From Karstenula rhodostoma CBS 690.94 (Eukaryota > Ascomycota > Dothideomycetes > Pleosporales > Didymosphaeriaceae), in the NCBI GenBank assembly GCA_010093485.1, contig MU001493.1, positions 2,468,937-2,532,936 on the forward strand: 64,000 nucleotides of DNA, read 5' to 3'. Each line of letters opens with the position of its first letter. Positions within the stretch are counted from its first letter, which is position 1. The notes below the pieces were generated by a model. It worked only from the letters and a program-made list of their open reading frames with translations. It had not been told where the DNA came from and did not search any database. Below, piece after piece: positions 1 to 64,000 of this stretch. The position numbers and the translations under genes are program-made.

Positions 1-1
1 A

Positions 2-1273
2 GCAAATGGCGAAGGCGCGGGCAATGGTGCTGGTGCCTCGGTTGACCTGCAAAAGCTCGAGAAGGAAACCCGGGAGCCTGCAAAGAAGGTCATATGCCAC
101 TTCTGCGGAATCGACTGCAGCCGCCTTTACTACCACCACACCAAGACCTCAGATGTACCTGGCCGCCAAAACCGCGAAGAGCTTTGCCCGAGGTGTGTGG
201 TCGACAAGCATTATTCCAGAGGCTTGAACTCAGAAGACTTTGTAAAGGTCGATCGAGGGGACTACCCGCCTACACCCGATGTTGAGGACAATTGGACCCA
301 GGAGGAGCTACTGCTGTTGCTCGAAGGCCTGGAGATGTGCGACGATGACTGGAATGGCGTCGCTGATCATGTCATGACCAAGACACGCGAACAGTGCGTG
401 ATGAAGTTCCTGCAGCTGGAGATTGATAGCAAGTACGCCGAACCAGAAGGTACGCAGTCAGAAGGAGGTGCGCCATCAACCAAGTTCCTCCGCGATTTGG
501 AATATCTCAAGGAGGGCCGTCTGCCAATCTTTCACGGCGATAACCCTATCTTGAGCGTCGTCGGCTTCCTGGCAGGACTCGCACCGGCCAATGTATCAGA
601 GGTCGCTGTGGCTGCCAACCGGAGTGTTGCACAGATGAAGAAAGATCTCAACGACAAGATCAACAACGTCCCGTCTGGTACAAGTGATAAGGGTAAGGAG
701 AAGGCAGCAGAAGGTGAAGTCAAGAACGAAGACGCTATGGAAGTCGATACTGCACAGTCCGCTGGAGCAGAGCGGGGCATTGTCAGTGCCGACCCGCAGG
801 AGAGCAACCCTCTTGCCACGCTTCCCTTTGCCCTCTCAGCTGCCCGCTCCGCAGCCCTTGCCTCGCACGAGGAACGCCACATCACACGCCTCGTTTCAGG
901 TGCCGTCAACCTACAGTCGCAGAAACTGCAGCTTAAGATGCAGCACTTCAACGACTTCGAGAAGCTGCACGCGGCTGAGCGTCGCGATCTGCAGCGTCGC
1001 CGCCAGCAGCTTTTCATGGATCGGTTGACCTTCCAGCGACGGGTACGTGGTTTGGAGGAGGCCACCAAGAAGATTAGCAGCACCCTTGGTGGACCTGCTG
1101 GTCTGCCTGGATCTGTCAGCCCTGAAGATGCGGTCAAGGCGCTGACGGATGCTATTGCGCTGTTTGGTGTTGGCAAGGGCGAGGAGGGTGTTGGCGTGAA
1201 GAGGGACAGCGTGGATGGCAGCGTGCAACCCATTGCGGAGGGCGCCGAAGGATTTGGCAAGCACGAGCTATAG
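2..1273 (+). CDS. RSC8/SWI3-type SWIRM-SANT chromatin remodelling subunit, 5'-truncated by window edge
   Basis: This is the C-terminal part of a fungal Rsc8/Swi3 (BAF155/170) family protein, a scaffold of SWI/SNF-class nucleosome remodelling complexes in the nucleus. The reading frame is open from base 2, so the true start and the SWIRM domain lie upstream. Visible parts, numbered from base 2: a ZZ-type zinc finger with two CxxC pairs (ICHFCG at about residue 36, LCPRC at about 62); a SANT domain beginning NWTQEELLLLLEGLEM at about residue 97, in which regular tryptophans and the REQCVMKFLQLEI helix are clear; an alanine/serine-rich stretch; and a C-terminal Arg/Gln-rich coiled coil (AAERRDLQRRRQQLF) used in this family for dimerisation. 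The chain ends at TAG 1271-1273. The in-frame ATG at 197 is internal to the zinc finger and is not a start. Identification is firm; whether it belongs to the RSC or SWI/SNF complex is not decided. Confidence 0.93.
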   Translation, partial: ANGEGAGNGAGASVDLQKLEKETREPAKKVICHFCGIDCSRLYYHHTKTSDVPGRQNREELCPRCVVDKHYSRGLNSEDFVKVDRGDYPPTPDVEDNWTQEELLLLLEGLEMCDDDWNGVADHVMTKTREQCVMKFLQLEIDSKYAEPEGTQSEGGAPSTKFLRDLEYLKEGRLPIFHGDNPILSVVGFLAGLAPANVSEVAVAANRSVAQMKKDLNDKINNVPSGTSDKGKEKAAEGEVKNEDAMEVDTAQSAGAERGIVSADPQESNPLATLPFALSAARSAALASHEERHITRLVSGAVNLQSQKLQLKMQHFNDFEKLHAAERRDLQRRRQQLFMDRLTFQRRVRGLEEATKKISSTLGGPAGLPGSVSPEDAVKALTDAIALFGVGKGEEGVGVKRDSVDGSVQPIAEGAEGFGKHEL

Positions 1274-1943
1274 GCCCGTGGAGATGTAGCATGTGAGGAG
1301 TTTCCGTGGCGTCGAGGGAGTGATTCTTCGATTTATGTCACGCTGTACTTGGTCATTGGCACGTTGTGGCGTCCCGGGCGTTTCTGGAAAGTTTGGTCTT
1401 GGCTTTGCGATATCAGATAGTCAGGCGGGCAAACCTTGGCCATTTGGAACCAAAGGATCTGCTGTGTAGTGTTTCGAACTATGATACAGTTTTTGCTTAT
1501 GTCGTTACTCTTCGGCCAGGGCCGCTTGCATGAGACATCGTCCACACGTGCTTGCATTTTCGGCACACTGCGTGGGAAAGCGGCAGCACGTCTGCTTGAA
1601 TGTATGCAGTCGGCTCTGGCGCGCTTCTTAGTTAATTGACGCTGTCTGAAAATGAATGGCGGTTCGTTCGTTCAGCTCAGCACAGCACCGCGAAGGTTCA
1701 CGCTCCAGTCGTGTTATTTTCGCAAGCTCGACGCGTTGTTGTGCCTTGGCAGGCGTTGATCGTTGAATGACGTAGGTGGGCCAGCCCTCACATGCTTTGC
1801 TTCGCTTCCAGGCCGAGCCCTGCTTTCCTTGTCATTCCTCCATCACACGATCTCCTGAACACCGGCAGCTGCATCTCTCCCATCCGACACTTTCGATCGC
1901 TCTTCCGAAGCTTCACACACACAACAAGAGCTTACCTACCAAC
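1274..1943. other. Intergenic: 3' region of the RSC8-like gene and promoter/5' UTR of the OM14-like gene
   Basis: No supported coding sequence. The last 100 bases before the next ATG are C/T-rich with CACACACAACAA just upstream, a usual 5' UTR texture here. Short ORFs on both strands have no recognisable content. Confidence 0.6.
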
Positions 1944-2697
1944 ATGTCGTACGCCGACGTCGCTGCGTCGGGCCCCAAGCAGAGCGCTGAAGAGGTACGT
2001 TCGCATCGGAAGAGGGCACCAACGGTGAATTGAAGCTAACAGTGTTGCAGGCGTAAGTTATCCTTCTTTTCCCTACGATTGCGCGCCAACCGCGCCTTGC
2101 TAGGCAGCTCGTGGAGCTCGGCGTCGGGCTCTACCCGACGCCAGCTTTCTTATCGCACACTATCTGACAGTCTCATTACAGTCGCGCCCCTGCTCAACCC
2201 AGCGTTGAGCGCTCCGATGATTCTGTTTCTTCCCTCGTCGATGTCGACTCGCCCCACGTCTCCTCTGTTCCCTCCGACTTCGAGCAGCAGTCCGTGAAGA
2301 CCGATACGCAAGCCGAGCGCATTGAGTTCGAGAACAAGGCCAAGGAAGCCTCCAAGGAAGCCGCTCACCAGGCGGAAGTCGCAAAAGACAAGGCCAAGGA
2401 GAAGGCGAAGAAAGACGCACACATCGCCAAGAAGAACGCCGACAACCCAGTTGTCTTGGGCAACGTTGTGACTGTTGGTATTTTGGGCACCGTGTTGGGC
2501 GTCGGCGCGTACAGGAAGTACGCCGCGAACGAGCTGAGCTGGAAGGTTGTCGGTGCTTGGGCGGGTGTTGTCGGTCTTTTCGCGGTTGGCGACTACTACG
2601 TTTCCAAGTGAGTGCCCTCGCACTTTTTGAACTCAAAAACAATAGGACACTAACATTTTCCAGCTATTTCTTCCAGAAGTACCCCCCGAAGAAGTAA
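1944..2697 (+). CDS. Mitochondrial outer membrane OM14-like protein (four exons, one apparently 2 nt long)
   Basis: Predicted 170-aa member of the fungal OM14 C-terminal-domain family, mitochondrial outer membrane proteins implicated in import/ribosome docking in yeast. Exon 1 is 1944-1994 (MSYADVAASGPKQSAEE). Intron 1 is 1995-2050 with branch CTAAC at about 2035. Then comes an exon of only two bases, GC at 2051-2052, followed by GTAAGT and intron 2 (2053-2181, branch CTGAC). Exon 3 is 2182-2607, intron 3 2608-2663 (branch CTAAC), exon 4 2664-2697. The sum is 513 nt, in frame only if the GC is kept; the join then reads EEARAPAQ. An alternative single intron 1995-2170 is also in frame but places the acceptor directly on the CTGAC branch site. 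Domains: Lys/Ala/Glu-rich helix (residues 60-100), then two hydrophobic segments (VVTVGILGTVLGVGAY and VVGAWAGVVGLFAVG) and the tail YFFQKYPPKK. Confidence 0.85.
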
Positions 2698-3876
2698 AGG
2701 GTGCTTTTTATCCCGCGCCATCTCCTGTCCAACCCTTCCCTTCCGATAGATTCCCACGGCTTTCGAACAGGAGTTTCCTGACGGCGGCTTGAAGATTTCC
2801 CCTGACGGGCGTTTGCTTCCCTGATATTCCCGCGGTACTAGTATGCGCATACACATCTCTCGGCTCCTTTGGACGCATGTTTGAATTGGACTGTGTTTGC
2901 ACGCGCGAGCATGGGCGCTAGGTCTAGTTCTGTGTATATATCGAGTCCCCATTTTCCGAATCCATGATATTGAAACAATTGCTACTCTGCCATCACTGCT
3001 CTCATGCGCAGGAGCGATGGTTCAGCGTACACACTTCACTTGATCATTGCGACTCGTGTGTGTGTGTGTGTGTGTGTGATCAAGGCTTGGTGAGATGTAC
3101 AGTGAGCTTTCAATAGACGACGAACGGATTTAGTCCCCGAGAGAACTGCGCACACGGTAATTCATGCTTATGATACAAAGTCCAAACCGCGGCTTGCAGA
3201 AACTCGCGAAGCGTCAACAATTGATACGAAGTCTCGGTTGGATCTGCATATTCTAAAATTCAAGCATCGTAGAATTCAACCATGGTTACACTTTTCTAAT
3301 CACAAAGTCTCCGTCATAGGAGCGATTCTTGAATCTGAACATACCCTGTGTAGTTTATGGTAGTATCGCCCGCATCTGCCACTCTAGCACCACTTCATCC
3401 CCCCTGCACAAATCGCGAATTATATCAATGCACTCCGCCAAATCGACACCATGGTTGTCTGTGTGTGGGATCACACTACACATAGCGGTGGGTTGGACTG
3501 GAAGGTGACGGGGCACTTGCAACTGGCCTGACCGCATTGGGTAGTGGTCGGAAGTTGGAAAGACGGGTGTGGCTGCATGTATCACTTGACGGGCACCGAT
3601 GGTGTGAGACTGTGTGTTACGCATGTTTGTGATGGGGGGAGTTGTTGGTTTTGGAGTATACTATTCATCGGAGGTGGGCGTGGGACTCGCGCTCTGGAAA
3701 TTGTATATGGAGAGGCGTTGTTATGGAGTTTAGAAGGCTTCATCGGCGGAGTGGGAATATGTGAGGAGGGCATGAATGGTTGGGTTGAGAGATTCAATAG
3801 AGGAGTTTGTGTAGGTGTTATGCGCAAAAGAGTTTTTGTAGATCTGTTGTATAGTTTTTGTAACGAAGATAACAAT
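2698..3876. other. Intergenic region with no supported gene
   Basis: Contains a GT microsatellite at 3056-3078 and otherwise AT-balanced sequence. The long frame of the next gene is open from 3544, but that extension is low in recognisable content and is probably 5' UTR. Confidence 0.55.
3056..3078. repeat. (GT)n microsatellite
   Basis: Uninterrupted alternating GT run of 23 bases between GACTC and ATCAAGG. Confidence 0.95.
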
Positions 3877-5082
3877 ATGGTAACGACACGTACAAGTAGT
3901 TATGGCACGGATAGCCACACCAAAATCCATAGCCCGAGTACCCACCCCCCAACTCTATCAGAGCGGCGCGAACGATGGGCGCGACTCCTCCACGCGCAGC
4001 ACTATCAGGGGGTGATCGCGGAAGTCTTGGAGAGTGAGCTGCCAAAGTATGCTGGGAGCAATATCTTGCCTTCCTCGCTTGCCTCGATCATGCGCGAGTG
4101 CGTCATGATACTTGCGTCTGCCCCTTCGGTACTGCTGGCAGCAGTAGATGGCACGCTCACACAGCGCATACTGACAGACACCGAACTCCAGCGCGAGTAC
4201 GCGATGGTCCAGGAGCGAGCGCAGGTCCAGCCATCCATATACATCCACCTCCTAGCCGACGAACAAGGCCTCGCCCCGACCGCGAACCAGTACGCCGCTA
4301 TCCGGAAAACAGTACTGCAGTACCTCAGCCCAGGTCCCGAGTATCATGACCTTGCATGGCTAATCGACAACACCAGCGCGCCCACCGTCCGCCGCTCCGC
4401 CACTGCCACCGGCCATCGTAAGTACTTGTGGACATCGCACCGCTCACCCCAGCACGTCGCGACGCTCCTCCGCTTCTGCGCCGGCGTCGCTCACCGCGTC
4501 GCCCAAACCCCCCACGCACACCTCGACACCCCGCTCCGCCACCCCCCCAGCGAATGCGGCTACTCCGCCAACGCCCACACCCGACTCGCCCAGCACCGCG
4601 CCCGCCACTCCTCAAACTACGTCATGAACCTCGTCGAAGACATCTGCGCGCACCTCCACCACATCGGCACCTTCCCCGCCCTCTTCCGCATGCACCCCTT
4701 CATCGTCTACCTCCTCTTCCGCCCGCAGCAAGCCGCCATTGCAGAGATCTTCTGCTCGGGCTTGTTGCAGGTCTGGACCGAGGCCAGCGGGGGGCTGAAT
4801 GCGTATCCGGCTGGGCGAAGCGTGGCTAGTGCGTGGAGGGTGGGGAGGGCGCGGTGGGCGGAGCATGAGCGGTGGGTGGAGGGGAATACGCAGCTGGGGT
4901 GGAATGTGAGGGTGCAGAGGGAGAGGTTGGAGGAGGATGTTTTGAGGCTGGGGGCGGAGGGGGAGGAGGCGTGGCGGGAGGCGTTGGGGAGTGGGGATGA
5001 GGGGGATGGGGATGATCCGCGGGATTTGGATTTTGTGCCCGAGGATTTGGTGGAGAGTTTTGAGACGATGAGGTTGGATTGA
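3877..5082 (+). CDS. Unknown protein, 401 aa
   Basis: I do not recognise the family. The frame is open from 3544, but I choose the ATG at 3877 (MVTTRTSSYGTDSHTK) because the preceding part reads as Gly/Cys-rich nonsense while the following part looks globular: mixed helices around ERRERWARLLHAQHYQ, SLASIMRECVMILASAPS and an internal His/Ala-rich stretch. No signal peptide or membrane segment is seen. The C-terminus is acidic (GDEGDGDDPRDLDFVPED). Third-position base use switches abruptly at about 4790: before it most codons end in C, after it most end in G, so the coding strand goes from pyrimidine-rich to purine-rich. The open frame of more than 1.2 kb with steady codon bias makes coding very likely; function unknown. 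Confidence 0.7.
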   Translation: MVTTRTSSYGTDSHTKIHSPSTHPPTLSERRERWARLLHAQHYQGVIAEVLESELPKYAGSNILPSSLASIMRECVMILASAPSVLLAAVDGTLTQRILTDTELQREYAMVQERAQVQPSIYIHLLADEQGLAPTANQYAAIRKTVLQYLSPGPEYHDLAWLIDNTSAPTVRRSATATGHRKYLWTSHRSPQHVATLLRFCAGVAHRVAQTPHAHLDTPLRHPPSECGYSANAHTRLAQHRARHSSNYVMNLVEDICAHLHHIGTFPALFRMHPFIVYLLFRPQQAAIAEIFCSGLLQVWTEASGGLNAYPAGRSVASAWRVGRARWAEHERWVEGNTQLGWNVRVQRERLEEDVLRLGAEGEEAWREALGSGDEGDGDDPRDLDFVPEDLVESFETMRLD

Positions 5083-5720
5083 TTTGGGGATGTAGGAGTG
5101 GGCTGGAGAGTTTCGTGGATGACTTGGTGCGATGATATGCATATGCTTTTTGTGGTATGGCATAAATCCGGATGGCCCATTTGCGTTTTCTCGTAACGTG
5201 ATGTAAGTGAGGTCGAGTAGAAGCATTCAGCCTTCTCGGGATATCGTGTATTGTTGCGTTTTATCATCCCGTGTACCTGTGTACGAACGTGAGTCAATCA
5301 CACTTTACAAGAATGGATGAGTGCCGACGTGGCCATACTGGCACGACTAATCAAGATAATCCGACAGTGAGGGTATTTGCAAACTTGTTTGTCGGTATCG
5401 TTCATGGAAGGGTGATGAGGAGTGAAAGAAACGAACGTGACGCGCGAAGCGGTCGGAGGTTGGAGCGGGAAAGAGCGTCCCGCCAGGTGTGGCAGTGCAA
5501 TCGATGTGTGGCGTATGAGTCAATCGCGCCTACCCCTCCAAAAAGCTCCAGACGCGCTCTCGACACACGTCTCTCCAAGAACAACAATTCGCAAGCTCCC
5601 TTGTTGCCTACGAGGAGCGTCGAAAGTGAGTTTAGTTCCCACTTCCTCGGTTTTGTTCCAAGAGACAAACCCAGGTCAAGTTACCCCGCTCAGTTCCTCA
5701 GTTGATAAGATTCCCTAGAC
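5083..5720. other. Intergenic: 3' region of the unknown gene and promoter of glutaminyl-tRNA synthetase
   Basis: No supported gene. Short ORFs are shadows without recognisable motifs. The 5' UTR before 5721 is C/T-rich. Confidence 0.55.
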
Positions 5721-7745
5721 ATGGCAGAACCCACCGAAGCACCCGCGTCTGCGCCTCCTGATGAGGAAAAGGGTCCCTCCAAGCGCGCTCTCGAGAAAGC
5801 GGCGAAGAAAGCGGCCGCAAAAGCCAAGAAGGCGGAGCACGCTCTGCGACCGAAAGAACCCTCGAAACCCGCAGAAAAGAAGCCTGCGAACGCCGAACCT
5901 GCCAACGTCTTCTCCGAAGGCTGGCTGAAGCGTGTCTACGAAGAAAAGCCCGCAAAGGAGGTCAGGTCGCGATTCCCGCCAGAGCCAAACGGCTATCTCC
6001 ACATCGGTCACTGCAAAGCCATCGCGGTCAACTTTGGCTTTGCGCGACACCACGAAGGTGTTTGCTTCCTTAGGTACGATGACACAAATCCGGAGAAGGA
6101 GGAAGAACAGTACTTTACAAGCATTCTGGACATCATCAAGTGGCTGGGATTCGAGCCGTACAAGATCACCTACAGCAGCGACAACTTCGACAAGCTCTAC
6201 GAATTGGCGGAGCAGCTGATCGAGAAGGATGGTGCCTATGTCTGCCATTGCTCGCGTAAGTCATGTAAACTATTCCTTGGAGCCCAATGCTAACCAATCG
6301 TGCAGGAGAGGAAGTCAACATGCAGCGTGGTGGACCTGATAATCGCGGAGCTCGATACGCATGCGAGCACCGCACACGACCAATCGCCGAAAGCATCGCC
6401 GAGTTCCGGGCCATGCGCAATGGAAAATACAAGGCTGGCGAAGCATATTTGCGCATGAAGCAGAGTCTGACGGATCCCAACGAGGGCAACCCTCAGATGT
6501 GGGATCTGCCGGCCTACCGGGTGATTGAGAAGAACCACCACCACCGGACTGGCGAGAAGTGGAGAATCTACCCTACGTACGACTTCACACACTGCATCTG
6601 TGATGCGTTGGAGGGTATCACACACTCGCTGTGCACAACCGAGTTTCAGCAGTCGCGCATCTCGTACGACTGGCTGCTGGAGCAACTGGACATGAAGGTT
6701 CCCAAGTCGGAAGAAAAGGGGCCCATGCAAAGAGAGTGAGTGACCTATCCACAAGTTTCCATGAAATACTGACAACCTTAGGTATGGGCGACTCAACCTC
6801 GGAGGTACGATCCTGTCAAAGCGCCGCATCTTGATGCTCGTGGAAGGCACAACCGCAGAGAAGAAGAACGCAGAGGGAACAGTCGAGAAGAGGACCATAC
6901 CTCCTTCGGTACGAGGCTGGGATGATCCTCGCCTGTACACACTTGTCGCTCTCCGTCGGCGCGGCATACCAGCCAAGGCTTTGTTGAACTTTGTTGAAGA
7001 GCTTGGTGTGAACGATGCGCTCACCGAGATCCAGCCACCGCGTCTGGAGTCATCTATCCGGAAGCACCTCGAGCGCACTGTTGCCCGCCAGATGCTTGTA
7101 CTAGACCCCATCAAGGTCATCATTGAGGATTTTGCAGCAGAGGACGACCAGGAGATCACCGTTCCATACGACCCTAAGGGCACCATTCCAGGAGAGCGCA
7201 AGGTCAAGCTCGGAAAGGAGGCGTACATTGACCGCACCGATTTCCGAGAAGAAGATGACCCCAACTACTTCCGTCTCGCACCTAACAAAGTGGTTGGTTT
7301 GTACAACGTTCCCTTTCCTATCCGTGCGACATCTTACTCCAAAGACGAGAACGGCAGGGTCACAGAGATCAAAGCTGTCAAAGCCAGCGGCGAGAAACCC
7401 AAGACATACATTCAGTGGGTGGATGCTGCCACGGCGGTCCCTGTGAAAGCTCGCCAGTACAATTTTCTTTTCAAGTCGGAGTCACCGAATGCGCTTGACT
7501 GGAAGACCGGTGGCTGGGCTGATGACTTGAATCCGGAATCCGAGGTTATCTTTGAGAATGCCGTCATTGAAGCGGGTATCAAGGGTCTTCTCAAGGAGCA
7601 CACACTGAATCCGAGCGGGTCTTCGGACGACCTCATCCGCTTCCAGGCCCTGCGCACAGCCTACTTCTGTGTTGATGTAGACTCCACAGAGGACAAGATT
7701 GTTCTGAACCAGATTGTCACTTTGAGGGAAGACAAGGCGAAGTAA
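5721..7745 (+). CDS. Glutaminyl-tRNA synthetase (cytosolic, class Ic), three exons
   Basis: Charges tRNA-Gln with glutamine in the cytosol. Exons 5721-6255, 6306-6735 and 6782-7745 give 642 aa; both introns (50 and 46 nt) have GTAAGT/GTGAGT donors, and a CTAAC branch lies in the first. The class I HIGH signature is seen as HIGH at residues 94-97 within [15 protein letters not shown], and the KMSKS-equivalent is ILSKRRI at about 332-338, typical of eukaryotic GlnRS/GluRS. Also visible are the [12 protein letters not shown] motif and a GlnRS-type anticodon-binding beta-barrel region from about residue 440 ([17 protein letters not shown]). The N-terminus is a short, Lys/Ala-rich, disordered stretch (residues 10-60) instead of the larger appended YqeY-like domain of yeast Gln4 (about 809 aa). 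No obvious mitochondrial presequence. Confidence 0.96.
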
Positions 7746-8476
7746 GGAATAGTCCCTCCTTATAGGTGGCAGGCATGTTCTTATAGTGGATTATAGGTGA
7801 GAAAGGAATAACATAGATATTCTGAGTGGTTTGTGAGGTGCACCTTTTGCTTCGCATTCAAAGAAAGCGAGTCGCTCCTACCGATACCCACCTGCCCCGG
7901 GCCCTAATCAAGGCACGTGACCATGTGGTGTTGATTGAGAAGCTTCGGCTTCCGCGTTTCTTCCTCTCGCACTGCTGCGCCATCGTCTCAGTGGAGACAG
8001 CATATAGCCTTCCAGCTCATTACCTATTCCGAATTTTCTTTGAGGGTGTGCTGGGGGATATGTGGCTGGCGGGAAGTGAGCGGTTGTGAGAATGTAATTG
8101 TATGTAGATAAGGCTTTTGATGTGGGGTGGTTGTATCTGGGATGCTGCCGGATACCCATGATGCAATTGGGAACAATGGGGACCAGGGTCAACTTGGAAG
8201 CGCAAGCAGGGACAGGGCAAGTCTAGACAAGAAGCTCAAGAGCATGTCTCCAGAACGAGCTTATCGTAGTGGGTCGAGACGGAAGTGAATGTCTGTTCAC
8301 TTCCACGTACTTCTCCTGCTACCGTGGAAGCTGGCCGTGGCCTGTGCGGGTGGCGATGTGGCCAATCGGTGACGGGCGCTAGCGGCGAGTGGCATTTTGG
8401 ATATTGTGACGCGGACTCGGGCTCCCGCAGCGCTCGACGACCACGCGAAGCAGCAGTTGACTCGGCTTCACCCACG
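7746..8476. other. Intergenic: 3' end of GlnRS and promoter of the P5A ATPase
   Basis: No supported gene. The P5A frame is open upstream to 8285 but that extension has no family similarity and is read as 5' UTR. Confidence 0.55.
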
Positions 8477-11400
8477 ATGCCGCTCGTCGACAACCCGCAG
8501 ATCAAGCAGGCGAGCTTGCATAGCCCGCTGCCGCTGCAGCTGCACGCCTACATCTGGCCCTTTCTGATTGTCTGGCCCGCCTTCCTCTCCGTCTACCTCT
8601 CGCCCGCCCGCTACGAGCAGCACATCCAGTCCTCGGAATGGACCTTCGTCTGGGTCGGCGGCATCACCACCGTGCAGGCGCTGGTATGGCTCACCACCCA
8701 CTGGAACGTTAACCTCAAGAGTGCCTTCACCACGACAAAGGCCAGCGACGTCCGCACCGCCCAGCTCATTAAGGTCCTCCCAATCGCAAACGCCGGCGCC
8801 GCCGAAATCTGCCCGCTCAAGCGCGAGACGGTGGGCGGGAAGCCGACCGTGTCCTTCCTGTTCCAGAAGCGCCGCTTCCTCTACGACGCCGACAAGGGCT
8901 CCTTTGCCCCGCTCTCCTACCCCCTCGATGTCGAGCCGAAGCCGCAGATCAACACGTTCCAGGACACAAAGGGCCTGACGTCCGCCGACGAGATCGAGAA
9001 GCTGCAGCACTACTACGGCGACAACAGCTTCGACATCCCCGTGCCCACCTTCACCGAGCTCTTCAAGGACCATGCCGTCGCGCCCTTCTTCGTGTTCCAG
9101 ATCTTCTGCGTGGGGCTATGGATGCTCGATGACTACTGGTACTACTCGCTGTTCACGCTGTTCATGCTGGTGGCCTTCGAGTGCACCGTTGTGTGGCAGA
9201 GACAGCGGACCCTGAACGAGTTCCGCGGCATGAGCATCAAGCCATACGACTTGCTGGTATACAGGCAAAAGAAGTGGCAGGAGATCCAGAGCGACAAGTT
9301 GTTGCCCGGCGACGTCGTCAGCGTTGGCAGGACTAAGGAAGACTCCGGCGTCGCCTGCGACATGGTCCTCCTCGAGGGTTCAGCTATTGTCAATGAGGCT
9401 ATGCTTTCCGGCGAGAGCACACCGGTGCTCAAGGAATCCATCCAGCTGCGTCCCGGCGAAGCGAACATCGAACAAGAGGGCGTAGATAAAAACGCCTTCC
9501 TATACGGCGGTACCAAGGTTCTCCAGGTTTCCCACGGCAACAACGCGGAAGAGGACGGTAGCGCAGTTTCGCGGCTCTCATCTGGACTACCGCCACCACC
9601 GGACAAGGGCGCGGTTGCAGTTGTGGTCAAGACTGGATTCGAGACCAGCCAGGGAAGCTTGGTCAGGACTATGATCTACTCCACCGAGCGTGTTTCCGCG
9701 AACAACGTTGAAGCATTGCTCTTTATTCTCTTCCTCTGCATCTTCGCCATCGCTGCCTCACGGTATGTCTGGGTGGAGGGTGTGAAGCAGGACCGCAAGC
9801 GATCCAAGCTCATGCTCGACTGTGTTTTGATCATCACGAGTGTCGTTCCTCCGGAGCTTCCTATGGAACTCTCGCTGGCTGTGAACACCAGCTTGGCTGC
9901 GCTGAGCAAGTACGCTATCTTCTGCACCGAACCTTTCCGCATTCCCTTCGCCGGACGGGTGGACGTTGCCTGCTTTGATAAGACTGGTACTTTGACTGGC
10001 GAGGATCTCGTCGTAGACGGAATCGCCGGTCTCACCCTCGGCACCGACGGTGGCAAGATTGGGCCCGATGGCGCTCATACCAACGTCAGCGCTGTCTCCG
10101 AAATCGGCACCGAAACCACTCTGGTCCTCGCTACAGCACACGCTTTGGTGAAGCTAGACGAAGGTGACATCGTTGGCGAACCGATGGAAAAAGCTACCCT
10201 GACTTCCTTGGGCTGGAACCTCAGCGGAAAAGACACCTTGACACCCAAGACCGTCTCCGCAAAGTCCCATGCCGAACTCGTCCAGATCCGCCGCCGCTTC
10301 CAATTCTCCTCCGCACTCAAGCGCCAAAGTTCCGTCGCCACCGTTCTCGTCAACGATAGGCGGACTAAGCGTAAGATCAAGAGCACTTTTGTCGGTGTCA
10401 AGGGAGCGCCCGAAACGATCCGTAAGATGTTGGTCAATGTCCCTCCACTATACGAGGAAACGTTCAAGCACTTCACTAGGAACGGTGGTCGTGTGCTTGC
10501 GCTTGCTTATAAATTCCTTGCCGAGGACGCTGAATGGGGCATGAACCGCATCAACGATCTTAAGCGTGAGCAGGTCGAGTGCGATCTGCACTTTGCCGGT
10601 TTCTTGGTCCTTCAGTGCCCGCTCAAGGATGACGCTATTCAGGCCGTGCGCATGTTGAACGAATCTAGCCACCGTGTGGTCATGATCACGGGTGACAACC
10701 CTTTGACCGCTGTCCATGTTGCCCGTCAAGTCGAGATCGTGGACCGTGAGTGTCTTATTCTGGACGCTCCCGAGAACGATGATTCTGGTGAGAAGCTTGT
10801 CTGGCGTAGCGTGGACGACAAGGTCAACATCCCCGTGGACCCGACAAAGCCTCTTGACTCCGAGATCCTCAAGAGCAAGGATATTTGTGTCACTGGATAC
10901 GCCCTTAGCAAGTTCTCCGGTCAACAAGCCTGGCTACAGCTCCTTCGGTACACCTGGGTATACGCGCGCGTTTCACCGAAGCAGAAGGAAGAGATTCTCC
11001 TCGGCTTGAAAGACTGCGGTTACACCACGCTCATGTGCGGTGATGGAACGAACGATGTTGGCGCTCTCAAACAGGCTCACATTGGTGTTGCCCTCCTCAA
11101 CGGTACTCGCGAGGACCTCGAGAAGATCGGCGAACACTTCCGGAACACCAAGATGAAGGAAGTTTACCAGAAACAAATTGAGTTGATGAAGCGGTTCAAC
11201 CAACCCGCCCCGCCCGTCCCCGTCATGATCGCCCATTTGTACCCTCCCGGCCCTGGAAACCCACACTACGAAAAGGCCATGGAGGCACAGGCCAAGAGGA
11301 AGGGATTCGCGCTTCCAGCTCCCACAGATTCCACAAATGGTGCCGCGACCAACGGCGCCGTCGCGAAGCAGACACCTTCTGCACAGCAGGGCGCTGCTGG

Positions 11401-12405
11401 CCTCATGAGCCAGTTCACAGACAAGATGATGGAATCAGAGCTCTCCGAGCTCGATAGCGAACCGCCCACAATCAAGCTCGGCGATGCTTCGGTCGCTGCG
11501 CCTTTCACGTCTAAACTCGCCAATGTCATCGCTATTCCCAACATCATCCGCCAAGGACGATGCACGCTTGTGGCCACCATCCAGATGTACAAGATTCTTG
11601 CGTTGAACTGTTTGATCTCGGCGTATAGTCTGTCTGTCCTCTATCTCGACGGGATCAAGTTCGGTGATGGCCAGGTTACGATTTCGGGCATGATGATGAG
11701 CGTGTGCTTCTTGTCTATCTCTCGCGCGAAGGTAAGTCATTTGCCCTCTACACGATTGTGCAGAAACTAACGATGATGCAGCCCGTCGAAGCCCTAAGCA
11801 AAGAGCGACCCCAACACAACATCTTCAACGTCTATATTGTTGGCTCCGTCCTTGGCCAATTCGCCATTCACATCGCCACGCTCATCTACGTCTCGCAATA
11901 CGTCCAGCGCACTGAGCCTAAGACCCCGAACCCAGATCTCGAGAAAGAATTCGAGCCCTCCCTTCTCAACTCGGCAATTTACCTCCTGCAGCTCATCCAG
12001 CAGATCTCCACCTTCGCCATCAACTACCAAGGCCGCCCCTTCCGCGAGTCCATCCGCGAAAACCGTGGCATGTACTGGGGCCTCGTCGGCGTCGCATGCG
12101 TCGCTTTCTCCTGCGCGACCGAATTCGTCCCCGAGATCAACGAGAAGTTGCGTCTTGTCCCGTTCACGTATGACTTCAAGGTCATGATTACTAGTGTCAT
12201 GATTATCGACTATGTGGGCTGCTGGGTTGTGGAGAAGGGGTTGAAGGTACTGTTTAGCGATTACAAGCCCAAGGATATTGCGATCAGGCGGCCGGATCAG
12301 TTGAAGAGGGAAGAGGAGCGGAAGAAGATGGAAGAGATGGAGGCGCAGGCGATGAAGAACGCCGAGTTGGAGGAGGCAGCTAGGAAGGCGGGATTGCTGA
12401 AGTAG
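8477..12405 (+). CDS. P5A-type ATPase, Spf1/ATP13A1 family (endoplasmic reticulum helix dislocase)
   Basis: P-type ATPase of the ER membrane; family members extract mis-targeted tail-anchored and moderately hydrophobic helices and affect sterol and manganese homeostasis. Exons 8477-11731 and 11782-12405 (50-nt intron, branch CTAAC) give 1292 aa, close to yeast Spf1 (1215). Start chosen at MPLVDNPQIKQASLHSPL, which begins like the family. Seen in order: P5A N-terminal membrane pairs (AYIWPFLIVWPAFLSVYL), actuator motif SGES at about residue 312, PPELPMELSLAVN in TM4, phosphorylation site DKTGT with Asp501, nucleotide-binding GAPETI, hinge TGDNPLTA, and GDGTNDVGALK near residue 855. The insert at about 910-1000 is Pro/Ala-rich. 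Six C-terminal membrane segments and a charged Lys/Glu tail follow. All catalytic residues checked are intact. Confidence 0.96.
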
Positions 12406-12616
12406 TTATCCATTGGGGGAGAGCGAGGGGGCGGATGATGGGATTGTGCATAGCATCTCTGGGTTGGCTTGGGATAGCTGAGCAATAGATGCGAAGCACG
12501 GGTGTAATATATCGATCGCTAATAGATGGCATGCTTTTGAGGTGGTGTGTGCTGCGAGTGATGATGATCGCCGTCATTAGTGATGCCGTCCCGTACCGCT
12601 TCGCCTCGGGGTCGGG

Positions 12617-12624
12617 TATATAAA
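12617..12624 (+). promoter_or_regulatory. TATA box in front of the 48-bp repeat array
   Basis: TATATAAA in GC-rich context, followed by a pyrimidine-rich stretch (CTCTTTACACTTTTGTC) and then the first repeat unit at 12681. It resembles a core promoter, yet no recognisable gene follows on the plus strand. Confidence 0.4.
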
Positions 12625-12680
12625 CTCGGCGCTGGGTGCGGACTTTTCGCTCTTTACACTTTTGTCTTTCCCTGGGGTGG

Positions 12681-13125
12681 GGACTAAAACATGTCAAGGC
12701 GGAGCATGGGGGTGTGGGAGGAGGGACTAAAACCAAACAGCCGAAGAGGACATGTGGGTGTGAGGATGGGGTACCAAAAGTGGAGAACGAGAATGTTATG
12801 TGGGGATTGGGTTGAGCGGGGAACTAAAAGAATCTCGAGAACTGGATCATGTGTGGGTGTGCGGGGGAGCACTAAACCCCGATGGTGTCTTTCTGATGTG
12901 GGTGCGCTGGAGTGGGACTGGAAGGACATGGAAATCTGGAGAATGTGTGGGTGTGTTTGGTTTGGGAGAGAACCAAATATGCACAAGAAGAAGCTATGTG
13001 GTGTGGAAGGGGAAGGTTGAATAAAAAGGTTATGATGGAGTGTGAGTGCGCTTATGCTTGTGGGAAACAAAGGTTGAGGGAGGGACCTATATGGACGTGG
13101 GTTGGGAAGACTAAAAGTGAATTTG
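12681..13125 (+). repeat. Degenerate ~48-bp tandem repeat array, left block
   Basis: Ten units in the same orientation. Each carries a GGGACTAAAA-like anchor (for example at 12681, 12724, 12771, 12821, 12869, 12914, 12970, 13020, 13064, 13109) and, some 20 bases later, an ATGTGGGTGTG-like box. Spacings of the anchor are 43-55 bp. Unit sequences between the two boxes are almost unrelated. An ORF (12691-13020) runs through it but its sequence looks like a by-product of the repeat. Confidence 0.75.
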
Positions 13126-13129
13126 CCAC

Positions 13130-14220
13130 CAAACATGGGTGTGTGTGTGCTTGTCCTGTCGCAAGGGGAACTTTCTTACTTACCGCTGCCAAATCACTCA
13201 GAGGTTATGCCGTACGTCTCAGAAAGTCACCAGACTCCCGATAATGACAGAAGCAGCAACGACAAAAGCTGTCGCCATAAGAAGGCATGACCTCCCCCCC
13301 TTGAGTGCAATACGATCCGAAAGTCTGCAACTAAGGGAACAATGTCCGCTCCCACTTTTGCGCGGGAGATAAGGAAGTGAGGGGAGCCAATCTCCCCCTA
13401 CCTCGCGATCAACAAACCTCAGCGCTCTGCGGCCTAATGGTTATGCTCCAAGTCAAATTGCCCATTAATCCACAACAGTCAACCATTATGTCTAGACTGG
13501 TCGAAACCTTGACCGCTAACCAGCTACGCAGCGCAGTAACTTAAAACCTCAAAAGTACCTATTTGAAGCACATGACCGCCACCTTAGCTAGGCTAAGATT
13601 ACGACCCTGAGTCAGACTCCACGTGTCTAGCCACAGGAACCAGTTTTCCACGCTTATGCGACATCGCACAACGGATACGGTCAAGTGCGGTGTGCTGGCA
13701 CCAAGTACCTTTACCACCACCTCACGTACGCCGAGTTCCCGTACCTCGCGCTCAAAGCCATATATAAATCACTCCATGAGCAATCCAGCGAAGAAGGATA
13801 TCGTCCCCGTAGTGGATTTGTCCTGTTCCATGGTGGTTGAGGTACGTTCTACATCGGCATGATACAATGAGATCTCAAAGATAACCTCCACAGTAGCAGT
13901 GTTGGGATGGTTGAGGCGACAATAATCCCAGAGCCACGGTCACACGTGACTCACCCCACCGATCACCCCAACACTCCCTCCTCCTCGCGGGCGCCTACGG
14001 GCACCCACGGGCGCCTCCCTATTATCTTCCACGACTCCGGGATCCCCACATGTCCCCGTAGTGGACCACTCGCCATGTCGAATATGTTCATGACTACTCA
14101 ATGGGGTTTCGAATAATACCCGCAGTCGCTCGAAATGCCTTACGCTCACCAACAAATGAAGGCAGGAGAAAGTTGCGCATCTCACGGAGGATGTGGGGGG
14201 ATGGGGGAGTGAAAAGATAA
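13130..14220. other. Non-repeat block interrupting the 48-bp array; possible relic insertion
   Basis: The anchor boxes disappear here and reappear after 14,220. The block has a different texture: C-rich, with a TATA-like TATATAAAT at about 13,760, a short ORF MSNPAKKDIVPVVDLSCSM at 13,778, two copies of TCCCCGTAGTGGA (about 13,803 and 14,053) and a 29-bp motif (14025-14053) that recurs at 32892. I read it as a decayed mobile-element or gene insertion; no intact coding region is visible. Confidence 0.4.
14025..14053. repeat. 29-bp dispersed motif, copy 1
   Basis: TCTTCCACGACTCCGGGATC and the following 9 bases match 32892-32920 with one mismatch. Outside the 29 bp the two loci do not align. 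Could be the end of a dispersed element. Confidence 0.6.
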
Positions 14221-14239
14221 TCACAGATATCGATCCGTG

Positions 14240-17000
14240 TGCGCGTGCCTACCCTGGAGGAGCGTGAGGGGAATTAAAAGAGCAGCGGGCCAAGGTTGAT
14301 GTGGGTGTGGACTAGAAAAACTAAGAACACATTTCGACAAACCCACGTGTCTGCGTGTCCTTCCCTGCCTGTGAGTGGGCCATAATTCGACCCAAAACGA
14401 AGCTATGTGGGAAGAGTGGAGGGTCTAAAACGTGTTGGCCTAGGCTCATGTGTCTGTGTGTCTGTGTGACTGTTCGAGAGTGGGAAGGGTACAAAAAGAC
14501 CGCAAACAGCGATTATGTGGCCGTGAGACGGGGGGACTGGAAAGGACTTTGTTAGACAGCATATGTCTGCGCTTCTTGTTGGTGAAGGTGACATAACAAC
14601 CCACTACAGCGTACGTGAGGGAGTGGGGGGAATAGGAGATTTCGACTACCATTCTCATACGTCTGCATGCCTATGGTACCTTCTAGGGGGACCGAAACGT
14701 TAGTACGAGACGATTAATGGGGATTTGGGGTGGGGGGAACAAAAAATCCTTCCTAAGCAGATATTTTTGCGCTCCCTGTCCGCGGAAGGAACCAAAACTT
14801 TTGAGAAAATCTGCATATGTGGGAGTGGCGGGGGCCATAAAAGTTGCAGCTCAGGGTTTTATGTGGCTGCGTGTCCTGCTTGGGTTGGAGACCAGAGAGC
14901 GACGGCAGAAAATGAATGTGTTTGCATCAACGGACCATGGCCCGAGACTGGCGGCATAGCCCAAACTTTATTAGAAGTCCTACATGTGCCTGTGGAGGTC
15001 GAATCGAACCGGTTAATCCGAGCCAAGTAGTGCGTCTGCGTGCGCTATTTGCGAGAACTACGAATACGGATACCAAATGTGCGTGCGTGGAAAGTGGGGC
15101 CAAAATGTCGATGACTGCGTATCATGACTGGTATTGGCCGCAAGGCAAAATGCAAACCACTGTAGAATCATGCGTACTCGTGCAAGCGGACCAAAGCTTT
15201 CGGCAACCAGGAGCATGTTCGGACCAGCTGGGGAACTCAAATCTCACACGCACGCAGCGATGTGCGCTTGTCGAAGATACAAAACTAGCGATACGGAACG
15301 ATAAATGTGGGCGGAACCCATATTTTTAGACCAAAGAGTTCGATATACTAGATTGTGGCGTGGGGTTGGCAGCGGGACTCAAAGCACATGACGAGAACTC
15401 TTATGTGCTTGAGAAGCGCTCTAACATTTGTAGCCCAAGTACGATGTAGGCGTGGAATGCCAGGCCAAAGCCTTTTTCAACAAGGATTATGAAGTTGGAC
15501 CGACGGAAGGACTGAGGATCTTTAGGTTCAACGAAATGTGTGATCATGCGAGGGACGAAAGAACAATCCAACTCCTCGGTGCGTGAACTTGAGGAGCAGC
15601 TAAAAGGTCATTTCATCTTGTACATGGGTGTACGCTTGTGTCGGTGGCAAGAAACGTTCGGACCAAAATCCTATGTCTAAGTTGGCGATTGGACAGAAAT
15701 GAAAAAACGAAAAGAGTCGATATGGACAGCCCTTTCGTGGACTAGTTGGCGGATTTTAAAGCCTCATGCGTATGTGCGTGGGAGTCTGACAAACATCGCA
15801 TTACGGATATATGCCTTCGTCTTGGGCGCCTCAAAATGGGAATCCAAAACGAGAAATTGTTGTAGCGCAGGACCAAGATAGACAGAAAAAAAGTTCATGG
15901 CACTGCCTGGAAGGGGGACCAAAGTCCCAGCCAAACGCCCGATATGCGCTGTGGGAGGAAGACAAAATGAAAGCCAGAAAATGGAATGTGGTGCTGGCGG
16001 TAAGACGAAAAAAACAGAATTACCTCTTCGCCATGCATCCGAGTGATAGGACAATGCCCAGATTACCACCCAATGCTCCCGTGGGCTTGTGGGTCGAGAC
16101 CTACCTTGAAAAACAAATTTCAGCTAACGAATATGCCTCAGCTGTCGTGGACTCGAAAATAACGAAGACACGTTCGATGACGTTGACTAGAAGGTTGGCT
16201 GGAAGCCAAAGATCGTCCCGAGGATGGCTCTATCAGATAACATAAAGGCACCCAAGCCGCATGCATGATTATTCCTGGACGCCACCCCCGCAACTCAATA
16301 ATCTGGGACCGATCAGGCCTATGTTTGGTGCTTGTGAAACGAGAAGGAGAGTATGCAATATACATGTGTTCTTGTGCTGCAGCAGGATACGAAGAGATCA
16401 GCTTGGAAATAAATGTCTCTCTCAGCTGGCCTCGCGCAAGCGACTCACCAGGAGACGTGCGGAGTTTGATCCAGCCGGCGCTCAAGGTCACGACTGCCCA
16501 GGACCATGTCTCTGAGCTCAAGGGCGAGATCACAGGAGATATCTTAGCAGCAGTGACTCTCTGCACTGCCTGTGTGAACTCGAAAACACTATAAACAATA
16601 CTATATGTGTGAGTCTGCGGGTACAAAACAAAGTCCGAAAACCATGATGCTTCTTCCGCTCTATCAAGTCTTGGAAACACATAAGTACGACTTGTTTGCG
16701 TTCCTGTAACCCATCGAAATGCTGTATCCACCAACGAATGGCTCCCTCTGCGCTGCATGACCGTGCTCAGGATTATAGCACGCTCCCGTCAAGTGACCTA
16801 CCCGCCCATTCCCTCGTATACAAGAGATGTAAATACGTACTCCACATGTCTGCCTCTGTGGACCGAGACCAAAAACAGTCATCGGCTTCTACGTGTGCTC
16901 CCCGGCTTCGAGACGAATTATACATGGAGCATGTTGATGTGGTTCTTTTGCTGGGAGACGGTCGACAAAGTTTGATCAACTGAGTCCATGCTTTGGCTGC
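14240..17000 (+). repeat. Degenerate ~48-bp tandem repeat array, right block
   Basis: The same anchor/box pattern as at 12.7-13.1 kb resumes: GGxxCxAAAA anchors, for example at about 14425, 14491, 14535, 14690, 14738, 14791, 14835, 14890, 15915 and 15958, interleaved with TATGTG/TGCGTGTC boxes. Units become more diverged to the right; the right edge at about 17,000 is soft. All units point the same way. No coding region is supported inside; several ORFs of 60-200 codons on both strands have repeat-derived or composition-biased content. This explains why 12.7-17.5 kb has no gene. Confidence 0.65.
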
Positions 17001-17551
17001 TTGCAGCAAGACTAAGAAAGAAAGCCGCTAAGTCTATGTATTTTCTTCCCGCGTTTCGATTCTTGCCAATACTCTCGAATAAGTGACAAGCCTAGGGCCA
17101 TGTTCGCCTCTATTGACGTCGCTGCGGTTATGGTAAAAATAACACGCCAAGTCTCTCCATGGAGTCTGCTGAGTATATTCACGAAATCTCGATTGTGCGG
17201 GGTGGGTCATGATTATTCTTCGCATTCTACCGGTTTTCTTGCGCAGAGTTTTATATCGACGAAAGTGTATACTATGGTCCGAGACAGTCTCACTTGGAAA
17301 GTGTGGGGGTAAGGCTATAATAGTTTGGAAAATATATGAAAGTCTAGGAGTAGGAAAAGCGATGTTCTGCTGTGGGCTCCAGCGGCACTACGAAAGATGG
17401 GCTGTCTGGGTAATCTTGCGCGTACAACGATTTAAGGATACCATTGAGCAATAAGCGAGCCTTATGCGCATATATACACGTACGGATTGAGGTGCAGATA
17501 CGAAGCAAAGCTTGTCGTCTGCAACGGGAGGTTCAATGAGCCATTGCTCCT

Positions 17552-18334
17552 TCACTTCCCGTCAGCAAGAGTACCCATATTCGCTAGAAAAAACTCTACC
17601 GCCGCCCCAACAAGCGTTTTCCAAACTTCAAACTCCATGTCGTTCCTCGGCGCGTACGCAAAAGTGTAGCCCCATGGCAACCGTCCGCCACCACTGAGTC
17701 TGTGTCTCCTCCCCCATCCCGTCTCAATGACACTCTTTTGGTCCGCCAAACTCATGATCAAGTGCGTGCTGCCATCAGGCGGGTGAATGTGAATAATCTC
17801 TCCTCGCGTCGGACGATACACATCCGGCTTCTCCGCATCAGGCAGCGACGCAAAACCCTTGACGCCTACCGCTGGCACAGGACCTTCCAGAACCGACTTT
17901 TGGGTCTGCAGGACCGAGCTGTGGGATGCGACTAGAGTGTCGAGATAGGTGTACATCGCTTGCTTCATCTTTTCGCTGGCTATATCACTCGTCTGTCGCT
18001 GAGGAGCAACGAAGTTTGGAATCTGCGGTGCTTTGTTGCCGGGTCGCCACTTCAAGGCACGCGCGGCATCTTGCGGAAGGAAATGCTCTTTGTCGTGGGG
18101 GCCTGCTACGGTATCGATGTCGTATGGTGCAGGCACCGTGACGTCTTTGCGGGACATGCGCGTCATTTTTAGCTGCGTGTACCAGCCCCAGAAATCTGGG
18201 GAGAGGCCATGTGGTCCGAGAGAGCAATAGTGTCGATAGTCTTGGTACGCGATTGTGGCGAAGACAACGCCTAAGAATCCTGCAGTCGCGAGGAGGGGGC
18301 GTTCAGTGATGGTGGTTTGAAGTTGTGAGGCCAT
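17552..18334 (-). CDS. Membrane-anchored luciferase-domain-like protein (DUF5519 type)
   Basis: Predicted 260-aa protein from the ATG at 18334 (MASQLQTT); an in-frame ATG at 18382 would add 16 residues. One N-terminal membrane segment (LATAGFLGVVFATIAY, residues 14-29) is followed by the sequence HYCSLGPHGLSPDFWGW. The C-terminal half carries the signature of the fungal luciferase-domain/DUF5519 family: EIIHIHPPDGSTHLIMS, then VIETGWGRRHRLSG and GYTFAYAPRNDMEFEVW. In this family the name comes from weak similarity and does not imply light emission; the activity is unknown. No intron is needed. It is flanked by the repeat array on one side and an SRPBCC gene transcribed in the same direction on the other. 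Confidence 0.85.
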   Translation of the reverse strand: MASQLQTTITERPLLATAGFLGVVFATIAYQDYRHYCSLGPHGLSPDFWGWYTQLKMTRMSRKDVTVPAPYDIDTVAGPHDKEHFLPQDAARALKWRPGNKAPQIPNFVAPQRQTSDIASEKMKQAMYTYLDTLVASHSSVLQTQKSVLEGPVPAVGVKGFASLPDAEKPDVYRPTRGEIIHIHPPDGSTHLIMSLADQKSVIETGWGRRHRLSGGGRLPWGYTFAYAPRNDMEFEVWKTLVGAAVEFFLANMGTLADGK

Positions 18335-18825
18335 TCTGGGTACGAGTGAGAGTTGGGACGGTTCTTTCTCCCCTTCATGCAAATTTTGATTTCTTTTGTT
18401 GGAATCTCAGTTTATAAAGTTTTTGAGGTTGATACAGTGTTGCATGAGACAGACACAAGTGGTGTGGAGTAAACAACAGGGAGACGAGGTAACTGTCTTA
18501 AATACGCACGACTGTGAACGTTGCCATGGAGGTATGTTCTCCGACGGAGATGTCTTCTCCGAGCCATGTCCTCATATCTATCTGGTGCAGAAAGATTTCA
18601 TAGGTTGGACGCGTGGCTGTACCATGACACAAAAGATGATCTCTAAGCCAGGTTCGGAGATCGCGTCGGATCCGATGTCGGAGTCCGACAATCTCTGAAC
18701 TGCTCGAAGATCGGCTGCATTCTTCCCATCTCAACTTTTGCAGAGACCGTTTCTATCTTCATGTTCGCTTTGCTCAAAATCCAGTATTTAGACTGACTAG
18801 TAGCACCCATTGTTGCATGTTGCGT

Positions 18826-19398
18826 CTACTCGACCTTCTCCGCGTCTAGTTGCCGTACAGGGAAGTTCACGCTCTCCAGGTTGGTCTTTCGAACTTCTTG
18901 ACCCCGCGCAGCCTGAACAAGCCCATCTAACCAGTCTTGGTGACCCAAAAGCATTTTGTTTGGTGCATCCCTCGCCCATTCCTTGAAGACCGGCCCATTC
19001 TGAACCTCTTGCGTCAGAATCCTGACTCTGTTCTTCTCAAGTTCCTCGACAATCCAAGCATGGTATAATTCGAGGCCATCATCGGTAGTACTGTGCCAGG
19101 CGAGTCTTCCAGCAGTACCCTGCTTCGGTACAACTGATTCTTTGACCGTGCAAGTGAGTGGTGGGAAGCCGAATGTGCTGAACTTGAAGACGCTGCCTTC
19201 TTTCAGATAGGAGCCAGCATCGGGCTCAGTAATCTGTGCGCAATTTTTGTAGTAGGAGTTCCACCTCGAGATGTCGGCAAGGAGTTCCCAGACTTGCTGC
19301 GCGGTGAGGTTAACTGCGATGACTTCATTGGAAACGAAATTGTCCGTATATCCCGGCAAGAGGCGCTCTGGCCAAAGGATGCTCGATTGGTTCGCCAT
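18826..19398 (-). CDS. SRPBCC (START/Bet v1-like, polyketide cyclase type) protein
   Basis: 190-aa protein starting at MANQSSILWPERLLPG. The frame is open further upstream (to 19527), but the added 43 residues look like translated 5' UTR. The fold is suggested by VIAVNLTAQQVWELLADI at residues 24-41, a Trp/Tyr pair (WNSYYKN), the beta-rich core (GSVFKFSTFGFPPLTCTV), AWHSTTDDGLELYHAWIVEE and a long C-terminal helix (ANKMLLGHQDW-type, ...LVQAARG). This matches SRPBCC proteins that bind a hydrophobic ligand in a helix-grip cavity; fungal members are mostly uncharacterised. No signal peptide. Confidence 0.8.
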   Translation of the reverse strand: MANQSSILWPERLLPGYTDNFVSNEVIAVNLTAQQVWELLADISRWNSYYKNCAQITEPDAGSYLKEGSVFKFSTFGFPPLTCTVKESVVPKQGTAGRLAWHSTTDDGLELYHAWIVEELEKNRVRILTQEVQNGPVFKEWARDAPNKMLLGHQDWLDGLVQAARGQEVRKTNLESVNFPVRQLDAEKVE

Positions 19399-20459
19399 GG
19401 CGGATAAATGTGTGATAACTATCGTGCTTCGAGGGCGTTGAAGGAGCGATAATTTGAGTGAAGAAGTGATGATATACGACGTGCGCGTGTCAGAAGAGCG
19501 GGGCTCGTACACGCGAAACTGGAACAATTAGCCCAGGGGCAACTTGACCCATCCGATTACAAAATTGAGATACCTGAAGTCAATCCGTACTTGAGATTTT
19601 ACGTACAGATTGATATTTGAGCAAGTGTTGCGGGTACACTTACTGCTCGATCGATCTTGTCTCATGCACAAGTTCGGCTGGAACAAGCTAGACCCAAACG
19701 GGAGCCACTGACGACATCCCAACTAAGAGATAAGCCTCACAGGCCGCGCTCTCTCAACAAATTCCCGACGTAGCGATCGATTATCGCAGGATCTTGGATT
19801 TGGATAATTCGTCGCTCGTTCGAACATCGTCGCTCGCAGAAGTTATAGTGGAACGGAGGTAGCTTGGTACCCCGTCTCACCACAACGACGATTTGGAACG
19901 CAGAGAGTCACATTAGGTAAAGGCTACTGTTGGTTTAATATTCAGAGGAAGCAATTGAAGTACGCATATCTTAGTGTGTGATCAGCCAGTGGTTTTGGCG
20001 CCTTACGAGGGAGGAGCTATGTACCTGGAGAGGAGAGTTGGATGCATTCCACACTACTTGGGAGAAGTTTGCTCCCACCCAATCCTAGCAGCTTTCTCCC
20101 AGGACCAGAATGTCCCGTTTGAGCAGTTAGATCGAATTAGGTAGGTCAAAGACCCAGATTGCAGGGTCGTTATGTGTTCACCAGGTACTACATCCTTTCT
20201 ACCTAAGCCAAGAGCCTCAAATCTGCTACTGACGTGGCGAAGATAACTCGTTACTGCCATATGAAGTCGTCCGCCTGAATGTGATGGACACTTATATAAT
20301 CAACGCCAAGTTCGTATTCACGATAATCTGACGTGGCAGCCCCGCACCTATACCAAGCTCTCTGCATCGACCTCTTCACACATGTTCACATGGTACAGAT
20401 CCTAATTGACTGTTTTCCGATCATATCTGTTCTGGTCAACCGAACCTTGGAAACCGAGA
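19399..20459. other. Intergenic, no supported gene
   Basis: Both neighbours read away from it. At about 20,216-20,255 there is a stretch with GCTACTGACGTGGC that resembles the unit of the hairpin repeat found at 40.7-41.0 kb; it could be a decayed single copy. Confidence 0.45.
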
Positions 20460-21059
20460 ATGGGAGACGCCATCAGCGTGGAAGAAGTCAATCCCGCCCA
20501 AGCAGTTATCGTCCATCAGCCTGAAAGTCATTCTTCTGCATCTTTGAGTTTCTCTGGCCGGACTGAGCAGTTCATAGCGTGTGTGAGCCGAGGCCAAGTT
20601 CTGAATTTTAAGGGTCCTACATTCGAGTACATCCTCACCATATGTACTCGATTCAAGCACGAGCTTAACAATCTGAAGGCCTGGTACGCATATTCCGCCC
20701 CACCGAAGAAGGACAAGAACCATACACTTTGGATCGACACGGAAAATGGCATTGGAATAAGGACCAACAACATCGAATCCGTTGAAAAGCTTGCCCGGTT
20801 GGAGATCGCACGGAATGCGAACGCCACAGCCTCTACAACATATTTCATACAACTCCTGGAGTTCTTCAGAGAGATCGCGGAGACGACGACCCAAGCAGCC
20901 AGGACGTTCAACACAATTATAAGAGCGCGAGAGATGAGAGATGAAAAGAAGTACCGGGAGAAACTACGTAATCAGGAGATTGTAACATTCCAGGTCAACA
21001 ATGCTGCGACAATTTTGAATTCTCTTGCACAGTTCGTGCCTGAAGTTTCTGCTTTCTGA
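20460..21059 (+). CDS. Unknown protein K, possible outlying M1-module relative
   Basis: 199-aa single-exon frame from MGDAISVEEVNPAQAV; an in-frame ATG at 20406 would add 18 residues. Largely helical; the segment FKGPTFEYILTICTRFKHEL (about residues 50-69) resembles LRGPTYEQVFAILTDARNTV in protein A of the 33-64 kb cluster. That match is the only hint of kinship. The C-terminal half (TTTQAARTFNTIIRAREMRDEKKY...) is a charged coiled-coil-like helix. No signal peptide or membrane segment. Coding is likely from length and composition; function unknown. Confidence 0.5.
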   Translation: MGDAISVEEVNPAQAVIVHQPESHSSASLSFSGRTEQFIACVSRGQVLNFKGPTFEYILTICTRFKHELNNLKAWYAYSAPPKKDKNHTLWIDTENGIGIRTNNIESVEKLARLEIARNANATASTTYFIQLLEFFREIAETTTQAARTFNTIIRAREMRDEKKYREKLRNQEIVTFQVNNAATILNSLAQFVPEVSAF

Positions 21060-21339
21060 AGGGTTTGATCCAATAATTATTACACAAATATGTCTTTTTG
21101 AAACTGCATCTATAGTCTTGGACATTCGCATACCCATATACATATAAGCCTCCACTATCGGCACTATTCGTGTTATTTGCTTCAAACATTCCCTGCTGTG
21201 CTCTTGCTGCCATCGTGCAATGCGTTGCGAACGCTGCGGATCGCTGGCTGAATCTGAATACCCTCATTTTCGAGCCATGTAGATGTCATTGGGTCCACCT
21301 CAAGCTCCACCAGATAAAAGAGGTGCGCCCGGAGATGCG

Positions 21340-21520
21340 ACCAGGGGGACCAAAACGAGATCATGCAGGACCCTACATCTGTGTGTCTGATATGTGAAGG
21401 GGGCCAGAAGATCGATCGTGAGAGGTATGATGTGAGCGTGGGACTGGAAGACTGATAAAACACTCTCAAGCCGCCTGTATGTGGAGGCGTTTATCGTGCG
21501 GGGAAATCAAAAACAAATTA
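21340..21520 (+). repeat. Outlier block of the ~48-bp degenerate repeat
   Basis: Four anchor sequences (GGGGGACCAAAAC at 21347, GGGGGCCAGAAG at 21402, GGGACTGGAAG at 21441, GGGGAAATCAAAAAC at 21500) alternate with CTGTGTGTCTG, TATGATGTGAGCGTG and TGTATGTGGAGGC, in the same orientation as the main array 4 kb away. Confidence 0.6.
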
Positions 21521-22573
21521 CCTCGGAAAACCCTGAGTGGTATGCCCTTGCATCATCCTGAGGTCCCTGTTTGGAGGAGCGTTCTCGTTGTTTGCGATGC
21601 AGGTATATTGTTGAACCGGGACCTGAGTAGGATCTTGCGCATTGCCAGGATGCTTGATCATTTAGGCTGCCAGTACCTCATCTGTACTGGCACAATTCGA
21701 ACCGCTGCCGAAAATGAAAAGTGGCTACAAAAGAGGTAAATACTAAGAGACAAGTGGAACCTAGAATGAGTGAGGTATGCCTATTTGAAACTGAATCAAC
21801 AATAGAATTGTGCATCCAGCCTGGTCAAGGTTGCGAGTATCCCAATAAAAAGAAATTTGAGCTCCTCTGCGAACTGCAGAGCAAGGGCTTGACAAGAAAT
21901 AATGATACATATTCGATGTAAGCAAGTGCGTAGAAAACTAAACCTTTTCACAACCGTTGTTAACCTCCGTCTGAGAAGGCTCCGGCTTTGCGCAGGCACC
22001 GAGAGCGAGATATACTTAAATGTCTTGAGGATTCTGAGGTCTTTAGCGTTAGCGAGGGGGTCAACGACGTGATGGAGCTGCAGGATGTCTACGAATGGCG
22101 AGACACCGGAGAATGTTGTTGATGGTGATGGTCTATGCTTTGGGAAAGTTTCGGTGGAGATATGTGCTGCCTTTATTATGCCTTGGACAGTCACTCTGCG
22201 ACACCCATATTGAACTCGTCCCTCTGCCTACAAAGGCTTGTTAAATTAAGGGTTTTGGACTGTGGTCTAGGTATTATACTGTCCATCCACGAGTTCTATG
22301 GATGAGAATGTAGCAAAGAGAAAAGTCTACTCTATGTCCGCGTGGAAAACATCTAATGCACACGAAGCGAACGCTAAGTTTGCTCTTCTGTTGTCGACCC
22401 TTGCACTGTAAAGAGATTGTAAGGCCGACTCACAACAAGATCAGAGTTGAACAGCGTGACCTTGTTGACAAAGTATTCCCCGCCCATCTGCCTTTTGTGC
22501 TGCGCGAGGAAAAGCCCCACTGCCTGGCCATTTGGCGAACCTAGAACATATGAGCTACATCCAGCGTTTGAAT
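21521..22573. other. Gene-poor stretch, possible relics only
   Basis: Two ORFs (21479-21739 plus; 21796-22194 minus) have locally protein-like sequence (for example RILRIARMLDHLGCQYLICT; FVDILQLHHVVDPLANAKDL) but no start, splice or family support. I treat them as unproven relics. Confidence 0.35.
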
Positions 22574-23103
22574 CTATAAGATCCGCCTACCAAGCAGTGC
22601 TTGTGCTCGCTGGTCGGTGATGGCAAAATCGATGCCCGGGCACCGCGGAGCATGGTCTTGACCACATATCTCCAAGATGATCTTCTCCGTCTCGAAATTG
22701 ACGATGGGACCGACCAGGGAATATTCAATCTTGCCGAGAGCCGGGTTCTCTGGTCCTTGCCCCCGGTTCCATAGGCCACAGGCTACATCAGAAGTATGGA
22801 TCAGCGCTGGAAGCTCGTCTCTGGAAGGTTTTCTGCCCCAGTAATCGCCCGCTGCATGCTTTGGCGATCGTCGGTCGATGAATGCAATAATCCCGGCAGC
22901 GCGGTTAACTGCTATGATATAAAACGCGCTGGTCATCTTCTGAGATTAGTCTGGGTGTTCAATATCATGCAAAGCATCCGACGCTTACCGTGTACTGCTG
23001 ACCGCTCGTGTTGTATTTCTGCTGCACTATAGGCGGCCACGGTTGTCCATTTGCATTTTGTCGATCACTATAGGGCTGTTGTAGTGATAGATGTAGTGGC
23101 AAA
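22574..23103 (-). pseudogene. Small two-exon fungal orphan protein, apparently without a start codon
   Basis: Exon 2 is 22574-22939; a 49-nt intron (22940-22988, donor GTAAGC, branch CTAAT) joins it to an upstream exon 22989 to about 23103. Across the junction the product reads ...GQPWPPIVQQKYNTSGQQYT then KMTSAFYIIAVNRAAGIIAF, then RSPKHAAGDYWGR, a Ser-Asp-Val (TSDVACGLWNRG) and PGIDFAITDQRAQALLG. This order resembles a group of short uncharacterised proteins I have seen repeatedly in Dothideomycetes (recollection, not a search). Splicing is in frame and preserves the pattern, but walking upstream in frame I find no ATG before composition changes at about 23,110. So it is either a pseudogene with a lost start or has another upstream exon. 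Confidence 0.5.
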
Positions 23104-23700
23104 CAGTTCAACCACCAGCATATAAAGGTCTCGGGTCTAAGCCTTGTATCCCACGTACGTCCACCAAACCGGAAAATGCTTTTTTCAAGCCGAGCGCATC
23201 TAGTCTACCAAGTCCTAGATCCCGGAAGTTTCACTTATTAGGTAGTTTGTCTTTAACCTATCCCCAACTTGCGCAGCTCTACACAGAGCTCACTATCCTA
23301 GGGGCTAGTTACTCAATCGCATAAGTAGGTTCGCAGGCGCCTCAAACTTACAACTCCTACGAAGGCTAGTCGCCTTTCAATCAGCACCACGTTATTATAG
23401 ATCTACTCCCCAGTAATATTAGGCGCAGAAAACGTGCTAGCAACCTCATCAAGCGTCAGATCTAAGGTTTCAGTTTCAGAGGGATCTCCGCGTCTCTAGA
23501 GCCCTAAACCATTCAGTAGAAGCGTTAATATATTATTATTAATCGAAACGTCTTAGATAGCAATAGAGGCATAGTTAAGGGCTATCATGCAGATTGCTAT
23601 CAAGCTAAAAGCCAGAAGCACAAGGTATTATATTGTAGAAGGAACAGGTAGGAGTAATAGTAGGAGGGATAGCTAGAGTTTCAATTTTATGTCATACACT
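23104..23700. other. AT-rich, TpA-rich stretch, possible RIP-mutated element
   Basis: Abruptly richer in TA dinucleotides than the surroundings (TTAATATATTATTATTAATC at about 23,525; many CTAG, TTAG, ATAG words). No coding frame survives. This is the pattern left by repeat-induced point mutation on a dispersed repeat; identity of the element is not visible. Confidence 0.4.
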
Positions 23701-23779
23701 CGATAGAGCAGTCTGTGCGCAACTGAGGTGACCAAATTTTTGCTGGTTGATATCCATCTGTACAAGCTCGGTGACATAT

Positions 23780-23902
23780 AGTCTCCCAGCAGGTTTGGGA
23801 GACTGGTGCGCCCCACTTAGCAGGGGACAGATTACTTGTAAAAGCCCACTCAAGGGCTTTGCATACCTTGACGGGCTAGTCTCCCGGACCTGCTGGGAGA
23901 CT
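23780..23902. repeat. Foldback element with 25-bp terminal inverted repeats and internal hairpin
   Basis: Left arm 23780-23804 and right arm 23878-23902 are inverted copies with two differences. Each arm is itself palindromic (AGTCTCCC ... GGGAGACT around AGCAGGTYY). In the middle, AAAGCCC (23841-23847) pairs with GGGCTTT (23854-23860) around a 6-nt loop. The whole 123 bp can fold into a three-stem structure. Likely a small non-autonomous foldback element or a structured RNA; no coding. Confidence 0.7.
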
Positions 23903-25105
23903 GTAGAACCTGTATAGCTAGCTTGGTCGAACGAGACAAGCTCAGACTTTGTAAAGGGCCCGAAAGAAGGGGAAGGGGGGTAGCTTAGGCATATACGGGC
24001 CTCATGGCTGAGCCGAAAGAAGCCTGCCCTTGCTGTCAACAATCCCCCACTTATACCTATCAGCGTGTATTTTTTTTGGACCACAAGGATATAGCACGAG
24101 CGTGGAACAAGCCCTTAAACGATTATCATCTCGTCACATACCACTTTCGCCTTTGTTTTGTTTGCTCTGTCCATGCAGAAGCGCAGGATGGATTCAGACG
24201 TACCTTGACGCCCAATTCTTTCGAGTTGCTTCCACCCCAGGCTATGCATTGTACCCTGCGTAAACATATACATTATATAGACTCCAGGCTCCACCAAAGT
24301 GGTATCCCCGTCTGGCTCATACGGCTCCCAGCCAATTCTTCCTGTATCTTCTCTGCTTGCACTACAAAGTTTCCGAAACCGACCACCGTCTTCTCCACAG
24401 AAATGGTAAAGATGAGACAGCGGCCAATAACAAGGTCGAATACGAGTAGCCAAAACATCGTAAATTTATCCCAATCTTCTTATAATGTCGTCACGACCCA
24501 CATCTCTCAGGCAGTCCAGCTCAGCGTCATATTGAGGTTCCTGCGTCCAGAATCAGCAAAGGAATGCTGAGAAATAGAGCGGAAGTTGGGTTGCTGCTGT
24601 GAACGAACGTTGTTACTCTGGAAGACTTGTCGATGTTGCTCAGGTGGTACCGCTAAGGGCTCAGTCAAGAGTAATGGCGTAGAGCTATCATATTTGAACT
24701 ACCTTGGACTGGACTTGAAAGGCCATCTCAAAGTTCTTAAAAGGGGACATTGGCAATCTTTTCGTACATCGCGTTGGGTGTGTGAAGACGATACAGGTGC
24801 GGGGTAGAGAGCATTCCAGGTTCCCTTCATCGACGGATGAGGGCTATTCCATTGCACCCTCATATCTAGAAACCACTCGGTTCGTGTCGGAAACCTTCAG
24901 TTCTTTGACCAAATATTCCGCAGAGATGTGCGACGGGAAAGTCGGCGGGAACGCCGACCAACCTCGGAGCAGCGGCCGTGCGCTTCCCCACTATTCACTA
25001 CCCCTCATTCATACACCTACGCTTAGTAGCGGAGATGCCCGCTAACATTCGTACACCACCACAACTCCACGCTCTGGCCCAAACACACACACAGACTTGC
25101 CCATC
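23903..25105. other. Gene-poor stretch with doubtful relics; promoter of the SDR gene at its end
   Basis: ORFs at 24004-24570 (plus) and 24115-24453 / 24273-24458 (minus) overlap one another and none is supported by splicing or family resemblance, though the minus-strand frames are locally protein-like (FWLLVFDLVIGRCLIFTISV). Last 100 bases before 25106 are C/A-rich 5' UTR-like. Confidence 0.35.
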
Positions 25106-26053
25106 ATGAAAATCATCATCACAGGTGCCGGCGGGTTCGTCGGGCAGACCCTTGCAAAGAAACTCATCGAGACCTCGCCCGATGCCGAACTCATCCTAGC
25201 CGATGTCCAGGCACCTCCGAACCCAACCAAGTCTACCAAAGTCGAATGTATCGGGGCGGACTTGACGAACGCAGACACCCGCAAGGCGCTGATAGATCGC
25301 TCGCCAGATGCGGTTTACATCCTCCACGGTATCATGTCGAGTGGCTCGGAGGCGAATCTTGAGCTCGGCTTGAATGTCAACTTCGACAGTGTCCGTGGAC
25401 TACTCGACACCATCAGAGAAAAGAAGTCCGGAACTAAGGTTATCTTCACTTCCTCGTGCGCTGTGTTCGGAAGAGCTGCCGTGAAGACTGTCGCGACTGA
25501 AACGGATGTTGTCCCCATGCCTGAGAGCTCATACGGAACGCAGAAGTTGATGGTTGAATACCTTGTCAACGACTACTCAAGGAGAGGCCTTATCGATGGC
25601 AGAGTCGTTCGCTTGCCTACCGTCTTTGTCCGCGCTGGAGCTCCAACGGCTGCTGCTTCGTCGTTCGTGTCGGGTATCGTGAGGGAACCTGTTCACGGAC
25701 AAGAAAGCGAGCTTCCCGTCGACCCCAACATCGGCATCTGGCTCGCTTCTCCCCGGACGCTGGCGTACAATCTCGTCCACGCCATGGATATTCCTGCTGA
25801 AAAGTTCGGGCATTTCCGAACGGTGCTGCTGCCGGGCTACACAGCTACCAGCGGGGAGATCTTGGAAGCTCTTGAGAAGGTCGCTGGGAAGGAGACGCGA
25901 GCTTTGGTGAAGGAGAAGAGGGACGAAAAGATCGAGAAGATCGTTCTGAGTTGGCCTGGAAAATATGATACGGCGAGAGCAAAGGAGCTGGGATTTGCGG
26001 AAGATGTGGGGCTGGAACAAACCATCAGAGACTTCATTGCGGGTGAGAAATAG
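25106..26053 (+). CDS. NAD(P)-dependent epimerase/dehydratase, extended SDR (DenD-like)
   Basis: 315-aa cytosolic oxidoreductase. The Rossmann glycine motif TGAGGFVG is at residues 6-13; the acidic residue that binds the NAD ribose follows in LILADVQ (Asp33), favouring NAD over NADP. The catalytic Tyr143 and Lys147 (YGTQK) and the upstream Ser in FTSSCAVFG complete the triad. The pattern SSYGTQKLMVEYLVNDYSRR and RLPTVFVRAGAPTAAASSF resembles D-erythronate dehydrogenase (DenD) and related sugar-acid SDRs; that assignment is by resemblance, and UDP-sugar epimerase activity is not excluded. Start chosen at MKIIITGAGG, which begins directly at the first beta strand. Single exon. Confidence 0.88.
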   Translation: MKIIITGAGGFVGQTLAKKLIETSPDAELILADVQAPPNPTKSTKVECIGADLTNADTRKALIDRSPDAVYILHGIMSSGSEANLELGLNVNFDSVRGLLDTIREKKSGTKVIFTSSCAVFGRAAVKTVATETDVVPMPESSYGTQKLMVEYLVNDYSRRGLIDGRVVRLPTVFVRAGAPTAAASSFVSGIVREPVHGQESELPVDPNIGIWLASPRTLAYNLVHAMDIPAEKFGHFRTVLLPGYTATSGEILEALEKVAGKETRALVKEKRDEKIEKIVLSWPGKYDTARAKELGFAEDVGLEQTIRDFIAGEK

Positions 26054-26324
26054 AAAAACTAGGCATCAGAGCGGTTATAGACGATCTTTGTGTCTGGCGA
26101 GTAGGCAGCAGACGACAATCGAGACACGAGCCAGGCAGAACAGAGCTAGCCATCCGCGCTTTCCAAACATGGTTAGCCTCTTTCCCCGAGTCCAAGGGGA
26201 CGGACCCACCACTAGAGAACTACATGTGCAACACGGAATCTTCGCAACTGACTTTGGGTGATCGTTACCATGCCTTGAAGCCAATTCGAACTGTGCCGAG
26301 CCTGACTCCATTCCACATTCCTCC

Positions 26325-27854
26325 ATGGATTGGATCATCTACGCCTTCGCCATAGGCACCATCATCATCGGCATCCTTTTCCCTTCCCTTCGATCAGAGC
26401 GGCTGTCATTCCTCCCAAAACCACAAATGAACGTATCACGCTGTATCGAGCTGCACAATGAGATCGTGTGCCTAGGGTGGGAAGGCATGGGCCGATCTGC
26501 AGAAGATTTCCACCCGCCAACATGGTTCGAACACCACGGCCAGGCCGTGCGGAAAGCGCGCGGGAAACTGTCATCCGATCTCATCGCGTTTCTTGAAGGT
26601 GCGTACGAAACCGTTGATCCGAATCAGTATTTTCACTATTATGCGAGTGCGTTGATGGCGCCCGGGGACGACATGTTTGCGTTTGTCGATGGGATCTGTT
26701 CGCCCAGATGGGTCAACATGTATGAGCAGCATCATGGGCAGTTGGAGGAAGTAAGCGGCCTGGGAAGATATGTCAGGTTGTATTTTGCGAATAATCTTTC
26801 GTCTCATCCGGAGGGTCTGATGTACGTACCCGCACGCGGACATAGCGCGCGCACATACTGACAAGGTACTAGCTTTGATTTGGAGAAGAACGTGGCTATC
26901 ATGTCGATGAGCATTCATGATTGCGATGGTCTTTGTGACTTTGGCCGCATAGAATGGCACCCACTCGAGGATATCCTGGAAGCGTGGCTCGACATGATCC
27001 GGATAGGCAAAGTGAAGGCCGTGGGTCCTGACACAGAGTTCAGACCATGGGAGCTGGTTCCATATACGGAGCACCAAGTGAACGAAGTTGTTGAAGTCTT
27101 TGACAAGCTCGTATCTGCTATCGAGGCGCGCATGCCTCCCAATGATTTAGTATCAAGCGCCAGACCCAGCAGTCTCTTTGATAAAGAAGCTCTCGACGCT
27201 GCACACATACCTGCCGGCTTTGCATACGACTTCCTCACACGCGCCCGACATCCGCGTTTCCGCTTCATCGCTCCCGGCCTGTCGCTCCCAACACCCTCCA
27301 CCATCGCCTCTCAGCCTTTCTTCAACGTCCCCGAGACAGTCCCACAAAACCACCGCGACTGGTTCCAGTCACCCCCGATCCAACTTTTCCGCTCTTCCCA
27401 GATGTACAACCGCCCTTCTCCCTACCCTAACATATACCCGGACGATATCTTCGGCTACCCCTTCAACCTCTCAACCTACCCCGCAGGCCTGTACTTCCAC
27501 GAACGCGACCAAGGGAACAACCAGCACAGCGACGCGGTCTCCCTCGTTCTGCCCTACGCTATAGGCGGCAATGGCTGGGCGCGGAAAGGGGATGGTACTG
27601 CGTTTGGGGAGAACAAACATAACGAGGAGGAGAATTCGGAAGATAGATATAGTGAGTTGTATCAGACTGGACGACAGCCTTTTATCAAGAGGCACCCTGT
27701 TAGGCTGGTGCAGGTGCTTAGGAGCTGGGTAGGGATGGTGGAGAGAGGGGATTGGAAAGTTGGCGCAGAAGGTATAGCCGACGGGATAAATGAGTGGAAG
27801 AAGGCGGACACACGGGGTGGGTGGGAGAAATACTACGTCCCGCCTGAGTGGTGA
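26325..27854 (+). CDS. Unknown membrane-anchored protein, two exons
   Basis: Exons 26325-26821 and 26873-27854 (51-nt intron, donor GTACGT, acceptor TACTAG) give 492 aa. The splice restores the frame: EGL-I-FDLEKNVAIMSMSI. An N-terminal hydrophobic segment (IYAFAIGTIIIGILF, residues 4-18) suggests a signal anchor. The rest is a soluble domain with aromatic-rich segments (WFEHHGQ, NQYFHYYASALMAPGDD, GRIEWHPLEDILEAWLDMI) and a Pro/Tyr-rich later part (PSPYPNIYPDDIFGYPFN). I do not recognise a family. Codons of the last 250 bases switch to G/T-ending. Conserved-looking composition and a clean intron make it a confident gene of unknown role. Confidence 0.75.
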
Positions 27855-28440
27855 TCCTTGGAATAGCGCAATGGACAAGAGGGTATAGTCGCGGGCTTCC
27901 GTGCTTGAGCGCATATTGCAAAACGAGTTCTTCCTCGGGACATCTTTGGATCTGACAACGGCGATCGTGTTCAGTGGATGCGCGGTGATTTTAGAGGTGT
28001 ACGACGAGGCGTTGGCGTCCCAGGGGAACACGCGCACGAAAAAATGCGAGGACGTCATTGGGCGTCACTGCCACCAGGAGCTGCAGATGATGTTGTCCGG
28101 TTTGCGGAGGCGCAGGGGAACAGCACATTCCACAGCTCAAGCGGTGCATGCGACGGGCTGGAGGCGCACCTACGAAGTGTTTTGGGCGACGGCTTGAAGT
28201 GCAGCATGGACGGTCTTGCGCATGGCGTTGGTGACGGCGTGGGGGCCTGGTGTGGCGTATGGTGGGAAAGTAGCTACTATTTCGAGTGACCTGGAGATGA
28301 CTCCCATAGCTGTACAGTTGAATGCTCGTGACGTTTGCATGTCCTTGTCCTTAGTGACTCTGTAGCGTGATGGAGCGACGTTTTGGAAAGGAACATGTCA
28401 AATTGCCTAATCGGGTAATACCCGAGGGGTGTCGGTGGCG
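27855..28440. other. Intergenic, no supported gene
   Basis: Small ORFs only. CCTAATCGGGTAATA occurs at about 28,406 and again at about 28,651, flanking the hairpin at 28441. Confidence 0.4.
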
Positions 28441-28485
28441 GAGGCTCAATGTAAGTTTTCGAGCCAAAAACTTACCTTGAGCCTC
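28441..28485. repeat. 19-bp hairpin (one mismatch) with 7-nt loop
   Basis: Left arm 28441-28459 (GAGGCTCAATGTAAGTTTT) and right arm 28467-28485 are complementary except one position; loop CGAGCCA. A second pair, GTGGCG at 28435-28440 and CGCCAC at 28498-28503, can extend the stem after an internal loop. The near-perfect arms suggest a recent foldback element or a structured transcript. It lies in the 1-kb gap before the macro-domain gene, between two copies of CCTAATCGGGTAATA. Confidence 0.75.
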
Positions 28486-28897
28486 ACTGTGAGGTTTCGC
28501 CACGATATGAATAGTGACGCAGGCGCACCTGGTGGGTTGATTCGGTTCAGGGATCAAAGACTCAGTTCCGTACTCGTGATATCTGCAAAATGTAGCCAGG
28601 TGGTCGATAGGACCACAGTTCTGGGAGTGATGGTGGTCAGGACTTGAAACTTCCTAATCGGGTAATATAAATTGAAAGCCGTCGATTACGGTGTCGTCAC
28701 CTTCACTTTGGTGGATGGCTCGTGCGTTCGTGAACACCCCGGTGGTCCAAGCTCATTCCCCGCGTCCAAGCTCCTCGCCCCGCGACATTTGCACACCCTC
28801 TCCATTTATGCTTCGTACAGGCTTGACTCGACGGCTTGTAGCTTCAACACGAGTGCTGCACCTCCACACGCGCCGCCATTCTCGAATTAACCGCAAA

Positions 28898-29809
28898 ATG
28901 GCCGACCTCCACCTCGACGAGATCCCCACGCTCAGCCTGCTCTACAAGCTCTCCCGCATTCCGCTCGACGCAGACCACACGCCATCGCACGAAGCAAACG
29001 CCGCATACAACGACAAGATCTCGATTATAAAGTCAGACATCACCTCGCTTGCAATCGACGCCATCGTCAACGCTGCGAACGAGTCGTTGCTTGGGGGCGG
29101 CGGCGTAGACGGGGCCATCCACCGCGCAGCAGGCCCCGACCTGGTCGACGAATGCCGCGGGCTGAACGGCTGCGAGGCAGGCGACGCCAAGATCACCGAG
29201 GGCTACGAGCTCCCCGCCAAGAAGATCATACACGCCGTGGGTCCGCGCTGGTACGCGCTCAGTCCCGAGGACGCCGAGGCCAAGCTCAAGAGATGCTATC
29301 GCCGCGGGCTGGAACTGGCGGTCGAACACGGACTGAAGAGCATTGCGTTCCCGGCCATCAGCACGGGCGTCTTTTCGTACCCGAATGTCAAGGCCTGCAA
29401 TGACGTCTTATCCGAAGTGCGCAAGTTCCTCGATGAAGGGAAAGGTGATGGGCTGCAGCGCATCATCTTCTGCAACTTCCTGCAGAAGGACCAGGACATA
29501 TATTACAAGCACGTCTCGTAAGTTTTCAGTACATAGTCAAGAAGCACTCGGTCGCTGATCCGAGGCAACAGAAAACATTTCCCTCCCGTGACCGACGCCG
29601 AGGAGACGGACGACACCGCGAAGACCTCGACCGACGAGGCAGAAATCGCTGCGAAGCTGCCCGACCCTCCGACTACTGAGCCGAAAGACCCTGAAGACCC
29701 CGAGGAGCCCTCGTCGAAGAAGCAGAAGACAGAAGCGGCGGCGGACGACGACGACTTTGTCGTGGTGGACAAAGATGACGCGAAGGGCACGCCGAAGGGC
29801 GAGCTTTAG
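28898..29809 (+). CDS. Macro-domain protein, MacroD-type ADP-ribose/O-acetyl-ADP-ribose hydrolase
   Basis: Exons 28898-29517 and 29572-29809 (54-nt intron) give 285 aa from MADLHLDEIPTLSLLYKL. The macro domain spans about residues 45-210: ISIIKSDITSLAIDAIVNAA, the ligand loop NAANESLLGGGGVDGAIH, AGDAKITEGYELPAKKIIHA and FPAISTGVFSYP, all intact as in MacroD1/2 enzymes that remove mono-ADP-ribose from proteins and deacetylate O-acetyl-ADP-ribose. The C-terminal tail (about 75 residues) is acidic, with a basic patch SSKKQKTE that could serve nuclear import. The frame is open upstream; an in-frame ATG at 28808 would add a 30-residue Arg/Ser/Leu-rich, acid-free extension (MLRTGLTRRLVASTRVLHLH) that looks like a mitochondrial presequence. 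Confidence 0.92.
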
Positions 29810-30500
29810 CGTTTCCTGTCATTAAACAGTTATGAGAACCACGATATTCATGGCAAGGCGTTATGGTGAAGTTGCAGCATAGTTTGCATATACCCTCGGT
29901 CCCGGTTCGCCGCCGATGATTGGCGTTGCTTAGGTAGAAATCTAAACACAATCCGGTACATGGCTTTTCTGGCGCAGTAATTTGTAGTCTATTGATATTT
30001 CACGAAGATACACTGGCGGGGTGATGAGGGATACAGACTGCTCAATCGAGTCTGATCAACACTGGCTGGTTCGCAAGCTCGAGTAAGAAGTACCCACCCT
30101 GTGTAACCGTGTACGAGAATCTCGCATACACGCGACTGCGAGCTCGGGAGCCCGCTTCAGTGTTAAAGAGCACCATCAGTACGGTAAGGACCACTCTAGC
30201 TGTCCACTTCCCTATTGACATATACACCCAGTCCTCGATTCATGCAGCGCGTTACCACGAGACTGAGCCAGCCCGCGCACCTGACTCAACACCGTACACA
30301 ATGCAATTTGAAGAACTACGACACCCCTCTCGGAACTCTGTTCTCGTGATATTCCTAGTCCGCATGGTCTCTACCGACCCGCAGCATCCCCATGCTCGAC
30401 CCAATCGCCTTTAGCCGCACTGCGAATCACCACCACCATCCAGCATGCGGGGTCACACAGACTCACACTCCCTTTCCCTGACAACTGCCGGCAGTCCATG
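29810..30500. other. Intergenic, no supported gene; upstream region of the carboxylesterase
   Basis: No conserved coding frame. It ends with a clear TATA box at 30501. Confidence 0.5.
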
Positions 30501-30508
30501 TATATAAA
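30501..30508 (+). promoter_or_regulatory. TATA box of the carboxylesterase gene
   Basis: TATATAAA 81 nt before the ATG at 30582, followed by C/T-rich sequence with TCATCTTCCC. Spacing fits a fungal core promoter with a short leader. Confidence 0.55.
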
Positions 30509-30581
30509 ACGTCTATCGATCCTGCATTCTCATCTTCCCGGTCTATAGTCCAATAACCTTTCCCCCATAACTCTATCTGCT

Positions 30582-32327
30582 ATGAAGTTCGCCACCGGTG
30601 CCGTGGCGCTGTTGACAGCCGTGCCTTGGAATGTAGCCGGTGGACTGGTACACGGTGCCCCTACAGCAACGGTGAATGGCGGAGTTATTGTGGGGACTAC
30701 GACGAGGGTGCATGGGGCGACGGCTGCGGTTAATAAGTTTCTGGGAATTCCGTTCGCGGAAGCGCCCGTGGGGAGTAAGAGGTTTTCGGTACCGAGACCG
30801 ACGAGCTGGGCGAAGCCGATTGATACCAGAGTTTTCAAGCCGGCTTGCATACAGGCGTTTAGTGTGTTATCGTATAAAACTGGGGCTTCTGGACTGGTGC
30901 TGACCACGATATAAGGACCAATCGAGGACCGCGACTTCATCCAAGATGTCTTCAGCATCCCGCGCCCGGAAGAAAGCGAAGACTGCCTCTACCTCAACGT
31001 CTTCGCGCCCAGCAAGTCGTGGAAGACCTGGTTCCGCAAGCCACGCTACCCGGTGCTCTTCTGGATCTACGGCGGCGGCTTCAACTTCGGCAACGCGGGG
31101 CAGCCCATCTACGACGGCTCGCACTTCGCCGCTCTCGAGGACGTGCTCGTTGTCTCCGTCAACTACCGCACCAACGTCTTCGGATTCCCCATCACCCCCG
31201 ACATCGCCAACCTCACCGAGCGCAACCTCGGCCTGCTCGACCAGCGGGCAGGGCTCGACTGGGTCCAGCGCAATATCCACGCCTTCGGTGGCGACCCCAA
31301 GCGCGTGACCATCTTCGGCCAGTCAGCGGGGGGATATGCAGTCGACGTCTTGCTCACATCGCCATGGCCTAACGGACCCCCTTTTCGCGCTGGTATAATG
31401 CAATCTGGGACGTACTCCTACAACCCGCTACCCAACTGCAACAACACCAACTTCGCCGCCTGGAACACCCTCCTCGACCGCCTCAACTGCAAAAACACCA
31501 CATCCCCCTTCGCCTGCGTGATGGACACCCCCGCGGCCGACATCCGCTACGCGCAGGAGAAGTTCAACATCGGCTTCGGCATGGCCGGCGACAACGTAAC
31601 CATCGTATGCGATCCGCGACTCCGCCGTGAAGCCGGCCGCTTCGCCCGCGTCCCGGTAATCGGCGGGTCAACGGTGGAAGACGGAAGCTACTACGCCGCG
31701 AAAAACGGTACGGATATAGACCGCTACTTCGCCACCATATTCCCCAAAGAAACAGCTCTCAAAGAAAAAATCCTCGCCGCCTACCAGCTCAACCCAGCCG
31801 AGGGCCGTTTCGACAACATGAGCATCCTAACCCAGATCCACACGGACTGGAACTTCCACTGCGTAAGTAACCCTCTCTTCTACTTGGAAAAAATGGGGGT
31901 AAAGCTGACAGAGAAAAAGCCCGCACTCTTCCTCTCCAACTCCTCAACCCGCTACGTCCCCACCTACCGCTACCTCTTCAACGCCACCTTCCCCAACGCC
32001 CGCCTCCCCTTCCTCCCCGACTCCCGTTGGCCCGTCCCCGCGCAAAAGGCATACCACGCCTCGGAAATCCCCCTCGTGTTCTCGACGTACAACCGCACGG
32101 GTGCGACGGGCGAGCAGAAGAAGCTGAGCGATACGATGAGGGCTGCGTGGGCGCGGTTCGCGAGGGATCCGCGGAAAGCGCCTATCAAGGGGTGGCGAAC
32201 GGCCGGCGTCAATGGGAGCACGGTCATGGATTTTGGGGTCGATGGGAAGGCCGGGGTGAGGTTAGGGAAGGATGGGACGGGGAAGTGTGAGGCGTGGAAG
32301 GAGTTTATTTGGGGGAAGCATTTTTGA
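30582..32327 (+). CDS. Secreted type-B carboxylesterase/lipase (alpha/beta hydrolase)
   Basis: Exons 30582-30861, 30916-31862 and 31920-32327 give 544 aa. Intron 1 (54 nt, donor GTGTGT, branch CTGAC) restores the frame; intron 2 (57 nt, GTAAGT, branch CTGAC) is a multiple of three without a stop, so it hides in an open frame, but its removal gives TDWNFHC-PALFLSNSS, the expected family reading. Signal peptide at residues 1-19 (MKFATGAVALLTAVPWNVAG). Seen in order: FLGIPFAEAPVG, EDCLYLNVF, oxyanion segment YGGGFNFG, nucleophile Ser230 in FGQSAGG, acid Glu348 in STVEDGS, and His455 in YHASEIPLVF. Several N-x-S/T sites. Triad complete, so likely active on extracellular esters or lipids. Bases 32,090-32,327 switch to G-ending codons. 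Confidence 0.92.
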
Positions 32328-33453
32328 GGGGCTGGGTCTGGGGTTGATTTAATGTGGTGGGGGATGGAGGAGTGGTTGTGCGTGGGTATATGTACTTAGT
32401 AATGTCTGTGCGGAGGGTTGGGTCATGGCACCGATTGCATTATGTAATAACGAGGTGGGTGGCAGGTTCTACAATGTGTTTACAATATCATGAGGCCGTC
32501 CGCGTGTTGAAGAAGCTAGTCTTTCAACGATATGCTGGGATCCAGAAATGGCGCGTCTGTACATCGACATCTACAACTCAAATATGATACTTCGCGAGCT
32601 TCTGGAAGCCGGGGCGACATCTACAACTCGCCCTCAATAACACGCGCGAGACATGCGACGCCAGAATGCGGCATCTAGAAAATAATATTCCACGTGTTAG
32701 TGTGGCTGTCTTGTAGTCTCGTGGTGGATTGGGTGAGATGTGATGTCTCATCTCTTTACTAACGGCGGTGGACAGCACTATTGCATTCCTTGTCGCTCTG
32801 GTTTGATTTAAGTTCTTCCCTAGGTAGGAAGAGATTTCCTTTTGACGGGATCGTTGTCGATCTGCTCAAAGGTCGGGGAGTAGGCCTTTTGTCTTCCACG
32901 ACCCCGGGATCCCCACATGTAGCCAGTGTTACACGAGGCGGCACTCAGTGCTTATACTTTCTTTCATGGTTTACATATAGGGGCAGCTGGTGCGCACAGA
33001 AGGTGAGGTAAGTTGGAGAGATGCGAGGTTGGGCGTGATGGAGCTGGAGAGGCCATCGACGTGCTGCATGCATGTATCCTTAGAAGTACGGCCCGTTAGT
33101 CGTCTACGAGGCGGCCGTCAGTGCGTCGACTTTCGCTTTTCTATAGCATTGGCGGCCAGCGAGTATGAATTAGAGACGGGGTAAGTTCAGTAAATTGTGA
33201 CTCGATTTGGTGGAGCTGTAAAGGTTATCGACGCCTCGCCTGAGTGCTGGATGCGACGTCAACCATACCTTGACAGTGGCCCCGAAGAGCCACCACGGTC
33301 ACAGCCACAGTTTATCGCTATACTATAGGAAATGAAATAGGAAGGAACCTAAGTACAGCATCATGCATACATCATACGTGCACGATGTCGCGTGACGGGT
33401 GGGGCACGCGTTGTGTGGCCTCGAGCATTCACCCCAACTCGCGCTCCCATTCG
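32328..33453. other. Intergenic, no supported gene
   Basis: Holds the second copy of the 29-bp motif. Short ORFs on both strands lack family signals. Confidence 0.45.
32892..32920. repeat. 29-bp dispersed motif, copy 2
   Basis: Matches 14025-14053 with a single C/T difference, same orientation; no similarity beyond its ends. Confidence 0.6.
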
Positions 33454-33460
33454 TATATAA
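33454..33460 (+). promoter_or_regulatory. TATA box of gene A
   Basis: TATATAA 160 nt before the ATG of gene A; the leader between them is C/A-rich. Genes B, C and J have the same arrangement (154-167 nt). Confidence 0.5.
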
Positions 33461-33613
33461 TATCTTTACCACCTCAAGTACATAGAACCACAACCCCAAA
33501 ACCTCCACGCAAAGGCACTGGAACGCAAAAGCACACCCGAATCCCTAACATTTACACCGATTTCAAGTTACACGACTGAACAGCAGTTCTATCGCTAACG
33601 CCAAAAGCTCGCA

Positions 33614-35548
33614 ATGGTACACCACCACACGCAGTTCATGGCTGGACCCTCTTCCTTGAAGTCTAGCCGCTACATCTCCGCCCTGATGGACTCCCAGGCC
33701 TCAGCCCAAGTCACTACCCGCAACTCACACAAGTTGAGGGGCCCCACCTACGAGCAAGTCTTTGCTATTCTCACCGACGCACGCAACACGGTCAAAATGA
33801 ACTACACGCTCATCACCTCCGCCCGAAACAAGGACTCGAAGACCGCCATGTCCTCCCCACATCTCACACATGCCTTCCTCGCCAATCTCAAGGATGGCCT
33901 GGACGAGTGTGAGGCACGCAAGGAGTCTCCACAGGACATCCTCAACTCGCGGATCGAGATCGAGCACGATGTCCTGGAGTTCTGGAACCGGTCGGGCCGG
34001 ATGAGTGAGAACAAGGACGCTGTGGACGAGGACATCGAGAACTTCCCGCTGCAACTTGCTGCGGTGGAGGCGGGGATCAAGTTCCGGCCGCCCCCGATGC
34101 TGAAGGAGGTTCGTGAATCAAAGGTCGATGGGCAAGGCGCGGAGGTCCAGCAATCAAAATTCCCGCGTCAGGGCTATGTTGTTCCTGGGCAAATTCAAGA
34201 TGTAACTGTTCAGCTCCCGCAATCGGCACCTCCGCGTCCATTCTCTGGCACTGGGATGCCTATGCAACTTCAACGTGGCGCTAGACAGGATCAACCACTT
34301 CCGCCTTATAGTGCAGTCTTTGGCGCTGATACATCTCAGCAAGCCCAAGAGTCTCGCGCGCCGTTCCAGCATACGTCTACTGAGTCGTACAAGCTCCTCG
34401 GGGCGCATGCGTCTGCTGTAGCGTCACCGATTGACTACACCCGGTTTTTGGGCTCAGTAGGTCGGGCGAAGTTCCAGCAGAAGGGTTCATTCGGACCGGC
34501 TGGCATCATGGATGGCACCTCGTGGATGGACTCGCCAGTTTCCACTGGTGCGTTTTCTGGAGACGAGGATGATGAAGACCGCTATGGCAGCATGAAGGGC
34601 AGCAACACGTTGCCGGCAAGCTTCATCCAGACCCCAGCCCCAGTTCAGCAGACTGGAGTCATTGGGGCCTGGGGCGACAGCTTCAACAACTTCTCGCACC
34701 CGGATGTCCTAGGCGATCGAGGCCTTCTTTCATCTGGATACCCAGTTCATCTGCCGCAACCTCAATCGGCCGCCATCCCACAGAAGCGTAACCATACGGC
34801 CCTTGATGCGCAAGAATCCCAAGCTGAAGCGCCAAAGAAGCGTAAATACGAAAAGGGCGGATATGTACCGGCTGGAATGGGGATGCTCCTCAATGACACG
34901 CCCTCGACCAACATCCCGTTCCCGCGCATCGTGATGGACCAACCAGCCAATGTCACCATCGTGGAGCTAATGGTCTTCTTCCCGCGCTACATCCACAGTA
35001 TCGACGTAATCGAGCGCATCGCCAGCAACGGCGGCACCGGCATTCTCCTCGCACGGATCATGAACGCGCATCGCAACCTCGCGGCACCGCTGTACGGTAA
35101 CTATTTCTGCAAGGCCCTGCAGGCTCGGATGCGCAAGATGGGTGACAAGACTGACGACGGGGGCTACGACTACACCAAGTGGACGCTCAGCAGCCACCAG
35201 TCCCTCCCTGGCCACGACGCGGATAGTCTGGACATCGCTGGTATGCGCACGAAGCTTGAGATCGAGAACTTCCCCAAGGTGCACGATGCCCGGACCTATC
35301 CGATTCCGTTCAAGAAGCTGGCTGTGGGCGTGAAGAAGTTGCCGTCGGGATACGATGCGCTGAACTTGACGCGCTGCGTTCGGTATGCGGTGGCGCACCC
35401 GGACGAGGACTGGATTTACCCGGATGACTTTCGCCGCATGGTTGGGCATCTCTCCGGCCATCTCTTGGGGGAGGTTTTCCCAGTCCCGGTTACTCAGAAC
35501 CACTTCGATCGGGAAGCCTGGCTTCGGTGGAGGAACGTCCGGGGCTAG
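33614..35548 (+). CDS. Orphan modular protein A (modules M1-M2-M3)
   Basis: 644 aa, single exon, start MVHHHTQFMAGPSSL. Not a family I can name. M1 lies at about 41-160: LRGPTYEQVFAILTDARNTV, IEIEHDVLEFWNRSGRM and ENFPLQLAAVEAG. A Gln/Pro/Ser-rich linker (160-430) holds the basic NLS-like APKKRKYEKG at about 404. M2 begins at about 433 with STNIPF, then ANVTIVELMVFFPRYIHSID and VIERIASNGGTG. M3 is at about 560-625: YPIPFKKLAVGVKKLPSGYD, ALNLTRCVRYAVAHPDEDW, YPDDFRRMVGHLSG. The chain ends soon after M3, so M4 is absent. No signal peptide or membrane helix; the NLS-like motif suggests the nucleus. First of the paralogue cluster and the clearest reference copy. Confidence 0.8.
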   Translation: MVHHHTQFMAGPSSLKSSRYISALMDSQASAQVTTRNSHKLRGPTYEQVFAILTDARNTVKMNYTLITSARNKDSKTAMSSPHLTHAFLANLKDGLDECEARKESPQDILNSRIEIEHDVLEFWNRSGRMSENKDAVDEDIENFPLQLAAVEAGIKFRPPPMLKEVRESKVDGQGAEVQQSKFPRQGYVVPGQIQDVTVQLPQSAPPRPFSGTGMPMQLQRGARQDQPLPPYSAVFGADTSQQAQESRAPFQHTSTESYKLLGAHASAVASPIDYTRFLGSVGRAKFQQKGSFGPAGIMDGTSWMDSPVSTGAFSGDEDDEDRYGSMKGSNTLPASFIQTPAPVQQTGVIGAWGDSFNNFSHPDVLGDRGLLSSGYPVHLPQPQSAAIPQKRNHTALDAQESQAEAPKKRKYEKGGYVPAGMGMLLNDTPSTNIPFPRIVMDQPANVTIVELMVFFPRYIHSIDVIERIASNGGTGILLARIMNAHRNLAAPLYGNYFCKALQARMRKMGDKTDDGGYDYTKWTLSSHQSLPGHDADSLDIAGMRTKLEIENFPKVHDARTYPIPFKKLAVGVKKLPSGYDALNLTRCVRYAVAHPDEDWIYPDDFRRMVGHLSGHLLGEVFPVPVTQNHFDREAWLRWRNVRG

Positions 35549-37309
35549 ATAGACGTCAGGCGAGGAGTGAAGTTGCGGTGGTACCGATCAGGAAGATGGT
35601 TTCGAGGCGGACGAAGAGTCAAGGCATACGTGTACAGGAGTCTCGGCACAACTAGATGGCCTTCGATCACTCAATTTCTAGTTGTGTTTACAAGTTGGCG
35701 AAAGACCAGGGTTACCCTACGGTTAGCAGGGGATGCCAATGAGACAACATGGTCTTTACATACCTTTCTTTCTTCCCAGTGCCCCCTTTGCTATTCTCGA
35801 GGCGTTTCTTCTATCCCGTTTGAAGGGATTCTATGATCCAATATGCTCTACATGAATCGTTCCAGCTCTTGATAGAATTCGAACACAATTCTCTACAAGA
35901 ACACACTTCTCCGTAAAACTCGCCATACGTGACTCGTGTAAGTGAAGTGAAGTGTATACATAGCGGTTTGCTGTGTTGCATAATCTCAGGAAAGCCACGC
36001 ACAAGAAGATTGAACTATTCCCGTAGTGCTGAATGCATCTGAGGTCTTTTTCGCGTGTTGTATTTTGGCTAATACATATTATTAGCGTGGTGTAGAATCA
36101 TTGTTCAGTGAGAGTGGCTGGGACACTATCAAGCTTTCACAAGTATACTCTCGATGAAGATGCGCGATAGCCAACATGATGACCACACAAACTCTATCTA
36201 TATCACACAGATGTTCAGCATTATGTCCACGATCGCAGTTAAGCATAGATGGAAACTTCTTAATTGATTCACAAGAGCAGTTGGACGTATAGAATTGAAA
36301 TCTTAAAGTAAACACCTTAATTGATGAGCCTTCCGCGGCAAGAATCGAATGATTGGCCAGCTACGTGCGTATAGTGAGACTTTTGCCAAGTGAATGTTAG
36401 ACATCTTTGAAACTAAGTGTCTTGGATAAAATATCAACACAATCGCAGTTCAAGCCATTGATTTCTGCTCAAGTCTATAATCCGCTGTTTCTAAAACAAT
36501 GTCTTGCCCCAGAAAATTCGCGATCATTTTGAAGATTCCCGCCGCCAGGACGTACTTCCGAGAAACGATAAAGACAGCGCCAAGTATGGGATGGATGGAT
36601 ACAAGGTGCATTCGGAAACTTGGGCTTCGATCAAATTGGCGCAGCGTACCGCGGACTGTACGGCTTGTTTCTGCCTCGTCTTTTGTCTCTCTGGTTGTTT
36701 CGTTTCCCAGAAACATTGATCTCGTTATTTGGGTTGTTGGTTAGTGTTTTATATCAACCGCAATCATGAAGTTTCCCCACATCAATCTATTCGGTTTGAC
36801 AGTGTACAGTATCAAAAAGACTGAACATCCTCTTGCTCAATGTACGTATTTTATGGCACTCTTTTTCCTGAGAACGAGTTATCTTGAATTTAATATCGGC
36901 AGTTTGTTTTGACAATGTATTCTGAATGCCGTCGTTGGCTTCAAGAATCTTGCATGCGTTGCGACGAAGGCATGGCAAGAGCATCTTACCAGACTAACAA
37001 CCTAGTATCCTATCAGACTTCACATCTCCCGCAAGATCAGCTGCTAAAGAGTCGCGAGGCGTATATACTTTGTTTCGAACAGTCGTTGGGTCCCATCCGC
37101 GATAAACTCGAATATCTCCAAAGCCAACTTTTCCTCCGAAGCACTGAATCGACATGTATCCGGATAATCCCAACCTGTAGGCTGGGAACCTATCCCGGAT
37201 TATAGTGCGTGCACTAAAACCGCGTCTCTGAGTGAAATGCGTCCACGAGTGGTTACAATGTACGCATTGTGTCGCGACGATGAGGCCTCAGCTTCGCACT
37301 CCAGGCCCT
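35549..37309. other. Intergenic between A and B, no supported gene
   Basis: About 1.8 kb. A candidate two-exon frame beginning at 36766 (MKFPHINLFGLTVYSIKK) was tested against the ORF at 36909-37205; with donor 36842 and acceptor 36902 the frames do not join. Nothing else is convincing. Confidence 0.4.
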
Positions 37310-37315
37310 TATATA
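37310..37315 (+). promoter_or_regulatory. TATA box of gene B
   Basis: TATATA 167 nt before the ATG at 37477, followed by C/T-rich then A-rich leader. Confidence 0.45.
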
Positions 37316-37476
37316 CATTCATTTAATCTTCTTCACTCAGCATCGAAAGGTTTCACAACCCAAAAACCAACAGAAAAACCCAAATTTGAACTTGAGCTAG
37401 CCTCAGATCAACGTTAGAACTCTTTGGTTTCTTTTGGAATCTTTCACACCAAGTTAAAATCGAGATTTCTGGAAAC

Positions 37477-40400
37477 ATGTCTGGAAACATGTCCGGAAAC
37501 GGCGGGTCGGCTCATGTGCCTTCTCACTCGATTACCACGTACGAAGAACTGTATTCTCTGATCGAGCAAGCAAACGTGAGAATCCTGGAACAATACGAGG
37601 CGATTAGGCCCCACCTTGCGGAAGCACTTCGTCGAAACACCCAAAGTGCTCGAGATGCATCTCTATCTTTTCGCCCGCCCCTAGCACAAGATATTCTTGT
37701 AGATTACCTGTGGTTAGAGTTTGACATATTGCAGAGCTGGAATATAACTCGCATGGGATACGTCGTAGCTTTCGATTCGGAGGAGGGCCGGTACGATATC
37801 TACGACGATCATCACAGCTTCCCGCTCAGGAACGCTGCTAGGCAAGCGAATGTGACAGTACCTCCGCGTCAGTGGTTGGGTTTTCGTAGGGACCGTTTTC
37901 GTGGCAACCCGAATCATGACCATGAGCCCTTCGAACATTCTGATATCGTCGAACGGGTCCTGGATCGGGTCGACCAAGAGTTCTCGGATAGCGAATGGAA
38001 CGTTATTCGTCTGCATGGCTTGGAATGGAGGTTCGAGGACCAGTCAGGGCCTTCGGCTCCTCCACCACGGCAACCCGTTCCTGCAGTACGTCCCCCTCAG
38101 GCCGCTGCCCAATCTCGGCCTGTAAACCGTCCTCCCCCTCCGCAAGCTGCTGCAGTCCATCATCAAGCACCCCGGGCTCCCCCGCATCCGGTCACTGTCG
38201 CTTCCCAAACTGGGCCCTCCCGACTTCAGGTGCCGCAAGCTTCCTCGGCTCGTCCCGTTCCGCCGGTTGCACCCAGGCAACGGCCAGCTCCACCCGCTGT
38301 GCTGCCACAGCCAACTGCCCCGAGCGTCAATCCCCCTGTCCAGCGAGCACCGGCACAAGCGCCCGCACACCCAGGCCCTGCAGCACTCCCTAACCCTCCA
38401 GCTATAGCTCAGCCAGCGGTAGGACGTGTGCCCAGACAACACGTTGGGCTTAAGGACGCTCCGTCGCCGAACATTCCGTTTCTGCCTGGTGTAAACTTGA
38501 CGCTCGCGGAGATCATGACCTTCCTCCCGAACCACCTGCGAAGCGTTGACATGATTGACCGCGTTCACCAAAACACGGGTAAGTACAACCAGAAAGCTCT
38601 TGCCAATATGGCTACAGCACATCGCCGAGATGCTGTATCTGACAACTTCATCTGGAACAGTATCGTCAAAGCTGAGATGAACAAAGAGTATCGGAATCAG
38701 GGTTGGACTGCGCAAAACCACATTCGTCCTAGACACCCGCGGTATGTACTTGGTTCGCTTGCTGTTGGGGGTATGAGAACGCTGGAGGGGGTCAATCATG
38801 CACGGGGAAGCGTGCCCAAGTACCCGAGCAACCCCATCCCATTCAGGAACCTGGCAAATAACGTGAAACACCTTCCTGTGGGTAACGACGCGCTCGACCT
38901 GACTCGTTGCGTGAGTTGGGTACTGCAGAATCCCGGTGCAAGTGCCCAATACATGTTCCCGAATGACTACGCCACAGTGCTGATCATAGTCGGGGGTCCT
39001 CATGCTGTCACCAATAACCATCTGGACATGGCTGCAGTTGGTAGATGGGACAAGGGCACCCCTGGTAGCATTCGCGCGCAGGGCAATAACCCTCAGTGGG
39101 AAACGGAATGTCGCCAGCATGAAGCCAGGTACTGGCCAGCGCAACCGAACGCACCAGCAGTTGGGCAAAACAATGCAGTGCAAGCGGCCATCCCAGCGCC
39201 TGCAAATGCTGGGGCTCAACTCGGATTGCAGGCGCCGCCGCAAATCCTTCCACCACCTAGGGCTGTCCATGGTGCTCTAGCGCCGCCCCCGGGCCCTGGA
39301 CGCTCCGGCATGAACAATAGGAACATGCTGCAAGGTGTTGCCCCAGCTTCGTCAAGCTCTAGGACGAGCAACGCGTTCCCGGGCACTGCTGTCCCGCCAC
39401 CTGGTTCTGGATCTCACAATGGCATGTTTGGCCCAAGAGCAGGGCCATTGAATTCTGGAACCAGGAAGCGTCCCAGAGTCAACCACCAAGACGATGGAAC
39501 ATCTTCCGGGGCCGATGAGGATGCATCACCGCATCAGAAGCGGGTCCGCACGCAGGGCCCAGACTCCGGACATCGCATGGGCCCTTACTACGGCCAGAAC
39601 CAAAAGCACAGCCAGCCTCGGCAACACGGCACGGGTCAGCCCTCAATGGTTGACCAGTTCCGGCGGTACGGCGTGAGCCTCCATGGCTATCCAACCGGGG
39701 AGCAGACTCATCGGCATCAAGCCGTTGGTGCGTCTGTAGGAAACTCGCGTCCCACAGAGCCTCAGGCGCGGTCAGAATATCCGGACCATGTACCATTCCA
39801 GCCGTACTATACATACGGATACCGGCCGTATAGTCCGGCTAGAAACGGACGAGGTGGATACCAGCAGACCCAGCATGCTGAAGAAAACCCACAGCCTCAG
39901 GGTTACTCGGAGTATGCAGGTTATGCACCAGCGCAGTCATACGATCCGTACATTAGCCAGCAGTATGGCGCAACTGCAACCGGGGCCCATGGAAACCAGT
40001 CACCCGCGCAGCCTGGAGAAAACCCACAGCCTCAGGGATACTCAGGGTACGCAGGGTATGCACCAGCTCAACCATACGATCCGTCGCAAGACAATCGGTA
40101 TGGAGCAAGTGCGTCCGGGCTTGGTGGATACCAGTCACCCGCGCAGCCTGTAGAAGTGCTGCAGCCCCAAGCAGGTCCAGAGTCTGAGCAGATTCCTATC
40201 GATCCAAGGCTGCTCAACCCTCCTGCTGCTGCGCCTGCTGGGCGGCATAAACGCCATCGTCCAAGTGAAGAGGAGACCGCTTCCTCAGAATTCGATAGCA
40301 GGAAGCGGCCTCGCCTAAGCCCAACAGAGGATGAGAGCCAGAATGTGTCGGAACCTCCACGACAAGGAGCAAGCCTCTCGGTAGCGAAGCTGCTGCAGGG

Positions 40401-40518
40401 ACAGCTCCAAAGCGAGATTGACACCACGGATTCGTTCCAGAATAACAAGGCAGGCTACAACACATACAGCGAATATGATGACGACGATCTCACGGGGGAG
40501 AATGACGACGACGAATAA
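37477..40518 (+). CDS. Orphan modular protein B (M1-M2-M3 plus long Pro/Gln/Tyr-rich tail)
   Basis: 1013 aa, single exon. The start MSGNMSGNGGSAHVPSH has two near-identical MSGN/ACATGTC repeats. M1: TTYEELYSLIEQANVRIL at about 21, LWLEFDILQSWNITRMG, and HSFPLRNAARQAN at about 114. A Pro/Ala/Gln-rich linker runs from 188 to 325. M2: SPNIPFLPGVNLTLAEIMTF at about 330, then LPNHLRSVDMIDRVHQNTG. M3: NPIPFRNLANNVKHLPVGND at about 450, ALDLTRCVSWVLQNP, and FPNDYATVLIIVGG. The rest (from about 560) is low complexity with NLS-like TRKRPRV (about 663) and SRKRPRL (about 942) and two tandem 45-residue repeats built on GYxxYAGYAPAQxYDP. It also has IPIDPRLLNP, like IDPALL in D and I. Largest member of the cluster. 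Confidence 0.8.
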   Translation: MSGNMSGNGGSAHVPSHSITTYEELYSLIEQANVRILEQYEAIRPHLAEALRRNTQSARDASLSFRPPLAQDILVDYLWLEFDILQSWNITRMGYVVAFDSEEGRYDIYDDHHSFPLRNAARQANVTVPPRQWLGFRRDRFRGNPNHDHEPFEHSDIVERVLDRVDQEFSDSEWNVIRLHGLEWRFEDQSGPSAPPPRQPVPAVRPPQAAAQSRPVNRPPPPQAAAVHHQAPRAPPHPVTVASQTGPSRLQVPQASSARPVPPVAPRQRPAPPAVLPQPTAPSVNPPVQRAPAQAPAHPGPAALPNPPAIAQPAVGRVPRQHVGLKDAPSPNIPFLPGVNLTLAEIMTFLPNHLRSVDMIDRVHQNTGKYNQKALANMATAHRRDAVSDNFIWNSIVKAEMNKEYRNQGWTAQNHIRPRHPRYVLGSLAVGGMRTLEGVNHARGSVPKYPSNPIPFRNLANNVKHLPVGNDALDLTRCVSWVLQNPGASAQYMFPNDYATVLIIVGGPHAVTNNHLDMAAVGRWDKGTPGSIRAQGNNPQWETECRQHEARYWPAQPNAPAVGQNNAVQAAIPAPANAGAQLGLQAPPQILPPPRAVHGALAPPPGPGRSGMNNRNMLQGVAPASSSSRTSNAFPGTAVPPPGSGSHNGMFGPRAGPLNSGTRKRPRVNHQDDGTSSGADEDASPHQKRVRTQGPDSGHRMGPYYGQNQKHSQPRQHGTGQPSMVDQFRRYGVSLHGYPTGEQTHRHQAVGASVGNSRPTEPQARSEYPDHVPFQPYYTYGYRPYSPARNGRGGYQQTQHAEENPQPQGYSEYAGYAPAQSYDPYISQQYGATATGAHGNQSPAQPGENPQPQGYSGYAGYAPAQPYDPSQDNRYGASASGLGGYQSPAQPVEVLQPQAGPESEQIPIDPRLLNPPAAAPAGRHKRHRPSEEETASSEFDSRKRPRLSPTEDESQNVSEPPRQGASLSVAKLLQGQLQSEIDTTDSFQNNKAGYNTYSEYDDDDLTGENDDDE
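39883..40152 (+). repeat. Tandem 135-bp coding repeat in gene B (two copies)
   Basis: ENPQPQGYSxYAGYAPAQ recurs with a period of exactly 135 nt (45 codons): CCC of the first unit at 39888, of the second at 40023. The units are over 80 percent alike by eye and in frame; QSPAQP ends both. Confidence 0.8.
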
Positions 40519-40699
40519 TAAGAGGTTTGGTTCGTCACTTCGTGAGTCTGCGCTTGCTTCCGCACTCTGTAGCCCGCTGGAAATCGTTTTCATGTTTGCT
40601 GTTGTATGATATCGCAGCCCAGATCTCTGCCGACATCACAGCTTGAGACTCTAGATTGATACGTCCAAGGACGTCTCTAGAGTCAACATAGCTGGGTGT

Positions 40700-41010
40700 A
40701 GGCGAGGTTATTCTCGCATTGGTGTTGGGAATGTATCCTCTCACTGTGTAGCTTGAGTTTAACTCGCTACTAACGTGAGATGGATAACTCCCACGATATC
40801 AATGCAACAGCCCATTGGGTAGCTTGAGAACGAAATTCGCTACTGACATGGGCTGGAGAACTGCCTTGGTGAACAATGAATCAGTCCACTGTGTGGTTTG
40901 AGTCGTGGACTCGCTACTGATGTGGGCTGATGTATCCCGGGATGGCAATGGACTAGCTTATTGTGTAGCTTGAGTGACATACTCGCTACTAATATGGGCT
41001 GGACTAGCGC
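40700..41010 (+). repeat. Tandem 71-74-bp hairpin repeat, four copies
   Basis: Copies start at about 40748, 40819, 40893 and 40965, each with GTAGCTTGAG, a 5-8-nt variable loop, then CTCGCTAC, followed by TGAYRTGGGCTGG and a conserved spacer. The two boxes can pair (GTAGC with GCTAC, GAG with CTC). In copy 3 GTGGT replaces GTAGC and still pairs through G-U. Non-coding, downstream of gene B. Confidence 0.75.
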
Positions 41011-42294
41011 TACGATGAGGAACGTTCATCTGGATAAGATCTGGGCTGTTATTCACTTGGGCTGTGTCTTCAAATGCTGTTGTTCCACTTCTTGGCGCTA
41101 CGTTGGGGGTCCTGCCGGTTGGGGATATGGGTTGGATTTTCATGCTGACGTTGATGTTGACATTCAAGAATTGGATTCGCGATGGAATTTGTGTGTTTGC
41201 ATCACGTTAGAGTTACGCTTATGTTTTCAAGTTTGGTTATTGTTTAGAGCATAATAAATGAAAGAAATACTCTTGAAATATTAAATTCATATTTATATCA
41301 CCTATATATTGTAGAGATTCACTATGAGGTAGGGTGGCTCAATGAAGTAGGGGGACAAGAAGGTGTTGTGCTTTGCCCATGCGCAAAGTGACCAAAAAAG
41401 CGGCCAAGGCGCTATATCACCTAATGTTACCACAGCACTCCAATTAGATTTACAGGTTCCACATAACTACCGAAACAATAGTTTGGGTTTTTCTCTTAAC
41501 TGCTTTTACGCCTGGTCCTTTTGGTGATGCGGTTCAAAGTGCACCTTTTCAACGCCAGGAGTGAATATGAACGAAATCTCCACTGACAGCGGGCTTCACT
41601 CACACATTTAGCCTCAGCTCCGGCGTATTCTCTTGAGATAGCTCTTGGCAGGCTATTATTGAACACAGTGGAACAATCCTACACAGATCAGCAGTAGTCT
41701 ATTTTGAACTTTCAATCTGTAGAAAGTCGACGGTTCGACTTCTCCCAGCGGTCCATCTCCAAGAAGTCGTTTTTCTGGCACGTTAAATGCTCTTGCACAC
41801 CGAGGAATGTAGGAAGAGGTCATTAACGTATTGGTTCTACAAAGTCGACGGAAGAGAACCAATTTGTGTGCTAGCCGCTTTCGTCTCTACCATCTCTTCA
41901 CCGACCGCTACATGAAGAATGCATTCCAGGAGAGAAACAAGGACAAAAGGATAAAGTTGTCGTGTGTGTGGAGTGCAGAAATGATCACAAAAAGGTGTCC
42001 CCCCATATTACAATACATATATCAAAGAAGAGAATACCCTAATTCTACTTCTACAGACTGCACAAAGCGCGCACACCATAGGCCCAGGATCCCCAATTGA
42101 GCGGCAACCATGTATCAAAGTACCCTAACTGGGGAGACTTGAGAACATAATGGTTACACAAGAATTGGAAACGCTTGGACTCCATGCGTGAAAAGGCATT
42201 GTATATACACTAAGATGCGGGTGAAAGTTGGGTCGACTTCTCACAACGCTAGTGCAGGGCCCCCACGGGAGGCTCCATCGTCATACTACCTCTA
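41011..42294. other. Intergenic between B and C, no supported gene
   Basis: AT-rich around 41,260-41,310; otherwise small ORFs only. Upstream part of gene C starts at 42295. Confidence 0.45.
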
Positions 42295-42302
42295 TATAAA
42301 CA
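42295..42302 (+). promoter_or_regulatory. TATA box of gene C
   Basis: TATATAAA 154 nt before the ATG at 42449. Confidence 0.55.
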
Positions 42303-42448
42303 TTTACCCAGCATCGGAGTATATTCCAACTCACCCTCGAAGCGCCTCCGCAACCGCAGAGCGATTGGAGACTAAACACACCCCGATAGTACCTTCTTCG
42401 ACAGACCGAACGCCAATCACGTTCCTACATCAACATCTTACCGCAAAG

Positions 42449-43924
42449 ATGAGTGTCTTCCGTAACCACCAGGTCCAGATGCTCGGAAACCCCGAAGACG
42501 CTCCTAAACGCCACGAGCTGGAGATGGTCGCGAACCTTGCCGAGCGTCGTATCGCCCTGAATAGTAGGGGCCCAGCGGACCACCTCTACCATCTGTTCTA
42601 CGCCCTACATAACAACGTCCAAGAGATGCGTCAAGCCTTGAGCGCTCCTGCAGATGGTCCATATGCCTTTCGCCGCATTCTAGACGAGTTCGTCATGATC
42701 GAGCATAGCATCGTAGAGAACTGGAACTTGTCCCGTTTGGGGGGTGTCATCCCACGCTTCCCTGCGGGGGACATCTCAAATAACCTCAATAACTTCCCCC
42801 TTCGAGGTGCAGCGAATGATGTCGGCCAGCATGAGGGCTTCGCGTACATTCCACCAAGCTTGCCGCTCCGTCAGCGTACCACTGGCAATGGACAACCCCT
42901 TCCCTTCGGCGCTGCTGCCGGCCAGGTGAATCAGCAAAACCGTGCAGTCGTTCGACCAGAGCCCGCGATGGTTCCGCGTCCGGCACGCATCCAGCAGCTC
43001 ATCCGTGAACCGGCTAAGCGTCATATGCCCCGAGAGCTCGATATGAATCAGAGTGTGGTCCAAGCGCCGATTGGACGCAATGCTTCAACTGGAGACAAGG
43101 CTCCGGCTGCGATGAAGGCACCCGCTGGACTAAAGGCTCCTACACAACCCCAGGCTCCGATCGTGTCCCAAATCCCGACTAAGAGCAACACACCCCTCGT
43201 CCAAAAGACGAACCTCCAGAAGGTCATGGAGTGGAATCCACAGACGAGCGACGAAGAGAATGGCCCATTCCAGGGCCCCAAACACGCGGAGGCCACGGCC
43301 CGCCAAACCGCCCATGCTGCACTGGAAAATGACACCCTGGTCTGCCATGAAACAGTTGTCAACGGCAAGATGAACACCACTGGTGAGATTGCTGAGATGG
43401 GAATCTCGTCCATCTCAGGGGCTTCGTCCGAGACGTACGCGGCCGTCAGCGAGGACGAGACTCCGACGGCTCAGCCTGCATCGGACGAGCATGATGCTCA
43501 AGAGGTTGTGGGCAATGATCAGCCAAATGACGTGCATGCAACAGACGCTGAATCTGTCCTTTCGGAAGTTCCAGATGACCTGTCGGATCGGAATCCTGAG
43601 AACCTAGGCCAGGACAACATCGACGACCGCCAGGGTGATGCTGAGTCTTCTGCTTTGACTGAAGTGAGTGACTTAACACTGCTGGACGACGGAGACAAGC
43701 CCAAGGCTCAGGCCGACTCTGGTGCAGAGGATACGGACGGTAACGAGTCAGACGACGAGGCCTCAGACGACGAGGACGCGGAGGACCGGCAGTCCAATGA
43801 CGGAAATGAGTCCGAGACGGAGAACGCCGACGACCTGGGGTTTTTGTCTGATACGACTACCTCTGAGGACTACGACTCTACGAGCGACTACGACCCTGCT
43901 CCGAAGAAGCGCCGTCTTCGTTAG
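42449..43924 (+). CDS. Orphan modular protein C (M1 with acidic C-terminal half)
   Basis: 491 aa from MSVFRNHQVQMLGNP; the frame is open to 42188 but the TATA box lies inside that extension, so the later ATG is preferred. M1 at about 35-140: ADHLYHLFYALHNNVQEMRQ, ILDEFVMIEHSIVENWNLSR, and NNFPLRGAANDVG at about 115, aligning with A and B. M2 and M3 are missing. The middle is Pro/Ala-rich with a short repeat (APAAMKAPAGLKAPTQPQAP). The last third is strongly acidic (many Asp, Glu and Ser) and ends in the basic PAPKKRRLR. M1 attached to an acidic region and NLS-like end recalls nuclear regulators or histone-binding tails, but this is inference. Single exon. Confidence 0.78.
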   Translation: MSVFRNHQVQMLGNPEDAPKRHELEMVANLAERRIALNSRGPADHLYHLFYALHNNVQEMRQALSAPADGPYAFRRILDEFVMIEHSIVENWNLSRLGGVIPRFPAGDISNNLNNFPLRGAANDVGQHEGFAYIPPSLPLRQRTTGNGQPLPFGAAAGQVNQQNRAVVRPEPAMVPRPARIQQLIREPAKRHMPRELDMNQSVVQAPIGRNASTGDKAPAAMKAPAGLKAPTQPQAPIVSQIPTKSNTPLVQKTNLQKVMEWNPQTSDEENGPFQGPKHAEATARQTAHAALENDTLVCHETVVNGKMNTTGEIAEMGISSISGASSETYAAVSEDETPTAQPASDEHDAQEVVGNDQPNDVHATDAESVLSEVPDDLSDRNPENLGQDNIDDRQGDAESSALTEVSDLTLLDDGDKPKAQADSGAEDTDGNESDDEASDDEDAEDRQSNDGNESETENADDLGFLSDTTTSEDYDSTSDYDPAPKKRRLR

Positions 43925-45212
43925 ATTTCCGTCAAGGGGAACTGTGTGAGCAGAGATTGAAGTCTGGCTGTGTCACTCGCAGTCTTATCTCTTGCTTTTG
44001 CTTTGTACTCCAAAGCTATCCGATTCAAGTCGGAACTGTTCTGCATTGCATGGATATCTCGATTTTGGCTGAGTTTTGTCGAGTGTGGAATCGATCATCG
44101 TGCCTCATTTAGTCGGCATTCGGATTATTTTCAATAGCAGAGACCAGCATGATAGCTGCTGTCACGGTCATGAATAGAATCAAATACCCTTTGCGAACTT
44201 GCAGTGCCCTATCCAGTCCAGACCCGTGATTGAACGTTCACCAGTACAACAGACTGAACACATCACAACAATACCATGTTCAATTTACACGCCACATGTC
44301 ATGCACCGGAAAAAAAACTGTATCGAAAGTCGCACGAATTTCATTGATCTATGGTACATTGGGGGCCTTTTGGCCCATTCCTAGCCAGCCATGCGGCCGG
44401 CATTATCGGAACAATAAGTGAGCTATTGCGATCCTATACGCAGCTGCAAAACCGAGAACAAAATGAAGAACAAAAACAAAACCGTAGAAAACATGACCGA
44501 GCTGCACTAGTCGGAGATCCCAGATGAGGCCGAGTACTCCAACCGTTGATGAAAGATGAACGCAAGCAAAAGAAAAGTCAAGGCAAGCATAAGCCATGTC
44601 CGAGCTGCACTAGTCGGAGATGCCAGATATTCCCGTGAACTCTTCAAAATCAAAGTGATGAACCCAGAATGCCAGAGAAATAAAACAAAAGCAATTGAAC
44701 CCGAAAAAACTCCAGTCGGAAGAAATGGGGGAAATCCCGATCCAACTTGCTGTCGACAAAGTGATAAGGACCTGAGGCCCTCAAAAGCAAGCCAAAGCAA
44801 GCATGTCCAAGCGATGTCAGCCGGACAAGTGGCGATTTCCCAAATCCAATGGTCGTACAAGAAAACCCGAGGGTTGAAAACGTACGCCGGTGGAAGACAG
44901 TCCACAAAGAAAATTAATTGTGTCAGTATCAGGCGAGTCGAACAGCGCCAACTCAACCCCGAAGGAGGAGTCAAGCACTGCAACTCTAACCCTAAGACAG
45001 ACCGCGAGAAAGATTAGTCATGCTACTACAAGGCGAGTCGAACAGTGCCAACTCAACCCCAAAGGGGGAGTCGAGCACTGCAACTCTAACCTTGTAGCGT
45101 AAGGTTGACAGGATGGCGATAACCTAGTTGAGTTAGAATCAACCAAAGCCAAGATTTCGTAGGAACGTCTTACCAGAGGTCAAGGCCAAGTGTCAAGCTT
45201 TGCATGAATGTC
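43925..45212. other. Intergenic between C and D, with decayed ~100-bp tandem repeats
   Basis: A-rich. The ORF at 44556-45017 is a by-product of the repeats described separately; no gene is supported. Confidence 0.45.
44492..45094. repeat. Decayed direct repeats with ~100-bp spacing
   Basis: Pair 1: CATGxCCGAGCTGCACTAGT and the following 14 bases at 44492-44525 and 44595-44628 (two mismatches, spacing 103). Pair 2: a 64-bp unit beginning AGGCGAGTCGAACAGYGCCA at 44931 and 45031 (spacing exactly 100, few mismatches). They suggest an old tandem array of about 100-bp units. Confidence 0.7.
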
Positions 45213-47075
45213 TCAATACGATCCGTAATGATAGACGCCCTGGCTGATGGCGGTCTCACTCCACCAGCCATGATCGCGCCTCCACTGGGTAATCTGCGCA
45301 AGATGGTCATCGTACTCGGTCCAGGTTACGACATTGAAGTACAGCCATTGGTCCTTAGCCCAGCGGATGTTCTCGGCCCAATCGCTCATGTCCCTAGGGT
45401 CCGGGTCGCCGAGACGCCACAGCTCACGGAAAGGAGCCTGTGTACGGGGGCCATTGTTGAAACGCTGGGAGGAGAGTGCGGACTCCCACATCTGCTCGTT
45501 GGTGGTGCAGCTCTCTTCGGCGTAGAGCCACTTGTTGCGGTCGTCGACAACGAGGCGATTGTGGTCGAGGACAGGAGCGGGGACCTGGACGGGAGCACGA
45601 GCTTCCAAGGCGCGCGACTGGAAGAAGATAACAGGATCCATCTGGGTATATCGAACATGCACAGGGTCACCGTGAGTGTGTCCGAGAAGGGCGGGGTCGA
45701 TCATGTGGTCAGGAACGTTGGGCATTGTGGCCATGGTAGGCATGCCAGACATGGGAGTAGCATTGACGATAGGTGTGTATGCTCGGGTTGCTTTAGCGGC
45801 GCGGGGAGTCTTCGGTGTCTCCTTGTAGATGGCCTTCTGCGTGAGGCGGCGGCCCTTCATGGCTGAGGCGCGTACAGGTCGCTTAGGCTCGGGCGCGAGG
45901 AAGTCATCGCTAGTGTCGTCTTTGGCGTCGGGCAGGCTCTCTGAGTCGCTGGTATCGTTGCCAGTGAACTCGCTCTCGCCAGAAGATGCGCGGGCAGACT
46001 TGCGCTTCTTCTTGGCCGGCTCGTAGGTGTTGATATTCTTGTAAGGCGTGCTGGTATCTGAGTCTGACTCTCGCAGATCCTTCACGTCTTGCGTGGCGAG
46101 CCTACCGCTGCGACGCTTGCCGCCGCTGGCTGCGGTGTCGCGGTCTGGAGCGTTGAATTCAGCATAGCCGCGTTTCTTCGGTGTCGCGAGACGCATATCG
46201 GAGTTGTGCGTGCTGCCAGTTGTGTTTGGCGTGTCAAAGCGAACCTGTTGGACCAAGGGAGTGGCGGGAGTGGTGGGGAAGATGGGAGCGACGGGGAGTT
46301 GTTGATAGCGAGCAGCAGAAGAAATAGAGTCGGGCTCTGCTGAGTGGCGCTTGAAGGCTTGCTCGTCGGGGTGAGAGTGAGAGGCGGTCTGCGCTCCGCC
46401 AAGGTGATTCACCAGCTTTCGGAAATCAACGGGAAAGAGCCAGGACTCGCTGGGGTGGTTGACAGCGTGCAGAACGCAGCGCGTGAGGTCGAGCGCGTCA
46501 TCACCAGAAGGGTGCTGTTTGACGGCTTGAGCGAGGTCGCGAAATTGAATCGGCTCAGCCTCTACATTCTCGGCCGCCTTGGAGCCTTGCTTGGGGTGAG
46601 TGACACGCGGCGTACGGAAGCTGGAGACACTGAGAGAGGCAGGATCGTGCGGAGTTGCGGCGTCTGGGTGGACGTCGCTGCGCTTGTGTTTACCGGCAGT
46701 CCATTTGCCGACTCCAGAAGCTCGCATAGCACATTGCAACATGACGCATATGGAGTTCATGCTAATAGTGTTGTTACCGGGCAAGGTCCGGTATTTGTTG
46801 ACTACGTACAATTAGTGTAGGCCTGTGAAAAGGTATTGACGAGACTTACGCATGCCTGCAATGACCTTGGCCTTGCCGCTGTTTAGCACGAAACGGTCGA
46901 TGACATCCACGGACTTGAGCCAATGCGGAAAGTATGCCAGGATCTCAGCGGCGGTAGCATTGCCGGAGTGGAACGGCATGTTCCAGTGAGGGCTGGTCGG
47001 ACCAAAGGCATCATTGGCGGCACGGACGTGACGCGGACGCGTGCTGCCAGAGGTCGTTTTCGACTTGGGAGCCAT
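45213..47075 (-). CDS. Orphan modular protein D (M2-M3-M4), two exons
   Basis: Exon 1 is 46850-47075, exon 2 45213-46801; the 48-nt intron (donor GTAAGT, branch CTAAT, acceptor TACGTAG) joins AGM to LNKYRTLPG in frame and lies inside M2. Length 604 aa, start MAPKSKTTSGSTRPRHV. M2: NMPFHSGNATAAEILAYFPH, SVDVIDRFVLNSGKAKVI (about 32-75). M3: EPIQFRDLAQAVKQHPSGDD, ALDLTRCVLHAVNHPSESW and FPVDFRKLVNHLGG (about 158-205). A Ser/Asp/Lys-rich middle has NLS-like KKKRKSARAS. M4: NGPRTQAPFRELWRLGDPDP, DMSDWAENIRWAKDQW, TWTEYDDHLAQITQWRRDHG (about 525-590). M1 is absent. IDPALL occurs at about 425. It diverges from E with 675 bp between the starts. Confidence 0.8.
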
Positions 47076-47750
47076 GTTGTTGGTACAACAGTGTACCCTG
47101 CCTTTGAGGGGGTGACGTATACACGAGAAGCAAGGCTTTGGCTACAATGGAGTGCCGGCGGGTACAGATGTACTGCTTGCAAAGCAAATAGCTTGGGCCA
47201 AAAAAGATCTTCAAAGACCTGATGCTGGACGGTGGAGGGGTAAGGTGAGCTCGTGCAATGGAGCGTCGAGCGGGAGAAGACGCGACAAGACGCGAAACAG
47301 ACTTGAGGAGTGCAAAATATTTGCGTGATACGAGCTCGTACGATGTAGCGTTGGAGCAACAGTGAGGGGGTCAAAGATTGTTGCAATGTGTGCCAAAAGG
47401 TTGAGGGACAAGATTGAGGTGAGGGGTTGAGGGGTTGAGTGCAGAAAGTGAAGGAAGCTGGTGCGAAGCTTCCAGCTCGCTAATTTCGCTGCGGTTGATA
47501 GTGACGTCGGCTCGGCGACAGAGCTCGCTTTTGTTGTTATTGTGGCGACTATCGCGACCGCGTTGCCCGGGCGCGCTCCACCGCGCAGCTGCCATATTCG
47601 GACTGTGATTGCGTTCCGACAGCTTGATGGGTTTGGTAGCACCCTTCTCTGGTGTATAGACGCAGTTGAGAAGCACTATACTCCCCAGCGTTGACAGCTT
47701 TGCCGAGCTCATCGCTTCCTCTTTTGTCATCCGCGATATCACCACGGCAG
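47076..47750. other. Divergent intergenic region shared by D and E
   Basis: 675 bp between two start codons facing away from each other; no TATA box close to either, unlike A, B, C and J. Probably a bidirectional promoter. No coding. Confidence 0.5.
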
Positions 47751-49184
47751 ATGTCGGACTCCAACAAAGCCCTTTCTGTAGAGACCGTTATGCAGAATCT
47801 CCGCTTCCCTAATGCAAACTTGACCGCGATCGAGCTCCTCACTTTCTTGCCGGGCTGTCTCAACTCCCCAGACATCATTTATCGCTTTGCCTCGAACGGA
47901 ATCTCGTGGGACGCCATCCTCTCCATCGTCAACACGAATCGTATCCTCGAACAAGAATGGACCGCAGAATACTGCTACAGAACGGCGAGAAACGCGATGA
48001 GGCACGCTGGCCATAACGACTGGACTCTCAAGAAGCACCCACAGTACTTCGGGGACAGACTGCGAAGCTGGAATGCGGCAAACCTAAACGTGAGTGGCTT
48101 CAGGACCTCGCTAAGCACTTCTGGCGAGCGCAAACCTGACGCTGACATCCGGTTTGCTCGTTTGGCGGACGGTGTCAAGCATATGCCAAAAGGCGATGAT
48201 GCGTTGGACTTCACGAGAATGATCCAACACTGCGTCCAGAACCCAACAGAAGACTGGATGTACCCTTCGAACTACGACTTATTGCTCGAACATCTGGGAG
48301 GTCAGAAGCAACCCGTTGCGACAAACATGGACCGCCCAATCTTCGCGCGTTGGGAGCACGTTATACCTCACAAACCTCGCAGCAGTAGGTCAGCTGTGAT
48401 AGTTCCGCAGCCTAAGAAGCCACTTCCTGGACGATCAGCCACGCCGCAAACCGATGTGCAAGCATCCAGGCGGTCAGGTCGTCGAGGACGGCCGTCTCTA
48501 AAGAAGCGCGAGCTCCAAGAGGGTAAGTCAAGGCCGCCTCATCGGTGGTAGTAGAGTGGTGACAGACGCGCTGACTGCTTGATAGACGATCTCCTCTCGG
48601 GAGCTGAAGACAGCGGTGTCGAAGACCAGAACGAAGAGTACGTCCCCAAACCGACACGATGGGTGAAGCCGCCTATCACAGGTGGTGCAATGTCATCCCA
48701 AGCTCTTCAATATGCCTTCGAGGCACAGCCATCATCCGAAGCCAACGATAAGTTTGACGCATACGCCTTTGGCAATGGCCCACGCACATTCGCGCCATTT
48801 CGCCCACTGCACCTCATCACCGTTGGGAACCTGAAGTTCGACGACCTGAGTGGCTGGGCAGAAAATCTCCGGTGGGCAGCCGAACAACACTCCACGTTTG
48901 GTGAAACAGGTTGGACAGAGTGCCCGGAGCACATGGAGCGGATCGCTGAGATCCGCCGGGAGCAGACATGGGCGTCCGCCGAACTAGTCCTCTCTATTGA
49001 AGACAATCAGCAGGAGGAGGACGAAGACGCGGCCTGGGTAGAAGCAATGGTGGAGGGAACATTGGCCTCGATGAACAGGCGCGAGCCCAATCAGCGAATG
49101 TGGGTCTGGGGAGACATCTGCGAAGAGTACATCGATGCACAGGGCAGGTCGCAAATCAGGCCCCGCCCATGGCCACGTCGCTGA
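47751..49184 (+). CDS. Orphan modular protein E (M2-M3-M4 with AT-hook-like motif), two exons
   Basis: Exons 47751-48522 and 48586-49184 (63-nt intron, GTAAGT, branch CTGAC) give 456 aa; without splicing the frame stops at 48551. Start MSDSNKALSVETVMQN. M2: NLRFPNANLTAIELLTFLPG, SPDIIYRFASNGISWDAILS (about 16-70). M3: IRFARLADGVKHMPKGDDAL, DFTRMIQHCVQNPTEDWMYP (about 133-190). At about 243 GRRGRPSLKKR has the R-G-R-P core of an AT-hook flanked by basics. M4: GPRTFAPFRPLHLI, DLSGWAENLRWAAEQH, GWTECPEHMERIAEIRREQT (about 322-385). An acidic tail follows. Closest in layout to D, from which it is divergently transcribed. Confidence 0.82.
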
Positions 49185-49720
49185 GGCGGTCGCGCACGCG
49201 ACCTGTATATCGTCCTAGGGTGTGCTGTTGATTTGCGCAAAGCAAAGCGTGAGGATGGTGTTTGCAGCGTTCTGGGAGGGTTGACGCAGCAGCCTGAGGT
49301 CCAAACAAAGTTTCCCCGGCCCCTGCACCAACCTTCCCCCATCAGGCAAGCCTCGGCTGCACCCTGGAGCAAGTGGCGATCATGAAACAACCCTGCAACA
49401 AACACTCGCTCTTCAAACACACTCTCAATCGTTTGCCAGCTGCGGTCGTTTCCTATTGCATTCGATGGGCCAACCACGACGAGGTGGACGTGATGGCGCC
49501 AATCATGTGGTGCGAGGCGCGACAGGAAGTTTCGCTTCCGAGTCTCGACGGCAGCTGCATGAATTTCAACAGGGCTGGATGCAGATCACGGGAGGTATAT
49601 AGGATGTTCTTCTCGTACTGATGGAGGACACAATCGACATTTCTTTGCTTCATCACATCAACTGCTGGACCGTTTGCATTCGTCTTACACAATTATATTT
49701 TGATTAATTCATTGCCCAAC
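49185..49720. other. Intergenic between E and the Met-rich gene
   Basis: No supported gene; ends in an AT-rich 5' flank (TTATATTTTGATTAATTC) just before 49721. Confidence 0.5.
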
Positions 49721-50246
49721 ATGCACGCCTTCAAGATCCCCGCTTCCGTCCTGTTGTTCGCGCTCTCCGTTCTTGCTCAGAAAGGTAAGACTCCCTAGCA
49801 CCTGCTATTCCACGATAGGCCGTCAGCCCGGAAACCTAACAATTTAATAGAGCCGTCCGGTACACCGGGCTCAGCCATGCCTGTGGTAACCATGATGTGG
49901 GGCGACTCCAAGCCTACAAACGCAGCTCTTGCAGCTTCAGCCGAGTCTGCCGGCAGTGTAAGTGCTTATCGTACCGTTTCTCGCTCATGCTAACCTGTTG
50001 CAGGCTATGTCCTCTCAGATGGCTACTGCTGAAGCAGAGATGAACATGTCTGGCATGCCCATGCCCACTTCTACGACAAAGGCTATGTCTGCGGTGGCAG
50101 ATATGAGCATGAGCGGCATGAGTGGTATGAGCATGGAGACAGCCAGCGCTACGGGTATGATGATGGGAGGCGCTCCACAAGACACAGTTTGGGGTGCAGG
50201 CGTTGCAATGGTGATGGTGGGAGTCGGAGCTGCGTTGGTGGTGTAA
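49721..50246 (+). CDS. Small Met-rich secreted, possibly GPI-anchored protein, three exons
   Basis: Exons 49721-49784, 49851-49957 and 50004-50246 give 137 aa; introns of 66 and 46 nt each have GTAAG donors and CTAAC branch sites, and phases agree. Signal peptide MHAFKIPASVLLFALSVLAQ. The middle is Ala/Ser-rich. From about residue 65 comes a Met-rich stretch (EMNMSGMPMPTSTT, MSMSGMSGMSMETASATGMM): 18 or so Met in 60 residues in M-x-M and M-x-x-M spacing, like methionine copper-binding motifs of Ctr transporters. The C-terminus is hydrophobic (VAMVMVGVGAALVV) after a Gly/Ala site, fitting either a GPI signal or a single membrane segment. No catalytic domain. Role unknown; copper binding is a guess. 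Confidence 0.75.
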
Positions 50247-50560
50247 GGGGCTCACGAATACGAATTTATCTGTAAATCTTAACAACACATCGTTTTTGCT
50301 ATGTACGTGCTAAAATGCCGTGCCCAAGTCCTGCGCATGGAGCGCCGCATACAATCGATGAGCGCCTCTTATCGTTACCATGATCAAACTCAGCGTTATT
50401 CATAATAGCAGTATCTCCTGCGAAAGAATGCCTGGGTCCTCTTGTCCATTGGCTGCGACAGAGACATCCAGCACTAACTCATAGTACTGCCAACTGTTTC
50501 ACCGTAGCAATACCCCGCCTGATCTGTAGATGTCTTATCTTTAGATCCAGCCCAGATCCA
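50247..50560. other. Convergent 3' ends of the Met-rich gene and gene F
   Basis: 314 bp between two converging genes; no coding or repeat seen. Confidence 0.5.
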
Positions 50561-52543
50561 CTAGTCCGATCGGCTAGAGTCGATCTGCATACGAGAACTA
50601 CCGGAAGAGCCCTCGAACGGCTCATTGTGCTTGATTGCCTTCTCCAGATACTCTGGCGCAGGCTCGCTGAAAAGTTGCTCATAGTCCTCGGCGGTAAAGC
50701 GAGGCGGTGGAACATATACACCAAGCTGCTGCTGTAACGTAGCTATAGAATCATCCATCGCCCGTTGCCGGTCGCCTTGCGATTGTTCCCAGATTTCTTC
50801 ATAAGCTTCAGCTTGCAGTTTCAGACTGATCTGAGCCAGATGCTCCGGACTGTGGTGCCAATCGATATCTTTTTGATCCGGCCGACGAGCGTACCAAATG
50901 GCCGATCCAAGTTGAAAAGCCTCAGAGGTTGTGTCGTTGCTAGGGAGAGACTCAACATCTAGATCACGAAGCAGTTGGGTGCTTTGATTCTGTCCCTGGT
51001 GCTCGCGGGGAGACTTCAACGGTGTGCGAGTCATTGTGGAATCTGCCTTGAAATCCTGCGTGAGCTGTGATGCGTTGTGCGGAGAGCGAGAGACAGATGA
51101 ATGACTGGTCTTAGACATCCGAGGCGTACCCTGTGGGGGAGACTTCGGCAGCGGAGAAGAGCTCTCGGATGGGATGGACCAGTCTGTATCCTGCCGCGAT
51201 CCTGGTCGAGTTCGATCGCCACTGGACTCGCCCCTTCCATCCTTCTCTGCCTGCACACCCTTCCGGAGTGCCTTCTTCGCCTTGTAAAGCTTTCTATATC
51301 GCATGACAATAGATTTGTCTCGGTGTTGCTGGGTAATCAGGGTGGGCCCGATAGTTCTAAGTATGTCGATGAGATCGTCCGGAAACATCAGATCTCGGCC
51401 AGGAAACGTCTTCTTCGCCTGATCGCTGGTTGCGAACTCGATCGAGCGGGTAAGGTCTGCAGCGTCGTTACCTGTTGGAATCTTCCTCACACCTTGCGTG
51501 AGCATGCGGAACGGCACGCTTGTCGGAGCTGGTGCGCGGACACCTTCCTTGATAATCCGATCGGGTACGAACGCGTTCATTGAGATGTTCTTCTCGTCCC
51601 AGTCAGCTGGTTTCGTTTGATTCCTCCGGGTCCAAAGTGTCTTGATCTCCTTCTTGGTCATTTGACGCCAATTTGATGGTCGCAACGCATCTTGATACCC
51701 TTTCGCAATAGTGGCGACGGTTTGAGAGGCAACGCGGTGAATGTCGTTGATCTCGGCATGTATTGGGTTTTCCAAGCCGTTGTTGACGAAGCGTCGCGCG
51801 ATTGTGCTATTACAGTGGAGCATTGGTAGGAACGTAATAATCTCGACAGCCGTGAAGTTCAATGCCGGTTTGTAGTTCTTCGTGAACGCCTGGAAGTTGT
51901 AGTCGTAACGGCCGGATTTATTGAACCCAGCTTCATCCTGGACAACAGCAGGTGGGGCGAGGCTGGTGGTGTCGGTAGGATGGCTTGAGCCTTTCTGAGA
52001 AGGCGCAAGCGCTAGGCTGGTAAACGGCACCATAGGACCACGTGCAGTAGGTAGCGCGCGGCCAAGTTGGTTGTGAGCAGACTCCTGTAGACGTGGCGTG
52101 CGATCGAAACCGATGCTGGGAGAAGCAGTGGCGGACCGCAGTTGCAGTTGCATTCGATCTGTCTCAACGCCAGCCGGTCCCTGGGGCAACCTCTGCGGGT
52201 ACGTGGCTATATTGTCGTCTCTAATAATGTTTTCGTTGACAGATTCGTCTCGGTGAAGGTTTTGTTGATGCAGCAATTGTTCAACGAATGCACCTTCCGA
52301 GGCGTATTGCAGCTGCTCCTGCCAATTTGGCTCTGCACCTGCCACGCGCTGCTTCTTGGAGATGTGCGCATCTGCATCCTCACCCGGATCTGAGCGCATA
52401 TTTCCATCGCCATCCAGATGCTCGTGAGAGTGTTCAGCTGCCATGTTAGGAGAACGGTCAGTGACCGATGGGGTGGATGGAAGCGGCCAACTGATGCGTT
52501 TGACGTAGGGCGATTTGTAGCGAGAAGACATACAGATCTCCAC
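50561..52543 (-). CDS. Orphan modular protein F (M2-M3 and M4-like)
   Basis: 660 aa, single exon, start MEICMSSRYKSPYVKRIS; later in-frame Mets (MSSRYK, MAAEHS) are possible starts. The N-terminal 220 residues are disordered, with SKKQRV at about 63. M2 at about 225-285: PALNFTAVEIITFLPMLHCN, STIARRFVNNGLENPIHAEI. M3 at about 340-410: SVPFRMLTQGVRKIPTGNDA, ADLTRSIEFATSDQAKK, LMFPDDLIDILRTIGP. A Ser/Pro/Thr-rich linker follows. M4-like at about 540-585: GSAIWYARRPDQKDIDWHHS, PEHLAQISLKLQAEAYEEIW. M2 and M3 keep the Asp-Leu-Thr-Arg and phenylalanine-proline landmarks but are clearly diverged from A and B. M1 not detected. Confidence 0.78.
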   Translation of the reverse strand: MEICMSSRYKSPYVKRISWPLPSTPSVTDRSPNMAAEHSHEHLDGDGNMRSDPGEDADAHISKKQRVAGAEPNWQEQLQYASEGAFVEQLLHQQNLHRDESVNENIIRDDNIATYPQRLPQGPAGVETDRMQLQLRSATASPSIGFDRTPRLQESAHNQLGRALPTARGPMVPFTSLALAPSQKGSSHPTDTTSLAPPAVVQDEAGFNKSGRYDYNFQAFTKNYKPALNFTAVEIITFLPMLHCNSTIARRFVNNGLENPIHAEINDIHRVASQTVATIAKGYQDALRPSNWRQMTKKEIKTLWTRRNQTKPADWDEKNISMNAFVPDRIIKEGVRAPAPTSVPFRMLTQGVRKIPTGNDAADLTRSIEFATSDQAKKTFPGRDLMFPDDLIDILRTIGPTLITQQHRDKSIVMRYRKLYKAKKALRKGVQAEKDGRGESSGDRTRPGSRQDTDWSIPSESSSPLPKSPPQGTPRMSKTSHSSVSRSPHNASQLTQDFKADSTMTRTPLKSPREHQGQNQSTQLLRDLDVESLPSNDTTSEAFQLGSAIWYARRPDQKDIDWHHSPEHLAQISLKLQAEAYEEIWEQSQGDRQRAMDDSIATLQQQLGVYVPPPRFTAEDYEQLFSEPAPEYLEKAIKHNEPFEGSSGSSRMQIDSSRSD

Positions 52544-53054
52544 ACGCAGAGTTGAGCAGAGGAGTGATGCATGCGGGTAGGCGATACGTTACTGCCCATG
52601 AGGATCATATAAGGTCTTAAACTGCGGGATCCATGACGGTGAATGCTGATGAGTCATGTGATCTTGTCTTGCTCAGGCCATGCCTGGAACATCCTTGCGC
52701 GTCGGAGAAACTCAACTCTGACTCACGGTACAGGATTTTGAAGTCAAGAGCTGGATTGATTGGAAGGAGATCTTGCGATGAAATTATAGGCAAGTGTAGA
52801 TGTATGAGGCTTCTTACTACCCGCTACGCTACGGTGAAACCACTCAAAGTAGGAAGGTGGTGTAAGTCACGAATGATCCCATCGCCTCTATCCATGCGAA
52901 CGGTCGGCTAAGTACCTAGTTGCCCATTCCACAGGCAACGTGTTTATGTCTTTTTGGCGTTTCCGCCAGAAGGATCCCAAGACTTCCCAAAAGTCCGAGC
53001 CTGTACGCACATGCAACCTTTCAGGTAGCAGATCGTCGTATACGGCCGCGACAG
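52544..53054. other. Intergenic between F and G
   Basis: A TTATATGA sequence on the minus strand (about 52,606-52,613) lies some 65 nt before the ATG of F. No gene supported. Confidence 0.4.
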
Positions 53055-53762
53055 CTAGTATCCTGACCCACAGCCACATTGTTGGTTGTGGTATGCACTC
53101 TCGTCCTGCCCACGGACCTCGTCCTCCAATCTCTCCAAGGCGTCGTCCCGGTTTTCGGCGTACCGATTCAAGAGAGCGGAAATGGGCGCCGCATTCAACT
53201 TTCTATTTCCTCGATGCTTTCCCTCTTCTGCTTCTTTCGCCCATCGTTCCCTCTGTGCTTGGGCCCCAGCCGGTGCTTCATCATATTCGCCCCAGTAATC
53301 CAATAGGACCCGCGGCGCCGTCAAGTCGTGAGTGAACAATTCGATATTTGCGGGCTGTGTGAGCAGCGATTGGGAGGCACTAGGACCACTCGGTGCGACC
53401 CATTGCTTCGGTTGCTGCTCGCTCTGTGCCCACTCGGCATGCCACTCGCTTAGGTCGAACCTGCGCTTCTCGTTCATATCTCGGCGGAGCGACTGCAATA
53501 TCTGTAGAGCTTCTGGATTGAACGCTGCGAGTGCTTCGTCGCTTAGATCGCCTTGCTGGAGGAAGTGTAGGAACGTTGTCGGCGCGGCTGGGCCTGGGGG
53601 TAGTTGGCTGAGAGCTTTCTCGTCTTTGTTGACCACACCCCAGAAGAACTGTATGATGTTAGAGTTGCCATCTGATGCCGAAGATAACACGTATTGCCTT
53701 ACCTCATGGTCGCGTTGCGATTGAAGTCGCTTTGCCTCCGTTCTGCGTCGAAAAACTGACAT
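53055..53762 (-). CDS. Unknown protein G, two exons
   Basis: Start at MSVFRRRTEAKRLQS (53762). A 54-nt stretch 53649-53702 has donor GTAAGG, branch CTAAC and acceptor ATACAG, so it is very likely an intron although it has no stop and keeps the frame; removal gives QRDHE-FFWGVVNKDE and a 217-aa protein. Helical and charged (FDLSEWHAEWAQSEQQPKQW, QRERWAKEAEEGKHRGN), ending in Cys/Gly CGCGSGY. Only a faint likeness to the M4 helix region of neighbours, so membership in the cluster is doubtful. No signal peptide. Confidence 0.6.
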   Translation of the reverse strand: MSVFRRRTEAKRLQSQRDHEVRQYVLSSASDGNSNIIQFFWGVVNKDEKALSQLPPGPAAPTTFLHFLQQGDLSDEALAAFNPEALQILQSLRRDMNEKRRFDLSEWHAEWAQSEQQPKQWVAPSGPSASQSLLTQPANIELFTHDLTAPRVLLDYWGEYDEAPAGAQAQRERWAKEAEEGKHRGNRKLNAAPISALLNRYAENRDDALERLEDEVRGQDESAYHNQQCGCGSGY

Positions 53763-54494
53763 TTTTGGCTCGGTGCGTGAAGAGTTTGAGGGTGAGCGAG
53801 CCATTAGCCTAGCTGAAGACATGGGGAAGTAAAAGAGATGAGAGCAGGTTCGCAAGGACAAATAGCCAGAGGTCGTTTGGCTCGATTGTTGGTTGTTCGT
53901 CTTGGTGAAGGCAGTTAGCAATCATTCGGATTGCTGCAAAACGTTTTTTATTTTGCCAAACAGACATGGGGACTTTTTATAGCTTAGTCACCGTGGGAGG
54001 TCACTGTTGAGATGCTAAAGAGGCTGGTGGGTGACTGGCGAATCCTTAACCATGGCTTCATTCACCTTAGCCACCCACGGGATTTGTCCCAAAGTGAACG
54101 AATGACACGTGCTCGCTTCTTTTGGTGAAGCCTGCGGCGGTCCCCCAGTTTTAACGGTCGCAGGTGTATTTCGAGGCACGTCATGGCAGCGTCTGCTCGG
54201 TGTACTCCACAGCTTAAGCGATTGCGTCTGATGAGGCATGCACGGCGCATACTTGAACGTGGTGAAGTAGGTTTGCAAATCAACCCCAGTGAGATCAGGT
54301 ATGATCTCGCGACCATATGCTCTAGACAGGGGTTTCCTGCGAATTTGTTCAAGCGATTTTCCGTCGTAGCCTTGCTAGGAAGAAAAACTCCTGGCGAACC
54401 CTGCCGAAACTGGTGTCAATATATGTCACTCCGCTGAACATGTCCTAGAACATGCGCCTTGCATCTCGCATAGGAGCGCTTCAGATAGAGAGCA
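53763..54494. other. Intergenic between G and H
   Basis: Short ORFs only. Confidence 0.45.
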
Positions 54495-55724
54495 TCAGCC
54501 CTGAGGTCTTGCCTGCATCCCAACCCCAGTCAAACCAAGCCGCTCTGACAAAGTCCCTACATGCAACACTGACCAGTCCACCTGTCTTTGACTAGGCTGC
54601 TGTGCGTAAATGATCATCTGGTCTAACCCAACCGGAAAGATCGGTGCTCTCGCTACTCTTCGAACATAATCCGGGTCAAGTTCCCGCAGCAATGTGTGTC
54701 CAGTCGCGCTGAGTTTGTTTTTCAGGATCATCTTCACCTGGACCGGGTCGTCGCACCAAGGCCCACTGTTCACAAGCGGTGACCTTGCGTATCTGATCAC
54801 ACAGGAAAAAGGGCTGGAATCTTTCGCTTCCGGAATTCGAAAATTATCCCCAGCCAATTCCAAAGAGGACCAAGCGCGGTGTTCAAGCTCGAAGTATCCT
54901 CGCTGTTGTGCGAGCTTGAGGACTTGAACTACGTCCTCCACTAAAGCTGTGTTCACATAAGAATCTAAATTGTGTCTATTGATTGGAAGAGGAAACTTAC
55001 TTGTAAATGGTGTGGAAGGGCGGTCAAGCTGTGGATTATGTCTGATAAAACGTGAGGCACGAGCCATATTTCCGAGGTCATTAGGATGACATTGGAACTG
55101 GAATAGCCAGTGTATAGGTTTCACCACATGCGGCATGCTAGAAGGTTCCAAAGGTAGTCTTCCCATCTGAGGGACATGCCTTTGGGGGAGTTGTGGATGA
55201 CTGTTGTGCATCATTTGTGAAGCCGCGATAGTCGGATATGGCTTGCTGCCTTGCGAAGCAGTACCTCGGGGAGTGTGCTGAGCTGGAATCTTAATAGCTT
55301 GCTTCACTGGGCGCGTAGAAAGAATTTGCTTTGCTGGAGGCTGTGAGGCCTCAACCAAGAGCGAGCTCGGCAATGAAGCCGATGCACCTAGCAGCTTCAA
55401 TCCATATGCAGATTGAGTTGATGCCGTAACGACTGGTTCAGGCACATAGACCTCGAGCGGCGGCATTGATTCCAGACCATCAGTCATTGCTGCTTTCTCT
55501 TGCGCACCAACTTCTGGAGCTGCCACAGGCTGCTGACGGCCACCGATTGTGCCGCTAATGGCTTCTAACAATAGTCTCCTGAAAAGCTCGTTGGAAGGGT
55601 CATTGTCCGCGCAGTCTGGTGTCTTGAAGAACTCGCCGTTGTTGAAGTCGTCAGGATTGGAAACTGCAGGGCTCGCTGTCCCATCGGCGAAGTTGCCGGC
55701 TTGTGATGTTATCTGTTCAGACAT
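54495..55724 (-). CDS. Orphan protein H, diverged member of the modular cluster
   Basis: Open frame of 409 aa from MSEQITSQAGNFADGTA. A 54-nt in-frame stretch 54947-55000 starts GTAAGTTTCC and ends GAACACAG and may be an intron, giving 391 aa; its branch site is weak. N-terminal 200 residues are disordered. The middle keeps diverged landmarks of M2 (DLGNMARASRFIRHNPQLD compared with IARRFVNNG in F) and M3 (FSCVIRYARSPLVNSG compared with CVRYAVAHPDEDW in A). The end resembles the M4 tail of F: QPSQRQVDWSVLHVGTLSER against QKDIDWHHSPEHLAQI. The Asp-Ala-Leu-Asp-Leu-Thr-Arg core is lost. Kinship is inferred by eye and should be tested by profile search. Confidence 0.6.
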   Translation of the reverse strand: MSEQITSQAGNFADGTASPAVSNPDDFNNGEFFKTPDCADNDPSNELFRRLLLEAISGTIGGRQQPVAAPEVGAQEKAAMTDGLESMPPLEVYVPEPVVTASTQSAYGLKLLGASASLPSSLLVEASQPPAKQILSTRPVKQAIKIPAQHTPRGTASQGSKPYPTIAASQMMHNSHPQLPQRHVPQMGRLPLEPSSMPHVVKPIHWLFQFQCHPNDLGNMARASRFIRHNPQLDRPSTPFTSKFPLPINRHNLDSYVNTALVEDVVQVLKLAQQRGYFELEHRAWSSLELAGDNFRIPEAKDSSPFSCVIRYARSPLVNSGPWCDDPVQVKMILKNKLSATGHTLLRELDPDYVRRVARAPIFPVGLDQMIIYAQQPSQRQVDWSVLHVGTLSERLGLTGVGMQARPQG

Positions 55725-57304
55725 TGTGACACCCGTCTTTCGCGCCGAGTTAAGTGCTGAAGGTGGAGTGAGGAAAAAGGTAAAAGACTAAGGAGTAGAG
55801 GAGTGGCGCAACTTGTGGTATTCGCTTGAAATAGAGATGAAGCTTTTGTGAAAGGAGGACAGAGGAATAGATGATAAAGCAGGCAGCTGTACGTTCAGAA
55901 AGAAATCGCCAATCGAGTCAGACTCAATGCCCAACAGATTGGCGCTACAGCGCAGGAAAATCGGCCTAAAGCGCATGAAATCTTTGATCAGCGGTGTGCA
56001 TACCACGGTTCACGATATCTACAAACGCTCAACCATGCGACGATGTGGACACGGGTGCGGAACAGTTTCTTTAACCTTATAGCGCTTGACCAATCAAAAC
56101 AAGACTGCAATGTTCTGCTGTTGCAGATGGATTGTTTGGCATTCCAGTTTTGAATTCAATTCCACTACGGTACATGAGTCTCAGTATAGGCTCAAACCTT
56201 GATCTGTAGATGTTTGATGGGCGTACGTTCTTTCCAAATGGCCACACTCATGATTACGCCTGCTGCGCGTCTCCCAGAGCGTCCACGCAGTCGTTAGCTG
56301 TGCTGGGCAAACAATCCATTTTTCAGAGATACTCAACACAACTGCTTGAAGTGGTACGGGCTGCCCCAAATCGCCGGGTCCTCCAGATGCCTTCCATATA
56401 AAGACATGATGTCGCAGGTGCTTGTCGTTCGAGCCCGCAGATTAGTCAAGCCCCAGTCGTTGGAAAGCGATCCAGCCAGGTCCCTCGGTTCGCAGCGAGC
56501 GGTAGCGAAACTAGCATTGTGGGTGATCCACGGGACACTTAGGTTGGGAATCCACCTGCGACGGTAGCTAGAAGATTGCGACACGTGGTACGCTAAAAGG
56601 CGGGCGTGTTGGGCTTGTGGCTGACTTAGCGCTTATCAGTTGCGGTTAGACCGTCCTCTGAGGAGTCCACGACATGCGTCTTTCAGGAGGATCAATAACA
56701 TCGCCTTTCGACCTCATGATAGCGAAGTCGATAATGCAGGCATAACATGCAGGTCATATGGAATCTATGTGTAAAGTTGTGCGCATTTACCTAGTGGGGA
56801 TGCCAGCATCATCAAAGTCTGGTCGACAGCGGGATACAATCTAGCATCCAACTATCACGAAACGGTAGTACAAGATTGTATGGAAGAGGTTTTCATGAGG
56901 GTTAAGTGGTGAGCATTTGGGAATAAGGGTTCTATAACTGTGAACGGGGTATCAAATTGTAAAGAGAGATGAAACTACGTGCTACCAGACAACGCCTCAA
57001 GCTGGTGACTGTTCATCATGACCGCATTTACCTCTGCCATCCTTGAGCACACTCATTGAAAGCCTCATACCATAGATCGTGTTGGACGATCTTGTTGGTA
57101 GTATCCTCGGCAGCAATGCATGCAACCAACGTGTAATAGTAAAAAAACACTTATGCCGTGTTCGATACCCCGGTCATATGCAGAGACGCCGTAATTTCGA
57201 CGCCTTCTTGAAGAAGAAGAGAGAAGTGCGGAAACCCTTCGAGGAGGAGCCGAGAGTCCATGTTATCTCGACCGTCCCAATTCGGCTGCAAGAAGTGTCC
57301 AAGA
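55725..57304. other. Intergenic between H and I
   Basis: 1.6 kb without a supported gene; small ORFs on both strands have no recognisable content. Confidence 0.45.
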
Positions 57305-58893
57305 TTAGTTTGAACCACGCTCCATTCCAGGGTTGGCCGCCTGCCAAGCCTCGAAGATCCAGACACCCGCAGCCTTGACCAGCCGATCCATCTGTTCCAG
57401 ATCCAGGTTGGGCTTGTTCCAGTCGAGGGAATCCATGAGCTGCATATGCTCAACGCAGTACACCCAGTCGATCTGGCTCTGCAAACCCTTCTGCGCAAAG
57501 TCGACCCTACGAGCAAGGGAGTTGTCAATCTGATGGCCTGGATAAACGGCACGCAGATTGCGAACAAGAGGCAAGTTATCCACGGCCAAACCAACAGGAA
57601 GCTTGCGGTTGAGTTCCTTGACGAGTTCATTGTGCAAGCATCGAGCGATGATGTCGTAGTGGTCGTCAAAGGTGAAATCGGTCTGGCGGCCGCGAGGGCT
57701 ATTGGCAACGCGGTAGACCAAGGCATCTTGCGAGTAGTCGTCGGCCGATGGCGGATAGGCGTCGCGTATGAGGCCGCTCTTGGGCTTCTTTGAGTTGTAG
57801 TTGGCGGGAGTGTACTTCAACTTGGGAGTGTCATCGACAGGCTCGAGCTTGACGCGAGGCTGAGAGTGCTCGCGCTTGACCTTCTTGCGCCGCGGCATCA
57901 TGGATGAGGTCGTGGGCGGCAAGTCGTGGCCATCGACAGGGGCTGCAGATGTGAGCCGGGTGCGACGGGGAGTCAGGCGTTTCCGGAAGACCCCAAGACG
58001 GTAGAAGTTCTTGATCTTGAACTCCGCCGAAGCCCTATTCAGAGCCTCCATCGTCGGACGCGGAAGTGCACGCTGGAGTGTGACCTGGAACTCATGCTCG
58101 AACTGCTCCTGCCCTGGCAACGGTGTCGGTACATCAGGAGAATAGAGACCGTCCAGCAAAGCTGGATCAGACGGGAGCTCCTGATGTCCAGATGGGTTGG
58201 GGTCTGCGAAAAGGTAGTCGTCCCCAAATTCACGAGCGAAATCGAAGATCTCCGAGGCGGGGACTCCATACTGGAGAGCGGGGTCCATTGCTACCGTCGC
58301 ATAACCGGACACACCATCCTTTCGGGACGGGGTGATGTCCTCGAGCGAGGCGCGGTCGACATGAGAAATGTTCAAGGTCTCTGGAATCATGGTGGCCCAA
58401 TTTTCATGGCCGACGTCCAGGTCGTACGTGGAGAACGGGCGACCAATGCGCTCATACGGCTGCATGGCCACGCCGAAGCCCATCGTAGCATCGTCGAAGA
58501 CGGGCAGCTCGAATGGCACTGTGTTGTGCTGCCGAAGGTTAGGATCTGCATGGGATTCATACGTGGGGAGCATACCACAAACGGTGCGGCCTCACACGCT
58601 TCAGAAACAGCATGGTCGAACGACCGGAGGCGTGATGCGAGCTTCATGTCTTCCGGAGACAGAGGCGAGTCGACGAAGGGGTTGCCGTCTTCGAGAAGAG
58701 CTGGGTCAATCGCCCCATCGCCAGTCGTGGAGACTCCTAGGTGCGTAGCAGCGTGGTCGCCGCCCATCTTCTTGGAAGCCATGCCAAGAGTTGATCTGGT
58801 TTGACCCGGGAAAGATGGCGCAACAGGATCAGAGCTCACGATGAACAGGCTCGCACGCTTGCTGGGGCTTTGGGAGGAGTCACGCGTCGCCAC
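57305..58893 (-). CDS. Orphan protein I, diverged member with basic region, two exons
   Basis: Exon 1 is 58576-58893, exon 2 57305-58528; a 47-nt intron (donor GTATGC, branch CTAAC, acceptor CGGCAG) joins APFV to HNTVPFELPVF in frame, 513 aa in all. IDPALLEDG (about 62) and DPALLDG recur, as IDPALL in D. Residues 230-280 are basic (TPRRTRLT, PRRKKVKREHSQ), NLS-like. The C-terminal 150 residues are helical: FDDHYDIIARCLHNELVKEL, NLPLVRNLRAVYPGHQID, and QSQIDWVYCVEHMQLMDSLD, which resembles the M4 tail of F and H. M2 and M3 are not clearly recognisable. Role unknown, possibly nuclear. Confidence 0.7.
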
Positions 58894-60574
58894 GGCTGTA
58901 GTGCTGTCGAACGTGTGTATCTTCAGTCGTACGAGATGAGGCGGGTTGTGGGAGTGGTGCGATCTGAGCGGTGTGTTTTGGGTGGGAGTCGGTGCAGTTG
59001 GAATTATATATTGAGGGGCTGCGAATTCTGTTCCTGCCGTGGCGGCGGGAGGCGTAAACAGAACAGCGTGAGTAAATCCCCAGCCCAGCCACCCGAAAAA
59101 TTGCAGTTGAAATATCTTCTGCTGCTCGCAGCTGATTCGCAGAAGCTTTTCGAGTGGTGGCTAGCGTATGGCGAAGTGTGAAATGAACCTTTCATTTCCT
59201 GTAACCTGGCGCGAGTCGTCGTGCTCTCCAAGCACCGTATACCGCCCCAAACGTTCGCAGAGGCAAGTATGCGACCGTTCTCCACCCAGCCTAGCTATAG
59301 CTGCGAGATCTTGAAACAGGTTCAATTCCAGCTGAGTCGTCGTAGGCCATCAGCCCGGTCTTCTTCTCACCAAACCATCGTTGGTCAGGCACCCCATGCC
59401 GCCATTCCACCCGGATTTCATACCATCTCTTGAATTCAATGAGGGAGCGGAACCCATTATATTAGAATATACGGGTGTCCGCAGAAACCAGGCTCAAACC
59501 AACACGACCGTTGCCTTCCACCCCTATTTTCGACTCAGGTCAATATACAATGTCCATTATGTCAGTTTGCTAAAGCAAATACCAGTACACAAACGTTTCT
59601 TACTTAAAGAATCTTCTCCTCCCATCGACTCTATCTTCTGAACCCAAGGCTGCACCTGTATGCATTCACTACCCATCCTGCTGTGGTCTAGGAGATCAGA
59701 AGGGTAGCCATTGACCTAACCTCGGCCGAAGATCAAGGAAAAGAATACCGTAGCAAAGATCTGAGGGTCGATCTCTCGGTGCTCCAATAACGACTTGGGA
59801 TGAAGGAGGGATCTGGAGCTGGATTGCCGGCATGAACCGGCACCGGCCCGCTGAACCACAGAAACAGGACCAGGCGACTGTTCTTCTACAACATGTGTAT
59901 AAGCGTCGCAAAACATCAGGGAGTCTCGGCGCATCCACCTTATTGTGGTACAGGCGTGTGGTAAATGTAATTTTCTTCGCCCATACAAGACTCCTGCTCT
60001 TGGAACCAAGTACGATATCTCCGGCGGACTTGCTTTGGCGAATATAAGAGCTTTCTGGTCTTCTATGGTCCATTTTGTTGAGAATTCTGTCGTCTAATCC
60101 ACTGTTGACTGACACGGTGATGATCTTGAATGCGCGGTAGCAGAACAGTAACAGCACTCCAGATCTTCGTCTCCGTCGCGGCAATACATGAGCAAACGAT
60201 TACTACTAAAGAATGCGCCTGGATCCAACGGGATCAACTGGAGGTCGACAAACGCAGAACCATCTCATCTTATACGTCAGCTTCCGTATTTTTTCGCCGC
60301 TTGAATATTGAGGCTTGGAACCTTCTTTCGGAAGTCGGGAACGAACGCCCGCATCTTTTGCTCCAGCAGTTTATTCTTTTCGAAGTCGACATATCATGCT
60401 CACATAAAGTTTTCCGGCATCATCTTCGGACAACCCTCTTCTAGAGCCACGCAAACAACAATGCCCTCGTGTGCGTCAATACTGTGCGCTCCTCGTTGAA
60501 AGAATGCTGTTTATAGATAAAGATATCAGCAGACATGATCGCAAGGCGATGGGCACACCGAAGCCGAAGGCCTG
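58894..60574. other. Intergenic between I and the small ORF at 60.6 kb
   Basis: 1.7 kb without a supported gene. Overlapping ORFs on both strands at 59.7-60.2 kb have no recognisable content. Confidence 0.4.
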
Positions 60575-61222
60575 ATGCTTGCAAGATTTGTACCTATGGT
60601 AGTGAAGCGGCGAAGTCGTGTCAAGGCCAGGACCGAACGACCGCCGTTGTTTGTCGATACTTATAGTATCGATGACGGCAGGCTGGTGATAATTTTCGTT
60701 TCAGCATGGCCTGAGCGAATTGACGGGAGCGTGTGGCGTCCCGCACGGGTCTCTGATATTCAGTCGATGAATCAGTCCGCCGTGGACATTCCCAGCTGCT
60801 TAGGGATGTTGGTTCTATGCTCTAATAAGAGAATTGACTCGAGGGAGACAATGAAGCTGCGCTCGGGGGACGCTCTGGCCGCTCTGCGCATGAGCCATCG
60901 TACGTCGATAATCAGCTACCCTTGTCAGACCACACCATCGTTCCATGTTGAGCTGGGTTATCTACCCCTTCGGACAATTGAGAAACGTGGAATCGATCCA
61001 GAAACCAAACCTCCGGCAAGGGGTGTGATACGCTCCTCTGTCAGCCTGGAAATCGAGAGAATGATCTTGATACGCCATGAGCTGTTTCTCATGTGCGAGA
61101 AGTGGTGTGGGCCGGGTGGCCTCTTCAATATGAGTCATTTATTCCTGAATGAGTCGGCCAATGTGCAAGGTCTCACAGGTACACTTGGTGTGCTGCTGGA
61201 TATGCTGCTGGATATCGTTTGA
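60575..61222 (+). CDS. Hypothetical protein, 215 aa, weakly supported
   Basis: Single open frame with start MLARFVPMVVKRRSRV. It has a locally protein-like composition (FVDTYSIDDGRLVIIFVSAW, SLEIERMILIRHELFLMCEK) and no low-complexity region, but codon use is less biased than in neighbours and no family or splice evidence supports it. Could be a relic or a fast-evolving orphan. Confidence 0.35.
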   Translation: MLARFVPMVVKRRSRVKARTERPPLFVDTYSIDDGRLVIIFVSAWPERIDGSVWRPARVSDIQSMNQSAVDIPSCLGMLVLCSNKRIDSRETMKLRSGDALAALRMSHRTSIISYPCQTTPSFHVELGYLPLRTIEKRGIDPETKPPARGVIRSSVSLEIERMILIRHELFLMCEKWCGPGGLFNMSHLFLNESANVQGLTGTLGVLLDMLLDIV

Positions 61223-62119
61223 GGAGTACGACTATTAAGGGACACTCTGAGTATTGATCAGCGTATTTGTGACGCTAGAGCGGGTGGAGAGTGTCTTCAA
61301 ATGCAGTTGCTCCTCTTGATAAGCATCTGAGCTGCTGGTTTATTTCACAGGCTTCGAGTCATATCCTAACGCCTTGTCGCTTCGAAGAATTCGAGGTGCG
61401 GACTCGAGAACACACTGGCAATTGCTACTGCATTGCACCGGCGACCACTCCTTACACAAGATCTTGTGCCTCACTCTTTGAATTCCACAGAAGCAAATGA
61501 ATACCCCGAGAAAGTCATTGTGTTCGAGATGCTTTTGTGGGTCTCGGTCATTCTCATTAAATTAGAGAATGTCACCTTCAATGCGGCTATCTAATGAAAT
61601 ATGGAGACCATTCATCTCACAGTCGATCAATTATACCGTCTACTACCAGGTAGCGTAACAAATGGAAGCTTGGAGCCTGTTACGTGACGTGATAGGCCCA
61701 ATAAAATCCCCAAGACGGTCGCACCTTGCATGTCTACTAGATTCATTATTTCCCCAATATTCCGGATGTCGTAATCAAAGGTATGAGTATCGAAAGAAAC
61801 ACGATGTCGAGGGTCTCCAATCGATCACGCGACTTCAATGTTCACCCTCGAGGCCTTGGCGCCTTGCTCGATTGCCGCTCTTCTTATGATGTGTACTCTG
61901 AGCGCATTTTTTTCTGATGTTTGCTGCTTACCCAATATCCTCCCTTATGTTCCGTCTCATTTGGGACAGTTGAGGTATTCTGAACAATGCAGTCAGTTCA
62001 ACCGCCCGAGGAAAGGAACTGAGCTGGTGTTATTTCACGGCCATGGCGTCACAATGTCAACCATGCTCTCACAACGCGCTCACATGGGCCTGTTCTCACT
62101 GGCAGCAGCAGTCCCTGCT
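61223..62119. other. Intergenic upstream of gene J
   Basis: No gene supported. Confidence 0.45.
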
Positions 62120-62127
62120 TATATTTA
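62120..62127 (+). promoter_or_regulatory. TATA-like box of gene J
   Basis: TATATTTA 167 nt before the ATG at 62287, the same spacing as for gene B. Confidence 0.4.
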
Positions 62128-62286
62128 ACATCCCACCGGAACTCATAGCATTCGGTACAACCCTCTACCCTCTCATCAGCAAGACAACCCAAAAAAAAAT
62201 ACTGCAACGCATATCGCCGGTTGCACCTAAACAGGACATACTCAAGTGGAAGCCTTCACACACCTTGGTGCAGAAACGTAGGACTC

Positions 62287-63750
62287 ATGGAACCCGTCAA
62301 CGAGTCTACCCCTCTCAACGACCTCGGCATTCAGTCAGTCCAGCATGACCTGGACTCTCACAATGTTGCCGCAACTTCGGGCGGATGGAATGAACATACT
62401 TTGCGCACGCTCAGCTCTCTGAACTCGAATCCTTACAACCAAGACAACGAGGAAATGGAGATGCGAGGATTCATTGGGTTTCCTTCGGCAGGCGCGGTCA
62501 TTGATTACCTCCTAGCTCGGGAGTTTCAGCACATCGATTGCGTCTGCGTGGTCGACGTACATGATCTGAAGAACCTGGCCCCTGTAAACGCTGGTCTTCC
62601 GGAAGCCAACCTTGTCATCCCAACTTTGACCCGCGGTTACATCATGGCTGCACTTACGGAAAACTCACCCCACGCCGAGCATGTGGCAGAATACATCGGA
62701 AAGCCGCCAGAGCCTGCTGGCGATGCCGATGAATTCGACATGCCGATGGGTTTCGCAGAGTGGTGGCTCTCTGTGGGTGGTAGGTTCTGGGTGCGAGGAC
62801 TGGACAAGGACGGCAACCCCCCAGCTTGCCCGGATATGCCGGTCGACCTCAATGTCCAGATGGAGGACGACGTCAATATGGATACACCACTAGACCTCGA
62901 CGTCGAAGTGCCGCAAAACTCTGCGCAGGTCGATGTTCAAGCTGCTCACCAACAGAACGCTGCGCCGTACAGTTCCAGGACCGCGGCTAGTGCCAAGCAT
63001 TTACGCAGCATCAGTGGTCGTTACGGCCTCTACATGCATCACACCTTTTCGACAGGCTCACTCCGTATGTGGAGCGAGATGGGCATTGAACTTCCAGCCA
63101 CCGTGGCCCAGCAGCACATCTCTTACCACCCGATCTTCAGCTTCGCGCCCGTCTACAATGTCGACCTGCGTCTGCTAGGCGACATCCCTGTCACAGACGT
63201 TGAGCTTCTGACCTTTTTCCCCGACCACCTGGTGTTCTGGCCTGACATGATCTACCGCCTTTGCAGTGCGGGCTGGCAGACTGCCGGTATGCTGCGGGTG
63301 ATGTACGCTGCTCGTGGCGTGAATACCTATTCCGCAGAGGATAAAGGGGTGATGGCGCGCGATAACTCCCGCGTGGGCCATTCTCGTAGGATCCTAGGCG
63401 TGAAAGTCGAGGAGGAGCCCCGCCTGGAGCCGTATACCGACCTGGCCATGGCCAACTGGCGGGAACCGCGTAAGGGAGACGTCATGAAGTACACCTGCCT
63501 CCGGAAACTCACAGACTACTACGTCTCAGACCTCGCAGACGGCGTACTACCGTACATGTTCCCTGATGGAGAGAATGGTGGCCCGCTAACTGGTGCCATC
63601 CGGATCACACGCACACACCCGGACGATGCTGAGGTCAAGGCTCTGAAGCTCAGTGGCGTCTCTGCCTTTCTGAAGAAGCATAGTCTTTACCCCGCTGCGG
63701 TTTCGGCCGGGCCACAGAACCCGCCCACGCCAGTTCAGAAGCAGACCTAG
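62287..63750 (+). CDS. Orphan modular protein J (M2 and degenerate M3)
   Basis: 487 aa, single exon, start MEPVNESTPLNDLGIQS; the frame is open to 62221. N-terminal third has a globular-looking part (RGFIGFPSAGAVIDYLLARE, IDCVCVVDVHDLKNLAPVN, MGFAEWWLSVGGRFWVRG) not seen in the other members. An acidic linker (about 195-230) follows. M2 at about 300-345: IPVTDVELLTFFPDHLVFWP, DMIYRLCSAGWQTAGML. M3 is degenerate (about 415-460): DLADGVLPYMFPDGENGG, AIRITRTHPDDAEV. M4 absent. Ends PPTPVQKQT. Right-most member, 20 kb from A but with the same promoter spacing. Confidence 0.75.
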   Translation: MEPVNESTPLNDLGIQSVQHDLDSHNVAATSGGWNEHTLRTLSSLNSNPYNQDNEEMEMRGFIGFPSAGAVIDYLLAREFQHIDCVCVVDVHDLKNLAPVNAGLPEANLVIPTLTRGYIMAALTENSPHAEHVAEYIGKPPEPAGDADEFDMPMGFAEWWLSVGGRFWVRGLDKDGNPPACPDMPVDLNVQMEDDVNMDTPLDLDVEVPQNSAQVDVQAAHQQNAAPYSSRTAASAKHLRSISGRYGLYMHHTFSTGSLRMWSEMGIELPATVAQQHISYHPIFSFAPVYNVDLRLLGDIPVTDVELLTFFPDHLVFWPDMIYRLCSAGWQTAGMLRVMYAARGVNTYSAEDKGVMARDNSRVGHSRRILGVKVEEEPRLEPYTDLAMANWREPRKGDVMKYTCLRKLTDYYVSDLADGVLPYMFPDGENGGPLTGAIRITRTHPDDAEVKALKLSGVSAFLKKHSLYPAAVSAGPQNPPTPVQKQT

Positions 63751-64000
63751 AGTGTCCCAGTCGCCTACTACGTGGACGCAATTCGAGACCGCTTCTGAGC
63801 ACAAGCAACACATCGAAACTCGGGAATCTTGCTCTGGCCTTGCAGTATTCAACCACGGCGTCTTCCCATGGATCACCCCCTCCTCGCGAGTGCGTCTCCA
63901 TACGGCAACAAATGCAGCAGGGAAACGCATTGTCTTCCTTTTGGTTGAAATATCTCTCCTATTCTATGAAAAGGCACACCACAGCCTATTTTTTCATTGC
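63751..64000. other. 3' flank of gene J to window end
   Basis: No gene supported in the remaining 250 bases. Confidence 0.5.

What the first reader, a model, noticed from the sequence alone, without database searches (positions are those of the whole stretch)
33614..63750. Cluster of orphan modular proteins (A, B, C, D, E, F, H, I, J) sharing four unnamed modules
Directly seen: M2 (N-x-T-x-x-E-x-x-x-F-x-P, then I-x-R) recurs in A, B, D, E, F and J; M3 (F-R-x-L-A-x-G-V-K-x-x-P-x-G-x-D-A-L-x-x-T-R, then P-x-D) in A, B, D, E, F and weakly J; M4 (GPRTxAPFR, WAENxRWA) in D and E with echoes in F, H and I; M1 (WN ... FPLR-x-A-A) in A, B and C. I know no named family with these motifs. Nine related but strongly diverged genes in 30 kb, in mixed orientation, point to local duplication with fast divergence. 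Basic motifs and disordered linkers suggest nuclear proteins; function is open. Allorecognition, genome defence or chromatin control are only possibilities.
Basis: partly seen in the sequence, partly recalled or inferred. Interest (0 to 1): 0.9.

Follow-up and report, generated by a model that had tools for sequence, protein, structure and literature searches.

The report
Unlisted fungal domain family, shuffled cluster
A 30-kb stretch of a fungal genome carries a cluster of related but strongly diverged genes built around one protein domain that matched no catalogued family or solved structure we searched; one of these genes has counterparts in many related fungi while the others look like local, faster-changing offshoots, so the cluster is real and its job is still unknown.

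Summary
The window lies in Karstenula rhodostoma CBS 690.94. D and E read as intact: each apparent break is a 48- or 63-nt intron. E is the conserved member, domain + disordered linker + M4, found in 40 named fungi, Karstenula included. A and F orthologues were found only in near relatives and unnamed sources, and change faster. C shares only M1. J keeps a decayed domain. H shares F's C-terminal module. I is not supported, so 8 of 9 genes hold. A broken relative lies 2.3 Mb away on the same contig. No Pfam cut-off was reached; PDB profiles and Foldseek found no relative. Best reading: nuclear, non-enzymatic DNA- or chromatin-associated adaptors, one conserved gene plus a local expansion with module shuffling. 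The nuclear role rests on basic motifs and an AT-hook-like core in 21 of 58 E-type proteins. Allorecognition and defence have no positive evidence.

The parts
33614..35548 (+). Gene A (644 aa, one exon): M1 - disordered-looking linker with basic run - M2M3 domain
   Evidence: relatives P0002-P0006
33743..34087 (+). M1 of A
   Evidence: leave-one-out 32.1 bits, 0 of 2000 shuffles
34940..35539 (+). M2M3 domain of A
37396..40518 (+). Gene B (1040-aa open frame): M1 - Pro/Gln-rich linker - M2M3 - long low-complexity tail with a 135-nt tandem repeat
37534..37860 (+). M1 of B
38470..39054 (+). M2M3 domain of B
42143..43924 (+). Gene C open frame: M1 followed by an acidic tail ending in PKKRRLR; no M2M3 found
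42587..42832 (+). M1 of C
   Evidence: leave-one-out 33.3 bits, 0 of 2000 shuffles
45213..47075 (-). Gene D (604 aa, two exons): M2M3 - basic linker - M4
46802..46849 (-). 48-nt intron of D (GTAAGT...ACTAAT...TACGTAG) that holds the in-frame TAA
46341..46979 (-). M2M3 domain of D, interrupted by the intron
45255..45452 (-). M4 of D
   Evidence: 61.7 bits, 0 of 2000 shuffles
47751..49184 (+). Gene E (456 aa, two exons): M2M3 - linker with RGRP core - M4; the widely conserved member
47793..48362 (+). M2M3 domain of E (folded as window 47793-48386: pLDDT 93.5, pTM 0.90)
48483..48494 (+). AT-hook-like RGRP core in the linker of E
48523..48585 (+). 63-nt intron of E (GTAAGT...GATAG); the database model P0013 splices this point differently
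48777..48983 (+). M4 of E
50561..52444 (-). Gene F (627 aa, P0053): N-terminal stretch without known domain - M2M3 - F-type C-terminal module
   Evidence: relatives P0067, P0072, P0074, P0076
51290..51862 (-). M2M3 domain of F
50804..50980 (-). F-type C-terminal module (FC4), possibly a diverged M4
   Evidence: hhalign to M4 only P 0.013
54495..55787 (-). Gene H open frame: F-type C-terminal module, no M2M3 found
   Evidence: 18.5 bits, 0 of 2000 shuffles
54570..54698 (-). F-type module in H (second, weaker copy at about 54726-54809)
57305..58591 (-). I open frame: no significant link to M1-M4; marginal (9 of 2000 shuffles) to the F-type module
62149..63750 (+). Gene J open frame: decayed M2M3 domain near its C-terminus
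63190..63330 (+). M2 half in J (23.6 bits, 0 of 2000 shuffles); blastp to P0102 extends to about 63627

Best explanation
The cluster is a local expansion of one conserved fungal nuclear protein, E. E joins a compact ~185-residue helical domain (M2+M3) to a C-terminal helical module (M4) through a disordered basic linker, which in many relatives holds an AT-hook-like RGRP core. Most likely the linker touches DNA or chromatin, while M2M3 and M4 bind partner proteins, so the protein is a non-enzymatic adaptor or regulator. Inferred: nuclear location, DNA/chromatin contact, adaptor role, direction E to the others.
For: Independent-profile scores far above shuffles. M2M3 predicted as one confident domain, pTM 0.90; linker residues 223-268 of P0009 under pLDDT 50. 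E-type proteins in 40 named taxa, Karstenula included; every named hit is fungal. Pattern scans of bacterial/archaeal and viral contigs gave 0 relatives from 9 and 5 candidate stretches. RGRP in 21 of 58 E-type proteins against 0.385 expected when residues 201-320 are shuffled (observed hits were counted over the whole protein). Basic runs in A, B, C, D, E, F and I. Domain found in the own genome only in this cluster and in K at significant E-values. Full-length identity with P. minitans: E 75.6%, F 54.6%, A 46.0%. The P. minitans E, A and F relatives list the same longest contig of 1,755,251 bases; E has tag PMIN01_10811 and A PMIN01_10815, a step of four as from A to E here. Conserved residues are spread and no catalytic set stands out (my reading).
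Against: No localisation, binding or expression data. M2M3 of the E-type is not basic (median pI 6.66, range 4.8-9.3), so this domain itself is a poor DNA-binding candidate there, although A, B, D, F are basic (8.8-10.0). RGRP is absent from 37 of 58 E-type proteins and from every other gene of the cluster. Basic runs are common: G, which shows no link to the family, has them too, and H has none. The tree is unrooted, B and F sit on long branches, and the grouping of the copies with the Didymosphaeriaceae E genes has only 60/59 support. Unnamed-source proteins P0102 and P0103 carry M2M3 outside the E architecture, so the expansion may be older or wider than one family.
Confidence: 0.45

Rival explanations
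1. A rapidly evolving nuclear recognition or defence locus (allorecognition, or control of mobile DNA): E is the house-keeping member and the copies are variable sensors under diversifying selection.
For: Tight cluster with shuffled end modules, faster change of A and F than of E, a broken copy and a decayed member.
Against: No HET, NACHT, LRR, RNAi or methylase domain in the ten open frames scanned; tags and shared contig suggest that E, A and F stay together in P. minitans; no population data either way.
Confidence: 0.15
2. Mostly non-adaptive leftovers: tandem copies of E drifting towards loss, with only E under strong constraint.
For: K is broken, J is decayed, C and H lack the core domain.
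Against: A keeps a 644-aa and F a 627-aa open frame; 5 A-type (two of them from P. minitans) and 4 F-type relatives keep the same architecture, at 46-62% full-length identity in the four pairs measured; D and E have clean introns. DNA of orthologues was not at hand, so dN/dS was not measured.
Confidence: 0.2
3. Domesticated mobile-element proteins: M2M3 comes from a transposon or virus and spread by transposition.
For: Unknown domain, basic proteins, several copies at one locus plus one distant.
Against: No transposase, integrase or viral family in the proteins scanned; no relative in a pattern scan of viral contigs; no inverted repeats of 40 nt or more in 32000-64000; low copy number on one contig.
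Confidence: 0.05
4. Adaptor or enzyme in the cytoplasm or another compartment, the basic runs being incidental.
For: E-type M2M3 is near neutral; motif-based nuclear prediction is weak; strongly conserved T, E, R, N, W, D positions could be a site.
Against: AT-hook-like core enriched in E-type proteins; no significant match to any solved structure, enzymes included.
Confidence: 0.15

Closest known systems
AT-hook proteins (motif recalled, no call)
   Same: RGRP core flanked by basic residues in E and 20 of 57 other E-type proteins
   Different: Motif absent in 37 of 58 and in the other cluster genes; folded part matches no family tested
Fungal HET/NLR allorecognition clusters (recalled)
   Same: Clustered, diverged paralogues
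   Different: None of their domains found in the ten open frames scanned; no polymorphism data
Uncharacterised hypothetical proteins of Pleosporales such as PMIN01_10811, N0V89_005337 and HBI42_169760
   Same: Same E architecture M2M3-linker-M4; they are the same family
   Different: No functional name in the listings; the cluster's A, B, C, F and H architectures differ from theirs

Membership tests
Any Pfam family | Score above the family's curated cut-off | tested here: not met
   Ten window open frames, D and E each by one exon; 59 E-type members, where the widest weak match is DRMBL in 3 of 59, best E 0.0086, member 1 at 14.5 bits against a cut-off of 22 (cut-offs were shown for member 1 only); six relatives and the two frames of K at E up to 0.01
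Any family with a solved structure | Profile or fold match to the PDB | tested here: not met
AT-hook proteins | RGRP core with basic flanks | tested here: inconclusive
   21 of 58 E-type proteins, E included; none in A, B, C, D, F, H, I, J
AT-hook proteins | Binding to the minor groove of AT-rich DNA | not testable with these tools
   Needs a binding assay
HET / NLR allorecognition genes | HET, NACHT or NB-ARC domain | tested here: not met
Transposon-derived proteins | Transposase or integrase domain, or terminal inverted repeats | tested here: not met
   terminal repeats shorter than 40 nt not searched

The most novel reading that the evidence does not exclude
M2M3 is a new protein fold, founding an unlisted fungal domain family with one conserved nuclear regulator in Pleosporales, and this locus is a module-swapping factory in which copies of it acquire new ends and evolve as a fast recognition system.
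Probability: 0.2. Interest if true: 0.75.

Novelty: new variant of a known kind. Interest (0 to 1): 0.5.

Why it matters
A domain of about 185 residues that folds confidently in prediction yet matches no curated family searched and no solved structure is worth a Pfam entry and a structure. E-type proteins turn up in 40 named fungi, some of them crop-associated genera (recalled), and none of the listed names gives a function. Because E is conserved and its cluster mates vary, the locus gives a ready comparison of one constrained gene with diverged copies that have swapped modules.

Tried and rejected
M4 'echoes' in H and I: not significant with the E-type M4 profile. A separate C-terminal module links F and H; I picked that piece after seeing the likeness by eye, then tested it with a profile of five F-type proteins (F and four relatives). 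I is left out of the family. G (53055-53921) shows no link by blastp or profile.

M2 and M3 as separate modules: rejected by the fold. D as a broken gene: rejected, the TAA lies in a clean intron. The age of the duplications: the tree drawing seemed to put the copies outside the E clade, but it is unrooted and an expansion on the Didymosphaeriaceae side is not rejected.

Dead ends: bacterial/archaeal and viral pattern scans; PDB and viral fold libraries (best viral E 3.3); NCBIfam and PHROGs; Pfam on seven small open frames between the cluster genes and one frame to the right of the window (the other two frames of that call were the bordering esterase and a frame beside K); seven paper searches, of which I saw listings with abstract starts only and read no paper; no listed title concerns this family. 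In one search the M2, M3 and M4 scores were lost to a pipe fault (M1 printed); all were rerun.

Rows dropped: P0013 (partial copy of E) and P0053 (F itself) from the E-type alignment; for the tree 106 rows went in and 83 with more than 140 residues of domain were kept.
Full report
Where it is. The window is G000:C2:2468937-2532936 of a 44.3-Mb genome in 29 contigs. A database protein that matches E at 96% over 86% of its length, P0013, is named Karstenula rhodostoma CBS 690.94 and lists a contig of 3,017,049 bases, the length of C2. It differs from my E at the splice point. The taxonomy places the species in Pleosporales, Massarineae, Didymosphaeriaceae.

Gene structures. A, B, C, F, H, I and J are long open frames. 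D has an in-frame TAA, but it lies in a 48-nt intron with GTAAGT, ACTAAT and TACGTAG (46802-46849). E is joined to its M4 exon over a 63-nt intron (48523-48585). The P0009 protein of Didymosphaeria variabile matches the two E exons on either side of that intron, whereas P0013 keeps part of it as coding. The genes are therefore open as far as sequence shows; no transcript data were available.

Are the resemblances real? Blastp inside the window links A, B, D, E and F at E-values from about 1e-27 to 1e-5, A, B and C over M1 (best 4.8e-6 for C), and D with E over M4 (about 1e-12). I then used profiles that did not contain the tested protein and 2000 local shuffles for each. M2 and M3 hold in A, B, D, F (0 of 2000 shuffles each); M2 holds in J (0 of 2000), M3 in J does not (641 of 2000). 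M1 holds in A, B and C (0 of 2000 each). M4 holds in D (0 of 2000), not in F (27), I (91) or H (662). H carries the F-type C-terminal module (18.5 bits, 0 of 2000); I only marginally (9 of 2000).

One domain, not two. AlphaFold on the E-type protein P0009 with 59 sequences gave pLDDT above 90 over most of residues 21-200 and a disordered linker. The E domain alone with 78 sequences gave pLDDT 93.5 and pTM 0.90. M2 and M3 are the halves of this mostly helical domain. Near-invariant positions include T11, E14, P20, R31, N35, W77, F121, T141, R142, P158 and D180 of the model.

Distribution. One single-protein search returned 7 proteins, A included; two profile searches returned 87 and 35. E-type relatives, some of them fragments, occur in 40 named taxa by my count, Karstenula included, among them Alternaria, Pyrenophora, Parastagonospora, Didymella, Plenodomus, Corynespora and Massariosphaeria. 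I looked up the order of three (all Pleosporales); the rest is recalled. Only the candidates sharing most words were scored, so absence elsewhere is not shown. A-type proteins (M1 + M2M3) came from Paraphaeosphaeria and unnamed sources, and F-type from P. minitans and unnamed sources. P0102 and P0103, from an unnamed source, carry M2M3 outside the E architecture, P0103 with a faint M1 (11 bits).

Copy number and place. In the own genome the domain is found at significant E-values only in this cluster and in K at C2:185386-187303; one search also lists two chance-level matches (E 0.30 and 0.48) on other contigs, and only the best candidates are scored. K has M1 and M3 but lacks most of M2 and changes frame. 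Its best match is P0007 of Paraconiothyrium brasiliense (E 1e-66 for one frame, 65% identity over 77 residues for the other), and P0007 matches K better than A in sum. P0007 has M1 and the whole M2M3 and lists the same 3,234,800-base contig length as that species' E, so the dispersed copy probably predates the split. In P. minitans, E and A have tags 10811 and 10815 and share a listed contig length with an F relative; A to E here is also four genes. That tags run in gene order is assumed. Profile scans of 19.8 kb to the right of the window and 19 kb around K found no further members except K; one weak M2 match beside K (11.9 bits, E 0.033, L009:4282-4404) was not followed.

Tree and rates. An 83-row tree of the domain gives clades for Didymosphaeriaceae E (7 rows), A (6 rows) and F (5 rows), each with starred support. 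B and F have long branches. The tree is unrooted; the copies together with Didymosphaeriaceae E already form one side of a branch, at 60/59, so a recent expansion is neither shown nor rejected. Full-length identity to P. minitans is 75.6% for E, 54.6% for F and 46.0% for A: of these three E changes slowest. B, C, D, H, I and J were not measured, and no house-keeping yardstick was available.

Nuclear role. RGRP occurs in 21 of 58 E-type proteins; 0.385 would be expected if linker residues 201-320 were shuffled, with the caveat that hits were counted over the whole protein. Basic runs occur in A, B, C, D, E, F and I, and also in G, which is unlinked, so they are weak evidence; H has none, and J's run lies at the very start of its open frame and may not be translated. 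M2M3 is near neutral in E-type proteins and basic in A, B, D and F. I conclude that a nuclear adaptor or regulator is the likeliest role, at 0.45.

Literature. Seven searches listed no paper whose title concerns this family; I saw listings and abstract starts only. That the family is not in print is not shown beyond these searches of an open-licence library.

Noticed in passing
L009:7387-9304 (C2:185386-187303): Broken relative K: M1 present, most of M2 missing, M3 in another frame; closest to P0007 of Paraconiothyrium brasiliense. A short-unit repeat array with a masked stretch lies just before it (L009 about 6600-6970, seen).
   Followed up: partly
L009:4282-4404 (minus): Weak M2 match (11.9 bits, E 0.033) near K, perhaps chance.
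   Followed up: no
L009:4738-6336 (minus): Open frames with a P-loop-like GSQGSGKS stretch beside K; the two frames gave no Pfam match at E 0.01. The motif reading is mine.
   Followed up: partly
window 39828-40169: 135-nt imperfect tandem repeat in B, coding a Tyr/Gln/Pro-rich low-complexity tail.
   Followed up: no
window 44492-45091: Two pairs of short direct repeats (48 and 98 nt, 82-83% identical, spacing 103 and 100) between C and D.
   Followed up: no
window 28676-29521: Macro-domain protein (Pfam PF01661, E 1.8e-42).
   Followed up: partly
window 30915-32327: Carboxylesterase gene (PF00135, E 1.5e-66) that borders the cluster on the left.
   Followed up: partly
window 53055-53921: G, a 288-aa open frame inside the cluster without link to M1-M4 or to any family tested.
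   Followed up: partly
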